Notes under the pieces: model-generated | What the model was told of the DNA's origin: nothing | What the model saw: only the letters and a program-made list of their open reading frames with translations | Database searches by the model: none | Assembly: GCA_946415315.1 (NCBI GenBank) | Contig: CAMKRZ010000007.1 | Coordinates: 1 to 64,000 of the forward strand | DNA length: 64,000 nucleotides | From: an uncultured Lachnoclostridium sp. | GTDB taxonomy: Bacteria > Bacillota > Clostridia > Lachnospirales > Lachnospiraceae | Reading direction: 5' to 3' | Shown: positions 1 through 64,000 of the stretch, piece by piece | How positions within the stretch are numbered: the first letter of the stretch is position 1 | Layout of the letters: every line of letters begins with the position of its first letter | Made by a program: the position numbers and the translations under genes

Positions 1-45
1 CCCCCTTAGGTAGATTTTGGTATTTACCGTGTCTACCTCAGGGGG
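1..45 (-). other. Long stem-loop at window edge, downstream of miaB
   Basis: Bases 1-14 and 32-45 form inverted arms of 14 bp with a single mismatch, with a smaller GGTA/TACC pairing inside the loop. It lies about 60 bp past the miaB stop. It may be the miaB terminator or a leader element of the next gene. The expected U-tract side falls outside the window, so the two cannot be told apart. Confidence 0.5.
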
Positions 46-103
46 ATCATATCACAACGGCAAACACCCTTTTGAATTACAGATTTTTTATGTTTCTGTT
101 CGG

Positions 104-1555
104 TCATTTTGAACGGCAAAGCTTGCCCAGATAATAGAACCCTTTGCAGGTAGTAAGCTCAACCTTCACGATCTCACCGAGCAACGATTTTTCAGCCGGA
201 AAATGTACCAGCAGATTGTTGTCGAGCCGACCGGTCATCAACTCTTCCTCAGCTTTGTACTCCTCACAGAGAACATCTTCGGTTGCTCCTGCATAGGCCT
301 CGGCCTGCTTTGCGCTGACCTCGCCGACAGCGGTAAGAAGTCTTTTGAATCGTTCTCCTGCAATGTCGTCAGGCACCTGGTTTTCCATGGTGGCTGCGGG
401 CGTACCGGTGCGTTTGGAGTACAGGAATGTATATGCCGCCATGAAGCCTGCTTTGCGCACGACATCGACCGTTTCCTCAAAATCCTCTTCCGTCTCACCC
501 GGAAAACCGACGATGATATCGGTAGTCACGGCGACGCCTGGGATGCGTTCCTTGATCCGGTCAACAAGCGCAAGATACTGCTCCTTCGTGTAATGTCGGT
601 TCATTGCTTTGAGAATGCGGCTGCTTCCGGATTGCAGAGGAAGATGTACATGTTTGCAGACTTTGTCGTTCGAAGCGATCTCAGCGATCAGCTCGTCCGA
701 AAGATCCTTCGGGTGCGGAGTCATAAAACGGATGCGGCGGATGCCTTCGACCTCGCTCACACGGTGAAGGAGCTGCGCGAAGGATATTCCTTCGGGAGTG
801 TTCTTTCCGTAGGAGTTTACATTCTGTCCGAGCAGCATGACTTCGCGCACACCGTTTTCCGCGAGATGACGAGCTTCCGCTACGATATCCTCCGCCGAGC
901 GCGAGCGCTCTCTGCCTCTCACGTACGGAACGATACAGTAACTGCAGAAGTTGTTGCAGCCGTACATGATATTGATACCGGCCTTGAACCCGTACTTGTT
1001 CCTGCGCGGCAGATCTTCGACGATGCCGGATGCCTGATCCCAGACATCGACGACAAGGCTGCCCTGCACTTCGCGCTCAAACAAAAGTTCGGCAAGTTTG
1101 TAGATGTTGTGTGTTCCGAAGATCACATCGACGAAACGGTAACTCTTACGGATCTTTTCGACAGCCTGAGGCTCCTGCATCATACATCCGCACAGAATGA
1201 TGCGCTTGTCGGGATTTTTCTTCTTACGGTTGCCCAGGTATCCGATGCGACCGTAGACGCGGGAGTTCGCATTTTCCCTGACCGTACAGGTGTTATAGAG
1301 AACCAGATCAGCGTCCTCGCTGTCGGAATCCTCATATCCGATCGCGCTGAGTATTCCCGTGAGTGTCTCGGAATCCTTGGCGTTCATCTGACAACCGAAC
1401 GTGACGACGTTCATGGTAAGGCTGCGACCGGCCTGAGCGGCTTTCTCGGCAAGGATCGAGCGCATCACGTCAATAAAATAGTACTGTCGCTCCGGTTCCT
1501 CCGCAGGCGCCAGCGAGCGAACTCTCGCCGCATAGATTTCCTTTGATTGGTCCAT
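104..1555 (-). CDS. miaB: tRNA-2-methylthio-N6-dimethylallyladenosine synthase MiaB
   Basis: Radical-SAM methylthiotransferase that converts i6A37 to ms2i6A37 in tRNAs reading UNN codons. The protein is 483 residues, slightly long for the family because of an N-terminal extension of about 45 residues. The UPF0004 domain begins at VVTFGCQMNAKDSE, and its auxiliary-cluster cysteines are seen as FGCQMN, YNTCTV and LCGCMMQ. The radical-SAM motif CNNFCSYC follows within GCNNFCSYCIVPYVRGRERS, and a C-terminal TRAM domain ends the protein. The ATG is preceded by GGAGGAACC. A strong terminator separates it from proA upstream, so it probably has its own promoter, although none is clear. mutS often follows miaB in this group but would lie outside the window. 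Confidence 0.96.
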   Translation of the reverse strand: MDQSKEIYAARVRSLAPAEEPERQYYFIDVMRSILAEKAAQAGRSLTMNVVTFGCQMNAKDSETLTGILSAIGYEDSDSEDADLVLYNTCTVRENANSRVYGRIGYLGNRKKKNPDKRIILCGCMMQEPQAVEKIRKSYRFVDVIFGTHNIYKLAELLFEREVQGSLVVDVWDQASGIVEDLPRRNKYGFKAGINIMYGCNNFCSYCIVPYVRGRERSRSAEDIVAEARHLAENGVREVMLLGQNVNSYGKNTPEGISFAQLLHRVSEVEGIRRIRFMTPHPKDLSDELIAEIASNDKVCKHVHLPLQSGSSRILKAMNRHYTKEQYLALVDRIKERIPGVAVTTDIIVGFPGETEEDFEETVDVVRKAGFMAAYTFLYSKRTGTPAATMENQVPDDIAGERFKRLLTAVGEVSAKQAEAYAGATEDVLCEEYKAEEELMTGRLDNNLLVHFPAEKSLLGEIVKVELTTCKGFYYLGKLCRSK

Positions 1556-1600
1556 GGTTCCTCCGCAGTGATCGCAGGTCTGAATCAGCCTGGTAAACAG

Positions 1601-1644
1601 TTCAAAAAAAGCGACCTCGCAGGGAGTTTTGTCGCTTTTTTGAA
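1601..1644 (-). terminator. Rho-independent terminator after proA
   Basis: Arms at 1601-1615 and 1631-1644 pair through GCGAC/GTCGC and an A-run/T-run. On the minus strand the stem is followed by a run of seven T. It ends the proB-proA transcript. The A/T symmetry could let it work in both directions. Confidence 0.85.
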
Positions 1645-1667
1645 TCTTCTATAAAACGTTTGCCGGA

Positions 1668-2912
1668 TCAGCCTCTTACCTGACCGTTTCCGACAACCTG
1701 GTATTTGTAAGAGGTGAGCTCCGCAAGGCCCATCGGTCCTCTCGCATGCAGCTTCTGCGTGCTGATGCCGATCTCCGCGCCGAACCCGAACTCAAAGCCG
1801 TCGGTGAACCGGGTGGAAGCATTGACATACACGCAGGCGCTGTCAACAGCGCGCAGGAACAGATCAGCGGCCTTGCAGTCCTTCGTGATGATCGCGTCGG
1901 AATGCTTTGTATGGTAACGGTTGATATGTGAAATCGCCTCCTCCACGGAACCGACCGTCTTTACGCTGATGATGCGGTCGAGATACTCCGTTCCGAAGTC
2001 CTCTTCCGTTGCCTCGGAAAATGAACCGACTACCGCGCGCGCTTCCTCGTCGGCACGAATGTCAACGTTGTAAGGCGCAAGCGCGTCCGCAAGCATCGGA
2101 AGGAATTTTGAGGCGATATCACGGTGAACAACGAGCGACTCACAGGCGTTGCACACGCCCATGCGCTGTGTCTTTGCGTTTACGATGATCTCGATCGCCT
2201 TCTTCAGATCAGCTTTGACATCCACATAGATGTGGCAGTTGCCGGTACCGGTCTCGATCACCGGGATCGTGCTGTTCTCCAGAACCGTGTTGATCAGGTT
2301 GGCGCTTCCGCGGGGGATCAGAACATCGACAAACTGGTTCAGCCGCATCAGCTGCTTGGTTGTTTCGCGGTCCGTATCCTCCACGACATACACGGCGTCC
2401 TCTGTGATCCCGCAGTCGGAAAGGCCCTTCCGAAGAATTGCGCCGAGCGCGATGTTGCTGTTGATGGCATCGCTGCCGCCCTTCAGGATCACTGCGTTGC
2501 CGGACATAAAGCAGAGACCGAAAGCGTCTACGGTCACGTTCGGGCGGGACTCATAGATGATGCCGATGACACCGAACGGAACGCGTACTTTGCGGATGCG
2601 AAGTCCGTTCGGACGCTTCCACTGCGCGAGCACTGTGCCGACCGGATCCTCGAGCTGCGTGATCTGTTCAAGTCCCTCCGCCATCGCGTCAATCCGGGCT
2701 TCCGTAAGGCGCAGACGGTCAACCAGGGAGTCTTTGACACCCTTCTCAATGGCTTTCTCAACATCGATCGCGTTGGCAGAAAGAATTTCATTGCTGCTTT
2801 CGCGAAGCAGTTTTGCAATGTGAAGCAAAGCTTCGATCTTTTTATCGGTATCCAGCATCGAAAGTATAGTCGATGCCTCCTGGGCCATGCGGCCCTTGAT
2901 CATCAGGTTCAT
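1668..2912 (-). CDS. proA: Glutamate-5-semialdehyde dehydrogenase (gamma-glutamyl phosphate reductase) ProA
   Basis: NADPH-dependent reductase that turns gamma-glutamyl phosphate into glutamate-5-semialdehyde, the second step of proline synthesis. The 414-residue length is standard. The aldehyde-dehydrogenase fold is recognisable from [24 protein letters not shown] split across the nucleotide site, and the catalytic cysteine lies in the segment [12 protein letters not shown]. The C-terminal part reads [19 protein letters not shown], a ProA signature. The ATG follows AAGGAG at normal spacing. It closes a four-gene operon (proB, DUF896 gene, 5-FCL, proA), so the first two proline enzymes are co-expressed although not adjacent. 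Confidence 0.97.
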
Positions 2913-2945
2913 GGCGAATCTCCTTCTCTTTACGAAATGCAGTTT

Positions 2946-3524
2946 CTAAGCGAGATAACGGTTCTTCGCTTCAATGCAACCGATCTCGGTGACGATCATG
3001 TCCGCCGGGACATCCTTGTCATCCACCGGCAATGTCTCCGTCTGCTGCAAACTGTAGGCGAGCATCACTTTCGGAATTTCATCGTGTTTCTTCAGGTAAC
3101 GGTCATAATACCCTCCGCCGTAGCCGAGACGGTCTCCGTTATTCGTGTAAGCGACACCCGGAAGAAGAATAAGACACTTGTCATCCGGCGTGTACTGTAC
3201 GCAGTCGCCGGTAACAGGCTCCGGAATGCCGAATTTGCCGGGAGCAAGGTCGTCGAATGAGCGGATGTACTGAAACTCGAGCCTGGTATCGTCGACGCAC
3301 TTCGGAACGGCGACACGTTTGCCGTCATTCCACGCCTTTTCGATCAGAAAATGGGTGTTTACTTCCGAGCTGAACGATACATAGGCAAGCAATACCGACG
3401 CGTCGGCGTACTCCTGACGGCTGATGAGATTTTCCGCGATACAGCCGCTGTACATGAGAATGCGCTCTGCGGAAAGATTGCTTCTCTTCCGCTTCATAAC
3501 CTTGCGAAGTTCCGATTTGTCCAT
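2946..3524 (-). CDS. 5-formyltetrahydrofolate cyclo-ligase
   Basis: ATP-dependent conversion of 5-formyl-THF to 5,10-methenyl-THF, which returns the storage form to the one-carbon pool. The diagnostic C-terminal motif RLGYGGGYYDRYL is present, with LLPGVAY just before it. The start is placed at the ATG at 3522-3524, giving MDKSELRKVMKRKR, because GGAGGTCACC precedes it. The frame stays open to 3596, but that extension lacks similarity to the family and has no RBS. At 192 residues it is normal size. It sits between the DUF896 gene and proA in the proline operon, and the link to proline is positional only. Confidence 0.93.
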   Translation of the reverse strand: MDKSELRKVMKRKRSNLSAERILMYSGCIAENLISRQEYADASVLLAYVSFSSEVNTHFLIEKAWNDGKRVAVPKCVDDTRLEFQYIRSFDDLAPGKFGIPEPVTGDCVQYTPDDKCLILLPGVAYTNNGDRLGYGGGYYDRYLKKHDEIPKVMLAYSLQQTETLPVDDKDVPADMIVTEIGCIEAKNRYLA

Positions 3525-3626
3525 GGTGACCTCCGTGGATTCGTGTTTTTTTGAATAAGTATTGTAAATGCAAAATGCAGATACGATAGTGTTCAATTCC
3601 TCTTCTCGCGCAAGTAAACCAAACGA

Positions 3627-3794
3627 TCAGTCGACAACTTCAATATTGTCCAGCATACTCTTCAAATTGTTTCGGATTGCCTGTACGTATTCGGTGCGCA
3701 GGCGTGTCTGTTCTTCCTTCTCCTCCGGCGTGAGCCCTACCGATTTGGATTTGTGGTAGAGTTCATTGATGCGCTGTATTGCTTCTTCCGTCAT
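3627..3794 (-). CDS. DUF896 (UPF0291, YnzC-like) small protein
   Basis: A 55-residue protein beginning MTEEAIQRINELYHKSKSVG and containing LTPEEKEEQTRLRTEYVQA, then LKSMLDNIEVVD. The pattern of an INxL helix, a turn with LTxEExxEQxxLRxEY, and a second helix ending in LDNI is the DUF896 signature. Such proteins form a two-helix hairpin; B. subtilis YnzC is the structural reference, and no biochemical activity is established. The ATG is one base downstream of the proB stop and its RBS (GAAGGAGC) lies inside the end of proB, so translation is probably coupled. It is 32 codons shorter than most neighbours' N-domains and easily missed. Confidence 0.9.
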   Translation of the reverse strand: MTEEAIQRINELYHKSKSVGLTPEEKEEQTRLRTEYVQAIRNNLKSMLDNIEVVD

Positions 3795-3795
3795 A

Positions 3796-4638
3796 TCAAT
3801 GCTCCTTCGTAAGGTAATCGATCAGATGAAAATTCTCGTTCTTGTGCGCACGGAACAGTGTACCCACATTGCGTCCCTCCAGCACATGCCGCAGATTCTT
3901 CATGTCGCAGCCGTTGCAGATCACCATGTCGGCACCTGCATCGTTGGCGATGCGCGCAGCCGCGATCTTCGTCGCCATGCCGCCGCTTCCGACATCGCTT
4001 CCGGGGCCCTTCGCCATGGACTCCAGATCGTCGGTGATATAGTCGATCTCCTCAATGAACTTCGCGTCGGGATTGACGTGCGGGTCATCGTCATAGAGCC
4101 CGTCAATGTCCGAGAGAAGAACCAAAAGATCCGCGTGGATCAGCGCTGCCACGATCGCGGACAGCGTGTCGTTGTCGCCGAATTCGATCTCGTCGGTCAC
4201 GACCGTGTCGTTCTCATTGACGATCGGGATGACGCCCATCGACAACAATTCGGAAAATGTTGCCCTTGCGTTACGGCGGTTGATATCGTTGATCATCGTG
4301 AGTTTTGTGATCAGCACCTGCGCCGGAATCTTGTTGTACTCCGCGAAAAGTCTTTGATAGACCATCATCAGTCGCGTCTGTCCGATGGCGGCGCACGCCT
4401 GTTTTACTGACTTTTCCTTCGGGCGCTCCGTGATTTTCATCGTCTTGCGTCCGACGGCGATCGCGCCTGAGGACACAAGCACGATATCCTTGCCGCAGTT
4501 GGAAATATCGGTGAGAACGCGCACAAGGCGCTCCATTTTCACAAGGTCCATGTCCCCCGTCTCCGCATGTGTAAGCGTCGAGGAACCGATTTTGACGACA
4601 ATGCGTTTCTTGCCTGCCATCAACTCTTCACGATTCAT
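3796..4638 (-). CDS. proB: Glutamate 5-kinase ProB, short form without PUA domain
   Basis: Phosphorylates L-glutamate to gamma-glutamyl phosphate, the first and normally proline-inhibited step of proline synthesis. The amino-acid-kinase fold begins KRIVVKIGSSTLTH, with LVSSGAIAVG, PIVNENDTV and GTGG-like SDVGSGGMATKIAAA motifs in order. At 280 residues it ends after the kinase domain and lacks the C-terminal PUA domain of the roughly 370-residue E. coli type. That short form is common in Clostridia. The ATG follows GGAGGGAAAGATA. It is the first gene of the operon and has a good promoter upstream. Confidence 0.96.
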   Translation of the reverse strand: MNREELMAGKKRIVVKIGSSTLTHAETGDMDLVKMERLVRVLTDISNCGKDIVLVSSGAIAVGRKTMKITERPKEKSVKQACAAIGQTRLMMVYQRLFAEYNKIPAQVLITKLTMINDINRRNARATFSELLSMGVIPIVNENDTVVTDEIEFGDNDTLSAIVAALIHADLLVLLSDIDGLYDDDPHVNPDAKFIEEIDYITDDLESMAKGPGSDVGSGGMATKIAAARIANDAGADMVICNGCDMKNLRHVLEGRNVGTLFRAHKNENFHLIDYLTKEH

Positions 4639-4732
4639 TATCTTTCCCTCCGGATGACCGGATCATGATCCGGCTTTCAAACCAACGCTGCCGATCATCC
4701 GTTACGGACAGAATCGCTCGCGTTGAATAAAA

Positions 4733-4761
4733 TTTATATCAAAAAAAGAAAACAAAGGCAA
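4733..4761 (-). promoter_or_regulatory. Sigma-A-type promoter for proB operon
   Basis: Read on the minus strand, -35 TTGCCT (4756-4761), a T-rich 17-bp spacer and -10 TATAAA (4733-4738) lie about 95 bp before the proB start. No terminator-antiterminator structure was seen in the leader. Confidence 0.7.
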
Positions 4762-4837
4762 GTGTTTCTTATTACTCTTTTTGAAAATGTTCACGCTTTC
4801 TATGGAAACATGTTTGGACGTTGCCCGGTTCCCGGTT

Positions 4838-6616
4838 TCATCTGGTCGGAGCATACTCTCCCATGATCGTCTCCGCAACGCGGATGCCGTCGATGGCAGC
4901 CGACATGATCCCGCCGGCATATCCTGCACCTTCCCCGCAAGGATAAAGGCCTGTAAAGCCCTCTGCCTGAAGGTTCTCATTCCGTGTGATCCGAACCGGT
5001 GACGACGTTCTCGATTCGATCGCCTGAAGAAGCGTGTCATCGACACCGTAGCCCGGCATTGCGCGGTCAAACGCCTCCATGCCTTCGGAGATCGCGTTCG
5101 TCATATAGTCCGGAAGACATTCGTGCAAATCGGTGTAGTGAACGGCCCCTTTGTTGACCGGTTCGATCGATCCGCATCCGGTGCTCGCGCGTCCGTTTTT
5201 GAAATCTTCGTACCGTTGTGTCGGGATCGCGCTGTTACCTGCGATATATGCCAACTCCTCGAGCCGTCTTTGATACTCCATACCGACTAGCGGTCCGGGG
5301 ATGGAACTCAGATCCGGCGCGTCGGTAATACCCGGAATCGGGCGAAGTTTCGTCAGAGAAGAACGCTTTCGCAGCGCATTTTCGTAATCGGAAGCACAGT
5401 CCTCCGGAGTCACGGTCACGACGATCGCGGAGTTTGAGTTGTCCGCCATCCGGTCGTAATTGCTCATTCCGTTGATCGCAAGCCGCCCTAACTCACTGGA
5501 AGCATTTACCACATAACCACCCGGGCACATGCAGAACGAGTACACGCCGCGTCCGTTGCTGCATGTGTGAGTCAGTTTGTAATCTGCGCTCGGAAGAAGT
5601 TCCGCCGCGTCGCCGTACTGGGTTTTGTTTACCCACTCACGCTTGTGCTGCACGCGCACGCCCATGGCAAATGCCTTCGGCTCCATCGCAACCCCGCTGT
5701 CATAGAGCCATCTCACGGTGTCACGCGCGGAATGCCCGATCGCAAGCACGGCGATGCCGGCCGGCACGGAAATGTAATGAGTTTCGCCCTCCGTCCGCAC
5801 AACTCGGATCACTCCTTCAAGGGCTGTCGGAACGGAGAAATCGTTCGATCGACTACGGCATTGTACTTCCGTAAGCTGTCCGTTCTTCCACGTAAAGCCT
5901 GTCACGGTTGTTCCGGTAAGGACTGTCCCGCCAAGCTTCTCGATCTCCTTCGTGATACCGGTAACCACGGATCGCAGTCGATCGGTACCAATGTGAGGTT
6001 TGTTTCGGTACAGGATCTCCTCCGGCGCCCCGAAACGCACGAACGTGCGGAGAACGTATGCGCCCCGCCCGTCTTTATCCTTGATCAGCGTGTTGAGTTT
6101 TCCGTCGGAAAATGTCCCTGCTCCTCCGATTCCGAACTGCACATTCGACTCCGGATCCAGCACGCCTGTTGAGAAGAATCGCTCGACATCGGCAACCCGT
6201 TTCTCAACGGATTTGCCTCGTTCGATCAGGATCGGACGATATCCAGCCTCTGCCATTAGAAGAGCGGCAAACAATCCGGCAGGTCCGGCTCCGATGACGA
6301 CCGGTCGTTGCGTAAGCGGTCTGATTCCGCCGGATTTCGGTTGAAACACGACGGGAGTATAGTAAGACCAGTCCTTTCCTTCCCGCCCCTTCAGTCTGAA
6401 CCCGGAAGAAACGACAACAGCAACATCATATACGTACGCAAGGTCCCGCTTCTTTCGCGCATCAAGCGACTGCTTTACGATCTTGAGGGAAAGTATGGCG
6501 TCACGCGGAATGCCCAGTTTACCGGCTGCGCATTGGATCAGGTCTTCCTCGCTGTGTGAGATCGGCATGTGCAGTTGTTGAAGCCGGATGGTAACCGGCT
6601 TGCGTTCCGATTTCAT
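4838..6616 (-). CDS. FAD-dependent dehydrogenase of the COG2509 type
   Basis: A 592-residue flavoprotein of unknown substrate. An N-terminal domain of about 100 residues (KSERKPVTIRLQQLHMPIS onward) precedes the Rossmann motif VVIGAGPAGLFAALLMAEAG, then FGIGGAGTFSDGKLNT, which is typical of this family of uncharacterised FAD-dependent dehydrogenases. A C-terminal FAD-binding motif reads LYPCGEGAGYAGGIMSAAID. The start at 6614-6616 is chosen for its GGAGGTTACC ribosome site; an upstream in-frame start would overlap the preceding gene. It follows a second FAD oxidoreductase by 17 bp, so both probably act in one pathway, but nothing here names the substrate. Confidence 0.85.
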   Translation of the reverse strand: MKSERKPVTIRLQQLHMPISHSEEDLIQCAAGKLGIPRDAILSLKIVKQSLDARKKRDLAYVYDVAVVVSSGFRLKGREGKDWSYYTPVVFQPKSGGIRPLTQRPVVIGAGPAGLFAALLMAEAGYRPILIERGKSVEKRVADVERFFSTGVLDPESNVQFGIGGAGTFSDGKLNTLIKDKDGRGAYVLRTFVRFGAPEEILYRNKPHIGTDRLRSVVTGITKEIEKLGGTVLTGTTVTGFTWKNGQLTEVQCRSRSNDFSVPTALEGVIRVVRTEGETHYISVPAGIAVLAIGHSARDTVRWLYDSGVAMEPKAFAMGVRVQHKREWVNKTQYGDAAELLPSADYKLTHTCSNGRGVYSFCMCPGGYVVNASSELGRLAINGMSNYDRMADNSNSAIVVTVTPEDCASDYENALRKRSSLTKLRPIPGITDAPDLSSIPGPLVGMEYQRRLEELAYIAGNSAIPTQRYEDFKNGRASTGCGSIEPVNKGAVHYTDLHECLPDYMTNAISEGMEAFDRAMPGYGVDDTLLQAIESRTSSPVRITRNENLQAEGFTGLYPCGEGAGYAGGIMSAAIDGIRVAETIMGEYAPTR

Positions 6617-6633
6617 GGTAACCTCCGCGTGAA

Positions 6634-7911
6634 TCATTGCTGCGTTCCTGCAACTGCTCTTCCGGCGACCGCACCGCAGGCAAATGCCCACTGAAGGTTG
6701 TAGCCGCCGCAGGCTCCGTCGACATCTAGCAGTTCGCCGGTTATATACAATCCGGGAACGAAACGTACTTCCATTGTCCCCGTGTCAATTTCAGTAAGCG
6801 GAACTCCGCCGCAGGTTGTTTGCGCCTGTGCGTAAGGACGCAATCCTTTTACGCGGAATGTCATCTGGTCCAGTTCCATCGCGTATCGTAGCAGCATGTC
6901 TTTCGAGACATCGCACATGCGTGACGCAGGATCAATTCCTGCCCGTTTCATGATCCATGCGGACAGTTTTGCAGGAACAAACCCACAGAGCCCTTCCAGG
7001 GCATTTCTTGAGGAAAATACAGGGCTTTCGGAGCGGGATAAAACCAACTCATGAATTGTTTTCGTATCATTCTCCGGAAGCAAACGAATCGATACTGTGA
7101 CTTCACGACCACTGTCAAGCGCTTTTGCGGCATAACGCGAGAGCTGCATGACCGGAATCCCGCTGATGCCGTAGTCAGTCCAGACGATCTCTCCGCTTTC
7201 CTCAAGGTTTTTCGGCTCGGATGAAGTTTCGGAAGAGTTTTCCGTATCGGTAATATGATCGTAGACATGTAATCGAACGGACGCTTCCATCCTGACGCCT
7301 GCGATCGATTTTCCGTCATAGTTTTCCAGTTCTAACGGAACCAGAGCAGGGCGATATCGCATCACGGGAATACCGAGCGAACGCAACGCGCGAAAGCCGA
7401 AGTCGCTCTGTCCGAGATGATCGCCCGCAGGTCCGCCGCATGCCAGAATAAGCCGTTCAAAGGAGAATTCGTTCACGTTCCCCTGTACGGTTGCGGTCAC
7501 CGTAAACTGCTTGCCCTTTGTGATGCGAGTAACATCCGCTCCATATATAACATGTACGGGAAGACGCTTCATCTCCTCCTCGAGGGCGGTTACAACTGCG
7601 GCAGCCTGGTCGCACTGAGGATACCAGTAACCCCTCTTACAGTGGGTGAGAATTCCGATCTCTTCGAAAAATGACAGGATTGACTGCTTGGAAAACTGCT
7701 CCAGAATTTTCCGAGCTTCCGAAAGACAGTCTGTACGAAAATTGGATTCCGACTGGTCCTCGTTGGTCAGGTTGCAATGACCGTTTCCGGTTGCCAGAAG
7801 TTTTCTGCCCGGCTTGTCATTATGCTCCAGTACAGTGACTTCGCAGCCGCCACGTGCCGCCATGATCGCAGCAAGCATACCGGATGCGCCGCAGCCGATG
7901 ATCCCGATCAT
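6634..7911 (-). CDS. HI0933-family NAD(P)/FAD-dependent oxidoreductase
   Basis: A 425-residue flavoprotein of the HI0933/YhiN-like family. The dinucleotide motif IGIIGCGASGMLAAIMAARGG is at the very N terminus, followed by the family marker KLLATGNGHCNLTN, then LACGGPAGDHLGQSDFGF and a C-terminal LYITGELLDVDGACGGYNLQ segment, which closes the FAD site. The start at 7909-7911 is preceded by the perfect AAAGGAGGT. The substrate is unknown for the whole family. It sits in a run with the SpoVB-like flippase, ybeY and phoH upstream and the COG2509 dehydrogenase downstream, all with short gaps. Confidence 0.9.
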   Translation of the reverse strand: MIGIIGCGASGMLAAIMAARGGCEVTVLEHNDKPGRKLLATGNGHCNLTNEDQSESNFRTDCLSEARKILEQFSKQSILSFFEEIGILTHCKRGYWYPQCDQAAAVVTALEEEMKRLPVHVIYGADVTRITKGKQFTVTATVQGNVNEFSFERLILACGGPAGDHLGQSDFGFRALRSLGIPVMRYRPALVPLELENYDGKSIAGVRMEASVRLHVYDHITDTENSSETSSEPKNLEESGEIVWTDYGISGIPVMQLSRYAAKALDSGREVTVSIRLLPENDTKTIHELVLSRSESPVFSSRNALEGLCGFVPAKLSAWIMKRAGIDPASRMCDVSKDMLLRYAMELDQMTFRVKGLRPYAQAQTTCGGVPLTEIDTGTMEVRFVPGLYITGELLDVDGACGGYNLQWAFACGAVAGRAVAGTQQ

Positions 7912-7935
7912 ACGGACCTCCTTTCGCACACAAAT

Positions 7936-9591
7936 TCACTTCAGAAGACGAAACTTTGTTAATACCTTTACGATCAACTGTCCCTTCGGCATACGAAGAA
8001 GATCTTCCTTTCTGACTGCCTTGAGAACGATAAGCGCTGCCATGTAAACCGGTACCGCAAACAGAATACTGAAAATGCAGGAAAAAGTAGCGCTCAGCTT
8101 AAGATGCAGAAAGTCATAGAAACATCTCGTGGCAACACCCATAAAGATCGCAGCCGTGAGAGGCAACAAAAACGTCGTTTTGATCTCCTGCCGGTAGTCA
8201 AGGTATTTTCCGATGGACCGCCAGTTCAGAACACTCACGATGAGCGCGAACAGGACATTGCAGACCATCAGTGCATACGCGTTCAGGTTTGTGTATTTCA
8301 GCAGAAAATACAGAACTGTCGCGTGCGTCACAAGCGCGATCGCGCTGTGGATCACGGGAACATACAGGCGGTTGATGCCCTGCAGGATGCCGTTTGTCAG
8401 CGTGGAGAACGCAAAGAAAACAATACTGATGCTTCCGAGCTGCAGAAGGTTCCGGACTAATGTGTTCGTGTCCGTCCAGAAACGAAGCATGCGAAGGATC
8501 GGACCGGAAAGCACGGACATTCCGACCATGCAGGGAAACGCGATGATCATGTTGAATTTGACAGCAGCGCTCACCTTCTCTTTCATTGCCTCCTTGTGGC
8601 CGCGAACATACTCCGCGATCAGACCGGGGACAATGGCAGTGCCCATGGCGGAGGCAACCGCTACAGGAACCGTCGTGAGAAGTTTGTATTTTCCGGAATA
8701 CATGCCCCACCATGTTGCACGGATATCGTTGTCAAAGCCTTTCGCATTCAGAACACGATTGAAGATCAGCGTATCCACTGTTCCGGAGAGCTGGTAAACC
8801 GTCTGGGAAACGACCACGGGAATGACCGTGAGAATGATCAGCTTCAGCAAGTACAGCGGGCGTTCGTGGCAGTCCTGTGCGCTGTCTGCAGAGGAAGCGC
8901 GGTCCTGTTCGATCCATTTGCGAAATGTCTTGTGAAAAATGGCGTAGATGACCAAAAGGGAAAGAAACGAAGCAAAGGCGCCCGAAAGCGTACCGAGAGT
9001 TCCGCCTGCTGCGCCGTAAGAAAGACGATTCGGATCACCGACATAATGCCGGATCAGAAAATAGGAGGCGCCGACACTCACGGCTGCGTTGACAACCTGC
9101 TCGATGATCTGCGAGATCGCGGTGGGAACCATGTTTCCGTAGCCCTGAAACAAGCCGCGGATCACGCCCATTACCGAGAAGATCAGGATCGTAGGAGCAA
9201 GAACCTTGAGCGGCAGAACGACACCCTGCTGATCGATCGCTCTCGCGTAGACTTCCGCGCCGAAATAGCAGATGCACATGGCAATGGTACCGACGGTAAG
9301 TCCGAAGCCGAGCGCCAGCATATACACTCTTCTGGCATTCCGGTGCTGTCCCTGTACGACTCGTGCGCTGACCAGTTTGGATACTGCCAAAGGCAGGCTG
9401 TACGTGGAAAGCAAAAGGGCAATGTCGTAAAATTCAAAGGCAATATTATAGTAACCGATCGCTTTTTCACCGAGGATCGCGGTCATCGGGATACGGTACA
9501 TCATACCGATGAACCGGACGATCAGCGACGCAGCTGCAAGGATCGAGCCCTGTACGAGAATATTGTTTGTTTTTTTACTTTGTTCTGACAA
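7936..9591 (-). CDS. SpoVB/MurJ-like polysaccharide flippase (MOP superfamily)
   Basis: A 551-residue polytopic membrane protein with about 14 hydrophobic segments, opening with ILVQGSILAAASLIVRFIGM and MYRIPMTAILGEKAIGYY, which match the stage V sporulation protein B branch of the oligosaccharide/lipid-II flippase family. Members move undecaprenyl-linked sugars across the membrane, for cortex or envelope synthesis. Its position after ybeY suggests constitutive rather than sporulation-limited use, and several SpoVB paralogs usually coexist, so the precise cargo is open. The ATG is 3 bp after the ybeY stop region. Confidence 0.88.
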   Translation of the reverse strand: MSEQSKKTNNILVQGSILAAASLIVRFIGMMYRIPMTAILGEKAIGYYNIAFEFYDIALLLSTYSLPLAVSKLVSARVVQGQHRNARRVYMLALGFGLTVGTIAMCICYFGAEVYARAIDQQGVVLPLKVLAPTILIFSVMGVIRGLFQGYGNMVPTAISQIIEQVVNAAVSVGASYFLIRHYVGDPNRLSYGAAGGTLGTLSGAFASFLSLLVIYAIFHKTFRKWIEQDRASSADSAQDCHERPLYLLKLIILTVIPVVVSQTVYQLSGTVDTLIFNRVLNAKGFDNDIRATWWGMYSGKYKLLTTVPVAVASAMGTAIVPGLIAEYVRGHKEAMKEKVSAAVKFNMIIAFPCMVGMSVLSGPILRMLRFWTDTNTLVRNLLQLGSISIVFFAFSTLTNGILQGINRLYVPVIHSAIALVTHATVLYFLLKYTNLNAYALMVCNVLFALIVSVLNWRSIGKYLDYRQEIKTTFLLPLTAAIFMGVATRCFYDFLHLKLSATFSCIFSILFAVPVYMAALIVLKAVRKEDLLRMPKGQLIVKVLTKFRLLK

Positions 9592-9594
9592 AGA

Positions 9595-10104
9595 TCACAC
9601 CTCTGTATCACGGCTGATGCCGAGTTGTAACAGGATTTCCTCCTGCTTCTGCTCCATGTCCATTCGTTCTTCGTCCGTCATGTGGTCGTAACCGAACAGA
9701 TGAAGCATGCTGTGAGCGGTCAGAAATGCCATTTCCCGCTTGAGTGAATGACCGTACTCGGCAGCCTGGGCGATGGCGCGCTCCACGGAGATCACGATGT
9801 CTCCGAGCAACAGCTCACCGCTGTCCGGTTCGAAGTATTCCTCCGTGTGTTTTTCCAGTCCGTCAAAGTTGCCCGGCGCTTCATAGTCGACCATCGGGAA
9901 ACTCAGTACATCCGTGGCGCGGTCAATCCCGCGGAACTCCCTGTTCATTGAGTGGATCGCTGTGTCATCCGTGAGCAGCATGTTGACCGTGCACTCGTAC
10001 GGACAGTCAATATAGTCACAGGCTTTCTCGAACACACTGCGAAGAGTTGATTCGCAATCCGGAAACGGCTCTCCGTCCCATTCCGATTCAAAATAAAAAC
10101 TCAT
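9595..10104 (-). CDS. ybeY: Endoribonuclease / rRNA maturation factor YbeY
   Basis: Zinc metalloprotein of 169 residues needed for 16S rRNA 3' end maturation and ribosome quality control. The metal site is the three-histidine motif in AHSMLHLFGYDHMTDEE, and the N-terminal part contains MNREFRGIDRATDVLSFP, also a family marker. The start overlaps the phoH stop by four bases, a conserved phoH-ybeY pairing that supports coupled translation. Confidence 0.97.
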   Translation of the reverse strand: MSFYFESEWDGEPFPDCESTLRSVFEKACDYIDCPYECTVNMLLTDDTAIHSMNREFRGIDRATDVLSFPMVDYEAPGNFDGLEKHTEEYFEPDSGELLLGDIVISVERAIAQAAEYGHSLKREMAFLTAHSMLHLFGYDHMTDEERMDMEQKQEEILLQLGISRDTEV

Positions 10105-11123
10105 GTGTTATCTCCGTGCTTCTCTCTGTTATGCCAGTATCTTCTCTTGTTCCCGCTGTCAGGCTTTCTCGCAGCCTTCTCCTCGTATGACTCGTATGCC
10201 ATGACGATCTTCTGCACCAGAGGATGTCTCACGACGTCGGCTCCCGTCAATGCGGAAAATGCGATCCCCTCGATCCCGCCGAGTACTTTCATCGCAACAT
10301 CCAGACCGGAGACCTGGTCGACCGGAAGGTCCTTCTGCGTGCGATCACCGGTGACGACAACCTTGGAACCGAATCCGATGCGGGTGAGGAACATTTTCAT
10401 CTGAGCCGGAGTTGTGTTCTGCGCCTCATCGAGAATAATGAACGCATTGTCGAGCGTGCGTCCTCGCATGTATGCAAGTGGAGCGACCTCGATCAGGCCT
10501 TTCTCCATATTTTTCGTGAACGACTCCGCGCCCATGATCTGGTAGAGCGCGTCGTAAAGCGGTCGCAGATACGGATCTACCTTGCTCTGCAGATCTCCGG
10601 GAAGAAAGCCGAGCTTCTCTCCCGCCTCGATCGCCGGTCGCGTCAGGATGATCCGGTTGACCTCGTCATTCTTGAACGCGGTGACAGCCATTGCCATGGC
10701 AAGGTACGTCTTGCCGGTGCCGGCAGGACCGATTCCGAACACGATCATGTTGTCGCGGATGTTGTCAACGTAGTTTTTCTGTCCGAGCGTCTTCGGCTTG
10801 ATCGGCTTACCGGTGATCGTGTGGCAAATCAGCTCGGAGTCGACGCTGAGCATGCTGCCCTCCTCGTTGTCTTTAGCAAGTGACAGCGTGTAATTGACAT
10901 TCTGAATATTCACGTCCGAACCGCGCGCAGCAAGTTCTAAAAGCGTGGTTAGGACGCGCTTTGCCTTGTCGCAAGGCCCTTCCTCGCCGACGATTCGGAT
11001 TTCTTCTTCACGCGTCACGATGGTAACGCGCAGCGTCTTCTCAATCTGTTTGGCAAATTCGTCCATCTCGCCGAAGATGACTTTTTGTCTTGAGACCGGA
11101 ATTCCGGTCAGTGTCTGTACCAT
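10101..11123 (-). CDS. phoH: PhoH-like ATPase
   Basis: A 340-residue P-loop ATPase of the PhoH family. The Walker A motif is [16 protein letters not shown] and Walker B is [12 protein letters not shown]. The N-terminal region carries a KH-like RNA-binding segment around [13 protein letters not shown]. PhoH proteins travel with YbeY and are thought to act in RNA metabolism with it, which fits the four-base overlap here. The ATG has GGAGGTTTAC before it. A strong extended -10 element lies 31-36 bp upstream. Confidence 0.94.
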
Positions 11124-11153
11124 GTAAACCTCCGAAAATGCACAATCAGAGAT

Positions 11154-11163
11154 ATTATAGCAA
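11154..11163 (-). promoter_or_regulatory. Extended -10 promoter element for phoH operon
   Basis: On the minus strand TGCTATAAT (perfect -10 at 11154-11159, with a TGn extension) precedes phoH. The only TTGACA nearby is 10 bp from it, too close for a -35. A weak GGCATT sits at a 17-bp distance. This is probably a promoter driven by the extended -10. Confidence 0.6.
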
Positions 11164-11203
11164 ACCTCATGTCAAAATGCCATAAGTTTACGGAAAATTA
11201 AAT

Positions 11204-11231
11204 GTGAAAGGGGACCGCTTGCGCGATCCCC
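11204..11231 (-). terminator. Rho-independent terminator after rpsU
   Basis: Stem arms at 11210-11218 and 11223-11231 (nine pairs with one G-U) close a GCAA-type tetraloop. They are followed on the minus strand by TTT and an AT-rich tail, just past the rpsU stop. Confidence 0.8.
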
Positions 11232-11244
11232 CTGAGAATGTTTC

Positions 11245-11421
11245 TTACTTGTACTTTCTCTTACGAGCTGCCTCAGACTTCTTCTTGCGACGAACGCTCG
11301 GCTTCTCGTAATGCTCTCTCTTACGAATCTCCTGCTGGATGCCTGCCTTTGCGCAGTTTCTCTTGAATCTGCGAAGAGCGCTATCCAGGGACTCGTTCTC
11401 CTTCACGATAACACTTGACAC
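11245..11421 (-). CDS. rpsU: 30S ribosomal protein S21
   Basis: A 58-residue basic protein of the small ribosomal subunit. It reads [20 protein letters not shown] after the initiator and ends [15 protein letters not shown], matching bacterial S21 along its full length. The start is a GTG at 11419-11421 preceded by AGGTGA at seven bases. The frame runs open further upstream, but that part has no family similarity and overlaps the promoter. A strong promoter and terminator bracket it as a single-gene unit between alaS and phoH. Confidence 0.95.
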
Positions 11422-11515
11422 TTTGTTCTCACCTGCCTTCCTGCAGCGCCTTCCGAATTGAAATGACGCTTTCTTCCCCTCGCAACTATGTCGGTTTCGA
11501 GTGAGGCTGTACAAC

Positions 11516-11543
11516 ATTGTACCATATAATCAGCAGTTGTCAA
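11516..11543 (-). promoter_or_regulatory. Strong promoter for rpsU
   Basis: Minus strand -35 TTGACA (11538-11543), 16-bp spacer and extended -10 TGGTACAAT (-10 at 11516-11521). This is one of the closest matches to the sigma-A consensus in the window. Confidence 0.85.
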
Positions 11544-11593
11544 TTCTTTTTTTGATCTGCTGTGCCTTACATTTTCGTAAGTTCATCAAGCAT

Positions 11594-14263
11594 TCAGTTG
11601 ATCTGCGCAGCAGCAACTTCCTTTGCCTTCTCGATGCAAGCATTAACGCCCGCGGGGTTCTTGCCGCCTGCCTGTGCCATGTTCGGACGTCCGCCGCCGC
11701 CACCTCCGACAAGGGAAGCAATCTCCTTGATCAGGTTACCTGCGTGTGCGCCCTTGGCAATTGCGCTGTCTGTTGCAGCAGAAACAAGATTCACCTTGTC
11801 GTCGTTAACCGAAGCAAGCACGATCACGCTGCTGTCGCCGAGCTTCTCCTTGATCCTGTCACAGAAACTTCGAAGACCGCCCATATCAAGGTTCGGAACA
11901 GATGCCGTAAGAATCTTCACGCCCTTTACAAGCCAGAAATTGCTGAGGATATCATCCAGGGAAGCATCGGCCATCTTCGCCTTCAGTTTCTCATTTTCCG
12001 CATAAGCGGCTTTAATCTCCGCGTTCAGTGCTTCAATCTTGGCTGCGAGATTCGCAGGATCGCATTTTGCTACGCGGGCCGCGGAGAAGAGTTCTTCTTC
12101 CAGCGTCTTGTAATGAGCGATGACGTTGCCTGCCGTGATCGCCTCGATTCTTCTCGTTCCTGCGGCGATACCGGATTCGCTCACAATCTTGAAGGATGCG
12201 ATGGAACCGGTGTTTGCAACATGCGTACCGCCGCACAGCTCAATGCTGTAGCCGCCCATGTCGACAACGCGAACGCTCTCACCGTATTTTTCGCCGAACA
12301 GAGCCATCGCGCCGGTCTTTCTCGCCTCGTCGATCGACATGATCTTTGTAACAACAGGGTAATCCGCCTCAATCGCCGCATTGACAAGTCGTTCGACCTC
12401 GTAAATCTCCTCTTTCGTCATCGCGTTGAAATGCGAGAAGTCAAAGCGGAGTCTTTCGGAATTCACGAACGAACCAGCCTGCTCAACATGGTTTCCGAGA
12501 ACCGTGCGGAGCGCCTTCTGAAGAAGGTGTGTCGCCGAATGGTTCTTCGCCGTTGCAAGTCTCTTCACACGGTCGTACGCGATGGTCACGGTGTCGCCGG
12601 TCGTAAACGAACCACCGACTACGGTACCGATGTGAGCAATCTTGCCGCCCTTTAATTTGATCGTATCCACAACGTCAAACTCTGCGGTCGTCTCGCCCTC
12701 TTCCTCAATGTATATGCGTCCGCAGTCACCCTGCTGGCCGCCCATTGTAGCATAGCAAACGGTCTTGTCGGCAATGATCGCGCCGCTCTCACCTTCAGTG
12801 AGCGACGTAACGATCGATCCGTTACCGTTCTCTTCCTTCGTCATTACAAGGATCTTGCCTTCGTTTGTATCCTTGTCGTAGCCGACGAACTCGGACGTGA
12901 TGGAAGGATCGATCTCATCGTACACGGTAGCGTCAGCGCCCATGTAGTTTGTCTTCTTGCGGGAGTTGCGCGCAAGCGTGCGCTGCGCTTCCATGGCCTT
13001 CTTATAGCCCTCGGTATCGATCGTCATACCGCGCTCAGCGAGGATCTCCTCGGTAAGATCAAGCGGGAAGCCGTATGTGTCGTACAGCTTGAATGCATCG
13101 TCTCCGGCCAGAACGGTCTTACCCTCTGCAACAAGAGCTTCCTCCATGCCGGCGAGGATTTCCAGACCCTGGTCGATCGTCTTGTTGAACTTCTCTTCCT
13201 CGTTGTTGAGTACGGAGAAAATGTAAGCCTTCTTCTCCTCAAGCTCCGGATAACCGTCCTTCGCGTCGCGGATGACAGTCTCGCAGAGGTTCGCAAGGAA
13301 CTGTCCCTTGATCCCGAGAAGACGACCGTGTCTTGCGGCACGGCGAAGAAGTCTTCTGAGCACGTAGCCGCGTCCCTCGTTCGAAGGAAGGATACCGTCG
13401 CTCGTCATGAACGTTACGGAACGGATATGATCCGTGATCAATCGGATGGACACGTCCTTCTTCGGATCTGTCTCATACTCGACTCCGGCGAGCTCGCACA
13501 CCCGATCGCGAAGTGCCTTCATCGTATCGATGTCAAATACGGTATCGACATCCTGACATACTACTGCGAGACGCTCGAGTCCCATACCGGTGTCGATATT
13601 CTTGTTCGTGAGTTCCTCATAACCGCCCTTGCCGTCGCCGTTGAACTGCGTGAACACGTTGTTCCAGACTTCCATGTAGCGATCACAGTCGCAGCCTACG
13701 GTACAGCCGGGCTTGCCGCAGCCGTACTTCTCTCCGCGGTCATAGTAGATTTCCGAGCAGGGACCGCACGGACCTGCGCCGTGCTCCCAGAAGTTGTCAG
13801 CCTTTCCGAAACGGAAAATGCGATCCTTCGCGACGCCGACTTCCTTGTTCCAGATGTCAAACGCCTCGTCGTCATCCTGGTAAACCGAAGGGTACAGACG
13901 GTTCTCGTCAAGACCGAGCACTTTCGTCAGGAACTCCCAGCTCCATGCGATCGCTTCGTGTTTAAAGTAATCGCCGAACGAGAAATTGCCGAGCATCTCA
14001 AAGAAAGTAAGATGTCTTGCGGTCTTTCCGACATTTTCGATATCACCGGTGCGCACACACTTCTGACACGTTGTCACACGACGTCTCGGAGGGATCTCCT
14101 GACCCGTAAAATAAGGCTTGAGCGGCGCCATGCCTGCGTTGATCAGCAGAAGACTCTTGTCGTTTTGCGGGACAAGCGAGAAGCTGTTCATCTTAAGATG
14201 ATCCTTGCTCTCAAAGAACTCCAGATACATTTTCCGAAGCTCGTTCACACCGTATTTCTTCAT
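11594..14263 (-). CDS. alaS: Alanine--tRNA ligase
   Basis: Charges tRNA-Ala. At 889 residues it has the full bacterial architecture: an N-terminal class II catalytic core (FFESKDHLKMNSFSLVP, NAGMAPLKPYFTG), the tRNA-recognition middle, an editing domain with zinc-type motif HSATHLL plus the later CGGTHV, and a C-terminal C-Ala domain rich in glycine (GGGGGGRPNMAQAGG). The start at 14261-14263 is chosen for GGAGGTTACCACG before it; an earlier in-frame codon lacks an RBS. No T-box leader fits in the 33 bp between it and the xylanase gene upstream. Confidence 0.98.
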   Translation of the reverse strand: MKKYGVNELRKMYLEFFESKDHLKMNSFSLVPQNDKSLLLINAGMAPLKPYFTGQEIPPRRRVTTCQKCVRTGDIENVGKTARHLTFFEMLGNFSFGDYFKHEAIAWSWEFLTKVLGLDENRLYPSVYQDDDEAFDIWNKEVGVAKDRIFRFGKADNFWEHGAGPCGPCSEIYYDRGEKYGCGKPGCTVGCDCDRYMEVWNNVFTQFNGDGKGGYEELTNKNIDTGMGLERLAVVCQDVDTVFDIDTMKALRDRVCELAGVEYETDPKKDVSIRLITDHIRSVTFMTSDGILPSNEGRGYVLRRLLRRAARHGRLLGIKGQFLANLCETVIRDAKDGYPELEEKKAYIFSVLNNEEEKFNKTIDQGLEILAGMEEALVAEGKTVLAGDDAFKLYDTYGFPLDLTEEILAERGMTIDTEGYKKAMEAQRTLARNSRKKTNYMGADATVYDEIDPSITSEFVGYDKDTNEGKILVMTKEENGNGSIVTSLTEGESGAIIADKTVCYATMGGQQGDCGRIYIEEEGETTAEFDVVDTIKLKGGKIAHIGTVVGGSFTTGDTVTIAYDRVKRLATAKNHSATHLLQKALRTVLGNHVEQAGSFVNSERLRFDFSHFNAMTKEEIYEVERLVNAAIEADYPVVTKIMSIDEARKTGAMALFGEKYGESVRVVDMGGYSIELCGGTHVANTGSIASFKIVSESGIAAGTRRIEAITAGNVIAHYKTLEEELFSAARVAKCDPANLAAKIEALNAEIKAAYAENEKLKAKMADASLDDILSNFWLVKGVKILTASVPNLDMGGLRSFCDRIKEKLGDSSVIVLASVNDDKVNLVSAATDSAIAKGAHAGNLIKEIASLVGGGGGGRPNMAQAGGKNPAGVNACIEKAKEVAAAQIN

Positions 14264-14296
14264 CGTGGTAACCTCCGTTATATACAATAATGGAAT

Positions 14297-15544
14297 TTAG
14301 AATTCAATTGCTTTGATCTCGGGATCCTGCATTGCCCCGTACCAGGCACGCTTTTTGACAAGCTTGCTGCCGTTGAATCGATACAGCAGAGGACTTTCAT
14401 CCTTGCGCCAGGAAATGCTGTCGTACAAGCCCCAGATGGTGATACAGTCGATGTTGACCGTGCCGGCCTCCTGCGCCTGCTGCATTTTCTTGAACAGTAC
14501 CGCGTACTTGACGGCCTGGATCTCATCTGCCTTGTCGCTCTTGGCGACGCCGATGTCAAGCTCGGTAAGCTGAACTTTGAAGCCGGCTGCCGTGAACTTC
14601 TCGGCCGTTCCCTTGATCTGACGCTCTACATTGTCCGAGGTCGAAATGTGGCTCTGCATACCGATGCCGTCAATGTTGCCGGCTTCGAGGATCGGCGAAA
14701 GGATATTGATGATCTGGTTTGTCTTGGAATAGCAGTTGTAATCGTTGTAGTAGAGATCTACGCCTTCCGGTGCATATTTGCGCGCGTATTCAAACGCGTA
14801 ATTCATAAAGTCCGGTCCGATGACTTCGTACCAGGGACTGTTCTTGCGCATTCCGGTGCTGTCCCCGTGGGAGGGATCGATCGCCTCGTTGACGACGTCA
14901 TAGCAGTACACCTGACCGGGGAACTGCTCCTCCACCATGGTCATCACCTGGCGAATGTAGCTCTCCATCCGTTTTAACATGACTTCGCGGCTCACTCGCG
15001 TGCCGTTCGCCGTGTAGTCCTCCGTGAAGAACCACTCCGGCGTCTGGGAATGCCAAATGAGCGTATGGAACCGCACCTTAATATTGTTCTCTTTCGCAAA
15101 TGCCATGCATCTTGCAATACCGGAGAGGTTCACGACCGGTTCCGTATAGGTTTCGGGAAGACCCTTGGCGCTCTCTTCTCTTCGGAGAATGGCGCTCGGT
15201 TTCGTCTCGTTTTCAAACGTCAGACTGTTGAAGTTCGCGACGACATCATCCTGAAACTTCGAATTCATAATTACATTGACCGGCATCGCTACGCCGATCA
15301 TAAAGTTGTCTTTGTACTTCTCCTTAAGTGTCATGGAGTCAAGCGGATTGGGCGTAGGTGTAGGCGTAGCGGGTATCTCCGTTGGCGTGGGAGTTAACGT
15401 AGCCGTCGGAGTTGCGCTCGGCGTGGATGTAGCAGTCGGCTCGGCTTCCGTTGTTTTGTTATCGCCGGAGCATGCTACCGTGAAAAGCATCAGTGTAAGG
15501 CATGTTGCAAGTAAAATGACAGCACGTGTGATGGATTTCTTCAT
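14297..15544 (-). CDS. GH10 endo-1,4-beta-xylanase, lipoprotein
   Basis: A secreted, membrane-anchored xylan hydrolase of 415 residues. The signal peptide ends in a lipobox-like FTVAC with Cys25 as the lipidation site. A Thr/Pro-rich linker (residues about 36-66, full of TPTPT) leads to a single GH10 barrel. Key motifs are HTLIWHSQTPEWF, the acid/base glutamate Glu220 in YDVVNEAID, GMQSHIS, and the nucleophile Glu328 in LTELDIG. No carbohydrate-binding module is present. The ATG follows GAGGAGAATACT. It lies between tRNA-Glu and alaS, an odd place for a catabolic gene, and no promoter of its own is visible after the tRNA terminator. It fits the hexuronate genes at 44-47 kb as part of plant cell-wall use. 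Confidence 0.95.
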   Translation of the reverse strand: MKKSITRAVILLATCLTLMLFTVACSGDNKTTEAEPTATSTPSATPTATLTPTPTEIPATPTPTPNPLDSMTLKEKYKDNFMIGVAMPVNVIMNSKFQDDVVANFNSLTFENETKPSAILRREESAKGLPETYTEPVVNLSGIARCMAFAKENNIKVRFHTLIWHSQTPEWFFTEDYTANGTRVSREVMLKRMESYIRQVMTMVEEQFPGQVYCYDVVNEAIDPSHGDSTGMRKNSPWYEVIGPDFMNYAFEYARKYAPEGVDLYYNDYNCYSKTNQIINILSPILEAGNIDGIGMQSHISTSDNVERQIKGTAEKFTAAGFKVQLTELDIGVAKSDKADEIQAVKYAVLFKKMQQAQEAGTVNIDCITIWGLYDSISWRKDESPLLYRFNGSKLVKKRAWYGAMQDPEIKAIEF

Positions 15545-15570
15545 AGTATTCTCCTCGAGGTTCTCCTCGC

Positions 15571-15611
15571 AAAATAAACAAAACGGACCGGATTTGACAT
15601 AAACCCGGTCC
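15571..15611 (-). terminator. Terminator downstream of tRNA-Glu
   Basis: An 11-bp stem with one wobble (15585-15595 with 15601-15611) and loop ATGTC is followed on the minus strand by GTTTTGTTTATTTT. It separates the tRNA from the xylanase gene. Confidence 0.85.
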
Positions 15612-15615
15612 GGTA

Positions 15616-15687
15616 CAGCTTGTGGGGGAATCGAACCCCCGTTTCCGCCGTGAGAGGGCGGCGTCTTGACCCCTTGACCAACAAGCC
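15616..15687 (-). tRNA. tRNA-Glu (anticodon CUC)
   Basis: The 72-nt cloverleaf reads from GGCTTGTTGGTCAAGGGGTC. The acceptor stem GGCTTGT/ACAAGCT ends in a G-U pair, the anticodon stem GCCGC/GCGGA-type closes the loop CTCTCAC with anticodon CTC, the T arm is GGGGGTTCGATTCCCCC, and the discriminator is G. CCA is not encoded. The CUC isoacceptor is the less common glutamate tRNA in Bacillota, consistent with the GC-leaning codon use here. Confidence 0.95.
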
Positions 15688-15703
15688 AAATGCTGCGTTA
15701 GTT

Positions 15704-15732
15704 ATACTACCAAATACTACGGAAAATTGCAA
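15704..15732 (-). promoter_or_regulatory. Promoter for tRNA-Glu
   Basis: Minus strand -35 TTGCAA (15727-15732), 17-bp spacer, -10 TAGTAT (15704-15709), just upstream of the tRNA 5' end. Confidence 0.65.
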
Positions 15733-15819
15733 GCACTTTTTTAAACTTTTTTCGAATAACTTTCAACGACTGTATTTTCAGTTAAAATAATCTTCCATCA
15801 ACGAATAACCGAACGGTTA

Positions 15820-17901
15820 TCACTGCTGCTCTGCGCGAAGATCATAGACACTGAACTGCGCGGTACCGCTTCCCTGGGAATACACTTTCGGGTACAGCAT
15901 CGCGATCAGTTCCTCGTTGAAACGGGCATCGTTGAGCCGCAGCCGTCGCTGTACGACCAGGTAATCGGCACTGCACTCGTTGACCGCATCCCGAAGCTCA
16001 CTCTCTGTCTTCGCGTGTAAGATCCGGTTCTTGATATCCTCGCGCTCCTCGACATCGTAGCCAGCGTCAAACACGAAGCCGGGATATCCGTAATAATTCT
16101 GGAGACCGCATGTGTTCATCATGCTGATCAGATTGTCCGGTCCCAGGAAAACGGTGTCGCGGTCGATATCATTTTCCGAGATCCACTCCATGAGCGCAGG
16201 TTTGCTGTCGTACCGGTAGGAATGCTCGGATTTGCATTTGTCGAGAAGAATGTAAAAGTCGTAGATGCCGGTTGCTGTCAATGGAATGAGAAGAATAAGC
16301 CCTGCAACGAGACAGAGAAGGCGCGAGAGCGGTTTTCTGCCCAGCGTGATCAGACTGCAGAGCGCGATTCCCGCCTGAATTCCGAACCAGTAGATCGCAA
16401 ACAGCATGTACTTGTGGTTTTGCATGAGAGCCGGCGTCATCTGTACATGGAAGGCAAATGCGAACAACACAACCGAAGCGGCAAGCACGATCCGACGCAC
16501 ATTGTCAGTACGGATAAACCAGATCACCAGAAGCGGGATCGTAAGTCCGAGAAGCATCCAGAAATGCTTCAGAACTGCCCCAAATGTTGCGTCCTCAAGC
16601 GCCCATGCTTTCAGAAAACGGATCTGAAACTGGTTCATGCTTCCCGTGCACATTGACGTGGTGATCCCGGACAGTGATACCGCGATCGCGGCTGTGATCA
16701 GATACGTCGTCTGGTCGGAAGAAAACCATGCGAACACAAACAACATGATCAATGCAGCGATCACGGAATGGGCGCTGAACAGACCGCACATACCGAGGCA
16801 TACCCCGGCAAACAAAGCTGTCAGATACGAAGAACGTTTGCGGGGAATAGCCTGCGACAGAAATACTTCCCGTTCATAGGACGCGAAGCGTTCCCGAAAA
16901 GAACTCTCCTTCTCCGCATTCTGTCCGAAATACCGCTTTCTGAGAGACGCCCTCTCCGAAACACCGCGGATCAGATACGGCAGGAACAAACTGATGACAA
17001 ACATTGCCATTGCATATCCGAAGATCAGGTGACGCTGGTTGAGCAGCGAGTTGTGATGGTAGATCCCCCACCACTCGTTCAGCGTTGTTCCCATGTACGT
17101 CTCGTTTGTGCGGAACGCTTCCCTCAGGTTGCCGCGATTTTCCGAGATGAACGAAAACACCCCGAGCGAAGACCGGAACATGACGAGAAGCCATACGACG
17201 TGACAGAAATTTTTCTTTCCGCACAGGCGGAAGAAACACTCGTACACGCCGCAGAAGAACGCTGTCATTGCAAGGATGCTAGGCACATTGTACGCAAAAT
17301 CGATCCGCAGACCGAGAAGTTCGAGATTTCCGGCCAGAAGATCCATCATAAAATGATAGTTGATCCCGGCGTCGGTAAAATACGGAAACTGTGCCGGAAC
17401 CTTTTCCCACACGGAGAAGGAACGGATCAGATTGACATGGAGTGAAAAATCCTCAATTACCGGCGCTGCAATGCAGATCTGCCCGTGCATGACACGAAAC
17501 CCGGCGATCATCAGCACGACGGAGACGGACAGGGACAGCGCAAAATACACCATCTCGCTTGTCGAAGGACGCAGGGCACGAAGCAGTTCGCGGAAACGCA
17601 CCCTGTTTCGTGCCCGAATGATCACGATCAGCGAGACGATCGCCGCAACCGGCATTACGATCATGTCGGCATATATGAGCGGATGCGAAGTATTTCGCAA
17701 AATGCAGCCTGTGATATAAACCATCCAGGTGAGCAATGCCGTTCCCGAAAGAAAGCACGCGGGAAAAAGCGCAAAGAACGGATTGCGCGTCTTCTCTCCT
17801 GCCACGGTAAGAATTTTCCGCTGCATGACGCGAGGCACCAGTCCGAGGACCAGCGCAAACCCTGTCACGAAGCACATCAACAGGAAAACAACAGCAAACA
17901 T
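15820..17901 (-). CDS. Large polytopic membrane protein, GT-C glycosyltransferase-like
   Basis: A 693-residue protein with about 14 hydrophobic helices and a soluble C-terminal domain of about 130 residues (from LMEWISENDIDRDTVFLGPD onward). The first large extracytoplasmic loop contains VIEDFSLHVNLIRSF and AGINYHFMMDLLAGN, an acidic/histidine pattern like that of polyprenyl-phosphate-dependent GT-C enzymes, but no named family could be assigned. The chosen ATG (17899-17901) has GGGGGATAGT before it; a GTG four codons earlier is also possible. It lies 21 bp after polC on the same strand, so it may share that transcript. A role in envelope glycan assembly is inference only. Confidence 0.6.
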   Translation of the reverse strand: MFAVVFLLMCFVTGFALVLGLVPRVMQRKILTVAGEKTRNPFFALFPACFLSGTALLTWMVYITGCILRNTSHPLIYADMIVMPVAAIVSLIVIIRARNRVRFRELLRALRPSTSEMVYFALSLSVSVVLMIAGFRVMHGQICIAAPVIEDFSLHVNLIRSFSVWEKVPAQFPYFTDAGINYHFMMDLLAGNLELLGLRIDFAYNVPSILAMTAFFCGVYECFFRLCGKKNFCHVVWLLVMFRSSLGVFSFISENRGNLREAFRTNETYMGTTLNEWWGIYHHNSLLNQRHLIFGYAMAMFVISLFLPYLIRGVSERASLRKRYFGQNAEKESSFRERFASYEREVFLSQAIPRKRSSYLTALFAGVCLGMCGLFSAHSVIAALIMLFVFAWFSSDQTTYLITAAIAVSLSGITTSMCTGSMNQFQIRFLKAWALEDATFGAVLKHFWMLLGLTIPLLVIWFIRTDNVRRIVLAASVVLFAFAFHVQMTPALMQNHKYMLFAIYWFGIQAGIALCSLITLGRKPLSRLLCLVAGLILLIPLTATGIYDFYILLDKCKSEHSYRYDSKPALMEWISENDIDRDTVFLGPDNLISMMNTCGLQNYYGYPGFVFDAGYDVEEREDIKNRILHAKTESELRDAVNECSADYLVVQRRLRLNDARFNEELIAMLYPKVYSQGSGTAQFSVYDLRAEQQ

Positions 17902-17922
17902 ACTATCCCCCACTGTGATTGG

Positions 17923-20900
17923 TTACGCAAATGCCGAGCCGCCGAGGAAATCCTCCAGCGTCATCTGGTTCGACTCCTGAAGGTCCGTGAGAAGGCCGAC
18001 ATCCTGCAGAATATCCGTGACACTCTTGCCGACGTGGCAGCGGTTTCGGAAATCCTCACGGGAAAGGAACGGATCGTTGATGTCCGCATTTTCCTCAATC
18101 GACTGCGCTGCAACCTCGCCGAGTTTGTCGATTGACGTCAGAGCAGGCATGATCTTTCCGTCAACGATCTGGAATTTTGTAGCTTTCGCTTTGTAAATAT
18201 CGATCGGCGCAAATTCAAAGCCGCGTGCGTACATTTCCTGCACGAGGCGCATATCCTTAAGCTCTCCCTGTTCCTTGTCGGAAAGTACAAGGTCCTTGTT
18301 ATTCTTGATGTTGCTGCGCCTGATGTACTCTCTCATTACTTTTTCAAGCCGCACTTTGCCGCGCGCCATCAGGTCATAGTTGAAGTTGTTCGCGCGGATC
18401 GTGAAATACGCCGTATAGTACATTAACGGCATGTAAAGCTTGAAGTATGCCACGCGGAATGCCATCATAACGTAGGCGCAGGCGTGCGCTTTCGGGAACA
18501 TATACTTGATCTGCTTGCAGGACCAGATATACCAGTCAGGAACTTCATGTTCCTTCATCAGTTGTTCCGCTTCCGGCGTAAGCCCCTTGCCCTTGCGGAC
18601 CTTTTCCATGATGCCGAAAGCATCCTTGTTCGGAAGTCCCATCGCGATCAGGTACGTCATGATATCATCGCGCGTGCAGATTGCCGTTGAGAGGGTACAT
18701 TTTCCGTCGCGGATCAGATCCTGCGTGTTGTTTGTCCAGACATCCGTGCCGTGGGATAGTCCCGAGATACGGATCATGTCTGAAAAACTCTTCGGCTGCG
18801 TCTCCAAAAGCATCTTGATGACGAAGTTCGTGCCGAGCTCCGGAAGACCGAGACTGCCGGTCTCGCATCCGTCGATCTGATCCGGTGTGATGCCGAGCGC
18901 TTCGGTGCTGCTCATGAGAGATACAACCTTCGGGTCGTCCATCGGAAGCGTCTTGACATCGATACCGGAAAGGTCCTCCAGCATGCGGATCATGGTCGGG
19001 TCTTCATGTCCGAGAATGTCGAGCTTCAACAGGTTATGGTCAATCTTATGGTAATCGAAGTGTGTCGTGATCGTATCGGTCGTCATGTCGTTCGCGGGAC
19101 GCTGAACGGGCGTGAATGTATCGATCTCCTCACCGTGCGGAAGCACGATGATACCGCCCGGATGCTGGCCTGTCGTTCTGCGCACGCCGACGCATCCCTG
19201 CACGATGCGGTCAATCTCCGCAGTGCGCTTCTCAATGCCATGTTTCTCGTAGTATTTCTTGATGAAACCGAATGCCGTCTTATCCGCAAGAGTACCGACG
19301 GTGCCGGCGCGGAACGTGTGCCCCTTGCCGAACAGCACCTCCGTGTAGGCGTGTGCTTTGCTCTGGTATTCACTCGAAAAATTCAGGTCGATATCCGGTT
19401 CTTTGTCCCCGTAAAAACCGAGGAATGTTTCGAACGGAATATTCTGCCCGTCTCTCGTGAGCGGCCGCCCGCAATTTGGACAATCCTTAGCCGGAAGGTC
19501 AAATCCGGATTTCAGAGCGTACGCCTGCACTTCCTCCGAATCAAAGTCCGTATAATGGCAATGCTTGCAGAAATAATGTGCCGGTAGCGGATTGACCTCC
19601 GTGATCCCGGCCATGGTCGCTACGAAGGAGGAACCGACGCTACCTCTCGAACCGACCAGATATCCGTCGTCATTGGAATGCTTTACAAGTCTCTGTGCGA
19701 TGATGTACATGACCGCGAAACCGTTCGAGATGATGGAGTGCAGCTCCTTCTCGAGACGCTCGGAAACGATCGCAGGAAGCTCTTCCCCGTACCATTTGTG
19801 CGCGGTTTCATAGCAGATGTTGCGCAGTTCATTGTCGGAATTCTCAATGACAGGCGGACACTTGTCGGGACGGACAGGTTCGATCTTCTCAATCATGTCG
19901 TTGATGCGGTTCGGGTTCGTTACGACGATCTCATAGGCCTTCTTTTCAGGAAGGTAGGTGAACTCATCGAGCATCTCGGCAGTCGTACGGAAATAAAGCG
20001 GCGGTTGGCGGTCGGCGTCTTCATATTGTTTTCCGGCCATGATGATGCGACGATAAATCTCATCCTCTGGATTTAAGAAATGCACATCACACGTTGCAAC
20101 GCACATCTTCCCGTGCGCATCTGCGAGCTCCACGACGCGCCGGTTAAGCTCCGCAAGATCGTTCCAGCCCGTCACCTGCGGGATCTTCTCCGAATCGATC
20201 ATGAACCCATTGTTCCCGAGAGGCTGAATCTCATAGTAGTCGTAGAAGTCGCTGATCCGCCTGATCTCCTCCTCGGGTTTGTTCTCGAGGATCGCCCGGA
20301 ACAATTCTCCCGCTTCACAGGCGGATCCGATGATCAACCCTTCGCGGTACTGACGAAGAAGACTTTTCGGTATCTTCGGCACCCTGTGAAAATAATCGAT
20401 GTGCGATTTCGACACCAGCCGGTACAGATTGTTCCGTCCTACGTCGTTTTTGCACAGCAAAATTATATGATAGGCGTGCATTTTCCTGATCTCGTCCTTG
20501 TCGAGCTCGAGGTCATAGGGCGTTCCGTCGGGCTTCGTGACGCACTCGTCATCCACGATATAGCCTTCCATACCGTAGATGATCTTGAACTTCTTATAGG
20601 CTGCCTTCTTCTCCTCATCGTCTCCGAACTTCTTCGGATCGATCGCATGAGCTGCGTCGACAAACGACTGTACGACACCGTGGTCCGTGATCGCGATCGC
20701 AGGATGTCCCCATTCAAACGCTCTCTTGACGATCGTTGCGGTATCCACAACGGCGTCCATATCGCTCATCTGCGTATGGCAATGCAGTTCCACACGCTTT
20801 TCGGGAGAATTGTCCTTCCGCTTGATGCGTGTGTCCTCTGACTTGCGGATTCCGTTGATACGGCCGATACCGAGTTCCTTCGTGTATTTGTCATCCTCCG

Positions 20901-21912
20901 TCTCGCCGGACAGACAGACGAAACTGCCTTCCTTCAGATTATCCAGAAAATCCGAAAGTTCCGGAGTCGGCAGATACACTTTCACGGAGATCGAATCCTC
21001 AAAATCCGTGATGTTAAACGTGACGATGGACTTCGTTGCCTGCGGCTTGTCGGAATCCTCCCTTGCGGGATCGCGACGCATCAGCTCGCGGGATTCCACC
21101 TTGAACACCTGTCCGTGCACAACGACTGCCTGATACGGATCGTTGATCAGGGAAATCGGTGTGGTATTGGAGTAGTCAAACGACTTTCCGTAGAAGACAT
21201 TCGGATCGTCCGGCAGTTTACGGCGTCTCTGGAATCCGTTCTTCGGTGCCTCGACCTCCGTTTTCTCCTGCTTCGGTCTCACGGTGAGATCCTTCGGCTT
21301 TCTCACAGCGCCGGTCTTCTCCGCGGAGTTTTCACGGCTTCGGATGAGCTTCGCGATATATTCGTCCGCGTCGTACACACGCTCCGAATGGTACGTCTCG
21401 GAGAGATTTTCCGGCTCGGTATATACGATTTCCAGACCGCGGAAACGATCGCTCCAGAACTTCATTTGTTCCGTAAAATCCTTGCGGAATCCGTCTTCCG
21501 CAGTCGCGAAAAACGTATCTCCGGGAAGCGTCATCTTGACGATCCCGGCCTCTGCGAAAAAGGAAGCAGACTGCATGACTGCATTGTACATCTGGCGGAA
21601 CGTCTCTGCGTTTTCCTCACGGATCGTATCGAGCAGAAGTCGCAGAGCCTCCTGCTCATCGTCGTTGTTTTCAATACAGTCGGAACGCAAGGATATCCGC
21701 ACATTTGTAGCAATGTCGGCGAATGCCTGGTTCCGGATCTCTGCCGAAAGCATACGAAGCACGCCGTATGGAATTCGTTCGTCCGATACGGCGTGAATGG
21801 TAATCGAGTTATCGCTGCGGCTCGCGGTAAGCTTGCGCACATCGAGCTTAGCAGTTGCGTTTCGAAGATCCTGCGGTAAATGCAGCCCGCGGATCGCCTG
21901 TTCTATCTGCAT
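17923..21912 (-). CDS. polC: DNA polymerase III PolC-type, apparently lacking the 3'-5' exonuclease domain
   Basis: Replicative polymerase of low-GC Gram-positives, 1329 residues. Order: N-terminal domain (1-230), OB fold (about 255-355), PHP domain from VELHCHTQMSDMDAV (374 onward) with AIAITDHGVVQSF, zinc-binding CKHCHYTD...CPNCGRPL (782-817), catalytic palm with KEPDIDLNFSSEYQ (837-850), then fingers and helix-hairpin-helix regions. In B. subtilis PolC (1437 residues) a DEDDh exonuclease of about 170 residues interrupts the PHP domain after a VDD motif. Here YIVDDE (451) runs through only about 30 residues to AYHIILLCKNDVGRNNLYRLVSKSHI, and no DxETTG exonuclease motif occurs anywhere. The ATG follows GGAGATTACC. 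It is last in the long rpsB-polC block. Confidence 0.95.
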   Translation of the reverse strand: MQIEQAIRGLHLPQDLRNATAKLDVRKLTASRSDNSITIHAVSDERIPYGVLRMLSAEIRNQAFADIATNVRISLRSDCIENNDDEQEALRLLLDTIREENAETFRQMYNAVMQSASFFAEAGIVKMTLPGDTFFATAEDGFRKDFTEQMKFWSDRFRGLEIVYTEPENLSETYHSERVYDADEYIAKLIRSRENSAEKTGAVRKPKDLTVRPKQEKTEVEAPKNGFQRRRKLPDDPNVFYGKSFDYSNTTPISLINDPYQAVVVHGQVFKVESRELMRRDPAREDSDKPQATKSIVTFNITDFEDSISVKVYLPTPELSDFLDNLKEGSFVCLSGETEDDKYTKELGIGRINGIRKSEDTRIKRKDNSPEKRVELHCHTQMSDMDAVVDTATIVKRAFEWGHPAIAITDHGVVQSFVDAAHAIDPKKFGDDEEKKAAYKKFKIIYGMEGYIVDDECVTKPDGTPYDLELDKDEIRKMHAYHIILLCKNDVGRNNLYRLVSKSHIDYFHRVPKIPKSLLRQYREGLIIGSACEAGELFRAILENKPEEEIRRISDFYDYYEIQPLGNNGFMIDSEKIPQVTGWNDLAELNRRVVELADAHGKMCVATCDVHFLNPEDEIYRRIIMAGKQYEDADRQPPLYFRTTAEMLDEFTYLPEKKAYEIVVTNPNRINDMIEKIEPVRPDKCPPVIENSDNELRNICYETAHKWYGEELPAIVSERLEKELHSIISNGFAVMYIIAQRLVKHSNDDGYLVGSRGSVGSSFVATMAGITEVNPLPAHYFCKHCHYTDFDSEEVQAYALKSGFDLPAKDCPNCGRPLTRDGQNIPFETFLGFYGDKEPDIDLNFSSEYQSKAHAYTEVLFGKGHTFRAGTVGTLADKTAFGFIKKYYEKHGIEKRTAEIDRIVQGCVGVRRTTGQHPGGIIVLPHGEEIDTFTPVQRPANDMTTDTITTHFDYHKIDHNLLKLDILGHEDPTMIRMLEDLSGIDVKTLPMDDPKVVSLMSSTEALGITPDQIDGCETGSLGLPELGTNFVIKMLLETQPKSFSDMIRISGLSHGTDVWTNNTQDLIRDGKCTLSTAICTRDDIMTYLIAMGLPNKDAFGIMEKVRKGKGLTPEAEQLMKEHEVPDWYIWSCKQIKYMFPKAHACAYVMMAFRVAYFKLYMPLMYYTAYFTIRANNFNYDLMARGKVRLEKVMREYIRRSNIKNNKDLVLSDKEQGELKDMRLVQEMYARGFEFAPIDIYKAKATKFQIVDGKIMPALTSIDKLGEVAAQSIEENADINDPFLSREDFRNRCHVGKSVTDILQDVGLLTDLQESNQMTLEDFLGGSAFA

Positions 21913-21933
21913 GGTAATCTCCGATATTGTTGT

Positions 21934-21955
21934 TGCAGGTCAGCTGCAGGTCAGC
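21934..21955. repeat. Perfect 11-bp tandem repeat at ispG stop
   Basis: TGCAGGTCAGC occurs twice head to tail. The ispG stop codon lies in one copy and the other fills the short gap before polC. It looks like a recent small duplication; no function is suggested. Confidence 0.8.
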
Positions 21956-23012
21956 GGGAATTCCGGATACGGTCAAGTTCCTCTCGCAGCGCGTCAAGCA
22001 GGTTTTCCTCGGGAAGTTTACAGACAATCTCTCCCTTGCGGAACAATAACCCCTCTCCGATCCCGCCTGCTATTCCGAGATCCGCTTCCCGTGCCTCGCC
22101 GGGCCCGTTGACGACACATCCCATAACGGCAACTTTGATGTTCAGGTCATCGTAATCTGCGAGCAGTTTCTCCGTCTTCTGAGCCAGCCCGATCAGATCA
22201 ATCTGTGTGCGCCCGCACGTCGGGCAGGACACCATTTCGATGCCGCCTTTCCGAAGCCCGAGGGAACGCAGGATCAGTTTCGCAGCCCGCACCTCATCGG
22301 CAGGATCACCTGTCAGGGAGACACGGATCGTGTCGCCGATCCCCTCATGTAAAAGAATTCCGATCCCTACGGAAGACTTAATGCTTCCCATCATGACCGT
22401 ACCGGCCTCCGTGATCCCGACATGGAGCGGATAATCCGTGCGGTCGGCGATCATTTCGTGAGCCTTTACGGAAAGCATCACATCAGAGGATTTGATACTG
22501 ATGACAATATTGTGAAAATCTGCCTCTTCCAGCATACGGACTTTATCAAGCGCACTTTCCGTCAATCCTTCCGGCGTCACTCCGCCGTACTTCGCGACAA
22601 GCTCCTTCTCCAAAGAACCGCTGTTGACTCCGACACGGATTGGAATGCCGGCTGCTTTTGCTGCCTCTGCGACTGCGCGAACATTGTTCTCACCTCCGAT
22701 ATTGCCGGGGTTGATGCGGATCTTGTCCGCTCCGGCTGCGATCGAAGCGAGCGCAAGGCGGTAATCAAAATGAATATCCGCCACGAGCGGTATGCTGATC
22801 TGCCTGCGGATCTCGCGGATTGCCGCTGCGGCTTCCATCGTAGGCACCGCAACACGAATGATATCACAGCCGAGGTCGGTCAGCTTGCGGATCTGCTCAA
22901 CCGTTTCTGTGACATTTTCCGTTTTTGTATTGCACATCGACTGGATGAGAACCGGGTTTCCTCCACCGATCACTCGGTTCCCGATCTGTATCGCTTTCGT
23001 TCCTGCTCGCAT
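21951..23012 (-). CDS. ispG: (E)-4-hydroxy-3-methylbut-2-enyl-diphosphate synthase IspG (GcpE)
   Basis: Iron-sulfur enzyme of the MEP isoprenoid pathway that reductively opens methylerythritol cyclodiphosphate. The 353-residue short bacterial form shows the TIM-barrel start GGGNPVLIQSMCNTKT, LVADIHFDYRLAL, KIRINPGNIG, and the cluster ligands in SCPTCGRTQID and VMGCVVNGPGEA. It lies directly after rseP and two genes from dxr, so two MEP enzymes share the transcript with uppS, whose product uses the prenyl diphosphates. The ATG follows CAGGAGAG. Confidence 0.97.
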   Translation of the reverse strand: MRAGTKAIQIGNRVIGGGNPVLIQSMCNTKTENVTETVEQIRKLTDLGCDIIRVAVPTMEAAAAIREIRRQISIPLVADIHFDYRLALASIAAGADKIRINPGNIGGENNVRAVAEAAKAAGIPIRVGVNSGSLEKELVAKYGGVTPEGLTESALDKVRMLEEADFHNIVISIKSSDVMLSVKAHEMIADRTDYPLHVGITEAGTVMMGSIKSSVGIGILLHEGIGDTIRVSLTGDPADEVRAAKLILRSLGLRKGGIEMVSCPTCGRTQIDLIGLAQKTEKLLADYDDLNIKVAVMGCVVNGPGEAREADLGIAGGIGEGLLFRKGEIVCKLPEENLLDALREELDRIRNSR

Positions 23013-23029
23013 AAACTATACTCTCCTGA

Positions 23030-24532
23030 TCACAACGGCAAAATCATTCCGAATATGTTGGATATGTCGTTGAAAATGATGAGCACCATCAACAGCATCA
23101 GCAAGACAAATCCGGTCAGTGTGACCGCGGCCTCCACCTTCGGATTGGCCCTCTTTCCGCGGATCGCCTCGACAAACAGGAACAGTAATCGTCCTCCGTC
23201 CAGCGCAGGGATCGGAAGCAGATTCATCACGCCGAGGTTTGCACTCAGCAGAATCGCCCAGTTGATCAGATTCAGAAACGCGTAAAATGTTCCGTCGGTC
23301 TCGTAGCTCTCCTCGACAACGTTGCTGACTTCGCTGACGACTCGTACGGCTCCGCCGACGTCCTTGCGCGAAGCTTTACCCTTCAGTATGTAACCGAGAC
23401 TCTTGACCGTTGCCTTGATCCAGTAACTGACCTCGTGAGCCCCGTAGCGGATCACTTTAAAGATACCGACCTTCTCACGGTAGTCCACATTGTAACTGAA
23501 CCCGAGCTGATATTCTTCGGAGAGCTTCGGCGTCACGGTGTACGTCATCTCACGGTCGTCGCGCTTGATGACGAACTCGACTGGGTCTGCTCCGATCGGG
23601 TGCTCGTTCACGTAGTTGCGGAAATCCGTGGCAGTGTTAATCACCACACCGTTAAACTTGACGACGACGTCGTCCTTGCGCAGTCCCGCCTCCGCGGCAG
23701 CTCCGGAGATCTCCGTGAGTACCATCGGTGCAACGGTTCCGTCGCGGTACTCCGTGTAGCTGATGCCGCACATGTAACGTCTGCTGTAGACGGTGTCATA
23801 GTTAACCGTGTGCTTCGTACCGTCGTGAGTGTACGTGATCGAAATATTGGCAGGAACCCCGTCGAGGGCCTCATAGAGCGAAATATCGCGGCCGATCATG
23901 ATCGTATGACCGTCGTACTCAGTGATCGTGTCGCCGGCGGCAAGGCCGGTCTTTTCTGCCACTTCAGTGCTCACAGCAGTCACTTCCGCAGGATCGTATC
24001 CGATCGAGCCGAGTATGATGCAGGCAAGCAGGAATGCAAGGATAAAGTTGAAGAACGGTCCGGCGAAAATAATGCTGATGCGCTGCCATACATTTTTGCT
24101 CGCGAAGGAAACTCCTTCCTCCGCTTCAGTTTTTGCAGATTTCGCTTCGGTTCCGTCCGGATTATCTGAGGACTCTTCTTCGGATTTCGTCTGCTCCGGA
24201 GTGTCCTCTTTATCATACTCATCCTCGTCCACCTGATTCGCCATGAGGGAATCATCATCCCCGAGCATCAGGCAGGAGCCACCGAACAGAAACAGTTTCA
24301 GGGACCATCTTGTTCCGCGTATCTTCCTTGAGAAAATGCGCGGGCCCATGCCGATGGAAAACTCCTTGACGGTCACTCCGTTCATTCGGGCGATCAGGAA
24401 ATGGCCGAATTCATGGAAGCAAATGATGACTCCGATCATGAATATGGCCAACAAAATGTTTAAATGTCCTGTCAGGATCAGCGCCAAGATAACCGCGATC
24501 ATGATTATCGCGCTGACAATCGTACTTCTCAT
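23030..24532 (-). CDS. rseP: RIP site-2 zinc metalloprotease RseP/RasP
   Basis: Intramembrane protease of 500 residues that cleaves membrane-bound anti-sigma factors and remnant signal peptides. The zinc motif is HEFGH at residues 40-44, with the third ligand in PIPALDGGRLLF near the C terminus. One PDZ domain is centred on AGLRKDDVVVKFNGVVI. Between the first helices and the second membrane segment an acidic, Ser/Glu-rich cytoplasmic insert (residues about 91-140: DDDSLMANQVDEDEYDKED and on) makes it longer than the usual 420-residue form. Position between dxr and ispG is typical of Clostridia. Confidence 0.95.
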   Translation of the reverse strand: MRSTIVSAIIMIAVILALILTGHLNILLAIFMIGVIICFHEFGHFLIARMNGVTVKEFSIGMGPRIFSRKIRGTRWSLKLFLFGGSCLMLGDDDSLMANQVDEDEYDKEDTPEQTKSEEESSDNPDGTEAKSAKTEAEEGVSFASKNVWQRISIIFAGPFFNFILAFLLACIILGSIGYDPAEVTAVSTEVAEKTGLAAGDTITEYDGHTIMIGRDISLYEALDGVPANISITYTHDGTKHTVNYDTVYSRRYMCGISYTEYRDGTVAPMVLTEISGAAAEAGLRKDDVVVKFNGVVINTATDFRNYVNEHPIGADPVEFVIKRDDREMTYTVTPKLSEEYQLGFSYNVDYREKVGIFKVIRYGAHEVSYWIKATVKSLGYILKGKASRKDVGGAVRVVSEVSNVVEESYETDGTFYAFLNLINWAILLSANLGVMNLLPIPALDGGRLLFLFVEAIRGKRANPKVEAAVTLTGFVLLMLLMVLIIFNDISNIFGMILPL

Positions 24533-24535
24533 TGT

Positions 24536-25729
24536 TTATCTCCTCTTCAATTCCTCATACGTCCACTGCTCCGCATCGAGAATCTGCGTAAGCGTCGGCG
24601 CCACCTTGATCGTGTGCGCATCGACCGCGCTTCGGATCATCCTCGGGATGTCCATAAAACCGCATTTTCCGGCAAGGAACCTCGCTACGGCGTATTCGTT
24701 TGCCGCGTTGTACACAACCGGCAGCGTCGTTCCGGCGTTTCCATGCTGACAATCCTTCTCCAGGACCTCTCTCGCCAGTGCGAAAGCAGGGAAATTTTCC
24801 TCGTCCGGACGAAGAAAATCAAGTTTCCCCACAGTAAACAGATCCAGAGCGTTCGCAATGCGCTCCTTGCGTTCCGGATAACAGATCGCATATTCGATGG
24901 GAAGTCTCATGTCTGGCGTTCCCATCTGACCGATCACCGCTCCGTCCGTAAATTCTACGGCGGAATGCAGAATGCTCTGCGGATGGATCACCACCTGGAT
25001 CTGTTCCGGCTTAAGACCGAACAGCCATCTTGCCTCCATCATTTCCAGACCTTTGTTCACCATGGTAGCGGAATCTACGGTGATCTTTCGTCCCATTGAC
25101 CAGTTCGGGTGCTTCAGCGCATCCGCAACCGTAAAATGCTCCATTTCATCCTTCGTTTTTCCGAAAAACGGACCGCCGGAAGCAGTCAGCAGTATACGTT
25201 TGACCGAAGGATGCCCTGCAAAAAACGAATCCCTCTCACCCGGCAAAGTCTGAAGCGACTGAAAGATCGCAGAGTGTTCACTGTCGATCGGATAGAGAGA
25301 GACGCCGTACTGATGAAGCAACGGGATGATAATATGTCCTGCAGTGACAAGTGTTTCCTTGTTTGCGAGAGCAATCGTCTTGCCAGCTTTGATTGCGGCG
25401 ATGGTCGGTCGAATGCCGATCATGCCGACAACGGACACTACCGTCATATCGGCATTTTCCGTGGCAGCGACCGAAAGGAGGCCGTCCATGCCGTCCGTCA
25501 CCGTAATTTCACTGAGATCCCGAATCCTGACTCTCAGCTCTTCGGATGCTTTCAGATCGTACACACAGACGAGGCCAGGACGAAACTCTCTCACCTGCGC
25601 CTCAAGCAGATCTACGCTTGCATTGGCTGCCAGAGCTGTCACGGAGAGTTCTTCCGGATAGTTCCGCACCAATTCCAGCGTCTGTTTTCCGATTGAACCG
25701 GTTGAACCGAGAATGGATAATCTCTTCAT
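24536..25729 (-). CDS. dxr: 1-deoxy-D-xylulose 5-phosphate reductoisomerase
   Basis: Catalyses the first committed MEP-pathway step, NADPH-dependent, 397 residues. The nucleotide motif LSILGSTGSIGKQTLELV begins the protein, IALANKETLVTAG and LLPIDSEHSA-like YPIDSEHSAIFQ carry the metal site, and LTASGGPFF and MGRKITVDSATMVNKGLE carry the substrate site. The start at 25727-25729 is supported by AAGGAG. The open frame extends 35 codons upstream, over the end of cdsA, without an RBS. Only three bases separate it from rseP. Confidence 0.97.
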   Translation of the reverse strand: MKRLSILGSTGSIGKQTLELVRNYPEELSVTALAANASVDLLEAQVREFRPGLVCVYDLKASEELRVRIRDLSEITVTDGMDGLLSVAATENADMTVVSVVGMIGIRPTIAAIKAGKTIALANKETLVTAGHIIIPLLHQYGVSLYPIDSEHSAIFQSLQTLPGERDSFFAGHPSVKRILLTASGGPFFGKTKDEMEHFTVADALKHPNWSMGRKITVDSATMVNKGLEMMEARWLFGLKPEQIQVVIHPQSILHSAVEFTDGAVIGQMGTPDMRLPIEYAICYPERKERIANALDLFTVGKLDFLRPDEENFPAFALAREVLEKDCQHGNAGTTLPVVYNAANEYAVARFLAGKCGFMDIPRMIRSAVDAHTIKVAPTLTQILDAEQWTYEELKRR

Positions 25730-25817
25730 CCGTACACTCCTTGAGGCAATCCGGAACGTTGAAATACATGCGTTCCCGGACAATATTGTTTCATAAAAAA
25801 TGTCTTCGCAAACCGGA

Positions 25818-26624
25818 TCACGCGCTGAAGACAAGCGTCAGCAACAGGTATGTCGCAGGTGCCGTGAAGATCACGCTGTCAAAACGGTCGAGAATACCGC
25901 CGTGACCGGGGATCAGTTTTCCGTAGTCCTTGATCTCATGTTGCCGCTTGATTCCCGAAGCTGCGAGATCACCGAACTGCGAAAGGATCGATGCGCAGGC
26001 ACAGATGACAGGAAATGCCAGAACAGGATTTCCGACAGCTACAATCTTACTCTCGAAAATGAGCGCATAAGCAAGTCCCAGGAGCGCTGCACCGAGCACG
26101 CCGCCGATGCACCCTTCCCAGGATTTCTTCGGGCTCAGTACGGGAAATGCCTTATGCTTGCCGATCAGACGTCCTACGCAGTATGCACATGTATCGGAGC
26201 CCCACGCACCGAGGAACACAAGCCACACCAGGTAAACACCGCCGTCAAGCTCGCGGATCCGGTAGATACAGCACATCGTCACGGCAACATAGAAAATGCT
26301 GAAGAAGCATGCGAGCACCTGTGTGAACGCAATCTTCGGAAATGCGATGACAAAACTGATCAACAGCAGAATAACCAATACCATGATGGAAGGTATAATA
26401 TAGGTTTCCTGATCAAACCGGATCAGCAGATAGTACCCGGCTGCTGCGAGAAAACATATATACAACGGCACGGTTTTCTGTGCTTCAAACACGCGCGCAA
26501 GCTCAAACATACCGATCAGGGAGATCAGCAGGAGCACGCCCCAAAGTACCCAGCCTCCGAAATAAATCGCTACGATAGCAACCAGAACCAACAGGATTCC
26601 GCTGATCAATCGTTCCTTAAACAT
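25818..26624 (-). CDS. cdsA: Phosphatidate cytidylyltransferase CdsA
   Basis: Membrane enzyme making CDP-diacylglycerol from phosphatidic acid and CTP, the branch point of phospholipid synthesis. The 268-residue protein has about seven membrane helices and the full signature SGIKRQHEIKDYGKLIPGHG then GILDRFD near the C terminus. The ATG follows CAGGAGGAAACT, which overlaps the end of uppS, the usual uppS-cdsA pairing. Confidence 0.97.
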   Translation of the reverse strand: MFKERLISGILLVLVAIVAIYFGGWVLWGVLLLISLIGMFELARVFEAQKTVPLYICFLAAAGYYLLIRFDQETYIIPSIMVLVILLLISFVIAFPKIAFTQVLACFFSIFYVAVTMCCIYRIRELDGGVYLVWLVFLGAWGSDTCAYCVGRLIGKHKAFPVLSPKKSWEGCIGGVLGAALLGLAYALIFESKIVAVGNPVLAFPVICACASILSQFGDLAASGIKRQHEIKDYGKLIPGHGGILDRFDSVIFTAPATYLLLTLVFSA

Positions 26625-26636
26625 AGTTTCCTCCTG

Positions 26637-27374
26637 TTATTCGGTCACTCCGCCGTAACGGCGGTCTCTTCCGGCGTAATAATCGATTGCTTTCTTGAGT
26701 TCTTTCTTGCTGAAATCCGGCCACAGCACATCCGTGAAATAATACTCGGTATAGGCCAGTTGCCAGGGCAGGAAATTTGAGGTGCGCATCTCTCCGCTCG
26801 TGCGGATCATCAGATCGGGATACGGGATGCCGGCCGTGTCAAAATACGAGTAAAACAGAGCTTCATCCAGCTGCTCCGGCTGCTTGGTCCCTTCTGCGCA
26901 CTCCTTTGCAAATGCTCTTGCCGCGCGAAGGATCTCATCGCGCCCGCCGTAGTTGATCGCCACCTGGAACTTCAGTCCCGTATTGGAAGCGGACACTCGT
27001 TCGAGTTCCCGTATGCTGTTCTGCAGATCCTCATCGAGTGCTGAGATGTCTCCGATCACGTGAACTCTCATGTTGTTTTTGCTGCTTCTCGCGATACTGT
27101 CCTTCATGTACTTTCGCAGAAGTTTCATGAGCGCGTCCACTTCATCCTTCGGACGTGCCCAGTTTTCCGTGGAAAATGCGTAGACCGTCAGGTATTCAAT
27201 TCCGAGATTATACGCGTCCTCGCAGATCTGCTCTGCGACTCGGCTTCCCTGTGCGTGTCCTGCATTGCGCGGCAGAAACCGCTTCTTCGCCCATCGTCCG
27301 TTGCCGTCCATGATGATGGCTACATGGCGCGGAACTGCGGAAACCGGTTTTTCGTCTTGTTTGGAAAATGCCAT
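26637..27374 (-). CDS. uppS: Isoprenyl transferase (undecaprenyl diphosphate synthase) UppS
   Basis: Cis-prenyltransferase making the lipid carrier for peptidoglycan, 245 residues. The active site HVAIIMDGNGRWAKKR is complete, followed by YLTVYAFSTENWARP and the C-terminal LMIRTSGEMRTSNFLPWQ. A hairpin terminator sits just upstream, between frr and uppS, so expression may need read-through or an unseen promoter. The ribosome site is weak (GCAGGAAAACG). Residue codons 3-5 overlap a copy of the GGAAAATG motif (27363). Confidence 0.96.
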   Translation of the reverse strand: MAFSKQDEKPVSAVPRHVAIIMDGNGRWAKKRFLPRNAGHAQGSRVAEQICEDAYNLGIEYLTVYAFSTENWARPKDEVDALMKLLRKYMKDSIARSSKNNMRVHVIGDISALDEDLQNSIRELERVSASNTGLKFQVAINYGGRDEILRAARAFAKECAEGTKQPEQLDEALFYSYFDTAGIPYPDLMIRTSGEMRTSNFLPWQLAYTEYYFTDVLWPDFSKKELKKAIDYYAGRDRRYGGVTE

Positions 27375-27410
27375 AATGATTCGTTTTCCTGCTTCCTGTA
27401 AGTTTCATAC

Positions 27411-27434
27411 GAAAAGGGCGTCTGTGACGCCCTT
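27411..27434 (-). terminator. Terminator between frr and uppS
   Basis: An 8-bp perfect stem (27415-27422 with 27426-27433, loop ACA) of GGGCGTC/GACGCCC type is followed on the minus strand by TTTTC. The short U-tract suggests a partial terminator that reduces flow into uppS-polC. Confidence 0.7.
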
Positions 27435-27466
27435 CGCTGTCAGTAATAATCCGGGTCGCAACGAAA

Positions 27467-28015
27467 TCAGACAGTCATGATCTCCTTCGTCTTATCCTCG
27501 ACAGTCTTGTCGATATCCTCAATGAAGCGGTCGGTCATCTTCTGAGCATCCGTCTCCATCTTCTTCGTCTCATCCTCGGAGATCTCCTTGCCTGCTTTCT
27601 TGATCGCATCGTTTGCATCCCTGCGGATGTTACGGATGGCAACCTTGGCAGCTTCACCCTTCTTCTTGATATCCTTGGCAAGCTCCTTACGACGATCCTC
27701 CGTAAGTTCCGGGAACGTCAGACGGATGATCTTGCCGTCGTTGCTCGGCGTAATGCCGATGTCGGAAGCCATGATCTGCTTCTCAATCTCCTTGATCATC
27801 TTCGACTCCCACGGCTGGATCGCGATCACACGAGCCTCGGGAACCGAAACGTTCGCAACGCCCTGAAGGTTCGTGGGCGTTCCGTAATAATCGACACGGA
27901 TCTTATCCAGAAGATGCGGATTCGCGCGACCGGCACGAATGTTGGCAAACTCTTCCTTGAGATAATCCAGAGTTTTGATCATGGTTGCTTCAAACGGTTT
28001 CAATACTTCATTCAT
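27467..28015 (-). CDS. frr: Ribosome recycling factor
   Basis: Splits post-termination ribosomes with EF-G. The 182-residue protein matches RRF along its length: LDYLKEEFANIRAGRANPHLL, VDYYGTPTNLQGVANVSVPE, and the helical tail with EDRRKELAKDIKKKGEAAKV. The ATG is preceded by CAGGAGGG. It directly follows pyrH (23-bp gap), as in nearly all Bacillota. Confidence 0.98.
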   Translation of the reverse strand: MNEVLKPFEATMIKTLDYLKEEFANIRAGRANPHLLDKIRVDYYGTPTNLQGVANVSVPEARVIAIQPWESKMIKEIEKQIMASDIGITPSNDGKIIRLTFPELTEDRRKELAKDIKKKGEAAKVAIRNIRRDANDAIKKAGKEISEDETKKMETDAQKMTDRFIEDIDKTVEDKTKEIMTV

Positions 28016-28038
28016 GTGTAAACCCTCCTGTCTGTCTC

Positions 28039-28746
28039 TTAATCGACCGTAACTACGGTGCCGGTGATGTTGCCGGATACGTTGTTCACGATGCTGTCTA
28101 CTTCATTCAGCGAGAATACAAGCGTCGGAATACGATTCTCCATGCACATCACGGTTGCAGTCAGGTCGAGAACTTTCAACTTTCGATCGAGCACTTCCTG
28201 ATACGGGATCGTGTCAAATTTCTTTGCATTCGGATTGGTCTTCGGATCCGAATCGTACACGCCGTCCACTGCTCTTGCCATTACGATCGCATCGCAGTCA
28301 AGCTGAATGGCCCGAAGCGCTGTCGCGGTATCCGTCGAAAAATAAGGATGTCCCGTTCCTCCTGCGAGGAACACGACGCTTCCCTTCTTCATTGCGGCAA
28401 CCGCCTTGTCTTTTGAAAACAGTTCGCTGACAGTTCCGCAGGCAAACGGTGTGTAGATCTCCGTTGTCATACCGCAGCAACGACAGATCTCCGACATGTA
28501 GATACAGTTCATAACAGTCGCAAGCATTCCGATCGAATCCGCTTTCGTACGGTCAATCGTCTCGCTGCTTCTGCCGCGCCAGAAATTGCCTCCTCCGATC
28601 ACGATGGCTACCTGCGTACCGCCGTCCACAAGTTTTGCGATCTGTTTCGCGACTTCCATGCAGGTCGCCTCATCAAAACCGGTCTTTTTCTCCCCGGCGA
28701 GAGCCTCACCGCTCAATTTCAATAGTATTCTGTTGTATGTGCTCAA
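28039..28746 (-). CDS. pyrH: UMP kinase PyrH, probable TTG start
   Basis: Phosphorylates UMP to UDP, a hexameric amino-acid-kinase-fold enzyme. Motifs: RILLKLSGEALAG, AIVIGGGNFWRG, DSIGMLATVMN and VVFLAGGTGHPYFSTDTA. The start is placed at TTG 28744-28746 (MSTYNRILLKLSGE, 235 residues) because a perfect GGAGGT ends four bases before it, the spacing used by most genes here. An in-frame ATG four codons upstream overlaps that GGAGGT, so it would have no ribosome site of its own. The length matches the family. Confidence 0.93.
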   Translation of the reverse strand: MSTYNRILLKLSGEALAGEKKTGFDEATCMEVAKQIAKLVDGGTQVAIVIGGGNFWRGRSSETIDRTKADSIGMLATVMNCIYMSEICRCCGMTTEIYTPFACGTVSELFSKDKAVAAMKKGSVVFLAGGTGHPYFSTDTATALRAIQLDCDAIVMARAVDGVYDSDPKTNPNAKKFDTIPYQEVLDRKLKVLDLTATVMCMENRIPTLVFSLNEVDSIVNNVSGNITGTVVTVD

Positions 28747-28792
28747 AGTTACCTCCATGGCAAACAAAATCGGTTCGTTTGCTCCGCTCACT

Positions 28793-28821
28793 ATTTTACC
28801 ATACCGACGAAGTCAAATCAA
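28793..28821 (-). promoter_or_regulatory. Promoter for pyrH-frr (and onward)
   Basis: Minus strand -35 TTGATT (28816-28821), 17-bp spacer and extended -10 TGGTAAAAT (-10 at 28793-28798). It begins a new transcript after the sugar-ABC operon terminator. Confidence 0.75.
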
Positions 28822-28892
28822 TAGTCAAATCCCCGTCACTTCACCGACGACTTTCTGCAACAGACGTCTTTTCCGTCATGGCTGTTCCGAAC

Positions 28893-28923
28893 AAAAAAGG
28901 TCCCGCATAAGAATGCGGAACCC
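28893..28923 (-). terminator. Terminator after sugar ABC operon
   Basis: A 10-bp stem with one wobble (28899-28908 with 28913-28922, loop TCTT) is followed by TTTTTT on the minus strand. A short A-run on the other side gives some two-way character. Confidence 0.9.
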
Positions 28924-28958
28924 TTTTGAGAACGTCATTTTTCGACGAAAATCAGCGA

Positions 28959-29840
28959 TTATTCCTTCACACCTCCGACGGATACACCGCCTACGATGCT
29001 CTTTGCGAAGAAAACATATACAACGATTACAGGTAAAACCGAAAGCGACATTGCAACATACTGGAATCCAAGGTCTTTATCTTTTTCCGTAGCCGCGCGC
29101 AGGGTATAAATCAAAATCGGCAATGTTCGCTTGTTACCCGAAGAGAGGATCATGGCAGGCATGTAGTAGTTGTTCCAGCTTGATACAAACGCAAAGATCA
29201 GCTGTACAGCCAATGCCGGTTTCATAAGCGGAAGGACAATCCTGTTCAGAATGCGGATTTCCATACATCCGTCAATTCTCGCTGCTTCGATCAACGACAT
29301 CGGCAGGTTGCTCTTCATGTACTGCAAAATATAGAAATATGTCACAGGTGCCGCGATCGACGGAACGATCAGCGGAAGGAAATTATCTTTCATGCCCAGT
29401 GTATCGACTACCAGACGATAGAAACCGAGCGACGTAACCTGTGTCGGGATCATCATGATCGCAAGGATAAACACATGGACCGCTTTTCTCCCCTTGAACC
29501 GGTACGCGTGGATCGCAAATGCAGTCATCATCGAAAAATACACGGACAGGAAAGACGAGGAAAATGCGATGATCGCGCTGTTGATGATACCTCTGACAAA
29601 GTCAAGCGTACTGTTCTGAAGCTTCTTCCAGTTGTCAAGCAGATGCTTGCCGGGAACAAACGAAACGCGGGAGGAAATCTCCGCATGGGACCTTGTCGCA
29701 TTGATAAACAGCAGGTAGAACCATATCAGGCAAAGCAGGCTCAGAAAGACAAGCACAATATAGGCGATCACGCGGATCGTACGCATGCCCATGGATTTTT
29801 TGACTTTGAATTCCGGCTGTGTTTTGTTTAATTCTGTCAT
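28959..29840 (-). CDS. Carbohydrate ABC transporter permease, MalG/UgpE type
   Basis: Inner-membrane permease of 293 residues for a CUT1-class sugar importer. It has six hydrophobic helices and the ATPase-contacting EAA loop seen as LIEAARIDGCMEIRILNRIV with the following LPLMKPALAV. The ATG follows GGAGGTGCGAT. It is the last gene of a three-gene operon with the MalF-type permease and the solute-binding lipoprotein. No ATPase gene is present, so a shared MsiK-type ATPase elsewhere is expected. The cargo cannot be read from the sequence; an oligosaccharide is likely. Confidence 0.92.
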   Translation of the reverse strand: MTELNKTQPEFKVKKSMGMRTIRVIAYIVLVFLSLLCLIWFYLLFINATRSHAEISSRVSFVPGKHLLDNWKKLQNSTLDFVRGIINSAIIAFSSSFLSVYFSMMTAFAIHAYRFKGRKAVHVFILAIMMIPTQVTSLGFYRLVVDTLGMKDNFLPLIVPSIAAPVTYFYILQYMKSNLPMSLIEAARIDGCMEIRILNRIVLPLMKPALAVQLIFAFVSSWNNYYMPAMILSSGNKRTLPILIYTLRAATEKDKDLGFQYVAMSLSVLPVIVVYVFFAKSIVGGVSVGGVKE

Positions 29841-29852
29841 ATCGCACCTCCG

Positions 29853-30794
29853 TTACTCTTCGTCTTTTGCCATAAACTTGTATACGACAAAACTGAGTAT
29901 ACCGGTTATGAACAAAAGCATGACGGACAGTGCACCTGCAGCACCGTAGTTCTTACTCTTACTGATATATTGTGCAAGACGCATGATAACTGTCTCCGCA
30001 GCAGGAACGTTCGTGGAAAAGATATCCTTGTTCATCGGCATTCCGGAACCTTTTGTTACAACCTCAGGAACGTCGTACATCTGGATACCGCCGATCAGGG
30101 AGGTGATGAGAACATACACCAGGATCGGTTTCAGGATTGGAAGTGTTATTTTCCGGAAGACCTGGAACTGGCTCGCACCGTCCACTTCCGCTGCTTCAAA
30201 GAGCGATTCGTTGATTCCCATGATGCCGGCCATCAGCAGTATGGTCGTGTTACCGAACCACATGATGAAGTTGATGAACGCGATCAGGGAACGCGTCGGA
30301 GCGATATGGAAGAACAGGTCATAATCCTTACTCATTCCGAAGTATTCGAAAATCTGGTGAACAGGGCCGCTTCTGGAGAACATCGTAAAGAACATCATAC
30401 CGAAAGCGATAGCCATGATCAGGTTCGGCAGGTAGATGACCGCCTTAAAAAAGCCTGCAGCACGAATGCGAAGCCGGTTGTTTGCAAACCACGATGCCAG
30501 CAAAAGGGAAACCAGGATCTGCGGAACAAAGCCCATGACCCAAAGGATCATCGTGTTGAAGAACAGACGTGCTGTTCCCGCTGAAAACAGTTCTTTGTAG
30601 TTCTTCAGGCCGACATATTCGTTGACATAATCAAAGTCAGTCTGCGAAAAATAATGATCAAAGAAACTGAAGTAGATGGTCTGGATCAGCGGATAAAATG
30701 AAAAAACCAGGAAAACGACAAAAAAAGGAATCAAAAAAATGTAACCCCATTTGTCTCTTCCCAGTTTCGAATGTTTCTTAACTGTTTCGTTCAT
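29853..30794 (-). CDS. Carbohydrate ABC transporter permease, MalF/UgpA type
   Basis: Partner permease of 313 residues with six helices, beginning with the FLIPFFVVFLVFSFYPLIQT segment. Its EAA loop reads LFEAAEVDGASQFQVFRKIT, then LPILKPIL. Together with the downstream MalG-type protein it forms the membrane channel of the importer. The ribosome site AGAGGAAAATGATAC contains a copy of the GGAAAATG octamer (30799). The gene is 12 bp from its partner and about 135 bp after the binding-protein gene, with a perfect hairpin in between. Confidence 0.92.
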   Translation of the reverse strand: MNETVKKHSKLGRDKWGYIFLIPFFVVFLVFSFYPLIQTIYFSFFDHYFSQTDFDYVNEYVGLKNYKELFSAGTARLFFNTMILWVMGFVPQILVSLLLASWFANNRLRIRAAGFFKAVIYLPNLIMAIAFGMMFFTMFSRSGPVHQIFEYFGMSKDYDLFFHIAPTRSLIAFINFIMWFGNTTILLMAGIMGINESLFEAAEVDGASQFQVFRKITLPILKPILVYVLITSLIGGIQMYDVPEVVTKGSGMPMNKDIFSTNVPAAETVIMRLAQYISKSKNYGAAGALSVMLLFITGILSFVVYKFMAKDEE

Positions 30795-30851
30795 GTATCA
30801 TTTTCCTCTGAGGACGAATTTCAATGCAGGTGTGAGAAGTGTTCATTGTAA

Positions 30852-30879
30852 TACCGGATGCCCCGCGGGGCATCCGGTA
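30852..30879 (-). repeat. Perfect 28-bp palindrome between binding-protein and permease genes
   Basis: TACCGGATGCCCCG and its exact reverse complement abut. On the minus strand no U-tract follows, so it is not a classic terminator. It is well placed to stabilise the 3' end of the binding-protein mRNA and lower permease expression, a common arrangement in sugar ABC operons. Confidence 0.85.
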
Positions 30880-30929
30880 AACTTTGATTTTCTGCAGTGC
30901 AGAATGGTTCAGAAGAACTCTTCGAATGA

Positions 30930-32294
30930 TCAGCGAGCGATCTTGTCTACTTTGACATCCGGATATGCAGTCTTAATCTTCTGCTTGAATGCCTCAAGAG
31001 CCTCTTCGAACGTTGCATTGCCGAGGAAGTACTCCTTCATGCATGCCTGGAAGTTCTCGTTGCAACCCTGATCGTAAGCGCTTGCGTACTTGATGCTGAT
31101 CTTGTTCGCACCCTCAGCAAGAACACCGTAAAGGTTCTGTCCGCCGAGGTACTTGTTGCCGATTTTGCTATCTGCTGCAAGCTTCTCCATAGCAGGCTTG
31201 TCGTTAACGAAATCGGAGAATTTCTCAGCAAGCTTAACAAGGGTATCGGTGTCAGCCGTCATCTTCAGGATGATGTCCTTAACAAGCTCGGAGTTGTCCG
31301 TTCCAGTTGCTGCACAAACCCAGGTGCCGCCCCAGAAGAAACCTTCCGGACCAACCGTGATGTGCCACTTGCCAGCTTCACCAACCGAACCGGGCTCAGT
31401 GCAGTTCATGCAGAAGTCGATGAACCATGCAGGTCCAAAGTAGCAGAACGTCTTACCGGTAAGGAAGAAACCTTCCTTCCAGGGACCCTCACCCCAAAGG
31501 GAATCCTTGAGGTTGTAATTGTTGTCGGTAAACTTCTTGGTCTGGTCAACCCAATCCCAGATTCTCTTGTCAACAACGACATTCTTGTCTGCATCAACCC
31601 ATGCGGACGTTACGTTGTTGGAGAATACACGGTAGGAATCATCAAAACCTGCAACCATTGCATAGCCTTTTTCCTGCATCTTAGCTGCGGTAGCTTCGAA
31701 CGAAGCCCAGTCCTTAACAGCTTCCTGAACCTTGTCAACATCGGAGGTTCCGAGAACTTCCTCAGCGATATCGGTTCTGTAGATCAAGCCTGCCGGGCAT
31801 CCCTGCCAGGAAGCACCCTTAAGGTTGCCCTTGGAGTCCGTTACGATATCCTGCGTATACTTGTACTGGTTAGCAAGATCCTTCGAAACATTGATGCCGA
31901 GATCCTTAAGGCTCATGGATACGTTGGGCTCAACATACTTGAGCGCGTAGTCAGCCTCGATCAGGAACAGGTCAACCTTGTCGTCAGCCTTAGCATCCTT
32001 CTGGTTCTTAAGAGCTTCGTCGAGTTTGTTCTGGTATGCCATACCCTCGTTTGCGGTAATGTTCCAAACAACCGTTACATCACCGATCTTGCCCTTGTTC
32101 GCATCTTTCTCATCCTTGGTGTAACCGGGATAGAGAGCTTCGAGTCTCTGCTTGAACTCTTCGTTCCAGCAGTAGATGTTCAGGACCTTACCCTGCTTGC
32201 CACCCTCAGCATCTTTGGAACCGCATGCTGCAAAGCAACCTACGACCATTGCGAGGACGAGCACAAGCGAAAGTACTTTTGCTGCTTTTTTCAT
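30930..32294 (-). CDS. Sugar ABC transporter solute-binding lipoprotein (family 1)
   Basis: Extracytoplasmic receptor of 454 residues. The signal peptide KKAAKVLSLVLVLAMVVGC ends in the lipobox region; FAACGSKD supplies the lipidated cysteine, and a Gly/Lys linker follows. The body shows the two-lobed family 1 pattern (LNIYCWNEEFKQRLEALYPG at the start). The tail DKIAR marks the end. The start at 32292-32294 is chosen because a GTG six codons upstream lies within the AAGGAG ribosome site. Aromatic-rich stretches suggest a glycan ligand, identity unknown. First gene of the importer operon. Confidence 0.9.
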   Translation of the reverse strand: MKKAAKVLSLVLVLAMVVGCFAACGSKDAEGGKQGKVLNIYCWNEEFKQRLEALYPGYTKDEKDANKGKIGDVTVVWNITANEGMAYQNKLDEALKNQKDAKADDKVDLFLIEADYALKYVEPNVSMSLKDLGINVSKDLANQYKYTQDIVTDSKGNLKGASWQGCPAGLIYRTDIAEEVLGTSDVDKVQEAVKDWASFEATAAKMQEKGYAMVAGFDDSYRVFSNNVTSAWVDADKNVVVDKRIWDWVDQTKKFTDNNYNLKDSLWGEGPWKEGFFLTGKTFCYFGPAWFIDFCMNCTEPGSVGEAGKWHITVGPEGFFWGGTWVCAATGTDNSELVKDIILKMTADTDTLVKLAEKFSDFVNDKPAMEKLAADSKIGNKYLGGQNLYGVLAEGANKISIKYASAYDQGCNENFQACMKEYFLGNATFEEALEAFKQKIKTAYPDVKVDKIAR

Positions 32295-32381
32295 AGATGA
32301 ACACTCCTTCACTTTTTTTACCTTGGCGGTATTGTCAAGGCATCCGGTCCGTTACGAATTACGCGCACGGCCATCGTCAGC

Positions 32382-32410
32382 ATCTTAACATACAATCAAG
32401 GGGCGTACAA
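32382..32410 (-). promoter_or_regulatory. Candidate promoter for sugar ABC operon
   Basis: Minus strand -35 TTGTAC (32405-32410), 17-bp spacer and extended -10 TGTTAAGAT (-10 at 32382-32387). The leader then carries a small CCTTG/CAAGG hairpin before the ribosome site. No clear catabolite (cre) site was seen. Confidence 0.55.
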
Positions 32411-32619
32411 GTAGGATTTCACAAAAAATACATGTTTTATTCTGTACTTGAACACAAATTCTGTTAATAAAAGACAAAAGAAACAGCCAAATTCTACGTG
32501 AAAAATGTCATATCTTACATCGAAAATGCAACTCTCACAGTTTTGCTTTGTCATACATGACGTGATGCCCCCATTATCCGGAAATGCATTATATGAAGTG
32601 CAGCGCTTATTAAACACAT
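32411..32619. other. AT-rich non-coding gap, nothing recognised
   Basis: Lies between the sugar-ABC promoter and the tsf terminator. Lower GC than the surrounding genes. A 73-codon open frame exists on the minus strand but has no ribosome site or recognisable family. May hold regulator sites for the importer. Confidence 0.6.
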
Positions 32620-32650
32620 AAAAAACAAGGCTTCCAGCATTGTGGAAGCC
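32620..32650 (-). terminator. Terminator after tsf
   Basis: An 8-bp perfect stem (32629-32636 with 32643-32650) of GGCTTCCA/TGGAAGCC is followed by TTGTTTTTTATG on the minus strand. It ends the rpsB-tsf transcript. Confidence 0.9.
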
Positions 32651-32698
32651 TCGTGTGAAATAGCATTATTTTTACTTTTATGCCTTTGCAACCCGGGA

Positions 32699-33625
32699 TT
32701 ACATACCCATCTGCTTAGCAACTTCCTCAGCGAAGTTCTCTTCACGCTTCTCAAGGCCCTCACCGGTCTCGAAACGAACGAACTTCACGATATCAAGATC
32801 CTTGGATACGCTTGCAACATATGCAGCAACCTTCTTCTCCTGATCCTTGACATAGATCTGATCAACAAGGCAGATCTCCTTGAGCTCTTTGTCAAGACGG
32901 CCGGGAACGATACGCTCGATTACGATGTTCTCAGGCTTTGGCTTAGCGCTCTCAGCATTTTCCTTGAGCGCTTCCTTCGTGATGATCTCGGTCTCGCTTG
33001 CGATAAAGTCAGCGGAGATTTCCTCCTTGCGAACGTATGCCGGCTTCATAGCGCAAACCTGCATTGCAATGTTCTTCGCGCACTCGATCGTAGCGTCGTT
33101 CGCCTCGCCCTTCATCTGAACAAGGATACCGAGCTTGCCGCCGTTGTGGATGTAGCTTACTACAAAGCCGTCAGCCGCATTGATCTTCTCGAAACGACGG
33201 ATGGAAAGCTTCTCACCGATTACGGCAACAAGGTTTGCCTGTGCTTCCTTCACGCTGATGGAAGGATCCTCGCACCAGGGCTCAGCAAGGAAGCAATCGA
33301 TGCAAGCAGCATCCGTGGAAGCAGCCTGCTTGGCAACCTTTGCAACAAACTCCTGGAACTTCTCATTCTTCGCAACAAAGTCGGTCTCGGAGTTCACCTC
33401 AACAACCGCTGCGGTCTTGTAATCATCGGTAACAAACGCTGCGCAGATACCTTCTGCAGCGATTCTGCTCTCCTTCTTTGCAGCCTTGGCAAGTCCGTTC
33501 TCACGAAGCCATACAACTGCCTTCTCCATATCGCCGTCCGTCTCGGTCAGCGCCTTCTTGCAATCCATCATGCCGGCGCCGGTCGACTCACGGAGTTCCT
33601 TTACCATGCTCGCAGTAATGTTAGC
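32699..33625 (-). CDS. tsf: Elongation factor Ts
   Basis: Nucleotide exchange factor for EF-Tu, 308 residues. The N-terminal UBA-like domain ITASMVKELRESTGAGMMDC is diagnostic, and VVEVNSETDFVAKNEKF is the EF-Tu contact segment. The start at 33623-33625 (ATG, TAGGAG ahead) gives the conserved MANITASMVK; the frame is open 14 codons further but without an RBS. It follows rpsB with a perfect hairpin in the gap. Confidence 0.98.
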   Translation of the reverse strand, partial: ANITASMVKELRESTGAGMMDCKKALTETDGDMEKAVVWLRENGLAKAAKKESRIAAEGICAAFVTDDYKTAAVVEVNSETDFVAKNEKFQEFVAKVAKQAASTDAACIDCFLAEPWCEDPSISVKEAQANLVAVIGEKLSIRRFEKINAADGFVVSYIHNGGKLGILVQMKGEANDATIECAKNIAMQVCAMKPAYVRKEEISADFIASETEIITKEALKENAESAKPKPENIVIERIVPGRLDKELKEICLVDQIYVKDQEKKVAAYVASVSKDLDIVKFVRFETGEGLEKREENFAEEVAKQMGM

Positions 33626-33673
33626 CATAGTATATTCTCCTATCCGGGAATTTTTCCCTGTATTCAATTGATT

Positions 33674-33698
33674 GTGTCCGATTCGTGGAATCGGACAC
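33674..33698 (-). repeat. Perfect 11-bp hairpin between rpsB and tsf
   Basis: GTGTCCGATTC (33674-33684), loop GTG, then GAATCGGACAC (33688-33698). No U-tract follows on the minus strand, so it is more likely an mRNA processing/stability element or attenuator than a full terminator. Confidence 0.85.
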
Positions 33699-33713
33699 TT
33701 TGGTTATCTGTAA

Positions 33714-34463
33714 TTACTGTTCTGCAACTTCCTCTGCAGCATCCTCAACAGCCTCGGAAGCCGTATTGTCTACAAGCTCCTCGCCCTGGTTAGCCTCGAT
33801 GACAGCATCAGCCATCTTGCCGACGATCAACTTGACCGCACGGATCGCGTCATCGTTGCCGGGGATTACATAATCAAGCTCGTCAGGATCGCAGTTCGTA
33901 TCAGCAATACCGATCAGCGTGATGCCGAGGGAATGAGCTTCCTGAACACAGATGCGCTCCTTCTTCGGGTCAACTACGAAGATCGCATCCGGGACCTGCG
34001 TCATCTCCTTGATGCCGCCGAGGTTCTTCTCAAGCTTCTCCCACTCCTTCTTGATTCCGATAACTTCCTTCTTCGGAAGAACATCAAACGTTCCGTCGGA
34101 AGCCATCTTCTCAATCTCCTTCAGACGACCGATACGTGAACGGATGGTCTTGAAGTTCGTGAGCATACCGCCGAGCCAACGCTCGTTTACATAGTACATA
34201 CCGCAACGCTCGGACTCGCTCTTAATCGAATCCTGAGCCTGCTTCTTCGTTCCTACGAAGAGAATCTTGCCGCCTTCTGCAACAATGTTCTTCACTGCTG
34301 CATAAGCCTCATCAACCTTTCCTACAGACTTCTGCAGGTCGATGATATAGATACCGTTTCTCTCGGTATAAATGTACGGAGCCATCTTAGGGTTCCATCT
34401 TCTGGTCTGGTGACCGAAATGTACACCGGCCTCCAGAAGCTGCTTCATTGAGATTACACTCAT
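33714..34463 (-). CDS. rpsB: 30S ribosomal protein S2
   Basis: Small-subunit protein of 249 residues: [40 protein letters not shown] and [14 protein letters not shown] are all S2 signatures. The C-terminal tail is acidic and Glu/Ala-rich, as in related Clostridia. The ATG follows GGAGGTACTGAC. A promoter and a structured leader of about 90 nt precede it. Confidence 0.98.
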
Positions 34464-34469
34464 GTCAGT

Positions 34470-34560
34470 ACCTCCATTTGGTTTGTTTCTTCCGCGCTGC
34501 CACTAAAGGGCAAACCCAACAGGGAACCGTCCCTCCGTCGGCAACGCGTGATTTGTGACT
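34470..34560 (-). promoter_or_regulatory. Structured 5' leader of rpsB
   Basis: In the rpsB mRNA the segment matching 34511-34519 can pair with 34477-34485 over nine positions (one G-U), ending against the GGAGGT ribosome site. A smaller GGGA/TCCC hairpin lies at 34522-34533. Such leaders of ribosomal protein genes often mediate autoregulation; here this is inference. Confidence 0.45.
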
Positions 34561-34565
34561 TTGGC

Positions 34566-34594
34566 AGTATAGCACAGCACTTTCAAGTATGCAA
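34566..34594 (-). promoter_or_regulatory. Promoter for rpsB-tsf
   Basis: Minus strand -35 TTGCAT (34589-34594), 17-bp spacer and extended -10 TGCTATACT (-10 at 34566-34571). Confidence 0.8.
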
Positions 34595-34670
34595 GCATTT
34601 TTTCGCGCTGAAAGCCTTGTTTTTAAGGAAAATAAGGTGTTTGCGGAGAAAAAAGCACGTTTCTTCCGGT

Positions 34671-34715
34671 AAAAACAGATCCGACACCGTTTTCATCACT
34701 GTTTTCGGTGTCGGA
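34671..34715 (-). terminator. Terminator after codY
   Basis: A 10-bp perfect stem (34680-34689 with 34706-34715, TCCGACACCG type) is followed by TCTGTTTTT on the minus strand. It ends the yifB-dprA-topA-aroBA-codY transcript. Confidence 0.85.
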
Positions 34716-34760
34716 CACGTAATAATTCTGATGTTTTGAAAGCACACATTTACTTACCGT

Positions 34761-35546
34761 TTACTCTCTTCTCTCTGCTGCGCTGCTCTCCAGAATATCG
34801 ATAAAATACGGGTTTACGATCTTTACATACGTTCCCTTCATTCCGGATGAACGCGATTCGATGATGCCTGCGCTGGCAAGTTTACGCAGAGCGTTCACGA
34901 TGATCGAGCGAGTGATCTTGATCTCGTCTGCGATCCGGCTTGCAACCAGTACACCTTCGATTCCCTTGATCTGGCTCACAACTTCCCTCACGGCGCTGAG
35001 TTCACTGAACGAGAGCGTGTTGATCGCGCTTCTCACGTTCTGACGGCTGCGTACTTCTGCCGCCGATTCTTCGTTTACGGAGCGCATGATCTCCAGGCCG
35101 ACAACCGTCGTCGCATACTCGCTGATGATGATATCGTCGATGGTAAATGCGTCCTTATTTCGGTACAGAAGCAGAGTTCCGTGGCGTTCGCCTGCAATAT
35201 CGATCGGGGATGCGATCCCGAACAGAGAGGCAGCGTGCTCCTCCTCGAATCCCAACATCGGCATGCTCATATTTTCCTTCGTGGAAAGAATATTGAGCAG
35301 GCGCTCGTTAAGCGCATTGTCCGCAAACTCTCCCACTTCACTGCGCAACAGACTCGGAAGCGTCGGAACGTCCGAACGAAGGGCGACGCCGAGGATTTTG
35401 CCTCGTTTGCTGAGGACATACACATCGGCTCCCAGGATCTCACCGAGAATTTTACAAATGTCGGAAAAAACTACCTTCTCCGCATTGGATTTGTCATGCA
35501 GGAGATTGTTGATCCTGCGGATCTTGTCTAGCAAAACAACGCTCAT
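34761..35546 (-). CDS. codY: GTP-sensing global regulator CodY
   Basis: DNA-binding repressor of 261 residues that responds to branched-chain amino acids and GTP and controls nutrient-adaptation genes. It begins LLDKIRRINNLLHDKSNA (GAF-type sensor domain to about residue 155), and the C-terminal winged helix carries ASRIADEIKITRSIIVNALR followed by KLASAGIIESRSSGMKGTYV, the CodY recognition helix region. The ATG follows GGAGGATATCC. It is the last gene of the dprA-topA block, its normal place, but here the preceding gene is the unusual AroB-AroA fusion. Confidence 0.97.
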   Translation of the reverse strand: MSVVLLDKIRRINNLLHDKSNAEKVVFSDICKILGEILGADVYVLSKRGKILGVALRSDVPTLPSLLRSEVGEFADNALNERLLNILSTKENMSMPMLGFEEEHAASLFGIASPIDIAGERHGTLLLYRNKDAFTIDDIIISEYATTVVGLEIMRSVNEESAAEVRSRQNVRSAINTLSFSELSAVREVVSQIKGIEGVLVASRIADEIKITRSIIVNALRKLASAGIIESRSSGMKGTYVKIVNPYFIDILESSAAERRE

Positions 35547-35571
35547 GGATATCCTCCGTGTATCCGAACTA

Positions 35572-37944
35572 TCAGATCAGTTTATATAATTCATCGAAAA
35601 ATCCGGGTAAGGAACGCTCGACAACGTCAGCATCCGTAACCGTGACCGGCTGTTCGCATCCCCATGCGGCGATCGCCTCCATCATGGCTATTCTGTGGTC
35701 CCCCATCGAATCAACAATGCCGCCGTTCAAACAACCCTTACCATGGATAACATACTCCGTCGAGAACAAATCCCGCGCCGGAAGAACCGCACCTCCTGCG
35801 GTTTCCTTCACCGGTTCTGCGTTATCCTGCTCTGCCGACATTGATTCTTTAACATCAGAATCCTTCGGACTTGTCGAATTTTCGGCAGGAACCTGCACAA
35901 CGGAAATGTCCGCGCCCAGTGTTGCGAGCACTAACGCAATGCTTTGTATGCGGTTTCCTTCGCGGTCTGAAAGCACATCCAGACCTGAGATCGTCACCGT
36001 AACGCCGTCGGTCAGCGATGCCGCCAATGCGACACACGGGATCAGGTTCGGGAAATCCCCTAATTCGATCCGGACTTCCGGCTCCCCGTCAGCGACAGCA
36101 TCGCGCAACCGATCCAAATACACCATGACGGTCTGCTCTCCCTGTAAGGAAACCTGCGGCATTTCTGCAAGTGAAACGTCCTCTCCCGTGATATAGGAGA
36201 GCGTTTTAAATACGGCAGCCAGCGACCAGTCGCGCTCCGGGGAAATCCCGCGAAGACCGAACCGATCATACTTCTGCTCACCCGGAACACGATAGCCTCC
36301 GTCGATTATTTCGACCGTCACTCCGGTAGCTTTCAGAACATTGATCGTGAGATGGATCAGATTTCTGCGATAGATGTCGTCCGGTACATAAACCGTACTA
36401 TCGCCGTGCAACAACGGAAGTATAAAAAGCAGTCCGCATACCTGCTCTGCGGCGTTCCTGTCCGTAACCGTGAATTCTCCGGGGTTCAGTCTTCCGCCGA
36501 CCGTGAACTCACGCTTGTCCTTGCTCACCGAGACAGTCATTCCGTGAGTCCGCAACAGACGAAGAAAACTCTCGTGAGGTCTCATTGAAAGACCTGCTCC
36601 GAGCGAGAATCGTACATTTTCAATGTCCAGAACACCGATCAAAGGCAGTAACAGACGAAGCACGGTTGCGCTCTCACCGCAATCCAGCGGAATCTCAGCG
36701 CCTCCGAGAAGCGCATGCAGACAACGGTCCATTGCGCGGATGTCATCGCCCGGCATCTCCGAGAGATCAAGAAGCGAAAAGCCATCCAGAAACCATGCAA
36801 ATGCCATCCGAAGCACCAGTTCTTTCGAATAGGGAAGATAGATATCCTCGGTGCGGACGGTACCTGCGCAGATCGTTTTACACGAGGCTAAAGCATTGCG
36901 CAGTTTTTCTTCATATTCCTGTGCCGTCATGGATTCGACTGCACACCCGATATCCTTCAAAACACAGACCTCGATCGTTTTGTCCGCGCTGTGTTCTCCG
37001 GAAAACACCTCAAGATGTCTTCGCAGTTCCTCACCGGAAAAAGAGGTTCCCGTGGGCAATCCGAACTGCATCAAACGTGTCGTAAGATAGCGATATCGCT
37101 TCCGGTCACAGTATCCGGACTGAACGGACAACTGTGCGATCACACCCAACGCGGACGCAGTCGCGTACCCTCCTGACATTGCAAACGAGGAAGCAGAGCG
37201 GATTGACTCCGCGAGGTCACTTCCAAGGTCGTTAGTCCGACGGATGCTTTGCGCTGCAGCACGAATTGATTCCCTGAGTGTTTCCTCTGAGGGAAGTTCG
37301 ATTGCGCTTCCGGATTCCGGTACACGAAGATCCCGTAATTTGGGAAGGCTCTTTGTGACTGCATCGAAACCGGAAACTGAATATTTCACAATGTAAGCAT
37401 ATCCGCTCCTTACATGGGTGTCGGGAAGCGTGTGTAAAAAAACGGGATCGCATACGGAAAGGACCGGCGGATAAACAATGCTCACTGCGTTCATCCTTCC
37501 GGCCATAAACAGACCGTATCGTTCGCTTATCGGTTCCAGCATGGCAGAGAGCGTGGTCGGTAATGAGATCCACTGTATCGTGCCGGCAAATGTTCCGGCA
37601 GTAAAGCCGACAAGCTGGACGACTCCTGTGCCGCCCATGGCGATCAGAAGTCCGTTCGCATCAAATTGCGTTTCATGAAGATGTCCGACAAGACGTTCAT
37701 AGATATCGGTTGTGTTTGCTCTCTCCGTGTCCGAAAACGAAAAGCGTGACACCGCATATCCGAGCCCGCGGAGCAAATGCTCTGCGCGGGCCACATATAA
37801 CGCTGCCACTGTATGATCACATACGATACAAGCCGACCGAACGGACCGACATACTTCGGACAGCTTTACGGAAAGCTGCTCAAAAGAACCGGGTCCGAAC
37901 AGGATTTCATAGGGTCGACTGGCGTTTACCTGAATCTGATCCAT
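35572..37944 (-). CDS. AroB-AroA (DHQ synthase/EPSP synthase) fusion with degenerate active sites
   Basis: A 790-residue fusion. Residues 1-345 resemble 3-dehydroquinate synthase: RPYEILFGPGSFEQL, then LLIAMGGTGVVQLVGFTAG in place of the NAD-binding GGGVVGDxxGF, then LPTTLSAMLEP where PTTLLAxVDSSVGGK is expected. The metal-ligand glutamate of AEVIKYG is Tyr (YAYIVKYSV, 183-189), and neither metal histidine region (GHTFGHA, HGE) is kept. Residues 358-790 resemble EPSP synthase: LPYSKELVLR keeps Lys374 and Arg379, ESATVLR keeps Arg430, DREGNR and MGDHRIAM are kept, but the catalytic Asp of IPDA is Asn633 (FPNLIP), the SSQ serines are Ala-Glu (499-501) and Arg124 (E. coli) is Gly. An acidic insert lies at 688-720. 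Probably not a normal bifunctional enzyme. The ribosome site is weak (GGGGCG). Confidence 0.85.
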   Translation of the reverse strand: MDQIQVNASRPYEILFGPGSFEQLSVKLSEVCRSVRSACIVCDHTVAALYVARAEHLLRGLGYAVSRFSFSDTERANTTDIYERLVGHLHETQFDANGLLIAMGGTGVVQLVGFTAGTFAGTIQWISLPTTLSAMLEPISERYGLFMAGRMNAVSIVYPPVLSVCDPVFLHTLPDTHVRSGYAYIVKYSVSGFDAVTKSLPKLRDLRVPESGSAIELPSEETLRESIRAAAQSIRRTNDLGSDLAESIRSASSFAMSGGYATASALGVIAQLSVQSGYCDRKRYRYLTTRLMQFGLPTGTSFSGEELRRHLEVFSGEHSADKTIEVCVLKDIGCAVESMTAQEYEEKLRNALASCKTICAGTVRTEDIYLPYSKELVLRMAFAWFLDGFSLLDLSEMPGDDIRAMDRCLHALLGGAEIPLDCGESATVLRLLLPLIGVLDIENVRFSLGAGLSMRPHESFLRLLRTHGMTVSVSKDKREFTVGGRLNPGEFTVTDRNAAEQVCGLLFILPLLHGDSTVYVPDDIYRRNLIHLTINVLKATGVTVEIIDGGYRVPGEQKYDRFGLRGISPERDWSLAAVFKTLSYITGEDVSLAEMPQVSLQGEQTVMVYLDRLRDAVADGEPEVRIELGDFPNLIPCVALAASLTDGVTVTISGLDVLSDREGNRIQSIALVLATLGADISVVQVPAENSTSPKDSDVKESMSAEQDNAEPVKETAGGAVLPARDLFSTEYVIHGKGCLNGGIVDSMGDHRIAMMEAIAAWGCEQPVTVTDADVVERSLPGFFDELYKLI

Positions 37945-37975
37945 ATGCTACGCCCCATTTCTCAGGAGTGTTTCC

Positions 37976-39949
37976 TCACGTGTTCTTCGGTGCCTGCCAG
38001 GACATGTATTCACACTCGGGATAACCGGAACAACTGTAATATCTCTTGCCGCGCTTCGTGCGACGAATGATGAGTTCCTTACCGCAAACCGGGCATGGAA
38101 CCGTGGTTTTCTCAACATACGGCTTGGTAAAGCGACACTCCGGGAATCCCGGGCATGCCAGGAATTTGCCGTGAGGTCCGTACTTGATGACCATCATGCG
38201 CCCGCACTCATCACAAGGCTGATCGGAGACTTCGTCGGATATCTTGACCGACTCGAGTTCCTTCTCTGCATCCGCAACTGCAGCGGTAAGGTCGGGATAG
38301 AAATTCTTAACGATACTCTTCCAGTTTACGCTTCCCTCCTCAACTCCGTCAAGGAGAAGCTCCATGTTTGCCGTGAAATCGACAGCAACGATCGAAGCAA
38401 ACGCCTTCTTCATCATCTCGTTGACGGCTTCGCCGAGCTCTGTGACGAAAAGACTCTTTCCATCCTTGGCAATATAATGCCTTGTCAGCAACGTCGTGAT
38501 CGTAGGCGCATAAGTACTCGGACGACCGATGCCGAGTTCCTCCATCGTGCGGACAAGACTTGCTTCGGTGTAATGTGCCGGAGGCTGTGTGAAATGCTGT
38601 TCACCCGCTAATTCGGCACGCTCAAACGCGAACCCTGTTTCCGGGACATAACGGGCATTCTTCTCGGTTTCCTTCTCTTCCTCCGTGTCGGAATAAACAC
38701 TCCGGTATCCTTCGAACGTACATTTCGTTGCGCTCGCGTTAAACGCATGAACACCGTCGTTGATGGTAAAGGAAGTAACCGAAGAGATACAGTCCGACAT
38801 ACGACTTGCGATAAAGCGTTTCCAGATCAGCTGGTACAGACGGAACTGCTCGTTCGAAAGCTGATCCTTAACCGATGCGGGAGTAATGTCAATATAAGTA
38901 GGGCGAATCGCCTCGTGTGCGTCCTGGATTTTTTTGCCGGACGCGGTATCGGAATGTTCGGCTCCGAGAAAAGCCTCGCCGTATTTTCCGCGGATAAACT
39001 GTGCGGCAGCGTTTGCTGCCTCCTCACTGACACGTGTGGAATCGGTACGCAGATACGTGATCAGACCGATGCTTCCGTGGCCCTTGATCTCGACACCTTC
39101 ATACAGCTGCTGTGCAACGCGCATGGTCTTCTGTGTGCTGAAATTCAGCTTTCTGGAAGCATCCTGCTGCATCGTACTTGTAGTATAAGGAAGAGGCGCT
39201 TTCTGTCTGCGTTCGCTCTCCTTGCGTTCAGAAACACGGAACGTGGAATGATTCACGGCCTCAATCACCTGCTCCGCCTCTGCTCCGGACGAAAGCTCCG
39301 CGCGATGTCCGTCCTTGCTGTACACGGCAGTGATCGGTTCCTTGTGAGTTCCGTCATAAAACTTTCCTTCGATCGTCCAGAACTCTCTGGTGGTAAATGA
39401 TGCGATCTCGGTCTCGCGATCGCTGATAATGCGAAGCGTGACCGACTGCACGCGTCCTGCGCTTAAGCCTCTCTTGACCTTGGACCAGAGAATCGGACTG
39501 ATCTCATAACCAACCATGCGGTCCAGCACACGTCTCGCCTGTTGCGCATCGACAAGGTCCATATTCACGCCGCGTGCGCCGGCAAGCGACGATGTCACGG
39601 CATTCTTTGTAATCTCATTGAAAGTAATACGCTTTGTATCCTTGGGATTCAGCTTCAGAACCTGCATCAAGTGCCAGGAGATTGCCTCTCCCTCACGGTC
39701 AGGGTCAGTTGCCAGATATACTTTTTTTGCTTTCTTGACTTCCTTGCGCAGTTCTGCAAGAAGTTCTCCTTTGCCGCGTATCGTAATATAGTGCGGATCG
39801 AAATCGTGATCCGTATCGACGCCGAGAGTGCTTTTGGGAAGATCTCTTACGTGCCCGCCGGACGCGATCACTTTATAGTCCTTGCCAAGGAATTTCTGTA
39901 TGGTCTTCGCCTTGGCAGGCGACTCCACGATCACAAGGTATTTTGCCAT
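37976..39949 (-). CDS. topA: DNA topoisomerase I (type IA)
   Basis: Relaxes negative supercoils through a 5'-phosphotyrosine intermediate. 657 residues: TOPRIM domain from KYLVIVESPAKAKTIQKFLG with the DPDREGEAISWH metal site, the catalytic tyrosine in GLITYLRTDSTR, and two C-terminal four-cysteine zinc ribbons (CDECGRMM...CPGFPEC and CPVCGKEL...CSGYPEC). The start at 39947-39949 has GGAGGAAAGC ahead of it. It follows dprA, the standard pair. Confidence 0.97.
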   Translation of the reverse strand: MAKYLVIVESPAKAKTIQKFLGKDYKVIASGGHVRDLPKSTLGVDTDHDFDPHYITIRGKGELLAELRKEVKKAKKVYLATDPDREGEAISWHLMQVLKLNPKDTKRITFNEITKNAVTSSLAGARGVNMDLVDAQQARRVLDRMVGYEISPILWSKVKRGLSAGRVQSVTLRIISDRETEIASFTTREFWTIEGKFYDGTHKEPITAVYSKDGHRAELSSGAEAEQVIEAVNHSTFRVSERKESERRQKAPLPYTTSTMQQDASRKLNFSTQKTMRVAQQLYEGVEIKGHGSIGLITYLRTDSTRVSEEAANAAAQFIRGKYGEAFLGAEHSDTASGKKIQDAHEAIRPTYIDITPASVKDQLSNEQFRLYQLIWKRFIASRMSDCISSVTSFTINDGVHAFNASATKCTFEGYRSVYSDTEEEKETEKNARYVPETGFAFERAELAGEQHFTQPPAHYTEASLVRTMEELGIGRPSTYAPTITTLLTRHYIAKDGKSLFVTELGEAVNEMMKKAFASIVAVDFTANMELLLDGVEEGSVNWKSIVKNFYPDLTAAVADAEKELESVKISDEVSDQPCDECGRMMVIKYGPHGKFLACPGFPECRFTKPYVEKTTVPCPVCGKELIIRRTKRGKRYYSCSGYPECEYMSWQAPKNT

Positions 39950-39996
39950 GCTTTCCTCCGTCTTACGCAATGCGAGGATATTCCTTCACATTCGTG

Positions 39997-41178
39997 CTAA
40001 AGGTCCCGGGACCTTGTATCCTTCGCACTGTAACAGCCGTGGGATATCTTCTCAATCCAGCCGCCTCTCTCAAGAGAATACAAGATATTGGTAAGCTCAG
40101 AGGGCGTCATTCCGGATTCCCAGATCAGCTGATCAAAGTGTTTCGGACTTAAACGCAAAAAAGCATACACTATTTTTTCATTGCTTGCAAGTGGCATTTT
40201 CTCTATTTTTTTGCAATATGTTTTCCCGTTATGTTCGGCATTTATATTGTCACGGATCAGTCGCAACTGCCCGTCTGACTCCTCCTGAAGCAGCGGAACT
40301 CCGGATTGACGTGCCAGATCCACGATTACTTCACCCGGGTTTGTGACAAGCTGAGCACCTTCCCGGATCAGTTGATTGCAACCGATACTGTTCCGATCTG
40401 TGACTCGACCCGGAACTACATAAACGTTCTTTCCCTGCTCCAGCGCTCTGTCAACTGTGATCAAAGTACCGCTTTTCTGCTGTGCCTCCACTACAACAAT
40501 TCCGTCGCTCAGTCCGGAGATCAGTCTGTTTCGATGCGGAAAATGATGTGGCAGCGCCGGAACTCCCGGGCCGTACTCCGAGATAACACAGCCTCTGTCT
40601 ACTACTTCCCGATACAGAAGGGCGTTTTCTCTCGGATACGGAGAACCGATCCCGGAACCGAGAACTGCGACCGGAACTCCGTTTCCGGCGAGGCATCCCT
40701 TGTGCGCTGCCGCATCGATCCCCATCGCAAGACCACTGACTACCGGGATTTCGGCATCGGCCAGTCCCTGCCCAAACTGTCTTGCGACGAACTCACCGTA
40801 CGGAGTGGATTGTCTTGTTCCGACAACGGCGACCATGACGTTTGCAGCAATAATCTTAAGGGAACCTTGTATGAACAAACCAAGAGGAGCATCCGGAATC
40901 GTGCGGAGACGTTCGGGAAATGAATCATCCGTATGCCAAAAGAATCGGATCGCGTCTTTATCCAGGCGGCTAAGGAGTGTTTCACAATACTTGGCGGTAC
41001 GAGTCTTCAACAGTTTATCTATCGCTTTCTCATTCAGGATGCTTGCTGACATCAAATCATCCTTCGATGAAACATAAATATCAGAAGGATTTCCGAATTC
41101 TTTCAGAAGGCGATGTTTGATCGAATTGTCCGTAATCGTACTGCAAAGCCAGACAGCATGGTATTCCTCAGGACACAT
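39997..41178 (-). CDS. dprA: DNA-processing protein DprA
   Basis: Loads RecA on incoming single-stranded DNA during natural transformation. The Rossmann-like core is clear: VMVAVVGTRQSTPYGEFVAR, VSGLAMGIDAAAHKGCL, AVLGSGIGSPYPREN and FPHRNRLISGLSDGIVVVEA. An N-terminal SAM-like region and a C-terminal winged-helix DML1-like domain (SELTNILYSLERGGWIEK) flank it. The start at 41176-41178 (GAGGAGGACTGTT ahead) overlaps the end of yifB by 11 bp, so the two competence-related genes are translationally linked. Confidence 0.96.
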   Translation of the reverse strand: MCPEEYHAVWLCSTITDNSIKHRLLKEFGNPSDIYVSSKDDLMSASILNEKAIDKLLKTRTAKYCETLLSRLDKDAIRFFWHTDDSFPERLRTIPDAPLGLFIQGSLKIIAANVMVAVVGTRQSTPYGEFVARQFGQGLADAEIPVVSGLAMGIDAAAHKGCLAGNGVPVAVLGSGIGSPYPRENALLYREVVDRGCVISEYGPGVPALPHHFPHRNRLISGLSDGIVVVEAQQKSGTLITVDRALEQGKNVYVVPGRVTDRNSIGCNQLIREGAQLVTNPGEVIVDLARQSGVPLLQEESDGQLRLIRDNINAEHNGKTYCKKIEKMPLASNEKIVYAFLRLSPKHFDQLIWESGMTPSELTNILYSLERGGWIEKISHGCYSAKDTRSRDL

Positions 41179-42697
41179 AACAGTCCTCCTCAATGCGAAA
41201 GCCGATCGCCTCTGTCATATGACGGCTTTCAACGGTATCGCTGCCTTCGAGATCCGCAACCGTTCTTGCAACACGCTTGATGCGATAGAAACTTCTGGCA
41301 GAGCATCCGGAGTTTTCGGCAAATGTACGAAGGATCTCCGAAGCACGATCTTCAATCTGAAAGAATCGGTCGGTTAGACTTCCCGGGACTTCGGAGTTAA
41401 ATCGGAAAGGTGCATCATGGTAACGCTTTCGTTGCATATCGATAGCGCTCTCTACCCTTCTTCGGATCACAGCGCTGGAGTCCCCGGAATCGCCACCTTC
41501 TCTTGTTAATTCCTGAATGCGTATCCCGGGCATGTCTGCACAAAGGTCAATCCTGTCCATGATCGGACGACTGATCCTTCCCTGGTACCTTCGGATCATA
41601 TCCGGCGTGCAGGAGCAACGGTTCCGGTCGGGATAATAGCCGCACGGACAAGGATTCATTGCTGCGACTAGCATGAATCTTGCAGGGAATTCCACACTGC
41701 CGTTGAGTCGTGCGACATGAATCTTCTTCTCTTCCAGAGGCTGACGCAGAACTTCAATGCTTCCCCGCTGAAACTCCGGAAATTCGTCGAGGAACAACAC
41801 GCCGTGTGTTGCAAGTGTTACTTCACCCGGCACAGGTGTTCTGCCTCCACCTGCCAGTGCCGGGATCGTAGCGGTATGATGCGGAGCGCGAAACGGACGT
41901 TTCCTCATCATGCCTCCGTCTTCCGGGAGCAGACCTGCTACACTGTATATCTTCGTCAATTCGAGACTCTCCTCAAACGATAATCTCGGCATGATCCCCG
42001 GTATCCTGCTCGCGAGCATTGTTTTTCCGGATCCGGGAGGGCCGGTGAGAAGAAGGTTATGCATACCGGCTACGGCAATTTCGGCGGCGCGCTTTGCCAT
42101 AAACTGCCCTTTAATCTGCAAAAAATCTTCGTCATGTTCTGATTGCTCTTCCTCTTCCCACGGTACGGATGCTGCAAGTTCGCCACCCTCCCCGGTAAAA
42201 TGACGCACCGCTTCCGCAAGGGAATCCACTCCATACACGCGGATTCCTTCCACCATTGCTCCTTCCTGCAGGTTCGAGGAAGGAATCATGATCGAGTGAA
42301 ACCCTTTGCTTTTTGCTTCGTAAACACAGGACAGTATACCGGGAATTCCCCGTACATTTCCATCCAGGCCGAGTTCCCCCACAAACCCATACCCGGACGT
42401 CAACTCAACCGGCAGAATCTCCAGTGCGCACAGGATTCCCATTGCGATCGGGAGGTCATAGCCGGTGCCTCCTTTTCGTTCATCCGCTGGTGAAAGATTG
42501 ACCGTGATGCGTTTTGCGGGAATGTGAAATCCGGAATTCTTTACAGCCACGCGTACCCGATCGCGCGCCTCGCGCACCTCTCCCGCAAGATAACCGACAA
42601 GATCAATCCCCGGAAGTCCTCCGGAGACATCGGTTTCCACCTTGATTACAGAAGCCTCAATACCTGTGACAGAAAAACTGTAGACCGAACATATCAT
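41168..42697 (-). CDS. comM: YifB/ComM family Mg-chelatase-like AAA+ ATPase
   Basis: ComM-type helicase of 509 residues that aids branch migration in transformation in the bacteria where it is studied. Lon-protease-like N-terminal domain (SVIKVETDVSGGLPGIDLVG), Walker A LLLTGPPGSGKTMLASRIPG, Walker B GVLFLDEFPEF, and a cysteine pair in NPCPCGYYPDRNRCSC. The C-terminal domain carries the arginine-rich ISRPIMDRIDLC motif. The ATG is preceded by TAGGAGGAAGGT. It begins the yifB-dprA-topA-aroBA-codY run. Confidence 0.95.
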   Translation of the reverse strand: MICSVYSFSVTGIEASVIKVETDVSGGLPGIDLVGYLAGEVREARDRVRVAVKNSGFHIPAKRITVNLSPADERKGGTGYDLPIAMGILCALEILPVELTSGYGFVGELGLDGNVRGIPGILSCVYEAKSKGFHSIMIPSSNLQEGAMVEGIRVYGVDSLAEAVRHFTGEGGELAASVPWEEEEQSEHDEDFLQIKGQFMAKRAAEIAVAGMHNLLLTGPPGSGKTMLASRIPGIMPRLSFEESLELTKIYSVAGLLPEDGGMMRKRPFRAPHHTATIPALAGGGRTPVPGEVTLATHGVLFLDEFPEFQRGSIEVLRQPLEEKKIHVARLNGSVEFPARFMLVAAMNPCPCGYYPDRNRCSCTPDMIRRYQGRISRPIMDRIDLCADMPGIRIQELTREGGDSGDSSAVIRRRVESAIDMQRKRYHDAPFRFNSEVPGSLTDRFFQIEDRASEILRTFAENSGCSARSFYRIKRVARTVADLEGSDTVESRHMTEAIGFRIEEDCYVS

Positions 42698-42781
42698 ACC
42701 TTCCTCCTAAACTGTGCGCCGGAACTGCGATGGCTGAATCATACGTCATTTTCCGGGGAAAATCCATTCGCAGGATACATG

Positions 42782-42815
42782 AAAAAGCGGCCTACTGTTT
42801 TCACAAAAGGCCGCT
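42782..42815 (-). terminator. Terminator after nrdR
   Basis: AGCGGCCT (42786-42793) pairs with AGGCCGCT (42808-42815), followed on the minus strand by TTTTTC. Confidence 0.85.
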
Positions 42816-42874
42816 CAAATCGACGGATTGAAAAAGTCAATTGTCATATTGCCGAAAAACCGGCTTGTTTTTTG

Positions 42875-43345
42875 TTACTTTGCAGAAGTGTCCTCATGGT
42901 CAAGCAGAGTTTTGAGCTCGTCCATGAAAGTATTGACGTCCTTGAACTCGCGATAAACTGAAGCAAAACGGACGTATGCAACCTCATCCAGCTTCTTCAG
43001 CTTGTCCATCACAAGCTCACCGATCTTATAACTGGGGATTTCTTTCTCCTCCATGGAGAAAATCTCTGTCTCGACTTCATCAACAAGCTGTCGGATCTGC
43101 TCCACGCTGATCGGGCGCTTATGGCACGATGCATAGACGCCGGCTTCAATTTTGGCACGATCATACGTCTGGCGAACATTTCCCTTCTTGATCACGACAA
43201 GCGGTATTGTCTCAACCTTCTCATACGTTGTGAATCGTTTGTCGCACTCGTCGCACTGTCTGCGACGTCGGATGGAATTCGATTCCTCCACCGGTCTCGA
43301 GTCGATTACTCTCGTGTTCTCAGTTCCGCAATATGGACACTTCAT
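42875..43345 (-). CDS. nrdR: Transcriptional repressor NrdR
   Basis: ATP/dATP-sensing repressor of ribonucleotide reductase genes, 156 residues. The N-terminal zinc ribbon is MKCPYCGTENTRVIDSRP...CDECDKRFTTYE, and the ATP-cone follows with VIKKGNVRQTYDRAKIEAG. No nrd genes are in this window. The ATG follows GAGGTGACAAAAT, 33 bp after the DUF4867 gene on the same strand, so it may ride on the hexuronate transcript. Confidence 0.97.
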   Translation of the reverse strand: MKCPYCGTENTRVIDSRPVEESNSIRRRRQCDECDKRFTTYEKVETIPLVVIKKGNVRQTYDRAKIEAGVYASCHKRPISVEQIRQLVDEVETEIFSMEEKEIPSYKIGELVMDKLKKLDEVAYVRFASVYREFKDVNTFMDELKTLLDHEDTSAK

Positions 43346-43378
43346 ATTTTGTCACCTCATCCCAAAATGATTCGTGAT

Positions 43379-44020
43379 TTACTTGATATCTCCCGCGATA
43401 TCGATGTTGACACCGGTAAGACCGATCACGGCACCCTGCTTTGCTTCCGATGCTTCCGGATGCGCGATCAGCCACTTATTGGAAGCGAACAGTCTTGCAT
43501 CATCCGCGTTCTTCACGGTGATCTGCGGCTTGTCGTAGTTCGTTCCCTTCGGAAGCACGATCACAACGCGGAACTGATCCCCGAGCTTTGCGCTGCAAGG
43601 AGCATAATGAAGCGTAGTTGCATACAGTTCAACGCCGGTTCCCGCCGGACAGAAGAACGCCTCCACCTTTGAGGTGTCAAGCATTTTCCCCATGCAATCC
43701 TGCTGCTTTGCAAGCAGTAAAATGCAGTCGGTTGCCGCGATATCGATCTCGCTGTCACGATGGTACTCAAGGCAGTTGAGCTTCGTGTTCGTTCCGTTGC
43801 AGTATCCGATCTGGATCGGCATGCCGCCGTAGCAGTTGAGCGTGAAATCAGCCATTGCAGGAGTTGCCTCAAGCCCTGCATCCGAAGGAACATACACAAC
43901 CGAATCAACCGGTGCGGGTGTCGTCTCCGTGAGAACCTTAAGAAGATCGTCCGTGTCATACCCCGTTACAACTCTTCCGTATGCCTCAAATGCGGCATCG
44001 TTTACGTTTTGAATTTTCAT
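43379..44020 (-). CDS. DUF4867 family cupin-like protein
   Basis: A 213-residue soluble protein (IQNVNDAAFEAYGRVVTGYD onward). The middle segment FTLNCYGGMPIQIGYCNGTN, LNCLEYHRDSEI and the later VEAFFCPAGTGVELYATTLH look like the double-stranded beta-helix of ureidoglycolate-lyase/KduI-type cupins, with YHRDSE and LHYAPC as possible metal-ligand histidine clusters. It is encoded between kdgK and nrdR and next to uxaC, so a role in hexuronate or ketodeoxygluconate metabolism (epimerase or isomerase) is a reasonable inference. No function is established for the family. Confidence 0.75.
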   Translation of the reverse strand: MKIQNVNDAAFEAYGRVVTGYDTDDLLKVLTETTPAPVDSVVYVPSDAGLEATPAMADFTLNCYGGMPIQIGYCNGTNTKLNCLEYHRDSEIDIAATDCILLLAKQQDCMGKMLDTSKVEAFFCPAGTGVELYATTLHYAPCSAKLGDQFRVVIVLPKGTNYDKPQITVKNADDARLFASNKWLIAHPEASEAKQGAVIGLTGVNIDIAGDIK

Positions 44021-44054
44021 AATACCCTTTCCCTCCTGGATTTTTTATCAGCTG

Positions 44055-44070
44055 CGGGCAGAACTGCCCG
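44055..44070 (-). repeat. Intercistronic hairpin between kdgK and DUF4867
   Basis: CGGGCAG, two bases, CTGCCCG. No U-tract follows on the minus strand. Likely an mRNA processing or stability element. Confidence 0.7.
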
Positions 44071-44104
44071 AAGTTTACGTTGTTATTCTTTCTTCTGTCG
44101 AGTT

Positions 44105-45127
44105 TTATCTTTGTACACGCCCGCATCCGTCACCGCCGGCGAGTGTCTCGACTTCCGCGCGTTTAACATGGTTGAAATCGCCCGGGATCGTGTGTTTTAA
44201 TGCACTTGCCGCAACCGCGAATTCCAGGGCTTCAGATGCGCTCTTTCCGTCCATCAGGCCGCAGATCAGTCCTGCCGCAAACGAATCTCCTCCGCCTACG
44301 CGGTCGACAATGTGAAGCTTATACGTTTTTGAATGGTAGAATGTCTCTCCGTCGAAGATTGCTGCTGACCAAGCGTTGTCCGTCGCGGAAAAACTCTCGC
44401 GGAGCGAACTCACGACATAGCGGAACCCGAAACGATCCTTCATCTGACGGAACATCGATTCATAACCGGCCAGCTCGAGATTTCCCTTGGTCACGTCCGT
44501 ATTGCCGGGAACAAAACCGAGAACCTTCTGCGCATCCTCCTCATTGCCGATGCACACATCCACATACTGCATGAGATCGGTCATGACAGCCTGCGCCTTC
44601 TCACTTGTCCACAATTTCTTGCGATAGTTCAGGTCGCAGGAAACGGTCACGCCATGCTTCTTGGCTGCGATCAGTGCCGCTTTCGTAACAGCGGCAGCAG
44701 AATCACTCAGCGCAGGTGTGATCCCCGTAAAATGGAACCATTTTGCGTCCTGAAAGATCGAATCAAAATCAAAATCCTCGGGCTTAGCCTCCGCGATCGC
44801 GGAGTGAGCACGGTCATAGACGACTTTCGAGGGCCGTACCGATGCGCCGGTTTCAAGATAGTAAATGCCGAGGCGCTCTCCGCCTCGCACAATTTGCGAG
44901 CAGTCAACGCCTTCCCTGCGCAGCGCCATAAGAGCGCTGTCGCCGATCTCATTGTCCGGAAGTTTCGTCACGTACGATACATCATATCCGAACCCGGCAA
45001 GGGAAACGGCAACGTTGGCTTCGCCTCCGCCGTAGCATACATCAAACGAATCCGCCTGAAAAAATCTCTGATATCCCGGTGTTGAAAGCCGAAGCATAAT
45101 CTCACCGAGCGTAACGATCTGCGCCAT
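44105..45127 (-). CDS. kdgK: 2-dehydro-3-deoxygluconokinase (PfkB family)
   Basis: Phosphorylates KDG to KDPG, the step after uronate isomerase, reductase and dehydratase in hexuronate breakdown. 340 residues: IVTLGEIMLRLSTPGYQRFF, VCYGGGEANVAVSLAGFG, TGITPALSDSA, and the anion hole/catalytic Asp in VDRVGGGDSFAAGLI. The N-terminal sequence is typical of KdgK rather than fructokinase. It is divergent from uxaC with a shared 246-bp control region. The KDPG aldolase gene is not in the window. Confidence 0.9.
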   Translation of the reverse strand: MAQIVTLGEIMLRLSTPGYQRFFQADSFDVCYGGGEANVAVSLAGFGYDVSYVTKLPDNEIGDSALMALRREGVDCSQIVRGGERLGIYYLETGASVRPSKVVYDRAHSAIAEAKPEDFDFDSIFQDAKWFHFTGITPALSDSAAAVTKAALIAAKKHGVTVSCDLNYRKKLWTSEKAQAVMTDLMQYVDVCIGNEEDAQKVLGFVPGNTDVTKGNLELAGYESMFRQMKDRFGFRYVVSSLRESFSATDNAWSAAIFDGETFYHSKTYKLHIVDRVGGGDSFAAGLICGLMDGKSASEALEFAVAASALKHTIPGDFNHVKRAEVETLAGGDGCGRVQR

Positions 45128-45191
45128 CGAAAAATGACCTCCAAAGGAATAAATTCAGCAAAAATGCATAGATTATCACAACATCATTCTC

Positions 45192-45220
45192 AATATACCA
45201 TAGTTTGCGCCTCTCTTCAA
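45192..45220 (-). promoter_or_regulatory. Promoter for kdgK
   Basis: Minus strand -35 TTGAAG (45215-45220), 17-bp spacer, extended -10 TGGTATATT (-10 at 45192-45197). Confidence 0.75.
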
Positions 45221-45237
45221 TGCTTTTTCTTACATTT

Positions 45238-45267
45238 TGTATGCATACACTACGGTATGCACCATAC
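45238..45267. promoter_or_regulatory. Operator cluster between kdgK and uxaC
   Basis: Four GTATG/CATAC half-sites in 30 bp make overlapping palindromes: TGTATGCATACA (45238-45249), TGCATAC-N6-GTATGCA (45242-45261) and GTATG-CAC-CATAC (45255-45267). They sit between the two divergent -35 boxes. A regulator binding here could control both genes. The regulator is not encoded nearby. Confidence 0.65.
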
Positions 45268-45313
45268 ATTGTGTTTTCAGCTTCATTTTCCGCGAAAAGA
45301 GAGCCCAAATGCC

Positions 45314-45342
45314 TTGACACGATTTCTGTGATGTGGTATAGT
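45314..45342 (+). promoter_or_regulatory. Promoter for uxaC
   Basis: -35 TTGACA (45314-45319), 17-bp spacer, extended -10 TGGTATAGT (-10 at 45337-45342). The ribosome site AAGGAGG is at 45359-45365. Confidence 0.85.
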
Positions 45343-45373
45343 TCCGTGGAAAAGCTTCAAGGAGGACAACGGC

Positions 45374-46786
45374 ATGGTCTTTATGGATGATAATTTTCTC
45401 TTGAACAATGAGACGGCGCGCGTTTTGTATCATCAGTACGCGTCTGAGATGCCGATCATCGATTACCATTGCCACATCCCTGCCGAGGAGATCGCAAAGG
45501 ATGTCCGATTTGATTCCATCACGGATCTCTGGCTCGGCGCAGACCATTACAAATGGCGCGCCATGCGTTTGAACGGTGTTGATGAAGCACTGATCACCGG
45601 TCAGGCTGATCCGTTTGACCGTTTTGCTGCTTTTGCTGGCACTCTTGAACGCGCGATCGGAAACCCTCTCTACCACTGGAGCCATCTGGAACTGCAGCGG
45701 TATTTCGGGATCAAAGAACCGCTCACAAAGGAAAATGCACGCAGCATATACGATGAGTGCAACCGGATCTTACAGGATAACGGCATGTCAGCCCGCGGTC
45801 TCATACGTCGTTCCAACGTACGGCTTCTCTGTACGACCGACGACCCTGCTGATGACCTTCGCTGGCATCGTCTTCTTGCGATGGACGTCACCTTCCCCGT
45901 GAAGGTTTTACCGGCATTCCGTCCCGATCGTGTCCTCTCCATCGAGAAGAAGGATTTCGCCTCCTACATCCGCGGCGAGCTCGGACGCGCGGCAAATCGA
46001 ACCATCACATTGTACACGGAACTGAAGGACGTTCTGCGCGAGCGGATCGCGTTCTTTGATGAAAATGGTTGCCGCACTGCAGATCAAAGCCTTCCTTATG
46101 TCATGTATGCGCCTTGCACCGAGGAGCGGGCGGAAGTCATTTTCCGAAAAGCGTTGAACAGCGAGCCGGTTGACCTGTACGAACAGTTACAGTTCAAGAC
46201 CGCTCTGCTCTCGTTCCTCGCTGCTGAATACGCCAAGAGAGGCTGGGTTATGCAGCTGCATTACGGCGTGAAGCGCGATAACAACACCAAACTGTTTCTT
46301 CAGTCCGGAGCCAACAACGGCTGTGACTGTATTGACGATTACACTCCGTCCTCAGAACTTGCAGATTTTTTGAATTCACTCTGCAAGGTGGATGCATTGC
46401 CGAAGACGATCCTGTATTCGCTGAATCCGATCGACAATGCGGCAATCGGAACCGTGATCGGTTGCTTTGCGGACAGTTCCTGCGCAGGCAAAGTGCAGCA
46501 GGGCTCTGCATGGTGGTTCAATGACAACAAGAAAGGCATGGAGGAGCAACTTACATCACTTGCAAACCTCGGTGTGCTTGGCAATTTTGTCGGAATGCTC
46601 ACCGATTCGCGCAGTTTTCTCTCCTACACACGCCACGAATATTTCCGCCGTATTCTCTGCAACCTGATCGGCACCTGGGTTACGAACGGCGAGTATCCCT
46701 GTGATCTCACGGCCCTCGGCGGTCTCGTGAGTGACATTTCATTTCACAATTGCAATCGTTACTTTGATTTCGGCCTTACGGTGTAA
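45374..46786 (+). CDS. uxaC: Uronate (glucuronate) isomerase
   Basis: Converts D-glucuronate to D-fructuronate and D-galacturonate to D-tagaturonate, the entry step of hexuronate use. The 470-residue protein has the amidohydrolase-like opening MPIIDYHCHIPAEEIAKD, the hallmark WLGADHYKWRAMRLNGV, and later GWVMQLHYGVKRDNNTK and the NDNKKGMEEQL segment. The ATG follows AAGGAGG at eight bases. It is divergent from kdgK. A terminator overlaps its last codons and stop. Confidence 0.96.
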   Translation: MVFMDDNFLLNNETARVLYHQYASEMPIIDYHCHIPAEEIAKDVRFDSITDLWLGADHYKWRAMRLNGVDEALITGQADPFDRFAAFAGTLERAIGNPLYHWSHLELQRYFGIKEPLTKENARSIYDECNRILQDNGMSARGLIRRSNVRLLCTTDDPADDLRWHRLLAMDVTFPVKVLPAFRPDRVLSIEKKDFASYIRGELGRAANRTITLYTELKDVLRERIAFFDENGCRTADQSLPYVMYAPCTEERAEVIFRKALNSEPVDLYEQLQFKTALLSFLAAEYAKRGWVMQLHYGVKRDNNTKLFLQSGANNGCDCIDDYTPSSELADFLNSLCKVDALPKTILYSLNPIDNAAIGTVIGCFADSSCAGKVQQGSAWWFNDNKKGMEEQLTSLANLGVLGNFVGMLTDSRSFLSYTRHEYFRRILCNLIGTWVTNGEYPCDLTALGGLVSDISFHNCNRYFDFGLTV

Positions 46787-46801
46787 TTCCGTAAGGCTTT
46801 T
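46773..46801 (+). terminator. Terminator overlapping the uxaC stop codon
   Basis: GCCTTACGG (46773-46781, coding) pairs perfectly with CCGTAAGGC (46789-46797) and is followed by TTTT. The TAA stop of uxaC is in the loop. Confidence 0.85.
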
Positions 46802-46805
46802 CTAT

Positions 46806-46899
46806 GACACCGTTTTCCGTTTTCTCTATACCGTAACGGTGTCACAACTACGCGCATATGCGCATGCATGCAAATGACGGTCATTTTGAAAATGAGCTC
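46806..46899 (+). promoter_or_regulatory. Palindrome-dense leader of pyrB
   Basis: GACACCGTT/AACGGTGTC (46806-46814 with 46835-46843), GCGCATATGCGC (46852-46863), GCATGCATGC (46862-46871), AAATGAC-G-GTCATTT (46872-46886) and CATTTTGAAAATG (46882-46894) follow one another. No PyrR-type anti-antiterminator consensus and no clear -35/-10 pair were found. Confidence 0.5.
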
Positions 46900-46953
46900 A
46901 TCGAAACATGCAATCTCACGCTTTGGTCATCAATACGACCGGAAAGGACTGCC

Positions 46954-47886
46954 ATGAAACATCTCATCAGCCCGATGGACCTGACGCAGGAGGAACTCAA
47001 CGAACTTCTGACGCTTGCACAGGACATCATGAAGGACCCGGAGCGATACCGTAAGGTATGTGACGGTAAGAAGCTCGCTACGTGCTTCTACGAGCCCAGC
47101 ACAAGAACACGTCTGAGCTTCGAAGCGGCCATGCTCAACCTCGGTGGCTCCGTACTCGGTTTCCAGACAGCGGATTCCAGTTCCGCCGCTAAGGGAGAAA
47201 GCGTCTCGGATACGATCCAGATCATCTCCTACTACGCGGACATCTGCGCGATGCGTCATCCGAAGGAAGGTGCACCTTACGTGGCTTCCAAGCATTCCCG
47301 CATCCCGGTGATCAATGCAGGCGACGGCGGACACAATCATCCGACACAGACGCTCACCGACCTTCTTACCATTCTGGAACTCAAAGGAAGGTTGGATAAT
47401 ATGACGATCGGACTGTGCGGCGACCTGAAGTTCGGACGAACCGTACACTCCCTGATCAACGCGATGGTTCGGTATCCGGGAATCAAGTTCATCCTCATCA
47501 GCCCCGAGGAACTGTGCATCCCCGCGTACCTGAAGGAGGAAGTGCTGGATGCAAACGGTATCTCATACACTGAGGTGCGTTCTCTCGACGAAGTCATGCC
47601 GGAACTTGACATCCTCTACATGACACGTGTTCAGCGCGAGCGTTTCTTCAATGAGGAAGATTACATCCGCCTGAAAAACTCTTTCATCCTTACTCCCGAG
47701 AAAATGAAACTCGCGAAGGAGGATATGTTTGTTCTGCATCCGCTTCCGCGTGTGAATGAGATCTCTGTGGAAGTCGATAACGATCCGCGCGCTGCCTACT
47801 TCCGACAGGCCGGCTTCGGCGTCTTCGCGCGCATGGCACTCATCATCTTGATGCTCGGTCTTAAGGACCGCATCCCGCAAGCGTAA
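46954..47886 (+). CDS. pyrB: Aspartate carbamoyltransferase catalytic chain PyrB
   Basis: Joins carbamoyl phosphate and aspartate at the start of pyrimidine synthesis, 310 residues. Carbamoyl-phosphate loop [16 protein letters not shown], 80s-loop segment [26 protein letters not shown] and the 240s-loop [14 protein letters not shown] are all intact. The start at 46954 has AAAGGA at seven bases; the frame is open 32 codons upstream, through the palindromic leader, without similarity. Followed after 13 bp by pyrI. Confidence 0.97.
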
Positions 47887-47899
47887 AGGAGGGATTGAC

Positions 47900-48331
47900 A
47901 TGTTAAATATTGGAGGACTTCATCAGGGCGTCGTGATCGACCATATCAAAGCCGGACAGGGAATGCAGATCTACGAGTATCTGGAACTCGGAAAACTGGA
48001 CTGCTGTGTCGCCATCATCAAGAATGCTTCTTCCAACAAAATGGGACGCAAGGATATCATCAAGATTGAGGGACCCATGATGCCGGATCTTGACGCGCTT
48101 GCCGTACTCGACCCCGACATCACGCTCAATATCATCGAAAATGACGTGATCGTCGAGAAGCGTCGCGTGCGCCTTCCGGAGGAAGTTACGAACATTTTAC
48201 GATGCAAAAATCCGCGCTGCATCACCTCGATCGAGCAGGAACTGCCCCATCGTTTCCGCCTGACGAACAAGGAGAAGCGCATTTACCGGTGCGTGTACTG
48301 CGAACAGAAATACAAGGAAACCAATGTCTGA
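47900..48331 (+). CDS. pyrI: Aspartate carbamoyltransferase regulatory chain PyrI
   Basis: Zinc-containing regulatory subunit that gives ATCase nucleotide feedback, 143 residues. The allosteric domain comes first (GVVIDHIKAGQGMQIYEYLE), and the zinc domain carries CKNPRCITSIEQ and CVYCEQKYKE, four cysteines. The ATG follows AAGGAGGGATTGAC. A separate PyrI with PyrB is usual in Clostridia but not Bacilli. Confidence 0.97.
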   Translation: MLNIGGLHQGVVIDHIKAGQGMQIYEYLELGKLDCCVAIIKNASSNKMGRKDIIKIEGPMMPDLDALAVLDPDITLNIIENDVIVEKRRVRLPEEVTNILRCKNPRCITSIEQELPHRFRLTNKEKRIYRCVYCEQKYKETNV

Positions 48332-48370
48332 TCATTTTCCAATGTAAAAACGATATCAGATCAATGAATA

Positions 48371-48402
48371 GAAAGCGGCCTGCCGATAAGCAGACCGCTT
48401 TC
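48371..48402 (+). terminator. Terminator after pyrI, possibly bidirectional
   Basis: GAAAGCGGCCTGC (48371-48383) pairs with GCAGACCGCTTTC (48390-48402) with one mismatch, followed by a pyrimidine-rich tail. It lies between the convergent pyrI and rhomboid genes, and both may use it. Confidence 0.75.
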
Positions 48403-48430
48403 TCATTCTCTCTTCTCAATTGTTGACATG

Positions 48431-49276
48431 CTAATCCCAGGTCGGTTGCGATTGCTTACGATACTCGATCAACATGTATATAAGCATTACAACGATACCG
48501 GTGATCAGGCCTCCGATATGAGCCTTGTTGTCCACTCCGGCTGTCGTTTCAAACATACCGCTCACCGCGCTGTACAAAAGATACGCGACAGCAAGCTCCA
48601 GGATCGGCGCCCAACCGTTTTCGGAAAAACCATCCAAAGGACTTGAAAGAAGCAGCTTATACAGGATGATCGCGGCGATCAGAGACGCGATCGCACCGGA
48701 AGCGCCTACGGAAGGAACATCATAGATTTTATCCTCTCCGGCATAATATATGATGCCGCCGATCATGACATATCGACTCATCAGCGTCGGAAAATAATGC
48801 CCGATGATCACAGAACTCAGCGAAGCGCCGAGTCCGCCCACTCCGTACAGGATCAGCCAGCGTTTCCTCGAAAGGCGTTTTTCCAGCATGATACCGCACA
48901 AAAGCAGGAAGAGCATATTGCCGACGAGATGTCCGATACCGGCATGCAGATACTGTCCGGTGATCAACCGATAAACCTGTCCGTCCTCGAAAACAGACGG
49001 CCATGACATACTTCCTCCGTTAAGCATTCCTTCCGAACCGGTCAGGAGCTCTAAAATGAAAACCAGAACGTTGATGCCGCACACGGTAAGTGTCAGATAG
49101 CATTCCTTCCAGTAAGTCGCCCTTCCGTTCCAGAAGCTTGCGTTCTCAAACTGAGACAGCAGCGCTGCATTTTGCGGAGTTCTGGGGATTTCTGCGCTCT
49201 TGATCTCCACAACTTCAAGGTCCTTCAGATCGTCAAACGCATCATCCTTCGTATCGTTGTCACCGTAGTTCCACAT
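48431..49276 (-). CDS. Rhomboid family intramembrane serine protease
   Basis: A 281-residue membrane protease. The N-terminal soluble part of about 60 residues is followed by six or seven helices. LHAGIGHLVGNMLFL carries the HxxxxHxxxN motif, the catalytic serine is in VGASGAIASLIAA, and the catalytic histidine is in NKAHIGGLITGIV. Substrate unknown. It is the third gene of a unit with nfeD and the SPFH gene, a combination that suggests membrane-protein quality control; this grouping is inference. The ATG follows GGGAGACGATT. Confidence 0.92.
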   Translation of the reverse strand: MWNYGDNDTKDDAFDDLKDLEVVEIKSAEIPRTPQNAALLSQFENASFWNGRATYWKECYLTLTVCGINVLVFILELLTGSEGMLNGGSMSWPSVFEDGQVYRLITGQYLHAGIGHLVGNMLFLLLCGIMLEKRLSRKRWLILYGVGGLGASLSSVIIGHYFPTLMSRYVMIGGIIYYAGEDKIYDVPSVGASGAIASLIAAIILYKLLLSSPLDGFSENGWAPILELAVAYLLYSAVSGMFETTAGVDNKAHIGGLITGIVVMLIYMLIEYRKQSQPTWD

Positions 49277-49310
49277 AATCGTCTCCCTGTATTACACGCT
49301 TTTTGTAAGT

Positions 49311-50300
49311 TTACGCCTCGGTATCAGCGCTCACATCATTCTTCTTTGCAGCCTCGACAACGCCGCTTGCAAGGCCGGCAAGGCCCTGAATCTCGGAAGG
49401 AATGATGATCTTCGTGGATTTGCCGTCAGCAGCCTTCGCAAACGCTTCCAGGCTCTTCAGACGAAGAACGGGATCCGTCGGTGACGCCTCGTTCAGATAG
49501 CGAATACCGTCCGCATTAGCCTTCTGAACGCGCATGATCGCTTCCGCCTGACCTTCTGCTTCGCGGATGGTTGCTTCCTTTTTCGCTTCTGCGCGAAGGA
49601 TTGCTGCAGCCTTCTCTGCTTCCGCTTCGAGAATCGCGGATGCTTTCTTACCTTCTGCTACGAGGATCGTGGACTTCTTCTCACCTTCTGCAATGAGGAT
49701 CGACTCACGGCGCTCACGCTCAGCTTTCATCTGCTTCTCCATCGCATCGCGGATCGCAGCCGGCGGCATAATGTTCTTCAGCTCAACACGGTTGACCTTG
49801 ATACCCCAGGGATCGGTAGCCTCGTCGAGGGAGACACGCATTTTCCCGTTGATGATCTCACGCGAAGTGAGCGTCTCGTCGAGTTCGAGATCACCGATGA
49901 TGTTACGAAGCGTTGTTGCGGTCAGATTCTCGATTGCCATCAGCGGATTCTGTACACCGTACGCATATAACTTCGGATCCGTGATCTGGAAATACACGAC
50001 CGTATCAATCTGCATGGTAACGTTATCTTTCGTAATAACGGGCTGCGGAGGAAAATCCACAACCTGCTCCTTCAGAAGAACATCGAGAGCAACACGGTCG
50101 ATAAACGGCCATTTGATGTGAATACCGACACCCCATGTCTCCTCATAACCGCCGAAGCGTTCCAGGATATACGCATGTGCCTGCGGTACGACCCGAAGGC
50201 ATGTTACAAACAAAGCTACGAGCACGATCAGAACAAGCGCAACCCAAAATCCGGTGCTGTTGGCAATACTGCTTCCGTCAGATTCCAAAAAACTTAACAT
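49311..50300 (-). CDS. SPFH/Band 7 membrane scaffold (stomatin/QmcA-like)
   Basis: A 329-residue protein with one N-terminal helix (WVALVLIVLVALFVTCL), a Band 7 domain (VPQAHAYILERFGGYEETWG, VVDFPPQPVITKDNVTMQID, NRVELKNIMPPAAIRDAMEKQ) and a long coiled-coil rich in Glu/Ala/Lys (EAEKAAAILRAEAKKEATI). Such proteins form rings or lipid-domain scaffolds and pair with NfeD. The gene follows nfeD with two bases between. Confidence 0.93.
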   Translation of the reverse strand: MLSFLESDGSSIANSTGFWVALVLIVLVALFVTCLRVVPQAHAYILERFGGYEETWGVGIHIKWPFIDRVALDVLLKEQVVDFPPQPVITKDNVTMQIDTVVYFQITDPKLYAYGVQNPLMAIENLTATTLRNIIGDLELDETLTSREIINGKMRVSLDEATDPWGIKVNRVELKNIMPPAAIRDAMEKQMKAERERRESILIAEGEKKSTILVAEGKKASAILEAEAEKAAAILRAEAKKEATIREAEGQAEAIMRVQKANADGIRYLNEASPTDPVLRLKSLEAFAKAADGKSTKIIIPSEIQGLAGLASGVVEAAKKNDVSADTEA

Positions 50301-50302
50301 AC

Positions 50303-50740
50303 TTACCCCTCCTTAGCAATAATCAGTTTTACACCTTCCACTCTAACGACAGTTGCTGTTTCACCCTCGTTGAATGTTATTCCATCCTCGCTGCTCCGCG
50401 CTGTCCAGTCCAGCCCGTCCAGCAATACACGACCGGTGTCCGAAATATTGTCAACTGCTTCAATAACACGGACAGTTTTCCCTGCTGCAGTGTCAACATT
50501 TGTCTTCGCACGTTTGCGGTTAAACCTTCGCACGACGGAAGGACGCAGAAACAGCAAAAGCACCAGCGAGATAACGCCGAACGCAATACACTGAATAACT
50601 AAACTGTCGGTAAAACAGCTTGTGATCAAAGCCGCCAGCGCGCCACCTGCAAACCATATTGTAGTCAGTGCAAGTGTGCACAGTTCAACGCTGATCAGTA
50701 TAACAAGCACAGCCAGCCAATACCACGTATACATATGCAA
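50303..50740 (-). CDS. NfeD-family membrane protein
   Basis: A 145-residue protein with three N-terminal hydrophobic segments (YWLAVLVILISVELCTLALT onward) and a C-terminal OB-fold domain (TVRVIEAVDNISDTGRVLLDG, WTARSSEDG, VVRVEGVKLIIA). The short NfeD1b form, without the serine-protease domain, normally encoded beside an SPFH protein as here. First gene of its unit, with a promoter framed by an inverted repeat. Confidence 0.92.
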   Translation of the reverse strand: MHMYTWYWLAVLVILISVELCTLALTTIWFAGGALAALITSCFTDSLVIQCIAFGVISLVLLLFLRPSVVRRFNRKRAKTNVDTAAGKTVRVIEAVDNISDTGRVLLDGLDWTARSSEDGITFNEGETATVVRVEGVKLIIAKEG

Positions 50741-50763
50741 CCCCCTTTCGTATTGGTAAACCT

Positions 50764-50809
50764 TATTTACTTGATTTTACATCGTGACAAATGAAAAGTC
50801 AAGTAAATA
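50764..50809 (-). promoter_or_regulatory. Promoter for nfeD unit framed by an 11-bp inverted repeat
   Basis: Minus strand -35 TTGACT (50797-50802), 17-bp spacer, -10 TAAAAT (50774-50779). A perfect inverted repeat, TATTTACTTGA (50764-50774) and TCAAGTAAATA (50799-50809), overlaps the -35 with one arm and ends at the -10 with the other. This is a strong operator geometry. Confidence 0.75.
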
Positions 50810-50835
50810 TTCCTACTTTTTTCACTTGTCCGGAA

Positions 50836-50896
50836 AAAGAAAGTCAAAGAAAGAACAGCCGGCTCGGGATTTCCGATTGTCCGAAACCGACTGTTC
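50836..50896 (-). terminator. Terminator after the ABC exporter operon
   Basis: GAACAGTCGG pairs with CCGGCTGTTC (50887-50896 with 50853-50862, one wobble) around a 24-nt loop, then TTTCTTTGACTTTC on the minus strand. Confidence 0.75.
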
Positions 50897-50910
50897 ATAA
50901 TTGTTCTTAA

Positions 50911-51999
50911 TTATTTACGGTCTTTTCTGCGGAGTTTTCCCTCTTTCACGGTTTCTCCCTTATCAGAATTCTCCGATTCTTCCTCGCCGTTCACAATGAC
51001 AATCTTACCGTCCTCCACGGTCATGCGGATCCGGTTGCCCTTCACGCCGATCGCATCCAGCATCTCACGCGGGATCTGCACACGGCCTGCACGGTCGAGG
51101 ATCGCGAACTCGTCGTGCGTCTCCTCCTCGGAAAATCCTTTGAGAAGCGATGCGTCCGCATACTCCTGCTTGATAATTCGCTCACTGCTCGTCTTACCGT
51201 CGCGCATCATGACAACACGCTTGACCTTTTTGGCAAGGTTAATGTCGTGCGTAACGATCACGATCGTGATGCCGAGTTCCGTATTGAGCTTGCGGAATAC
51301 ATCAAGCAGCGCGTCCGACGTCCTCTGGTCTACGGAACCGGTCGGCTCGTCAGCCAGCAACAGTTTCGGCCGGTTCGCAAGCGCGATCGCAATTGCGATA
51401 CGCTGCTGCTCACCACCGGACATCTGGTTCAGTTTGCTGTCCTTCTTGTGCGCCATACCGACGAGATTGAGAAGGTCCATGGCCCGCTTCTCTACATTTT
51501 TATTGTCACCGAAGCGGATCGGGAGCTCCACGTTCTGCAGTGCCGTAAGGTACGGGAAGAGGTTTCGCGCGTTGTTCTGCCACACAAAACCGACGGTATT
51601 CTTTTTATAATCGACCAGCTGACTCTCGGTCATCTTGAAGAGGTCCTTACCATCGACATACAGTTTGCCTGCGCTCGGACGGTCAAGGCCGCCGATCATA
51701 TTGAGGAACGTGGATTTACCGCTACCCGAGCTACCGATGATGGCGACAAACTCGCCCTTCTCAACCTTGAGCTCAAGGCCCTGCAGTGCGAGCACCTCGG
51801 TCTCTTTTGTCTTGTAGATCTTGACAAGGTTCTCGCAGAGGATCATGACATTGTCGCCGAGCTGATCCTCCAGCTCACCCTGTGTGCTCTTCGCGTAAGC
51901 CTGCATAAAGGAATCGCGAAGTTCCTGCGAGATCACGGACTCCCGGATATCAGAGGCGTCCAGGGAGGCTTTATCTACGGTTTTGTTTTCTTCACTCAT
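50911..51999 (-). CDS. ABC transporter ATPase with C-terminal AbrB/SpoVT-like domain
   Basis: A 362-residue MacB/LolD-class ATPase: Walker A IIGSSGSGKST (87-97), signature MSGGEQQR (193-200), Walker B LLLADEP (213-219), H-loop His251. An extra N-terminal region of about 50 residues precedes the ATPase. After it, residues 297-336 (EFAILDRAGRVQIPREMLDA, then IGVKGNRIRMTVEDGKIVI) match the swapped-hairpin AbrB/MazE fold, and a charged tail follows. In transcription factors this fold binds DNA; here it may instead mediate dimerisation. It overlaps the next ATPase gene by four bases. It closes the five-gene exporter operon. Confidence 0.88.
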   Translation of the reverse strand: MSEENKTVDKASLDASDIRESVISQELRDSFMQAYAKSTQGELEDQLGDNVMILCENLVKIYKTKETEVLALQGLELKVEKGEFVAIIGSSGSGKSTFLNMIGGLDRPSAGKLYVDGKDLFKMTESQLVDYKKNTVGFVWQNNARNLFPYLTALQNVELPIRFGDNKNVEKRAMDLLNLVGMAHKKDSKLNQMSGGEQQRIAIAIALANRPKLLLADEPTGSVDQRTSDALLDVFRKLNTELGITIVIVTHDINLAKKVKRVVMMRDGKTSSERIIKQEYADASLLKGFSEEETHDEFAILDRAGRVQIPREMLDAIGVKGNRIRMTVEDGKIVIVNGEEESENSDKGETVKEGKLRRKDRK

Positions 52000-52700
52000 C
52001 GCAGCTGCTCTCCTTTGCCGTGATATTCGGTGTTGATGATCTCACCGTCCTGGATCTCGTATACAACGTCACCGTAGCCCATCAGTTTCGGGTCGTGCGT
52101 CGTCATGACGAACGTGATGCCTTCCTTCTCGATCAATTCCTTGAAGATCGCGATAACCTGAAGGCTCGTCGCGGAATCAAGCTCGCCCGTCGGTTCATCC
52201 GCGAAAATGATCTTCGGCTTATGCGCGATCGCTCTCGCGATGGCGACACGCTGCTGCTCACCGCCGGAAAGCTCCTGCGGCATATGGGTCGCACGCTTGG
52301 AAAGTCCAACCAGCTTCAGGCACTCCATCACGCGGTCACGGTAATTTCCTTTATAATTTGCCAGACGAAGCGCATATTCGATGTTCTCATACGCATTCAT
52401 CACCGGAATGAGCGCAACGGACTGGAAAATATAACCAATCTCGTGGCGGCGGATCACCTCACGCTCCTTGTCGCCCGCCTTGGAAATGTCCTTCCCGTCA
52501 AAGATGACTGTTCCCGAAGTCGGCGCATCAAGCGCACCGATGATATTAAGAAGCGTCGTCTTGCCGGAACCGGAACGACCTTTCAGAATGGTGAGCGTAT
52601 TTTCCGGAACAACTACACTGATCCCCTTGAGCGCGAGGAAATTACCTCCCGCCACAGGAAAGCTGCGCGTGACCTGTTCGGTTTTTAAAATTTCTTTCAT
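51996..52700 (-). CDS. ABC transporter ATPase, MacB/LolD type
   Basis: A plain 234-residue ATPase: Walker [37 protein letters not shown] signature, [14 protein letters not shown] Walker B/D-loop and [11 protein letters not shown]-loop. Together with the AbrB-tailed ATPase it can provide a heterodimeric motor for the single FtsX-type permease. The ATG follows AGGAGGCTGCC, 12 bp after the permease gene. Confidence 0.93.
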
Positions 52701-52712
52701 GGCAGCCTCCTA

Positions 52713-55565
52713 TCAGTCTTCGCCAAGCTTGAGCGCCTGGTTGATCTTGATCTTCGAAAGCAGTACGGAAATCACCGTGATGCACAGGGACAGCATGACT
52801 GCCACCACGACACCGATCTGGATCAGATCGCCGGGCTGCATGATCGTCTTCGACGGAAGCGTCTGCAACTTCGGAGAATATGCGATCTGGATCAGCGGAA
52901 TAAACAGTTTTGAAGCCAGCACACCGACACCCGCGCCGAACAGGATCGGAAGAACGGAACCGAAGAAATGCTCGTTGACCAGCATACGGATCAGTTCGTT
53001 CATTGACATACCCATAGCACGATAAATACCGAAGATCAGCTCTCTTGCCCGGATGGACGTGATCCAGAAGATCAGGAATCCGATCGCGCACAGAACGAGC
53101 ACAACGATGAACGTGATCGTCAACATACCGTTCGTCACCTGGAAATACGGATCGTTCTTCAGCTCAACCATATCCTGGGTGCGGTCCGTAAAGGTCTTGT
53201 ACGAGATCTTATTTTCCGTCGACCAGTCGTAGAAGAAATCGGTATTCCCGTTCGTCTTGATCCAGATCTCATACGGCAGGACCGGATAGTCGAGCAAAAT
53301 GTTATCGTAGTTGCAGACAGCCAGATAATGAGGGATTGTCTCGATCTCACCGTTCTTGGCTTTCTGCTCGCCCCATTTTTCGTAACCCGGCCAGTAGTCA
53401 ATAATGGCAACGACCGTCAGGCTCTTGCGCCCCAGGGACTTTTTCATGTCGTCAAACCGTTCGATGACCATCGTGTCACCGACATTCAGCGTGCTGTATT
53501 CCGCAAGATTTCTGGAGATGATCACACCTTCCGGATTTCCGGCAAGCGCGTTCAGATCCTCATACCAGTGATGCTCCGAAACGCCCTGCGGCATCCATGC
53601 GGCGTGTCCGAACTCGTACGTATTGACAGCCATCAGCTCGAGGTTTTCGATCGGTTCGCTTCCGATGACTACATGCGCATTCCAGTCGTGGATCACGCGT
53701 GTCATCGTCACGACATCATCTTTATACTGCTCTGCCATACGTTCAAAGCGTGTATAGTCCGCTTCTTTGTACTGCAGTTTGGATGCATATCCGAGTTTGA
53801 TATTGTTGGCATTGCTCTGCCAGTTTTCCTTCACGACAATATCCGCACCGTCCGTATAACCGATCCGCTCTTCTTCGTTCTGGTTCACCGTTCTCGCGAT
53901 ATTGGCATTGAAAATACCGAGTGCGATCGTCAGCACGAGGAAAACCGTAATGAAGCTTTGCTTGTGCGCATCTCTCGTGATCTGCAGGAACGATGCATAT
54001 GAGGCCGGTTTCCAGAACTTTCTTCCGATACGGAAAATGAGCCTTGACAGAAGCGGGATCACTCGCAGGAACACGATCGCGCAGCTCAGGATGAACAGTG
54101 ACGCCGAGAAGAACAGCATCGGATTGACTGCCTCGCCCTTTGCGATGGACTGCATCAGTTTCTCTTTCTGGTTGTTGAAATCATAATATCCGTACAGCGC
54201 AAGACCAAGCAGCGCAAAATCCAGGAACATACGCTGCCACAAAGGCTGCGTCTTCTTTCTCTTTCTGGCCTTCTGCTCAACGATACTGAATCTGGCATAC
54301 TTCAGTACCGGAAGAGTCATGATCAGAATGCCGCTTGCACAGCTTACCAGCGCATATTTGATCGCCTCGGAGGTGATCCGCACATTCATGGACCTGCGTC
54401 CCACAAATTCCAGGAATGCGTTCGTAGATCCGAATACGTGACACAGCAGGTATCCGAACGGAATACCGACTATGATTGCTATGGCACCGAGTATCGTGGA
54501 TTGCAGAAGATACATCAATAACAGCTGAAGCCGGCTTACGCCACGGCTCTTCATCATCGCAATCTCGCCCTGTTCAATGTCGATCACCTGGTTGGAAACC
54601 ATGAAGATAAACACAGCAAGAAGGACAAGAACAGGAACCTGCAGGATCCAAATGGTGGATTTAACTTTGGATGAATCCTTGAGGAACTGTTCAAAGATTT
54701 CATTATAATTACAATACGGCGTGTACAGGCAATTAGGGTTATCGTAATCTTCCTTCAGGTCACGATACACGGAAAGCATCTTCTCAACCTGCTCCGTCTC
54801 AATATCCTCATAGTTATAGAGAATATGATAGTTCGCACGGATACTGCCGGAAACGCGTTCTCCGTCGAGAAAACTTGATACGAACAGGTTCTGAGGGATA
54901 AAGAATTCCTGCTGATACGACAGTGGATCGTTTACCCAGTAGATGTCCTCCTGCTCACTCGCGCGGAACACGCCTACGACACGGATCCGGATATCCGCTC
55001 CGTCCAGTGTTTTATAGCTGTAAATTTCGATCACGTCGTCGAGAATGATATTGGAAGTAAGGTACACTTTCTCATTGATCACGCACTCGATAATACCGTC
55101 TTCTTCAGGCGTATCGGAATACATGCGTCCTGCAACGATATCAACATGGTCCTCGAGATTCGAAAGAGACGCGAGCTTGAGTTTAAGACCGGAATTGCCG
55201 GAGCGGCTCACTTCGAATTTCGCATTCTGCACAAAGGCCATGGAAAGGAAAGTAACCTTTTCGTCCGCCTTCTGTCCGAACATTTCCTCTGTCTTATCCG
55301 CAACGGTAAGATAATCGTCAAAATAATTGGAATGATTTTTCTCGAGAGTCGTGTTGCTCAACGTGGTATCCAGAGTCAGCATGCCGGGATAACTGTTGTT
55401 CTTCTCAAGGTATGCGTTCATTCTCTTGGTCAGCATTTTCTGCAGTGCCGCATGTGAATACATCGGGCTGCAGCACGCGATGCCCACAAGAAGAATGTTA
55501 CCGATCAGGATACTGAGGATCAGCCACTTTTTGTTTAATAATTTTTGGAAAATAAAGCGAAACAT
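52713..55565 (-). CDS. FtsX/MacB-type ABC transporter permease
   Basis: A 950-residue membrane protein: one N-terminal helix (LILSILIGNILLVGIACCSP-like region), a long extracellular domain (about 35-300), a first FtsX domain with several helices (VPVLVLLAVFIFMVSNQVID to about 510), a second extracellular part, and a C-terminal FtsX domain ending IKINQALKLGED. Cytoplasmic loops MKSRGVSRLQLL and YRAMGMSMNELI contact the ATPases. As a full-length double-FtsX subunit it can work alone as the channel. Substrate unknown; mechanotransmission or peptide/lipoprotein export are the usual roles. Confidence 0.9.
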   Translation of the reverse strand: MFRFIFQKLLNKKWLILSILIGNILLVGIACCSPMYSHAALQKMLTKRMNAYLEKNNSYPGMLTLDTTLSNTTLEKNHSNYFDDYLTVADKTEEMFGQKADEKVTFLSMAFVQNAKFEVSRSGNSGLKLKLASLSNLEDHVDIVAGRMYSDTPEEDGIIECVINEKVYLTSNIILDDVIEIYSYKTLDGADIRIRVVGVFRASEQEDIYWVNDPLSYQQEFFIPQNLFVSSFLDGERVSGSIRANYHILYNYEDIETEQVEKMLSVYRDLKEDYDNPNCLYTPYCNYNEIFEQFLKDSSKVKSTIWILQVPVLVLLAVFIFMVSNQVIDIEQGEIAMMKSRGVSRLQLLLMYLLQSTILGAIAIIVGIPFGYLLCHVFGSTNAFLEFVGRRSMNVRITSEAIKYALVSCASGILIMTLPVLKYARFSIVEQKARKRKKTQPLWQRMFLDFALLGLALYGYYDFNNQKEKLMQSIAKGEAVNPMLFFSASLFILSCAIVFLRVIPLLSRLIFRIGRKFWKPASYASFLQITRDAHKQSFITVFLVLTIALGIFNANIARTVNQNEEERIGYTDGADIVVKENWQSNANNIKLGYASKLQYKEADYTRFERMAEQYKDDVVTMTRVIHDWNAHVVIGSEPIENLELMAVNTYEFGHAAWMPQGVSEHHWYEDLNALAGNPEGVIISRNLAEYSTLNVGDTMVIERFDDMKKSLGRKSLTVVAIIDYWPGYEKWGEQKAKNGEIETIPHYLAVCNYDNILLDYPVLPYEIWIKTNGNTDFFYDWSTENKISYKTFTDRTQDMVELKNDPYFQVTNGMLTITFIVVLVLCAIGFLIFWITSIRARELIFGIYRAMGMSMNELIRMLVNEHFFGSVLPILFGAGVGVLASKLFIPLIQIAYSPKLQTLPSKTIMQPGDLIQIGVVVAVMLSLCITVISVLLSKIKINQALKLGED

Positions 55566-55573
55566 GGATCCTC

Positions 55574-57814
55574 CTAATGAACCAGAATGGTATCGTCTTC
55601 CCTGAGTCCGTCAACAACCCAGCAGGTCTCGTCAACGTTGCGCATCACGCAGATGTATCGCTTCACAACACATCCCTGTGCATCGTACACCCAGACATAC
55701 GGCTTGCCTTTGTTGATCTCATAGGCTTCGCTGTCAAATTTAAACGATTCCGCATCCTTGTACTCTTCCTGCTGAGGCTGTCCCCAACCGCCCCAGTCGC
55801 CGAAATTGCCGCCCTGCCAGCCGCCTTGCTGCTGATTACCGGTCTGTCTGGTCTCGGTTTCTTTCTTTTCGTCGTGATAGACAAGCTTCTTGTCAATAAT
55901 AAGGCTGTCGATCACGCCGTACTCATCATAGTAGAGGATACCGGTCGCTCCGGCTTCCGCATACTGGTCGGGATTGTCCAGCACAACATACACAACGGCT
56001 TTATCAGATGCGTCCGCCGGGCGAACATTCGGCGCGGAAATGACATGCGCGTCGAAGTTGTGTTCCTGTCCGTCCACCATCGAGTTAACCGTAACCTTCT
56101 GACCATACCTGAGACGATATCCCTGCTTGATCGAAGTGAGCTGGAAACTGTATGAATCCAGATCATACGTGTTGAACAGGATTTCACCTTCGTTCAGCGC
56201 CGTGCCGACGCGGTAACGGGAAACGTCGCTCAGAACGCAGTCCTTCTTCGCTCTGATCACGACTTCCTGTCCGTCCCATTCCGTAAAATTCTGAATGCGT
56301 TCGTTAAGTTTTGTGATCTCTTCGTTCGCTTCATCATCGAGATTCTGAAGTTTTTCCTTGAGATCGGAGAGGTCCATTTCTGCGATCGCATACTCAAGCG
56401 AGGAAGATTTCATTTTCTTCATCTTCTTCTCGAGTTCCTCGATCTGATCGAGGAACAGTTCTCTCTGTTCCTCATAGGTGTCCGTATATTTCCGTAGATC
56501 AACCTTCGCCTGTTCGAGATCCGCGCGTCCGACATTCGCCTTAACGGTAAAAATCGGATCGCCTTCCTTCACGACGATATTGATAATACCTTTGATATGG
56601 ATTTCCGTAATTTCACCGGGAACAATATTCTCGAACGGCTCTACTTCGCGCGCAACCTTCTGTGCGCCGGAGCAACCGATATGTTCCGTATAAACAACTC
56701 GTTCCGGCTTCAGTGTCTCATACTTAGCTCCGAAACGTGCGAGATCTTTCGCGATATATACAACATCCCCCTCGGAAAGTCCGGAAACGATCTCGGTGTC
56801 ATTCAGACCGGAATCTCCGACCGTCACTTCGCGGGACTCCATGAAACCGTCCCGAACCAACATGACCGTGTCAAGTTTTCCGTTCTTGACAATTGCAGCT
56901 GTCGGAACCGTGTATACGGGCTCCTTTGATTTCTTGCTGAAAACAAACTGAACATAATCGCCGATCGCTACCGAATCGTCCAGGTCAGCCGTAAAATACG
57001 TATCGTATTCATTGCCTGTTCTCTCAAGCTTATACAGTTCTTCGTCCGTGTAAGGGATGTATTTTACGTCATAGGACTTCTCCCCGATGTACGCTTTTAC
57101 ATCCGTGAACTCATCATAATCCGCGCGGGAAATAAAGCTGCACGCGAGTTGCTTCGTATCGTCTTTTGCAATCGAAAGGAACGTTGCATCCTTGCGGATC
57201 GGGTCTCCGTCTTCATAGACGCTCTGGTACACAACGACACCGTCGCAGGGGCTGTACAGTTTGGACTCCTGAAGTTCCTGCTTCTTCTTCTCGAGTTCCT
57301 CTACATCCTTCTCGATCAGTTTCGCCTGCTCGGCATGACTCCGGTCAAAATTCAACTGCATTTCCTGAATCTGCAGTTTGATCATCTTGGACTCGTACGA
57401 ACTTCCGAGCTGTTTCGCAGTATTTTTCAGTTCTTTGATCCGCTTATTAAACTGTTCGATATCATAATCGTACTCGGTTTTTTCTCTCTCAAGGGCAATT
57501 TCCATTCTCTTGATGGTATCCTCAAGTTCCGGATTAAACTCCATCAGGAGTTGACCCTTCGTAACATGATCGCCCAAAACAACGGCTACCTGATATGCGC
57601 TCGTGTCATAGGAAAATGACAGATTGACACATTCCGGAACGACATAGCCACCGGTGCACTGCACGGAAGTCAGATATTGTTTGGAAACTATGCAGACTGC
57701 GTTTGCCGTCTCAATCGGGTGCAGAAGCTCCGGTGTCTCCGGCTCCGGTTTTCCGCATCCGGAGAGCGACAGCAACAAAACAGCCGTAAGAAGTATTGCT
57801 AGAATTCTTTTCAT
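55574..57814 (-). CDS. Adaptor lipoprotein with duplicated HlyD/MacA-like module
   Basis: A 746-residue lipoprotein: signal peptide to LLLSLSGC (Cys20 counting from the chosen ATG), then a first barrel/lipoyl segment (YDTSAYQVAVVLGDHVTKGQ), a coiled-coil hairpin (about 105-190), the return lipoyl strand KLYSPCDGVVVYQSVYEDGD, a beta-barrel, and then the whole arrangement again with a second coiled coil (about 440-520) and a second barrel. A GQW-rich insert (QQQGGWQGGNFGDWGGWGQP) lies near 680. The start is the ATG at 57812-57814; an upstream TTG is less well placed. Such adaptors link MacB-type permeases to their cargo. A tandem double adaptor is unusual. Confidence 0.85.
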   Translation of the reverse strand: MKRILAILLTAVLLLSLSGCGKPEPETPELLHPIETANAVCIVSKQYLTSVQCTGGYVVPECVNLSFSYDTSAYQVAVVLGDHVTKGQLLMEFNPELEDTIKRMEIALEREKTEYDYDIEQFNKRIKELKNTAKQLGSSYESKMIKLQIQEMQLNFDRSHAEQAKLIEKDVEELEKKKQELQESKLYSPCDGVVVYQSVYEDGDPIRKDATFLSIAKDDTKQLACSFISRADYDEFTDVKAYIGEKSYDVKYIPYTDEELYKLERTGNEYDTYFTADLDDSVAIGDYVQFVFSKKSKEPVYTVPTAAIVKNGKLDTVMLVRDGFMESREVTVGDSGLNDTEIVSGLSEGDVVYIAKDLARFGAKYETLKPERVVYTEHIGCSGAQKVAREVEPFENIVPGEITEIHIKGIINIVVKEGDPIFTVKANVGRADLEQAKVDLRKYTDTYEEQRELFLDQIEELEKKMKKMKSSSLEYAIAEMDLSDLKEKLQNLDDEANEEITKLNERIQNFTEWDGQEVVIRAKKDCVLSDVSRYRVGTALNEGEILFNTYDLDSYSFQLTSIKQGYRLRYGQKVTVNSMVDGQEHNFDAHVISAPNVRPADASDKAVVYVVLDNPDQYAEAGATGILYYDEYGVIDSLIIDKKLVYHDEKKETETRQTGNQQQGGWQGGNFGDWGGWGQPQQEEYKDAESFKFDSEAYEINKGKPYVWVYDAQGCVVKRYICVMRNVDETCWVVDGLREDDTILVH

Positions 57815-57823
57815 GATCAACCT

Positions 57824-58894
57824 CTACTTAAGAATCACGGTTTCGCCCGGAACCAGGCCGGAAATAATCTCGGTACGGTTTTCCTCGTAATCCGGCTTGC
57901 TCTTTACGGAAAGTCCGATTTCAACAAACCGGATTGAACGCATCCCGTCCTCGTCTGTCACATAGACGGCATCGCGGTCATCGATCTTACGAAGCGCATC
58001 CGTCGGAATGTAAACAACATTGGTTCGGTAACCGGTCTCTAAAATGATGTTTCCGTTCATGCCGATGGTAAGCGCGTCGTCCGGCTTCAGCGGTTCCAGG
58101 AAAAATGTGGCGGAACTTCCTCCGGTGTTTCGCTTGATCTTGACAACCTCGCACTCATACGAGCCGTTGTTGGTCGTGATGGTAAAGATATCACCGAAAT
58201 GATACAGGGAATCATCCGTTGTCGCGAACGTGAAGCCCGTCTTCTCGGAACGGATTGTAATGTATTTTTCGCCGGCATTGATACGGCCGTTGAGCCACTG
58301 CGGTATGTCTTTAATGTAATCCACCACACCGTCGATACCCGCGACCAGTTTGCGTCCGTTCAAATCTGTCTCAAGCTCACCGAGCCGAATGTCGGCAACG
58401 TACTTCCGTCCCGCGCATTCCTCGTAGTTGTTAGTCGCTCTTTTGAGTGCGGATTCGTCGTATTTCTTGCCGTACTTCTTGGCTAACTCGGCGCGTTCCT
58501 TCTCGATGTTGAGAAGACCTTCATAATACTCCGTCTCTTCCTCAAGCTGTGCACACAATTCACGGCAGGACGCCAGTTCTTCCTCGATGTTGTCGGTTGA
58601 AAGCTCTGCCAAAACATCTCCGGCATGCACCTTCTGTCCGACCGTCACGTACGTTTCCTTAATCGACTCACCGCCTATACTGAAGCTTAAACTCTGTGTC
58701 ATCTGGTATTGGTACGTGCATTTTACGGAAACATAATCCCGGATATTGCCGGTCTTTACCTCCGCCGTCGTAAAATACTCGTCATCGACTGTCTGGACCA
58801 CAGGCGCTTTCTTCATCTCCTCCTCCGCGGGAAGGATCCCGCAGCCGGATAGAAGCAGTGCAGCAGCAAGAAACAGTCCTACCGCCTTTTTCAT
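57824..58894 (-). CDS. HlyD/MacA-like adaptor lipoprotein
   Basis: A 356-residue lipoprotein, KKAVGLFLAAALLLSGCG at the N terminus, lipobox LSGC. The lipoyl/barrel half begins with EVKTGNIRDYVSVKC, VTVGQKVHAGDVLAELSTD, then a coiled-coil (ELCAQLEEETEYYEGLLNIE), KLVAGIDGVVDYIKDIPQWL and a C-terminal VVYIPTDALRKIDDRDAVYV segment. The start at 58892-58894 has GGAGGTTTTT. First gene of the operon; the longer frame reaching 58999 runs through the hairpin leader and has no RBS. Two adaptors for one permease suggest a heteromeric periplasm-facing tube. Confidence 0.88.
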   Translation of the reverse strand: MKKAVGLFLAAALLLSGCGILPAEEEMKKAPVVQTVDDEYFTTAEVKTGNIRDYVSVKCTYQYQMTQSLSFSIGGESIKETYVTVGQKVHAGDVLAELSTDNIEEELASCRELCAQLEEETEYYEGLLNIEKERAELAKKYGKKYDESALKRATNNYEECAGRKYVADIRLGELETDLNGRKLVAGIDGVVDYIKDIPQWLNGRINAGEKYITIRSEKTGFTFATTDDSLYHFGDIFTITTNNGSYECEVVKIKRNTGGSSATFFLEPLKPDDALTIGMNGNIILETGYRTNVVYIPTDALRKIDDRDAVYVTDEDGMRSIRFVEIGLSVKSKPDYEENRTEIISGLVPGETVILK

Positions 58895-58911
58895 AAAAAC
58901 CTCCGTAAGGT

Positions 58912-58989
58912 ACCTGACTTTGTCAGGTTCCTGTGTTGTTTGTGTCGGAAAGCCCCGACATGCATCATGAGCGCACAGGCGCTCATGAT
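58912..58989 (-). promoter_or_regulatory. Three tandem hairpins in the exporter operon leader
   Basis: ACCTGAC-TTT-GTCAGGT (58912-58928), TGTCGG-N6-CCGACA (58943-58960) and an 11-bp perfect stem ATCATGAGCGC-N4-GCGCTCATGAT (58964-58989). The first ends next to the GGAGGT ribosome site. None has a U-tract. Compatible with RNA-level control. Confidence 0.6.
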
Positions 58990-59023
58990 CGGTTAACAAT
59001 TTTGTTGTTGCCGGTTAACGGCG

Positions 59024-59052
59024 TATATACGAAAAATGTATTCGTCTGACAG
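59024..59052 (-). promoter_or_regulatory. Candidate promoter for exporter operon
   Basis: Minus strand -35 CTGTCA (59047-59052), 17-bp spacer, -10 TATATA (59024-59029), a moderate match. Direct CGGTTAAC repeats at 58990-58997 and 59012-59019, 22 bp apart (two helical turns), lie just downstream and could bind a regulator. Confidence 0.45.
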
Positions 59053-59078
59053 GAAACTCTTTCGAATCAGTCCCTGGA

Positions 59079-60749
59079 TCAGAACAGTCCGTCGATCTTT
59101 CCCTCATCGTTCACATCGATGCGTTCTGCGGCCGGGGACTTCGGAAGACCGGGCATCGTCATGATCGTGCCGGTGATCGCAACAACGAAGCCGGCACCTG
59201 CCGAGACATATACCTCACGAACATTTACCGTAAAGTTCGTCGGACGGCCGAGTTTCTTCGGATCGTCGGACAAAGAATACTGCGTCTTCGCCATGCAAAC
59301 CGGCATATTGCCGAAGCCAAGTTCGGTCAGACGATCGAGAGTCGTCAATGCAGCCGGATCAAACGATACGCCGTCGGCGCCGTAAATCTTCTTTGCAACC
59401 GTCTCAATCTTCTCCTTGAGAGGCATCTCGTCCGGATAGAGGGTATGGAAATTGCTCGGTTTCGTCTCAAGCGTGTTCAGAAGATGCTCGGCAAGCTCAA
59501 TGCCGCCGTCACCGCCCTTGCCCCATACCTCGGAAAGAGCGAAATCGCAGCCTCTCTCGCGGCAGAAGTTCTCAACGTAGGAAAGCTCGGCTTCCGTATC
59601 CTCCGTGAAACGGTTCAGTGTCACGACTACAGGCACATCGTACTCTTTCAGATTCTCAATATGCTTCTCCAGGTTGACAATACCTGCCTTAAGTGCTTCC
59701 AGATTTTCCGAACCGAGATCTGTCTTCGGAACACCGCCGTTGTACTTGAGCGCGCGAACCGTTGCCACAAGCACGATCGCATCGGGCTTAAGTCCTGCCA
59801 TACGACATTTGATGTCAAGGAACTTCTCAGCACCGAGATCTGCACCGAAGCCGGCTTCCGTGATCACGTAATCAGCGAGCGAAAGTGCCGCTTTAGTTGC
59901 ACGCACGCTGTTGCAGCCGTGCGCGATGTTGGCAAACGGACCACCGTGAACAAGAGCGGGAGTATTTTCAATCGTCTGGATCAGGTTCGGACGGATGGCA
60001 TCCTTGAGAAGCGCCGCCATGGAGCCGACAGCCTTGAGGTCGGCTGCAGTCACCGGTGTTCCGTCATAGCGGTACGCGACAATGATGCGTCCGAGACGCT
60101 TCTTGAGGTCTGCAATATCGTCAGCAAGGCAGAGAATTGCCATGATCTCTGAAGCAACCGTAATGATAAAATGATCCTCTCTCACGACACCGTCAGATTT
60201 TTTTCCGAGACCGATGACAATGTTTCGAAGGGCCCTGTCGTTCATGTCGAGGCAGCGCTTCCAGACAACCTGTTTCGGGTCAATGCCGAGCGCATTGCCC
60301 TGCATGATATGATTGTCAAGCATTGCTGCAAGAAGGTTGTTCGCGGAAGTGATCGCATGAAAATCACCCGTAAAATGAAGGTTCAGATCTTCCATCGGAA
60401 CAACCTGCGCATAACCGCCGCCGGCAGCACCGCCCTTGATTCCGAAGCACGGTCCGAGGGACGGCTCGCGGAGAGCGATCACGGCCTTCTTGCCGAGCTT
60501 ACCAAGTGCCTCGCCGAGGCCGACAGTCGTAGTAGTCTTTCCTTCCCCTGCGGGAGTCGGATTGATGGCAGTCACAAGGACCAGCTTGCCCTGCGGCTTT
60601 CCTTCAAGCGTCTTCAGAAAATCATCCGAAAGCTTCGCCTTGTACTTGCCGTACAGTTCCAGATCATCCATGACGATGTCAAGTTTTTTCGCTACTTCCC
60701 AGATGGGTTGCAAAGTTGCTTCCTGTGCGATTTGAATATCGGTCTTCAT
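59079..60749 (-). CDS. fhs: Formate--tetrahydrofolate ligase
   Basis: Makes 10-formyl-THF from formate, THF and ATP, used in one-carbon metabolism and acetogenesis. 556 residues, standard length. The P-loop [60 protein letters not shown] and [13 protein letters not shown] are family signatures. Monocistronic, with its own strong promoter. The ATG follows CGGAGGATGCAGC. Confidence 0.98.
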
Positions 60750-60878
60750 GCTGCATCCTCCGTTTTGTTATGTTTTATGGTTTTATTTTCCATTGTCAGC
60801 CAATCTTTTTTGCGTTCTTTTTACCTGCTGTTACGCAGTTTGCGATCGTGCGAAATGCAGAAAACACAAACCTTATGT

Positions 60879-60907
60879 ATTATAGCAAATTCCCTGCTGT
60901 TTTCCAA
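60879..60907 (-). promoter_or_regulatory. Promoter for fhs
   Basis: Minus strand -35 TTGGAA (60902-60907), 17-bp spacer, perfect extended -10 TGCTATAAT (-10 at 60879-60884). The leader is about 120 nt. The remaining 60908-61011 stretch up to the manA terminator shows nothing recognisable. Confidence 0.85.
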
Positions 60908-61011
60908 CCTTGTTCCTACTCGAAAAATGTGTAATTTCAGTGAATTTGGAAATGTCACTGCGGAGTTCCTTTCCAGTGTTTTCAGTATTTCGAAATTATA
61001 GTTATCCGTGA

Positions 61012-61050
61012 CAATAAAACGGAGGAATGCCGCTTCTGCTTCATTCCTCC
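61012..61050 (-). terminator. Terminator after manA
   Basis: GGAGGAATG (61042-61050 on the minus strand) pairs with CATTCCTCC (61021-61029 side), 9 bp, followed by GTTTTATT. Confidence 0.85.
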
Positions 61051-61070
61051 TATAGAGCAAAATGATATTG

Positions 61071-62009
61071 TCACACTCTCGTTACGATCGCAGTAAATTT
61101 TCCGACTGCGTGCATGGTTCCGTAGCCGGCCGTCAACACCATATGGTTTCCTTTTTCCACGCGGCTTCCGTCCAGATAACCGGAACCTTCGATGACACTC
61201 ATCGTGTGGAACATTCCTGACAATGGAACGTCAGCAGAACCTTCAACTTCAAGTTTGTACACCGTATAGAAACGGCAGTCAAAGTACTTCGTAAGCTTTG
61301 CGGAAGGCATGGAGCACGTGACAGGGCGGATCTCCTTCGGTTCGAACGGAGTTCGGATCACGTCAATGCTCTGCTGCGTGTGTAACGGCCGTTTCTTACC
61401 GTTCTGCAGACGGTCGTAATCGTACAGACGATACGTAATGTCACTGCTCTCCTGCGTCTCCAGGATCATCGTCCCGGCTTTGATCGCATGTACGGTGCCG
61501 GGCTCAATCTGGAAGAAGTCCCCGGCTTTGACCGGAATCTCACGGATCAGCTCGCGAAACCGTCCTTCATTGATCATCTGAGCAAGTTCTTCCTTCGTCT
61601 TTGCGTGATGTCCGATCACGATGGATGCGCCAGGTTTTGCATCCAGAACATACCAGCATTCTGTCTTGCCGCAGGCGCCGTTCTCGTGTACACGGGCATA
61701 CTCATCATCCGGGTGAACCTGAATGCTCAAATCATCCTGTGCATCGATAATCTTGATCAGCAGCGGAAAATCCTTCGGACCTTTCTCTTTGTCCACACCG
61801 AACAGCTCCGGCTCGTTGATCCACAGGTCGTCAAGCCTGCGTCCCTGATACTTTCCTCCGCTCACGGTACAGCAGCTGGAAGCATATGCACTGACACCCC
61901 AGCACTCTCCGACATGATCGGATGGCAGGGAATAGCCGTACTCGGACAACCTTGTTCCGCCCCAAAGACTCTCTTTCAAAACCGGTTTCAGAAAAATGAT
62001 CTGTTTCAT
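61071..62009 (-). CDS. manA: Mannose-6-phosphate isomerase, class I
   Basis: Zinc-dependent interconversion of mannose-6-P and fructose-6-P, 312 residues, the short Bacillota form. IIFLKPVLKESLWGGTRLSE opens the cupin; metal ligands are in SIQVHPDDEYAR, GKTECWYVLDAKPG and IEPGTVHAIKAGTMI. The ribosome site is poor (TTGGATTATT) and sits directly behind a long hairpin, which may restrict translation. Next to the phosphohexomutase gene, making a hexose-phosphate pair. Confidence 0.95.
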   Translation of the reverse strand: MKQIIFLKPVLKESLWGGTRLSEYGYSLPSDHVGECWGVSAYASSCCTVSGGKYQGRRLDDLWINEPELFGVDKEKGPKDFPLLIKIIDAQDDLSIQVHPDDEYARVHENGACGKTECWYVLDAKPGASIVIGHHAKTKEELAQMINEGRFRELIREIPVKAGDFFQIEPGTVHAIKAGTMILETQESSDITYRLYDYDRLQNGKKRPLHTQQSIDVIRTPFEPKEIRPVTCSMPSAKLTKYFDCRFYTVYKLEVEGSADVPLSGMFHTMSVIEGSGYLDGSRVEKGNHMVLTAGYGTMHAVGKFTAIVTRV

Positions 62010-62019
62010 AATAATCCAA

Positions 62020-62050
62020 CACGGTCGTGCTGTCAGACAGCGCGACCGTG
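62020..62050 (-). repeat. Inverted repeat just upstream of manA
   Basis: CACGGTCG-C-GCTGTC-T-GACAGC-A-CGACCGTG on the minus strand, a 31-bp near-perfect palindrome ending about 10 bp before the manA ATG. Operator or translational hairpin. Confidence 0.75.
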
Positions 62051-62282
62051 CAAATTCCTTTCATGGCATGTGCAATTCACACGTTGGCATCATCGTACCA
62101 TAACGCCGCTGAAATAAATTGTACATTTCCACACAAATCAATTAGAAAACACTGATTATTGTATGAATTCGATTGACGCATTCGCTTAATCCAACACGAA
62201 ATACACTCCCTCGAAGCGGACATTCCGTTGCTCATTCGAGCAATTCAACGAAGGCACCGGTTAGTCGTTGTTAATTCTACAA

Positions 62283-63998
62283 CTATTTGGAAAGTTCCAT
62301 CATGGCAGCATCCAGTTTCGAAAGTTTCGCGTCCGCATCTTCGAAAGAAGTGCCCTTTACGCCCATGTAGAACTTGATCTTCGGCTCTGTTCCGGACGGA
62401 CGAACACATGCCCACGCGTTGTCAGTTAGATCAAAATAGAGAACGTTGGAGTGACGAAGACCGGTAGGTCTCTTCTCGCCGGTTGCAATGTCGGTGATCA
62501 CATCCTTCTCGTAGTCGCGGAACTCCGTAACTTTGTAATCGCCGAGCTGTTTCGGCGGATTCTCGCGGATCGCATCCATCATCTGTGCGATCTTCGCTGC
62601 ACCCTCAAAGCCCTTCAGTTCAAGCGTCTCGATACCTTCGCGGAAGAAACCGTATTTGCGGTAAATGTTCATCATCTGATCCCAGAGCGTAAGCCCCTTC
62701 GTGCGATAGTAAGCCGCAGCCTCGCAGAGCATCATGACAGCGACAACGGCATCCTTGTCACGCGCGTGGGTTCCGACAAGGCAACCGTAGCTCTCCTCAA
62801 AACCGAACTCGTAATGACCCTTTCCGGTCTCCTCGGACAGCCGGATCAACTCGCCGATGAACTTGAAGCCGGTAAGGCATTCCTTAAGCTCGATATTATA
62901 CTCCTTTGCGATCAGATCCGCCATGTTGGTTGAAACGATCGTCTTCACAAGGAATCCGTCGTCGTGGATCTTACCGAGTTCCCTGCGCTGGCTCAACAGA
63001 TATTCGCAGATCAGCATTCCGGACATGTTGCCGGTGAACGACTTGTACTCTCCGCTCACGGAATCCTTGGCAAATACACCGAGCCGGTCGGCATCGGGGT
63101 CTGTCGCGAGCACTAGCTCAGCGCCGACTTTCTCTGCAAGGGCAAGCGCCAGTTCGAAAGCAGCTTTATTTTCCGGGTTCGGACTCTTCACGGTCGGAAA
63201 ATTCCCGTCGGGGAGCTCCTGTTCCGGAACTACATAGACCTGTTCAAAACCAATCTCCTTGAGGATGCGGCGAACCGGCAGATTTCCGGTTCCGTGCAAA
63301 GGCGTATAAACAACCTTCATTTCCTTTCCGATCTCACGGCAAAGATCCCCGCGGATGACCTGCTTCTTCAGCTCCTCCATATAGCGGTCGTCGATCTCAC
63401 TGCCGATCACAAAATAACGTCCTGCGCGGATCGCTTCCACGCGCGACATCGTGTGAACCTGAGCCCAATCGCTCACGGCATTCACCTCATCGATGATCTC
63501 CGCGTCCTTCGGAGGCGTAACCTGCGCTCCGTCGTCCCAGTAAACCTTATATCCGTTGTACTCTGCGGGGTTGTGGCTCGCCGTCACGACGATACCTGCG
63601 ATGCATCCGAGTTCTCTCACGGCAAAGGAAAGTTCCGGCGTCGGACGAAGAGATTCAAAACGGTATGCCTTGATCCCGTTCGCGGCAAGGCAAAGTGCAG
63701 CCTCCTCACTGAACTCGACAGACATACGACGGGAATCATACGCGATCGCAACGCCCTTCTCTGCACCGCCTTCCTTCAGAATGAAGTTTGCAAGACCCTG
63801 TGTTGCCTTGCGAACCGTGTAAACGTTCATGCGGTTCGTACCGGCGCCGATGATACCGCGGAGTCCGCCGGTACCGAACTCGAGGCTTCTGTAAAACCTC
63901 TCGCGAATCTCATTCTCATCGCCTTCGATCGCTTTCAGTTCTGCCTTGGTAGCCTCGTCAAAATACGGATTCTCGCACCAGAAACGATATTCATCCAT
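62283..63998 (-). CDS. Phospho-sugar mutase (alpha-phosphoglucomutase/phosphomannomutase, PgcA type)
   Basis: Alpha-D-phosphohexomutase of 571 residues. Motif order: FGTGGLRGIIGAGTNRMN, the phosphoserine loop VVTASHNPAEYNGYK (Ser141), the metal site LATDPDADRLG, the sugar loop GFEESYGCL and the phosphate-binding VRPSGTEPKIKFY. The long form with the N-terminal YRFWCENPYFDEATKAEL segment is the PgcA/PMM type of Bacillota. The ATG at 63996-63998 is two bases from the window end, so a start just outside the window cannot be excluded. It lies 270 bp before manA, with no obvious terminator in between. Confidence 0.93.
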   Translation of the reverse strand: MDEYRFWCENPYFDEATKAELKAIEGDENEIRERFYRSLEFGTGGLRGIIGAGTNRMNVYTVRKATQGLANFILKEGGAEKGVAIAYDSRRMSVEFSEEAALCLAANGIKAYRFESLRPTPELSFAVRELGCIAGIVVTASHNPAEYNGYKVYWDDGAQVTPPKDAEIIDEVNAVSDWAQVHTMSRVEAIRAGRYFVIGSEIDDRYMEELKKQVIRGDLCREIGKEMKVVYTPLHGTGNLPVRRILKEIGFEQVYVVPEQELPDGNFPTVKSPNPENKAAFELALALAEKVGAELVLATDPDADRLGVFAKDSVSGEYKSFTGNMSGMLICEYLLSQRRELGKIHDDGFLVKTIVSTNMADLIAKEYNIELKECLTGFKFIGELIRLSEETGKGHYEFGFEESYGCLVGTHARDKDAVVAVMMLCEAAAYYRTKGLTLWDQMMNIYRKYGFFREGIETLELKGFEGAAKIAQMMDAIRENPPKQLGDYKVTEFRDYEKDVITDIATGEKRPTGLRHSNVLYFDLTDNAWACVRPSGTEPKIKFYMGVKGTSFEDADAKLSKLDAAMMELSK

Positions 63999-64000
63999 AA

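Follow-up and report, generated by a model that had tools for sequence, protein, structure and literature searches.

The octamer in the window and in its genome

The window, a stretch of 64,000 nt from an uncultured Lachnoclostridium sp. (assembly GCA_946415315.1, contig CAMKRZ010000007.1, positions 1 to 64,000), carries 31 copies of the octamer GGAAAATG, spanning positions 198 to 57618 and present in both orientations (13 + and 18 -). The copies on the + strand lie at 198..205, 2016..2023, 4252..4259, 6107..6114, 10254..10261, 13813..13820, 27171..27178, 27363..27370, 29559..29566, 40538..40545, 45730..45737, 54032..54039 and 57611..57618; those on the - strand lie at 1270..1277, 11992..11999, 14228..14235, 16170..16177, 18087..18094, 18698..18705, 20479..20486, 22913..22920, 24663..24670, 25453..25460, 30799..30806, 32956..32963, 42747..42754, 43682..43689, 45284..45291, 46138..46145, 48333..48340 and 49839..49846. 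The copy at 30799 is directly upstream of the open reading frame 29853-30794, and that at 40538 falls within dprA (39997..41193, - strand), which encodes the DNA-processing protein of transformation and is mentioned for context. Both competence-related genes named by the first-pass annotation are recovered: dprA matches TIGR00732 (227.5 bits against a cut-off of 191.15), and the "comM" frame matches the YifB Mg-chelatase-like family TIGR00368, also above its cut-off. The half-palindromes that it described are likewise present, the copies at 6107 and 27171 being the right halves of TTTTCC-N3-GGAAAA and TTTTCC-N2-GGAAAA, respectively, and the copy at 42747 the left half of TTTTCC-N2-GGAAAA.

In 100 dinucleotide shuffles of the window, GGAAAATG occurs 3.15 times on average and at most 8 times; under a Markov model of order 2, which expects 3.5 copies, it has the highest z-score of all octamers in the window. 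The enrichment extends to the whole genome (2.93 Mb in 42 contigs), where 1,763 copies divide into 890 on the + strand and 873 on the - strand, a density of about one site per 1.7 kb, while the reversed word used as a control occurs 35 times (18 + and 17 -). A Markov background of order 4-5 had been proposed as a check; in a 464 kb sample of the genome, in which GGAAAATG ranks first among octamers, the 278 observed copies exceed the expectations of order 3 (38.8), order 4 (85.3) and order 5 (153.4), and these climb with order because the 5- and 6-mers on which the higher-order models draw are fragments of the motif itself. The first-pass observation of an over-represented octamer is confirmed and was understated.

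The fuller form of the word is C-GGAAAATG-H, the preceding base being C in 56% of the 278 sampled copies. The earlier remark that no copy is followed by G holds in the window (0/31) but fails as a rule, as 8% of the sampled copies have G there; H is thus a preference. First-position variants number 9 (A), 8 (C) and 8 (T) in the window, in line with the eight to nine each that had been counted; mismatch variants are over-represented at positions 1, 2, 3 and 8 and near or below expectation at positions 4 to 7, the pattern of a putative binding motif that is tolerant apart from a rigid AAAT. Information in the flanks is small past about 6 bp in the 464 kb sample, so that GGAAAATG is no piece of a longer repeat, and an interspersed repeat is ruled out as its source. 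Close pairs are overwhelmingly inverted: 12 of the 13 pairs within 60 bp are of this kind, and a nearby partner is inverted for 56 of 308 copies and direct for 12, against 9-10% at random places. Only this minority has an inverted partner, the core itself is not palindromic, and the distance between the starts of two inverted copies varies from 10 to 58 bp. The spacing of copies is only slightly more regular than chance (P 0.043).

Dialects, turnover and competence genes among relatives

Within the genus, the motif exceeds its reversed form at least 6.3-fold in 20 of 22 genomes, the other two being near the family background; outside the genus, 15 genera of the family have ratios of 1.9-4.4x. 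Species of the genus have dialects of their own (CGGAAAATG, CGGCAAATG, AAAATGTGA and GGCAAATAC), and related words occur in five of the eight other genera followed up; the part common to the main words is GG--AAT, an inner core kept across clade-specific dialects as in the known uptake sequences of Neisseriaceae (DUS) and Pasteurellaceae (USS). Family-wide ratios alone are not taken as proof because in some genomes the reversed word makes for a skewed comparison. In G230, the candidate dialect GGNCAATG reaches 10x its reversed form, yet occurs 48 times against 27 by Markov-2 in 200 kb, and was rejected; dialects were likewise not confirmed in the 30 kb of G339 or in the little data of G253 (about 9 kb, part masked). 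No related word heads the lists for G006 and G017 (106 kb each) or of G004 (140 kb); in the G004 sample GGAAAATG stands at 23 against 6.0, and GGCAAATG occurs 438 times genome-wide in G004 against 95 for its reversed form.

At aligned positions in five relatives, 67 of 159 GGAAAATG sites (42%) are intact, compared with 215 of 1,298 flanking octamers (17%) and 303 of 1,368 octamers with the same bases in permuted order. Conservation at non-orthologous positions had also been proposed as a check: beside this excess retention, the five relatives have 74 of their 141 sites at aligned positions that lack the word in the genome of the window. In G007, which has a different dialect, the octamer is kept hardly better than its flanks (4/25 versus 27/201). 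Unshared DNA holds 8 motifs in 38 bins of 500 bp and shared DNA 51 in 182 bins, a weak depletion (4.2 versus 5.6 per 10 kb). One tyrosine integrase was found in the genome.

The genome encodes ComEC in an uninterrupted frame of 745 aa, together with a type IV pilus operon comprising PilT (above cut-off), PilB-like and PilC-like proteins, a prepilin peptidase, PilM and several prepilins. These competence and pilus genes fail to track the motif. ComEC is present in 58 of 61 genomes regardless of the motif; PilT is above cut-off in all 13 genus genomes tested, including the two motif-less ones, and in 9 of 14 genera picked for low motif ratios, and falls short of the cut-off in two motif-bearing genera, G199 (87% complete) and G278. 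A basic minor pilin (L150:18755-19264), in which Pfam matches only the N-terminal methylation motif (E 1e-3), also occurs in motif-less G006 and G017. Neither PilT nor this pilin is distributed in line with the motif, and their occurrence is therefore ruled out as a way to identify a receptor.

Strand, frame and the alternative explanations

Inside open reading frames, GGAAAATG occurs 260 times against 46.7 or 41.4 in two runs of synonymous-codon shuffling (5.6-6.3x). The claim that it occupies all six codon contexts is upheld, each context exceeding the shuffle to an uneven degree, which refutes single-frame enrichment; the gene strands are about balanced (130-134 sense versus 124-126 antisense), and density is higher between open reading frames (9.8 per 10 kb) than inside them (5.2 per 10 kb). 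Codon usage is ruled out as the cause by the shuffles, the six contexts and the presence on both gene strands, and although a high-order Markov model accounts for some of the excess (153 of the 278 copies at order 5), an origin of the count in codon or dipeptide usage or in an interspersed element can be given hardly any credence. The word is highly unlikely to be a recombination signal of the Chi type (AddAB/RecBCD) or a polar segregation signal of the KOPS/SRS type, and the first-pass argument that orientation balance speaks against both is borne out. Chi is an over-represented octamer that differs between lineages; GGAAAATG resembles it in being abundant, starting with G and varying between lineages, and G184 has a strong leading-strand excess (51/19, 73%). 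With replication strand assigned by GC skew, however, 166 copies are leading and 130 lagging in the genome of the window (56% leading, P 0.04), so that the strand and replichore balance proposed for checking is nearly but not fully even; the corresponding figures are 334/403 over 12 other genomes (45% leading, P 0.012) and 12/10 in G134. In 330 kb of E. coli K-12 analysed with the same script, Chi is far more polar, with 59/18 leading (77%) and 62 sense to 15 antisense (134/126 for GGAAAATG), and its excess is lower, 1.8x over Markov-3 and 2.4x over synonymous shuffle, compared with 7.0x over Markov-3 for GGAAAATG. Both orientations of GGAAAATG occur in stretches of either GC-skew sign, against an origin-to-terminus polarity of the KOPS/SRS type, and Chi leaves the inverted close pairs unexplained. 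An apparent run of + sites only, past 61 kb on contig 1, would have suggested a polar signal; this was ruled out, as the letters there show both strands.

In an alternative that is unlikely, if well within reason, an intracellular protein that organises the chromosome or acts as a regulator (nucleoid-associated, Noc-like or SMC-loader-like) would bind GGAAAATG, and its specificity would drift from species to species. The motif's tolerance and protein-like character, its dialects in different species, the near balance of strands and the sites both within and between genes would suit such a protein; a density of about one site per 1.7 kb, the lack of a fixed-spacing dimer and a core that is not palindromic would not. 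The Noc-like alternative, raised earlier from the three half-palindromes, is weakened by the non-palindromic core and the variable spacing of inverted pairs; other DNA-binding proteins are possible binders. It is improbable that the word has no function and persists purely through biased mutation or repair (motif-directed gene conversion, or a polymerase or repair hot spot): the high turnover of sites and the putative status of any function fit this explanation, yet distinct dialects in related species, the preference for inverted pairs and the higher density between open reading frames require extra assumptions, and no mutational process is known to us that would produce one particular 9-mer at 6x over synonymous expectation. 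It is quite improbable, too, that the word marks DNA as self for a defence or restriction-modification system (a methylation target or nuclease brake); methylation targets include non-palindromic words of similar length, and the species-specific spelling fits, but restriction targets are normally avoided, not enriched.

An uptake-type reading and its implications

The dispersed, orientation-balanced DNA-level signal put forward in the first-pass annotation stands, genome-wide and in 20 of the 22 genus genomes, whereas we infer its working in DNA uptake. The chances are about even that GGAAAATG represents the local dialect, in this genus of rumen Lachnospiraceae, of a self-recognition sequence of the DNA-uptake type, a reading suggested by a genome-wide, strand-balanced and frame-independent word with dialects, retention alongside turnover, and inverted pairs; the excess over synonymous shuffles lends further support. 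The density of the Haemophilus USS, about one per 1-2 kb, is similar. HIP1 of cyanobacteria (GCGATCGC), a dense octamer in some genomes, is comparable in that respect but is a palindrome, while GGAAAATG is not its own complement and thus lacks the palindromic core of HIP1-like or Noc-like sites.

According to a 2025 paper, uptake sequences are known solely from Neisseriaceae and Pasteurellaceae. In the available parts of the sources, Neisseriaceae DUS share with GGAAAATG a copy number of hundreds to thousands, far over chance, dialects that follow phylogeny around a common inner core, and inverted close pairs (PMC3630211; PMC12616744; PMC1852404), the pairs being reported for known uptake sequences in PMC1852404 and PMC12616744. 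The sequences themselves are unrelated (core CTG versus GG--AAT), the hosts belong to Proteobacteria and Bacillota, respectively, and the Lachnospiraceae word is shorter; DUS have the receptor ComP, whose counterpart for the Lachnospiraceae word is putative, with prepilins as candidates. Pasteurellaceae USS are alike in their 9-bp-class core, inverted pairs and dialects (PMC12616744, available part), and differ in the core GCGG, absent here, and in downstream AT-rich segments, which are not seen in the flank profile of GGAAAATG. The accessible text of PMC2346458 describes one orientation of known uptake sequences as commoner in some setting; an overall sense bias of this kind is absent for GGAAAATG. 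Among the literature matches listed, from a coverage that leaves out most subscription journals, none reports an uptake sequence in Bacillota, GGAAAATG itself or natural transformation of these bacteria; a Veillonella paper, in the portion available, reports that genomic DNA transforms about 2-log better than PCR product and mentions no motif there.

In the uptake-type reading, a putative DNA receptor at the cell surface, most obviously a pilin of the type IV, Tad or Com type, would recognise the word in free DNA whichever strand carries it, and the DNA would enter via ComEC and be recombined by DprA and RecA. Since fragments carrying the word would be taken up preferentially, it would accumulate by molecular drive; changes in the receptor would give rise to dialects isolating species from one another's DNA, and the inverted pairs may double as transcription terminators. 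Somewhat more tentative is the wider proposal that Lachnospiraceae carry a family of such self-recognition sequences on the plan GG-N-N-AAT-G/A, with dialects that separate species and genera.

If true, sequence-specific DNA uptake would have had a third, independent origin, its first outside Proteobacteria, by convergence in a Bacillota family without an outer membrane, and gut anaerobes, for which transformation has hardly been described, would have a system of sexual isolation. The many dialects would offer a means to find the receptor by co-variation. Natural transformation would be implied in hosts that are hard to manipulate, and a tag added to DNA might aid their transformation.

Abundance and form of the octamer

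The dispersed octamer GGAAAATG, which the first-pass annotation had singled out as over-represented, occurs 31 times in the window (13 plus-strand and 18 minus-strand copies); 100 dinucleotide shuffles averaged 3.15 copies and never gave more than 8. By z it ranks first among the octamers of the window (3.5 expected under Markov-2). Across this genome (2,933,571 bases in 42 contigs) it is found 890 times on the plus and 873 times on the minus strand; the reversed word, the same letters backwards used as a composition control, is found 18 and 17 times. In a 464 kb sample made up of the window and 20 further stretches of the genome, GGAAAATG is also the top octamer by z, with 278 copies observed versus 38.8 expected (Markov-3); the claimed excess persists at Markov orders 4 and 5 (85.3 and 153.4 expected), where expectation is high because the motif's own sub-words inflate the model. 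The window also holds a dispersed palindrome, GCGATCGC, known as the HIP1 word, at 13 sites versus about 2.6 expected (26 versus 5.2 over both strands; Markov-2), and the 464 kb sample contains ACTGCCACTG/CAGTGGCAGT 18 times versus 0.5 expected, apparently within a longer interspersed repeat.

In the same sample, C precedes the GGAAAATG core in 56% of copies, G follows it in only 8%, and pyrimidines are weakly preferred at -3 to -6; further out the flanks are close to background, with no AT-rich tracts within 25 bp on either side, so the octamer does not belong to a longer repeat. Words with a single mismatch exceed expectation when the change falls at position 1, 2, 3 or 8 (for example GAAAAATG, 134 versus 44 expected, and GGAAAATA, 93 versus 32); those altered at positions 4 to 7 occur about as often as expected or less often. 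Such a pattern would be the expected trace of a protein that contacts AAAT rigidly and tolerates changes at the edges.

Codon context, strand and pairing

Codon and strand context were scored in 536.6 kb of this genome holding 308 GGAAAATG sites, with ORFs predicted by simple longest-ORF calling; 254 sites lie within one predicted ORF (130 sense, 124 antisense). All six codon contexts, across which the word had been said to be spread, exceed synonymous-shuffle expectation (observed/expected 15/6.2, 61/3.6, 48/7.7, 15/6.4, 38/8.6 and 77/14.2), and copies in ORFs total 260 versus 46.7 expected (41.4 in a second run). Between ORFs there are 9.8 copies per 10 kb, inside them 5.2; among only 40 intergenic sites the density is 14.3 in convergent, 11.1 in co-directional and 5.3 in divergent gaps. 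Spacing is slightly evener than random (CV 0.914 versus 1.004, P 0.043).

A Chi- or KOPS-type nature was weighed on replication strand, assigned by GC skew. This genome has 166 leading and 130 lagging copies (P 0.04), and 12 other motif-bearing genomes, each scored with its own main word, pool to 334 leading and 403 lagging (P 0.012); the main word of G134, from another genus of the family, is found 12 times leading and 10 lagging. As a yardstick, Chi in 330 kb of E. coli K-12 was scored with the identical script: its 77 copies, 1.8-fold over Markov-3 and 2.4-fold over synonymous shuffle, fall 59 leading to 18 lagging and 62 sense to 15 antisense. These strand counts, set against Chi, therefore make such a nature unlikely, with the exception of G184, from a further genus, whose GG[AT]AAATG has a leading-strand bias (51 leading, 19 lagging).

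Twelve of the 13 neighbouring pairs with starts within 60 bp are inverted. If a partner may carry one mismatch and be separated by as much as 40 bp, 56 of the 308 sites have an inverted and 12 a direct partner, versus 9-10% of random places for either. Close inverted pairs are common to GGAAAATG and reported uptake sequences, for which PMC1852404, PMC13020248 and PMC12616744 report that copies on opposite strands are over-represented at close range, often forming terminator hairpins.

Dialects and turnover in the genus and family

In 20 of the 22 genomes of the genus, GGAAAATG is 6.3 to 126 times commoner than the reversed word; G006 (221 versus 82) and G017 (257 versus 57) are near the level of 15 other family genera (1.9 to 4.4 times). 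G006 also carries an interspersed repeat (L152-L156) with CAATGGATGG 13 times versus 0.2 expected, together with GAGGCAATGG and CCCGCTGAGG. By AlaRS identity to this genome (longest segments, 21 genus genomes with a match), the genus divides in two, with a near clade at 86-98% and a far clade at 62-72%. Spellings differ between species (observed/Markov-2 in 25 to 504 kb per genome): G005 adds GTAAAATG (21/1.5); G010 and G007 prefer C directly after the word; G007 has GGCAAATG (31/4.6) alongside GGAAAATG (29/6.5); G001 has GGAAAATGT (23/2.1) and AAAATGTGA (23/1.3); G016 has GGCAAATAC (17/0.9), CAAATACGA (20/1.1) and GGCAAATG (31/3.3); and G008 has GGAAAATG (42/4.9) and CAAATACGA (12/0.8). Genome-wide, GGCAAATG numbers 622 in G007, exceeds GGAAAATG in G012 (614 versus 491), stands near 200 in five species of the near clade (G005, G009, G013, G014, G020) and is outnumbered by its control in G006 and G017; GCAAATACGA numbers 100 in G016, 90 in G008, 68 in G018, 50 in G001 and 35 in G021, whereas the 17 remaining genomes have 12 to 28. 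That GGAAAATG is a real genome-wide DNA-level signal, spelled in such dialects, is close to certain.

A count of GGMAAATR and GGNCAATG across 299 genomes of the family (one per genus bar one) gave mostly low ratios to the reversed word. Five of eight outlier genera hold against Markov-2: G134 (GGAAAATG 22/3.3), G278 (GGCAAATG 18/2.5), G118 (GGTCAATG 38/2.4, GGGCAATG 33/1.8, GGCCAATG 30/2.3), G199 (GGGCAATG 23/0.4) and G184 (GGAAAATG 42/6.7, GGTAAATG 28/4.5); G230 (200 kb), G339 (30 kb) and G253 (about 9 kb) gave no confirmation by this comparison. The plan common to the words across genera is GG-N-N-AAT-G/A. The G184 sample (L234-L236, L266-L268) also has a repeat around TCGGCTACCAAAATA, and G230:C1:1-20000 (L248) is dense in repeats (for instance, 57 copies of CAGCAAGCG in 20 kb) and probably encodes a repetitive surface protein.

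Aligning contig C7 (116.6 kb) of this genome to relatives, which share ancestry so that pairs are not independent, GGAAAATG is intact at 15/46 (G005), 19/41 (G010), 16/35 (G014), 6/18 (G019) and 11/19 (G009) sites, versus 69/375, 41/329, 54/287, 26/156 and 25/151 for the octamers flanking them and 18-24% for octamers with the same letters in permuted order; in G007, which has the other dialect, the counts are 4/25 versus 27/201. Of the 141 sites seen in the aligned DNA of the five relatives, 67 are shared and 74 fall at positions without the word in this genome. The word thus outlasts the sequence around it but turns over fast, a balance that would be expected from drive or from weak selection acting on numerous sites able to replace one another.

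Candidate uptake machinery and the reading of the signal

The dprA gene noted earlier is indeed present within the window, and contig C3 has an unbroken 745-aa reading frame for ComEC. Contig C5 encodes a PilB-like ATPase (best TIGR02538, below cut-off), PilT (TIGR01420, over cut-off), a PilC/GspF-like protein, two pilin-like genes, a prepilin peptidase, PilM and further prepilins including a basic one (pI 9.2). ComEC is found in 58 of 61 genomes; PilT and the basic prepilin are present in the motif-less G006 and G017, and PilT is below cut-off in the motif-bearing G199 and G278, where the best PilT-family matches are weak and of Tad/CpaF length and probably represent Tad/CpaF. The machinery of this genome permits uptake but does not single it out. 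None of the papers listed in the literature searches reported an uptake sequence in Bacillota, and in PMC12616744 the only users named for such tags are Neisseriaceae and Pasteurellaceae.

Judged from sequence, an uptake-type role for GGAAAATG stands ahead of each rival considered, at roughly even chances. Should the family-wide reading be right, the putative receptor would perhaps not be tied to PilT-type pili. G006 and G017, in which the motif is absent yet ComEC, PilT and the basic minor pilin are kept, could serve as natural reference strains in studying signal loss.
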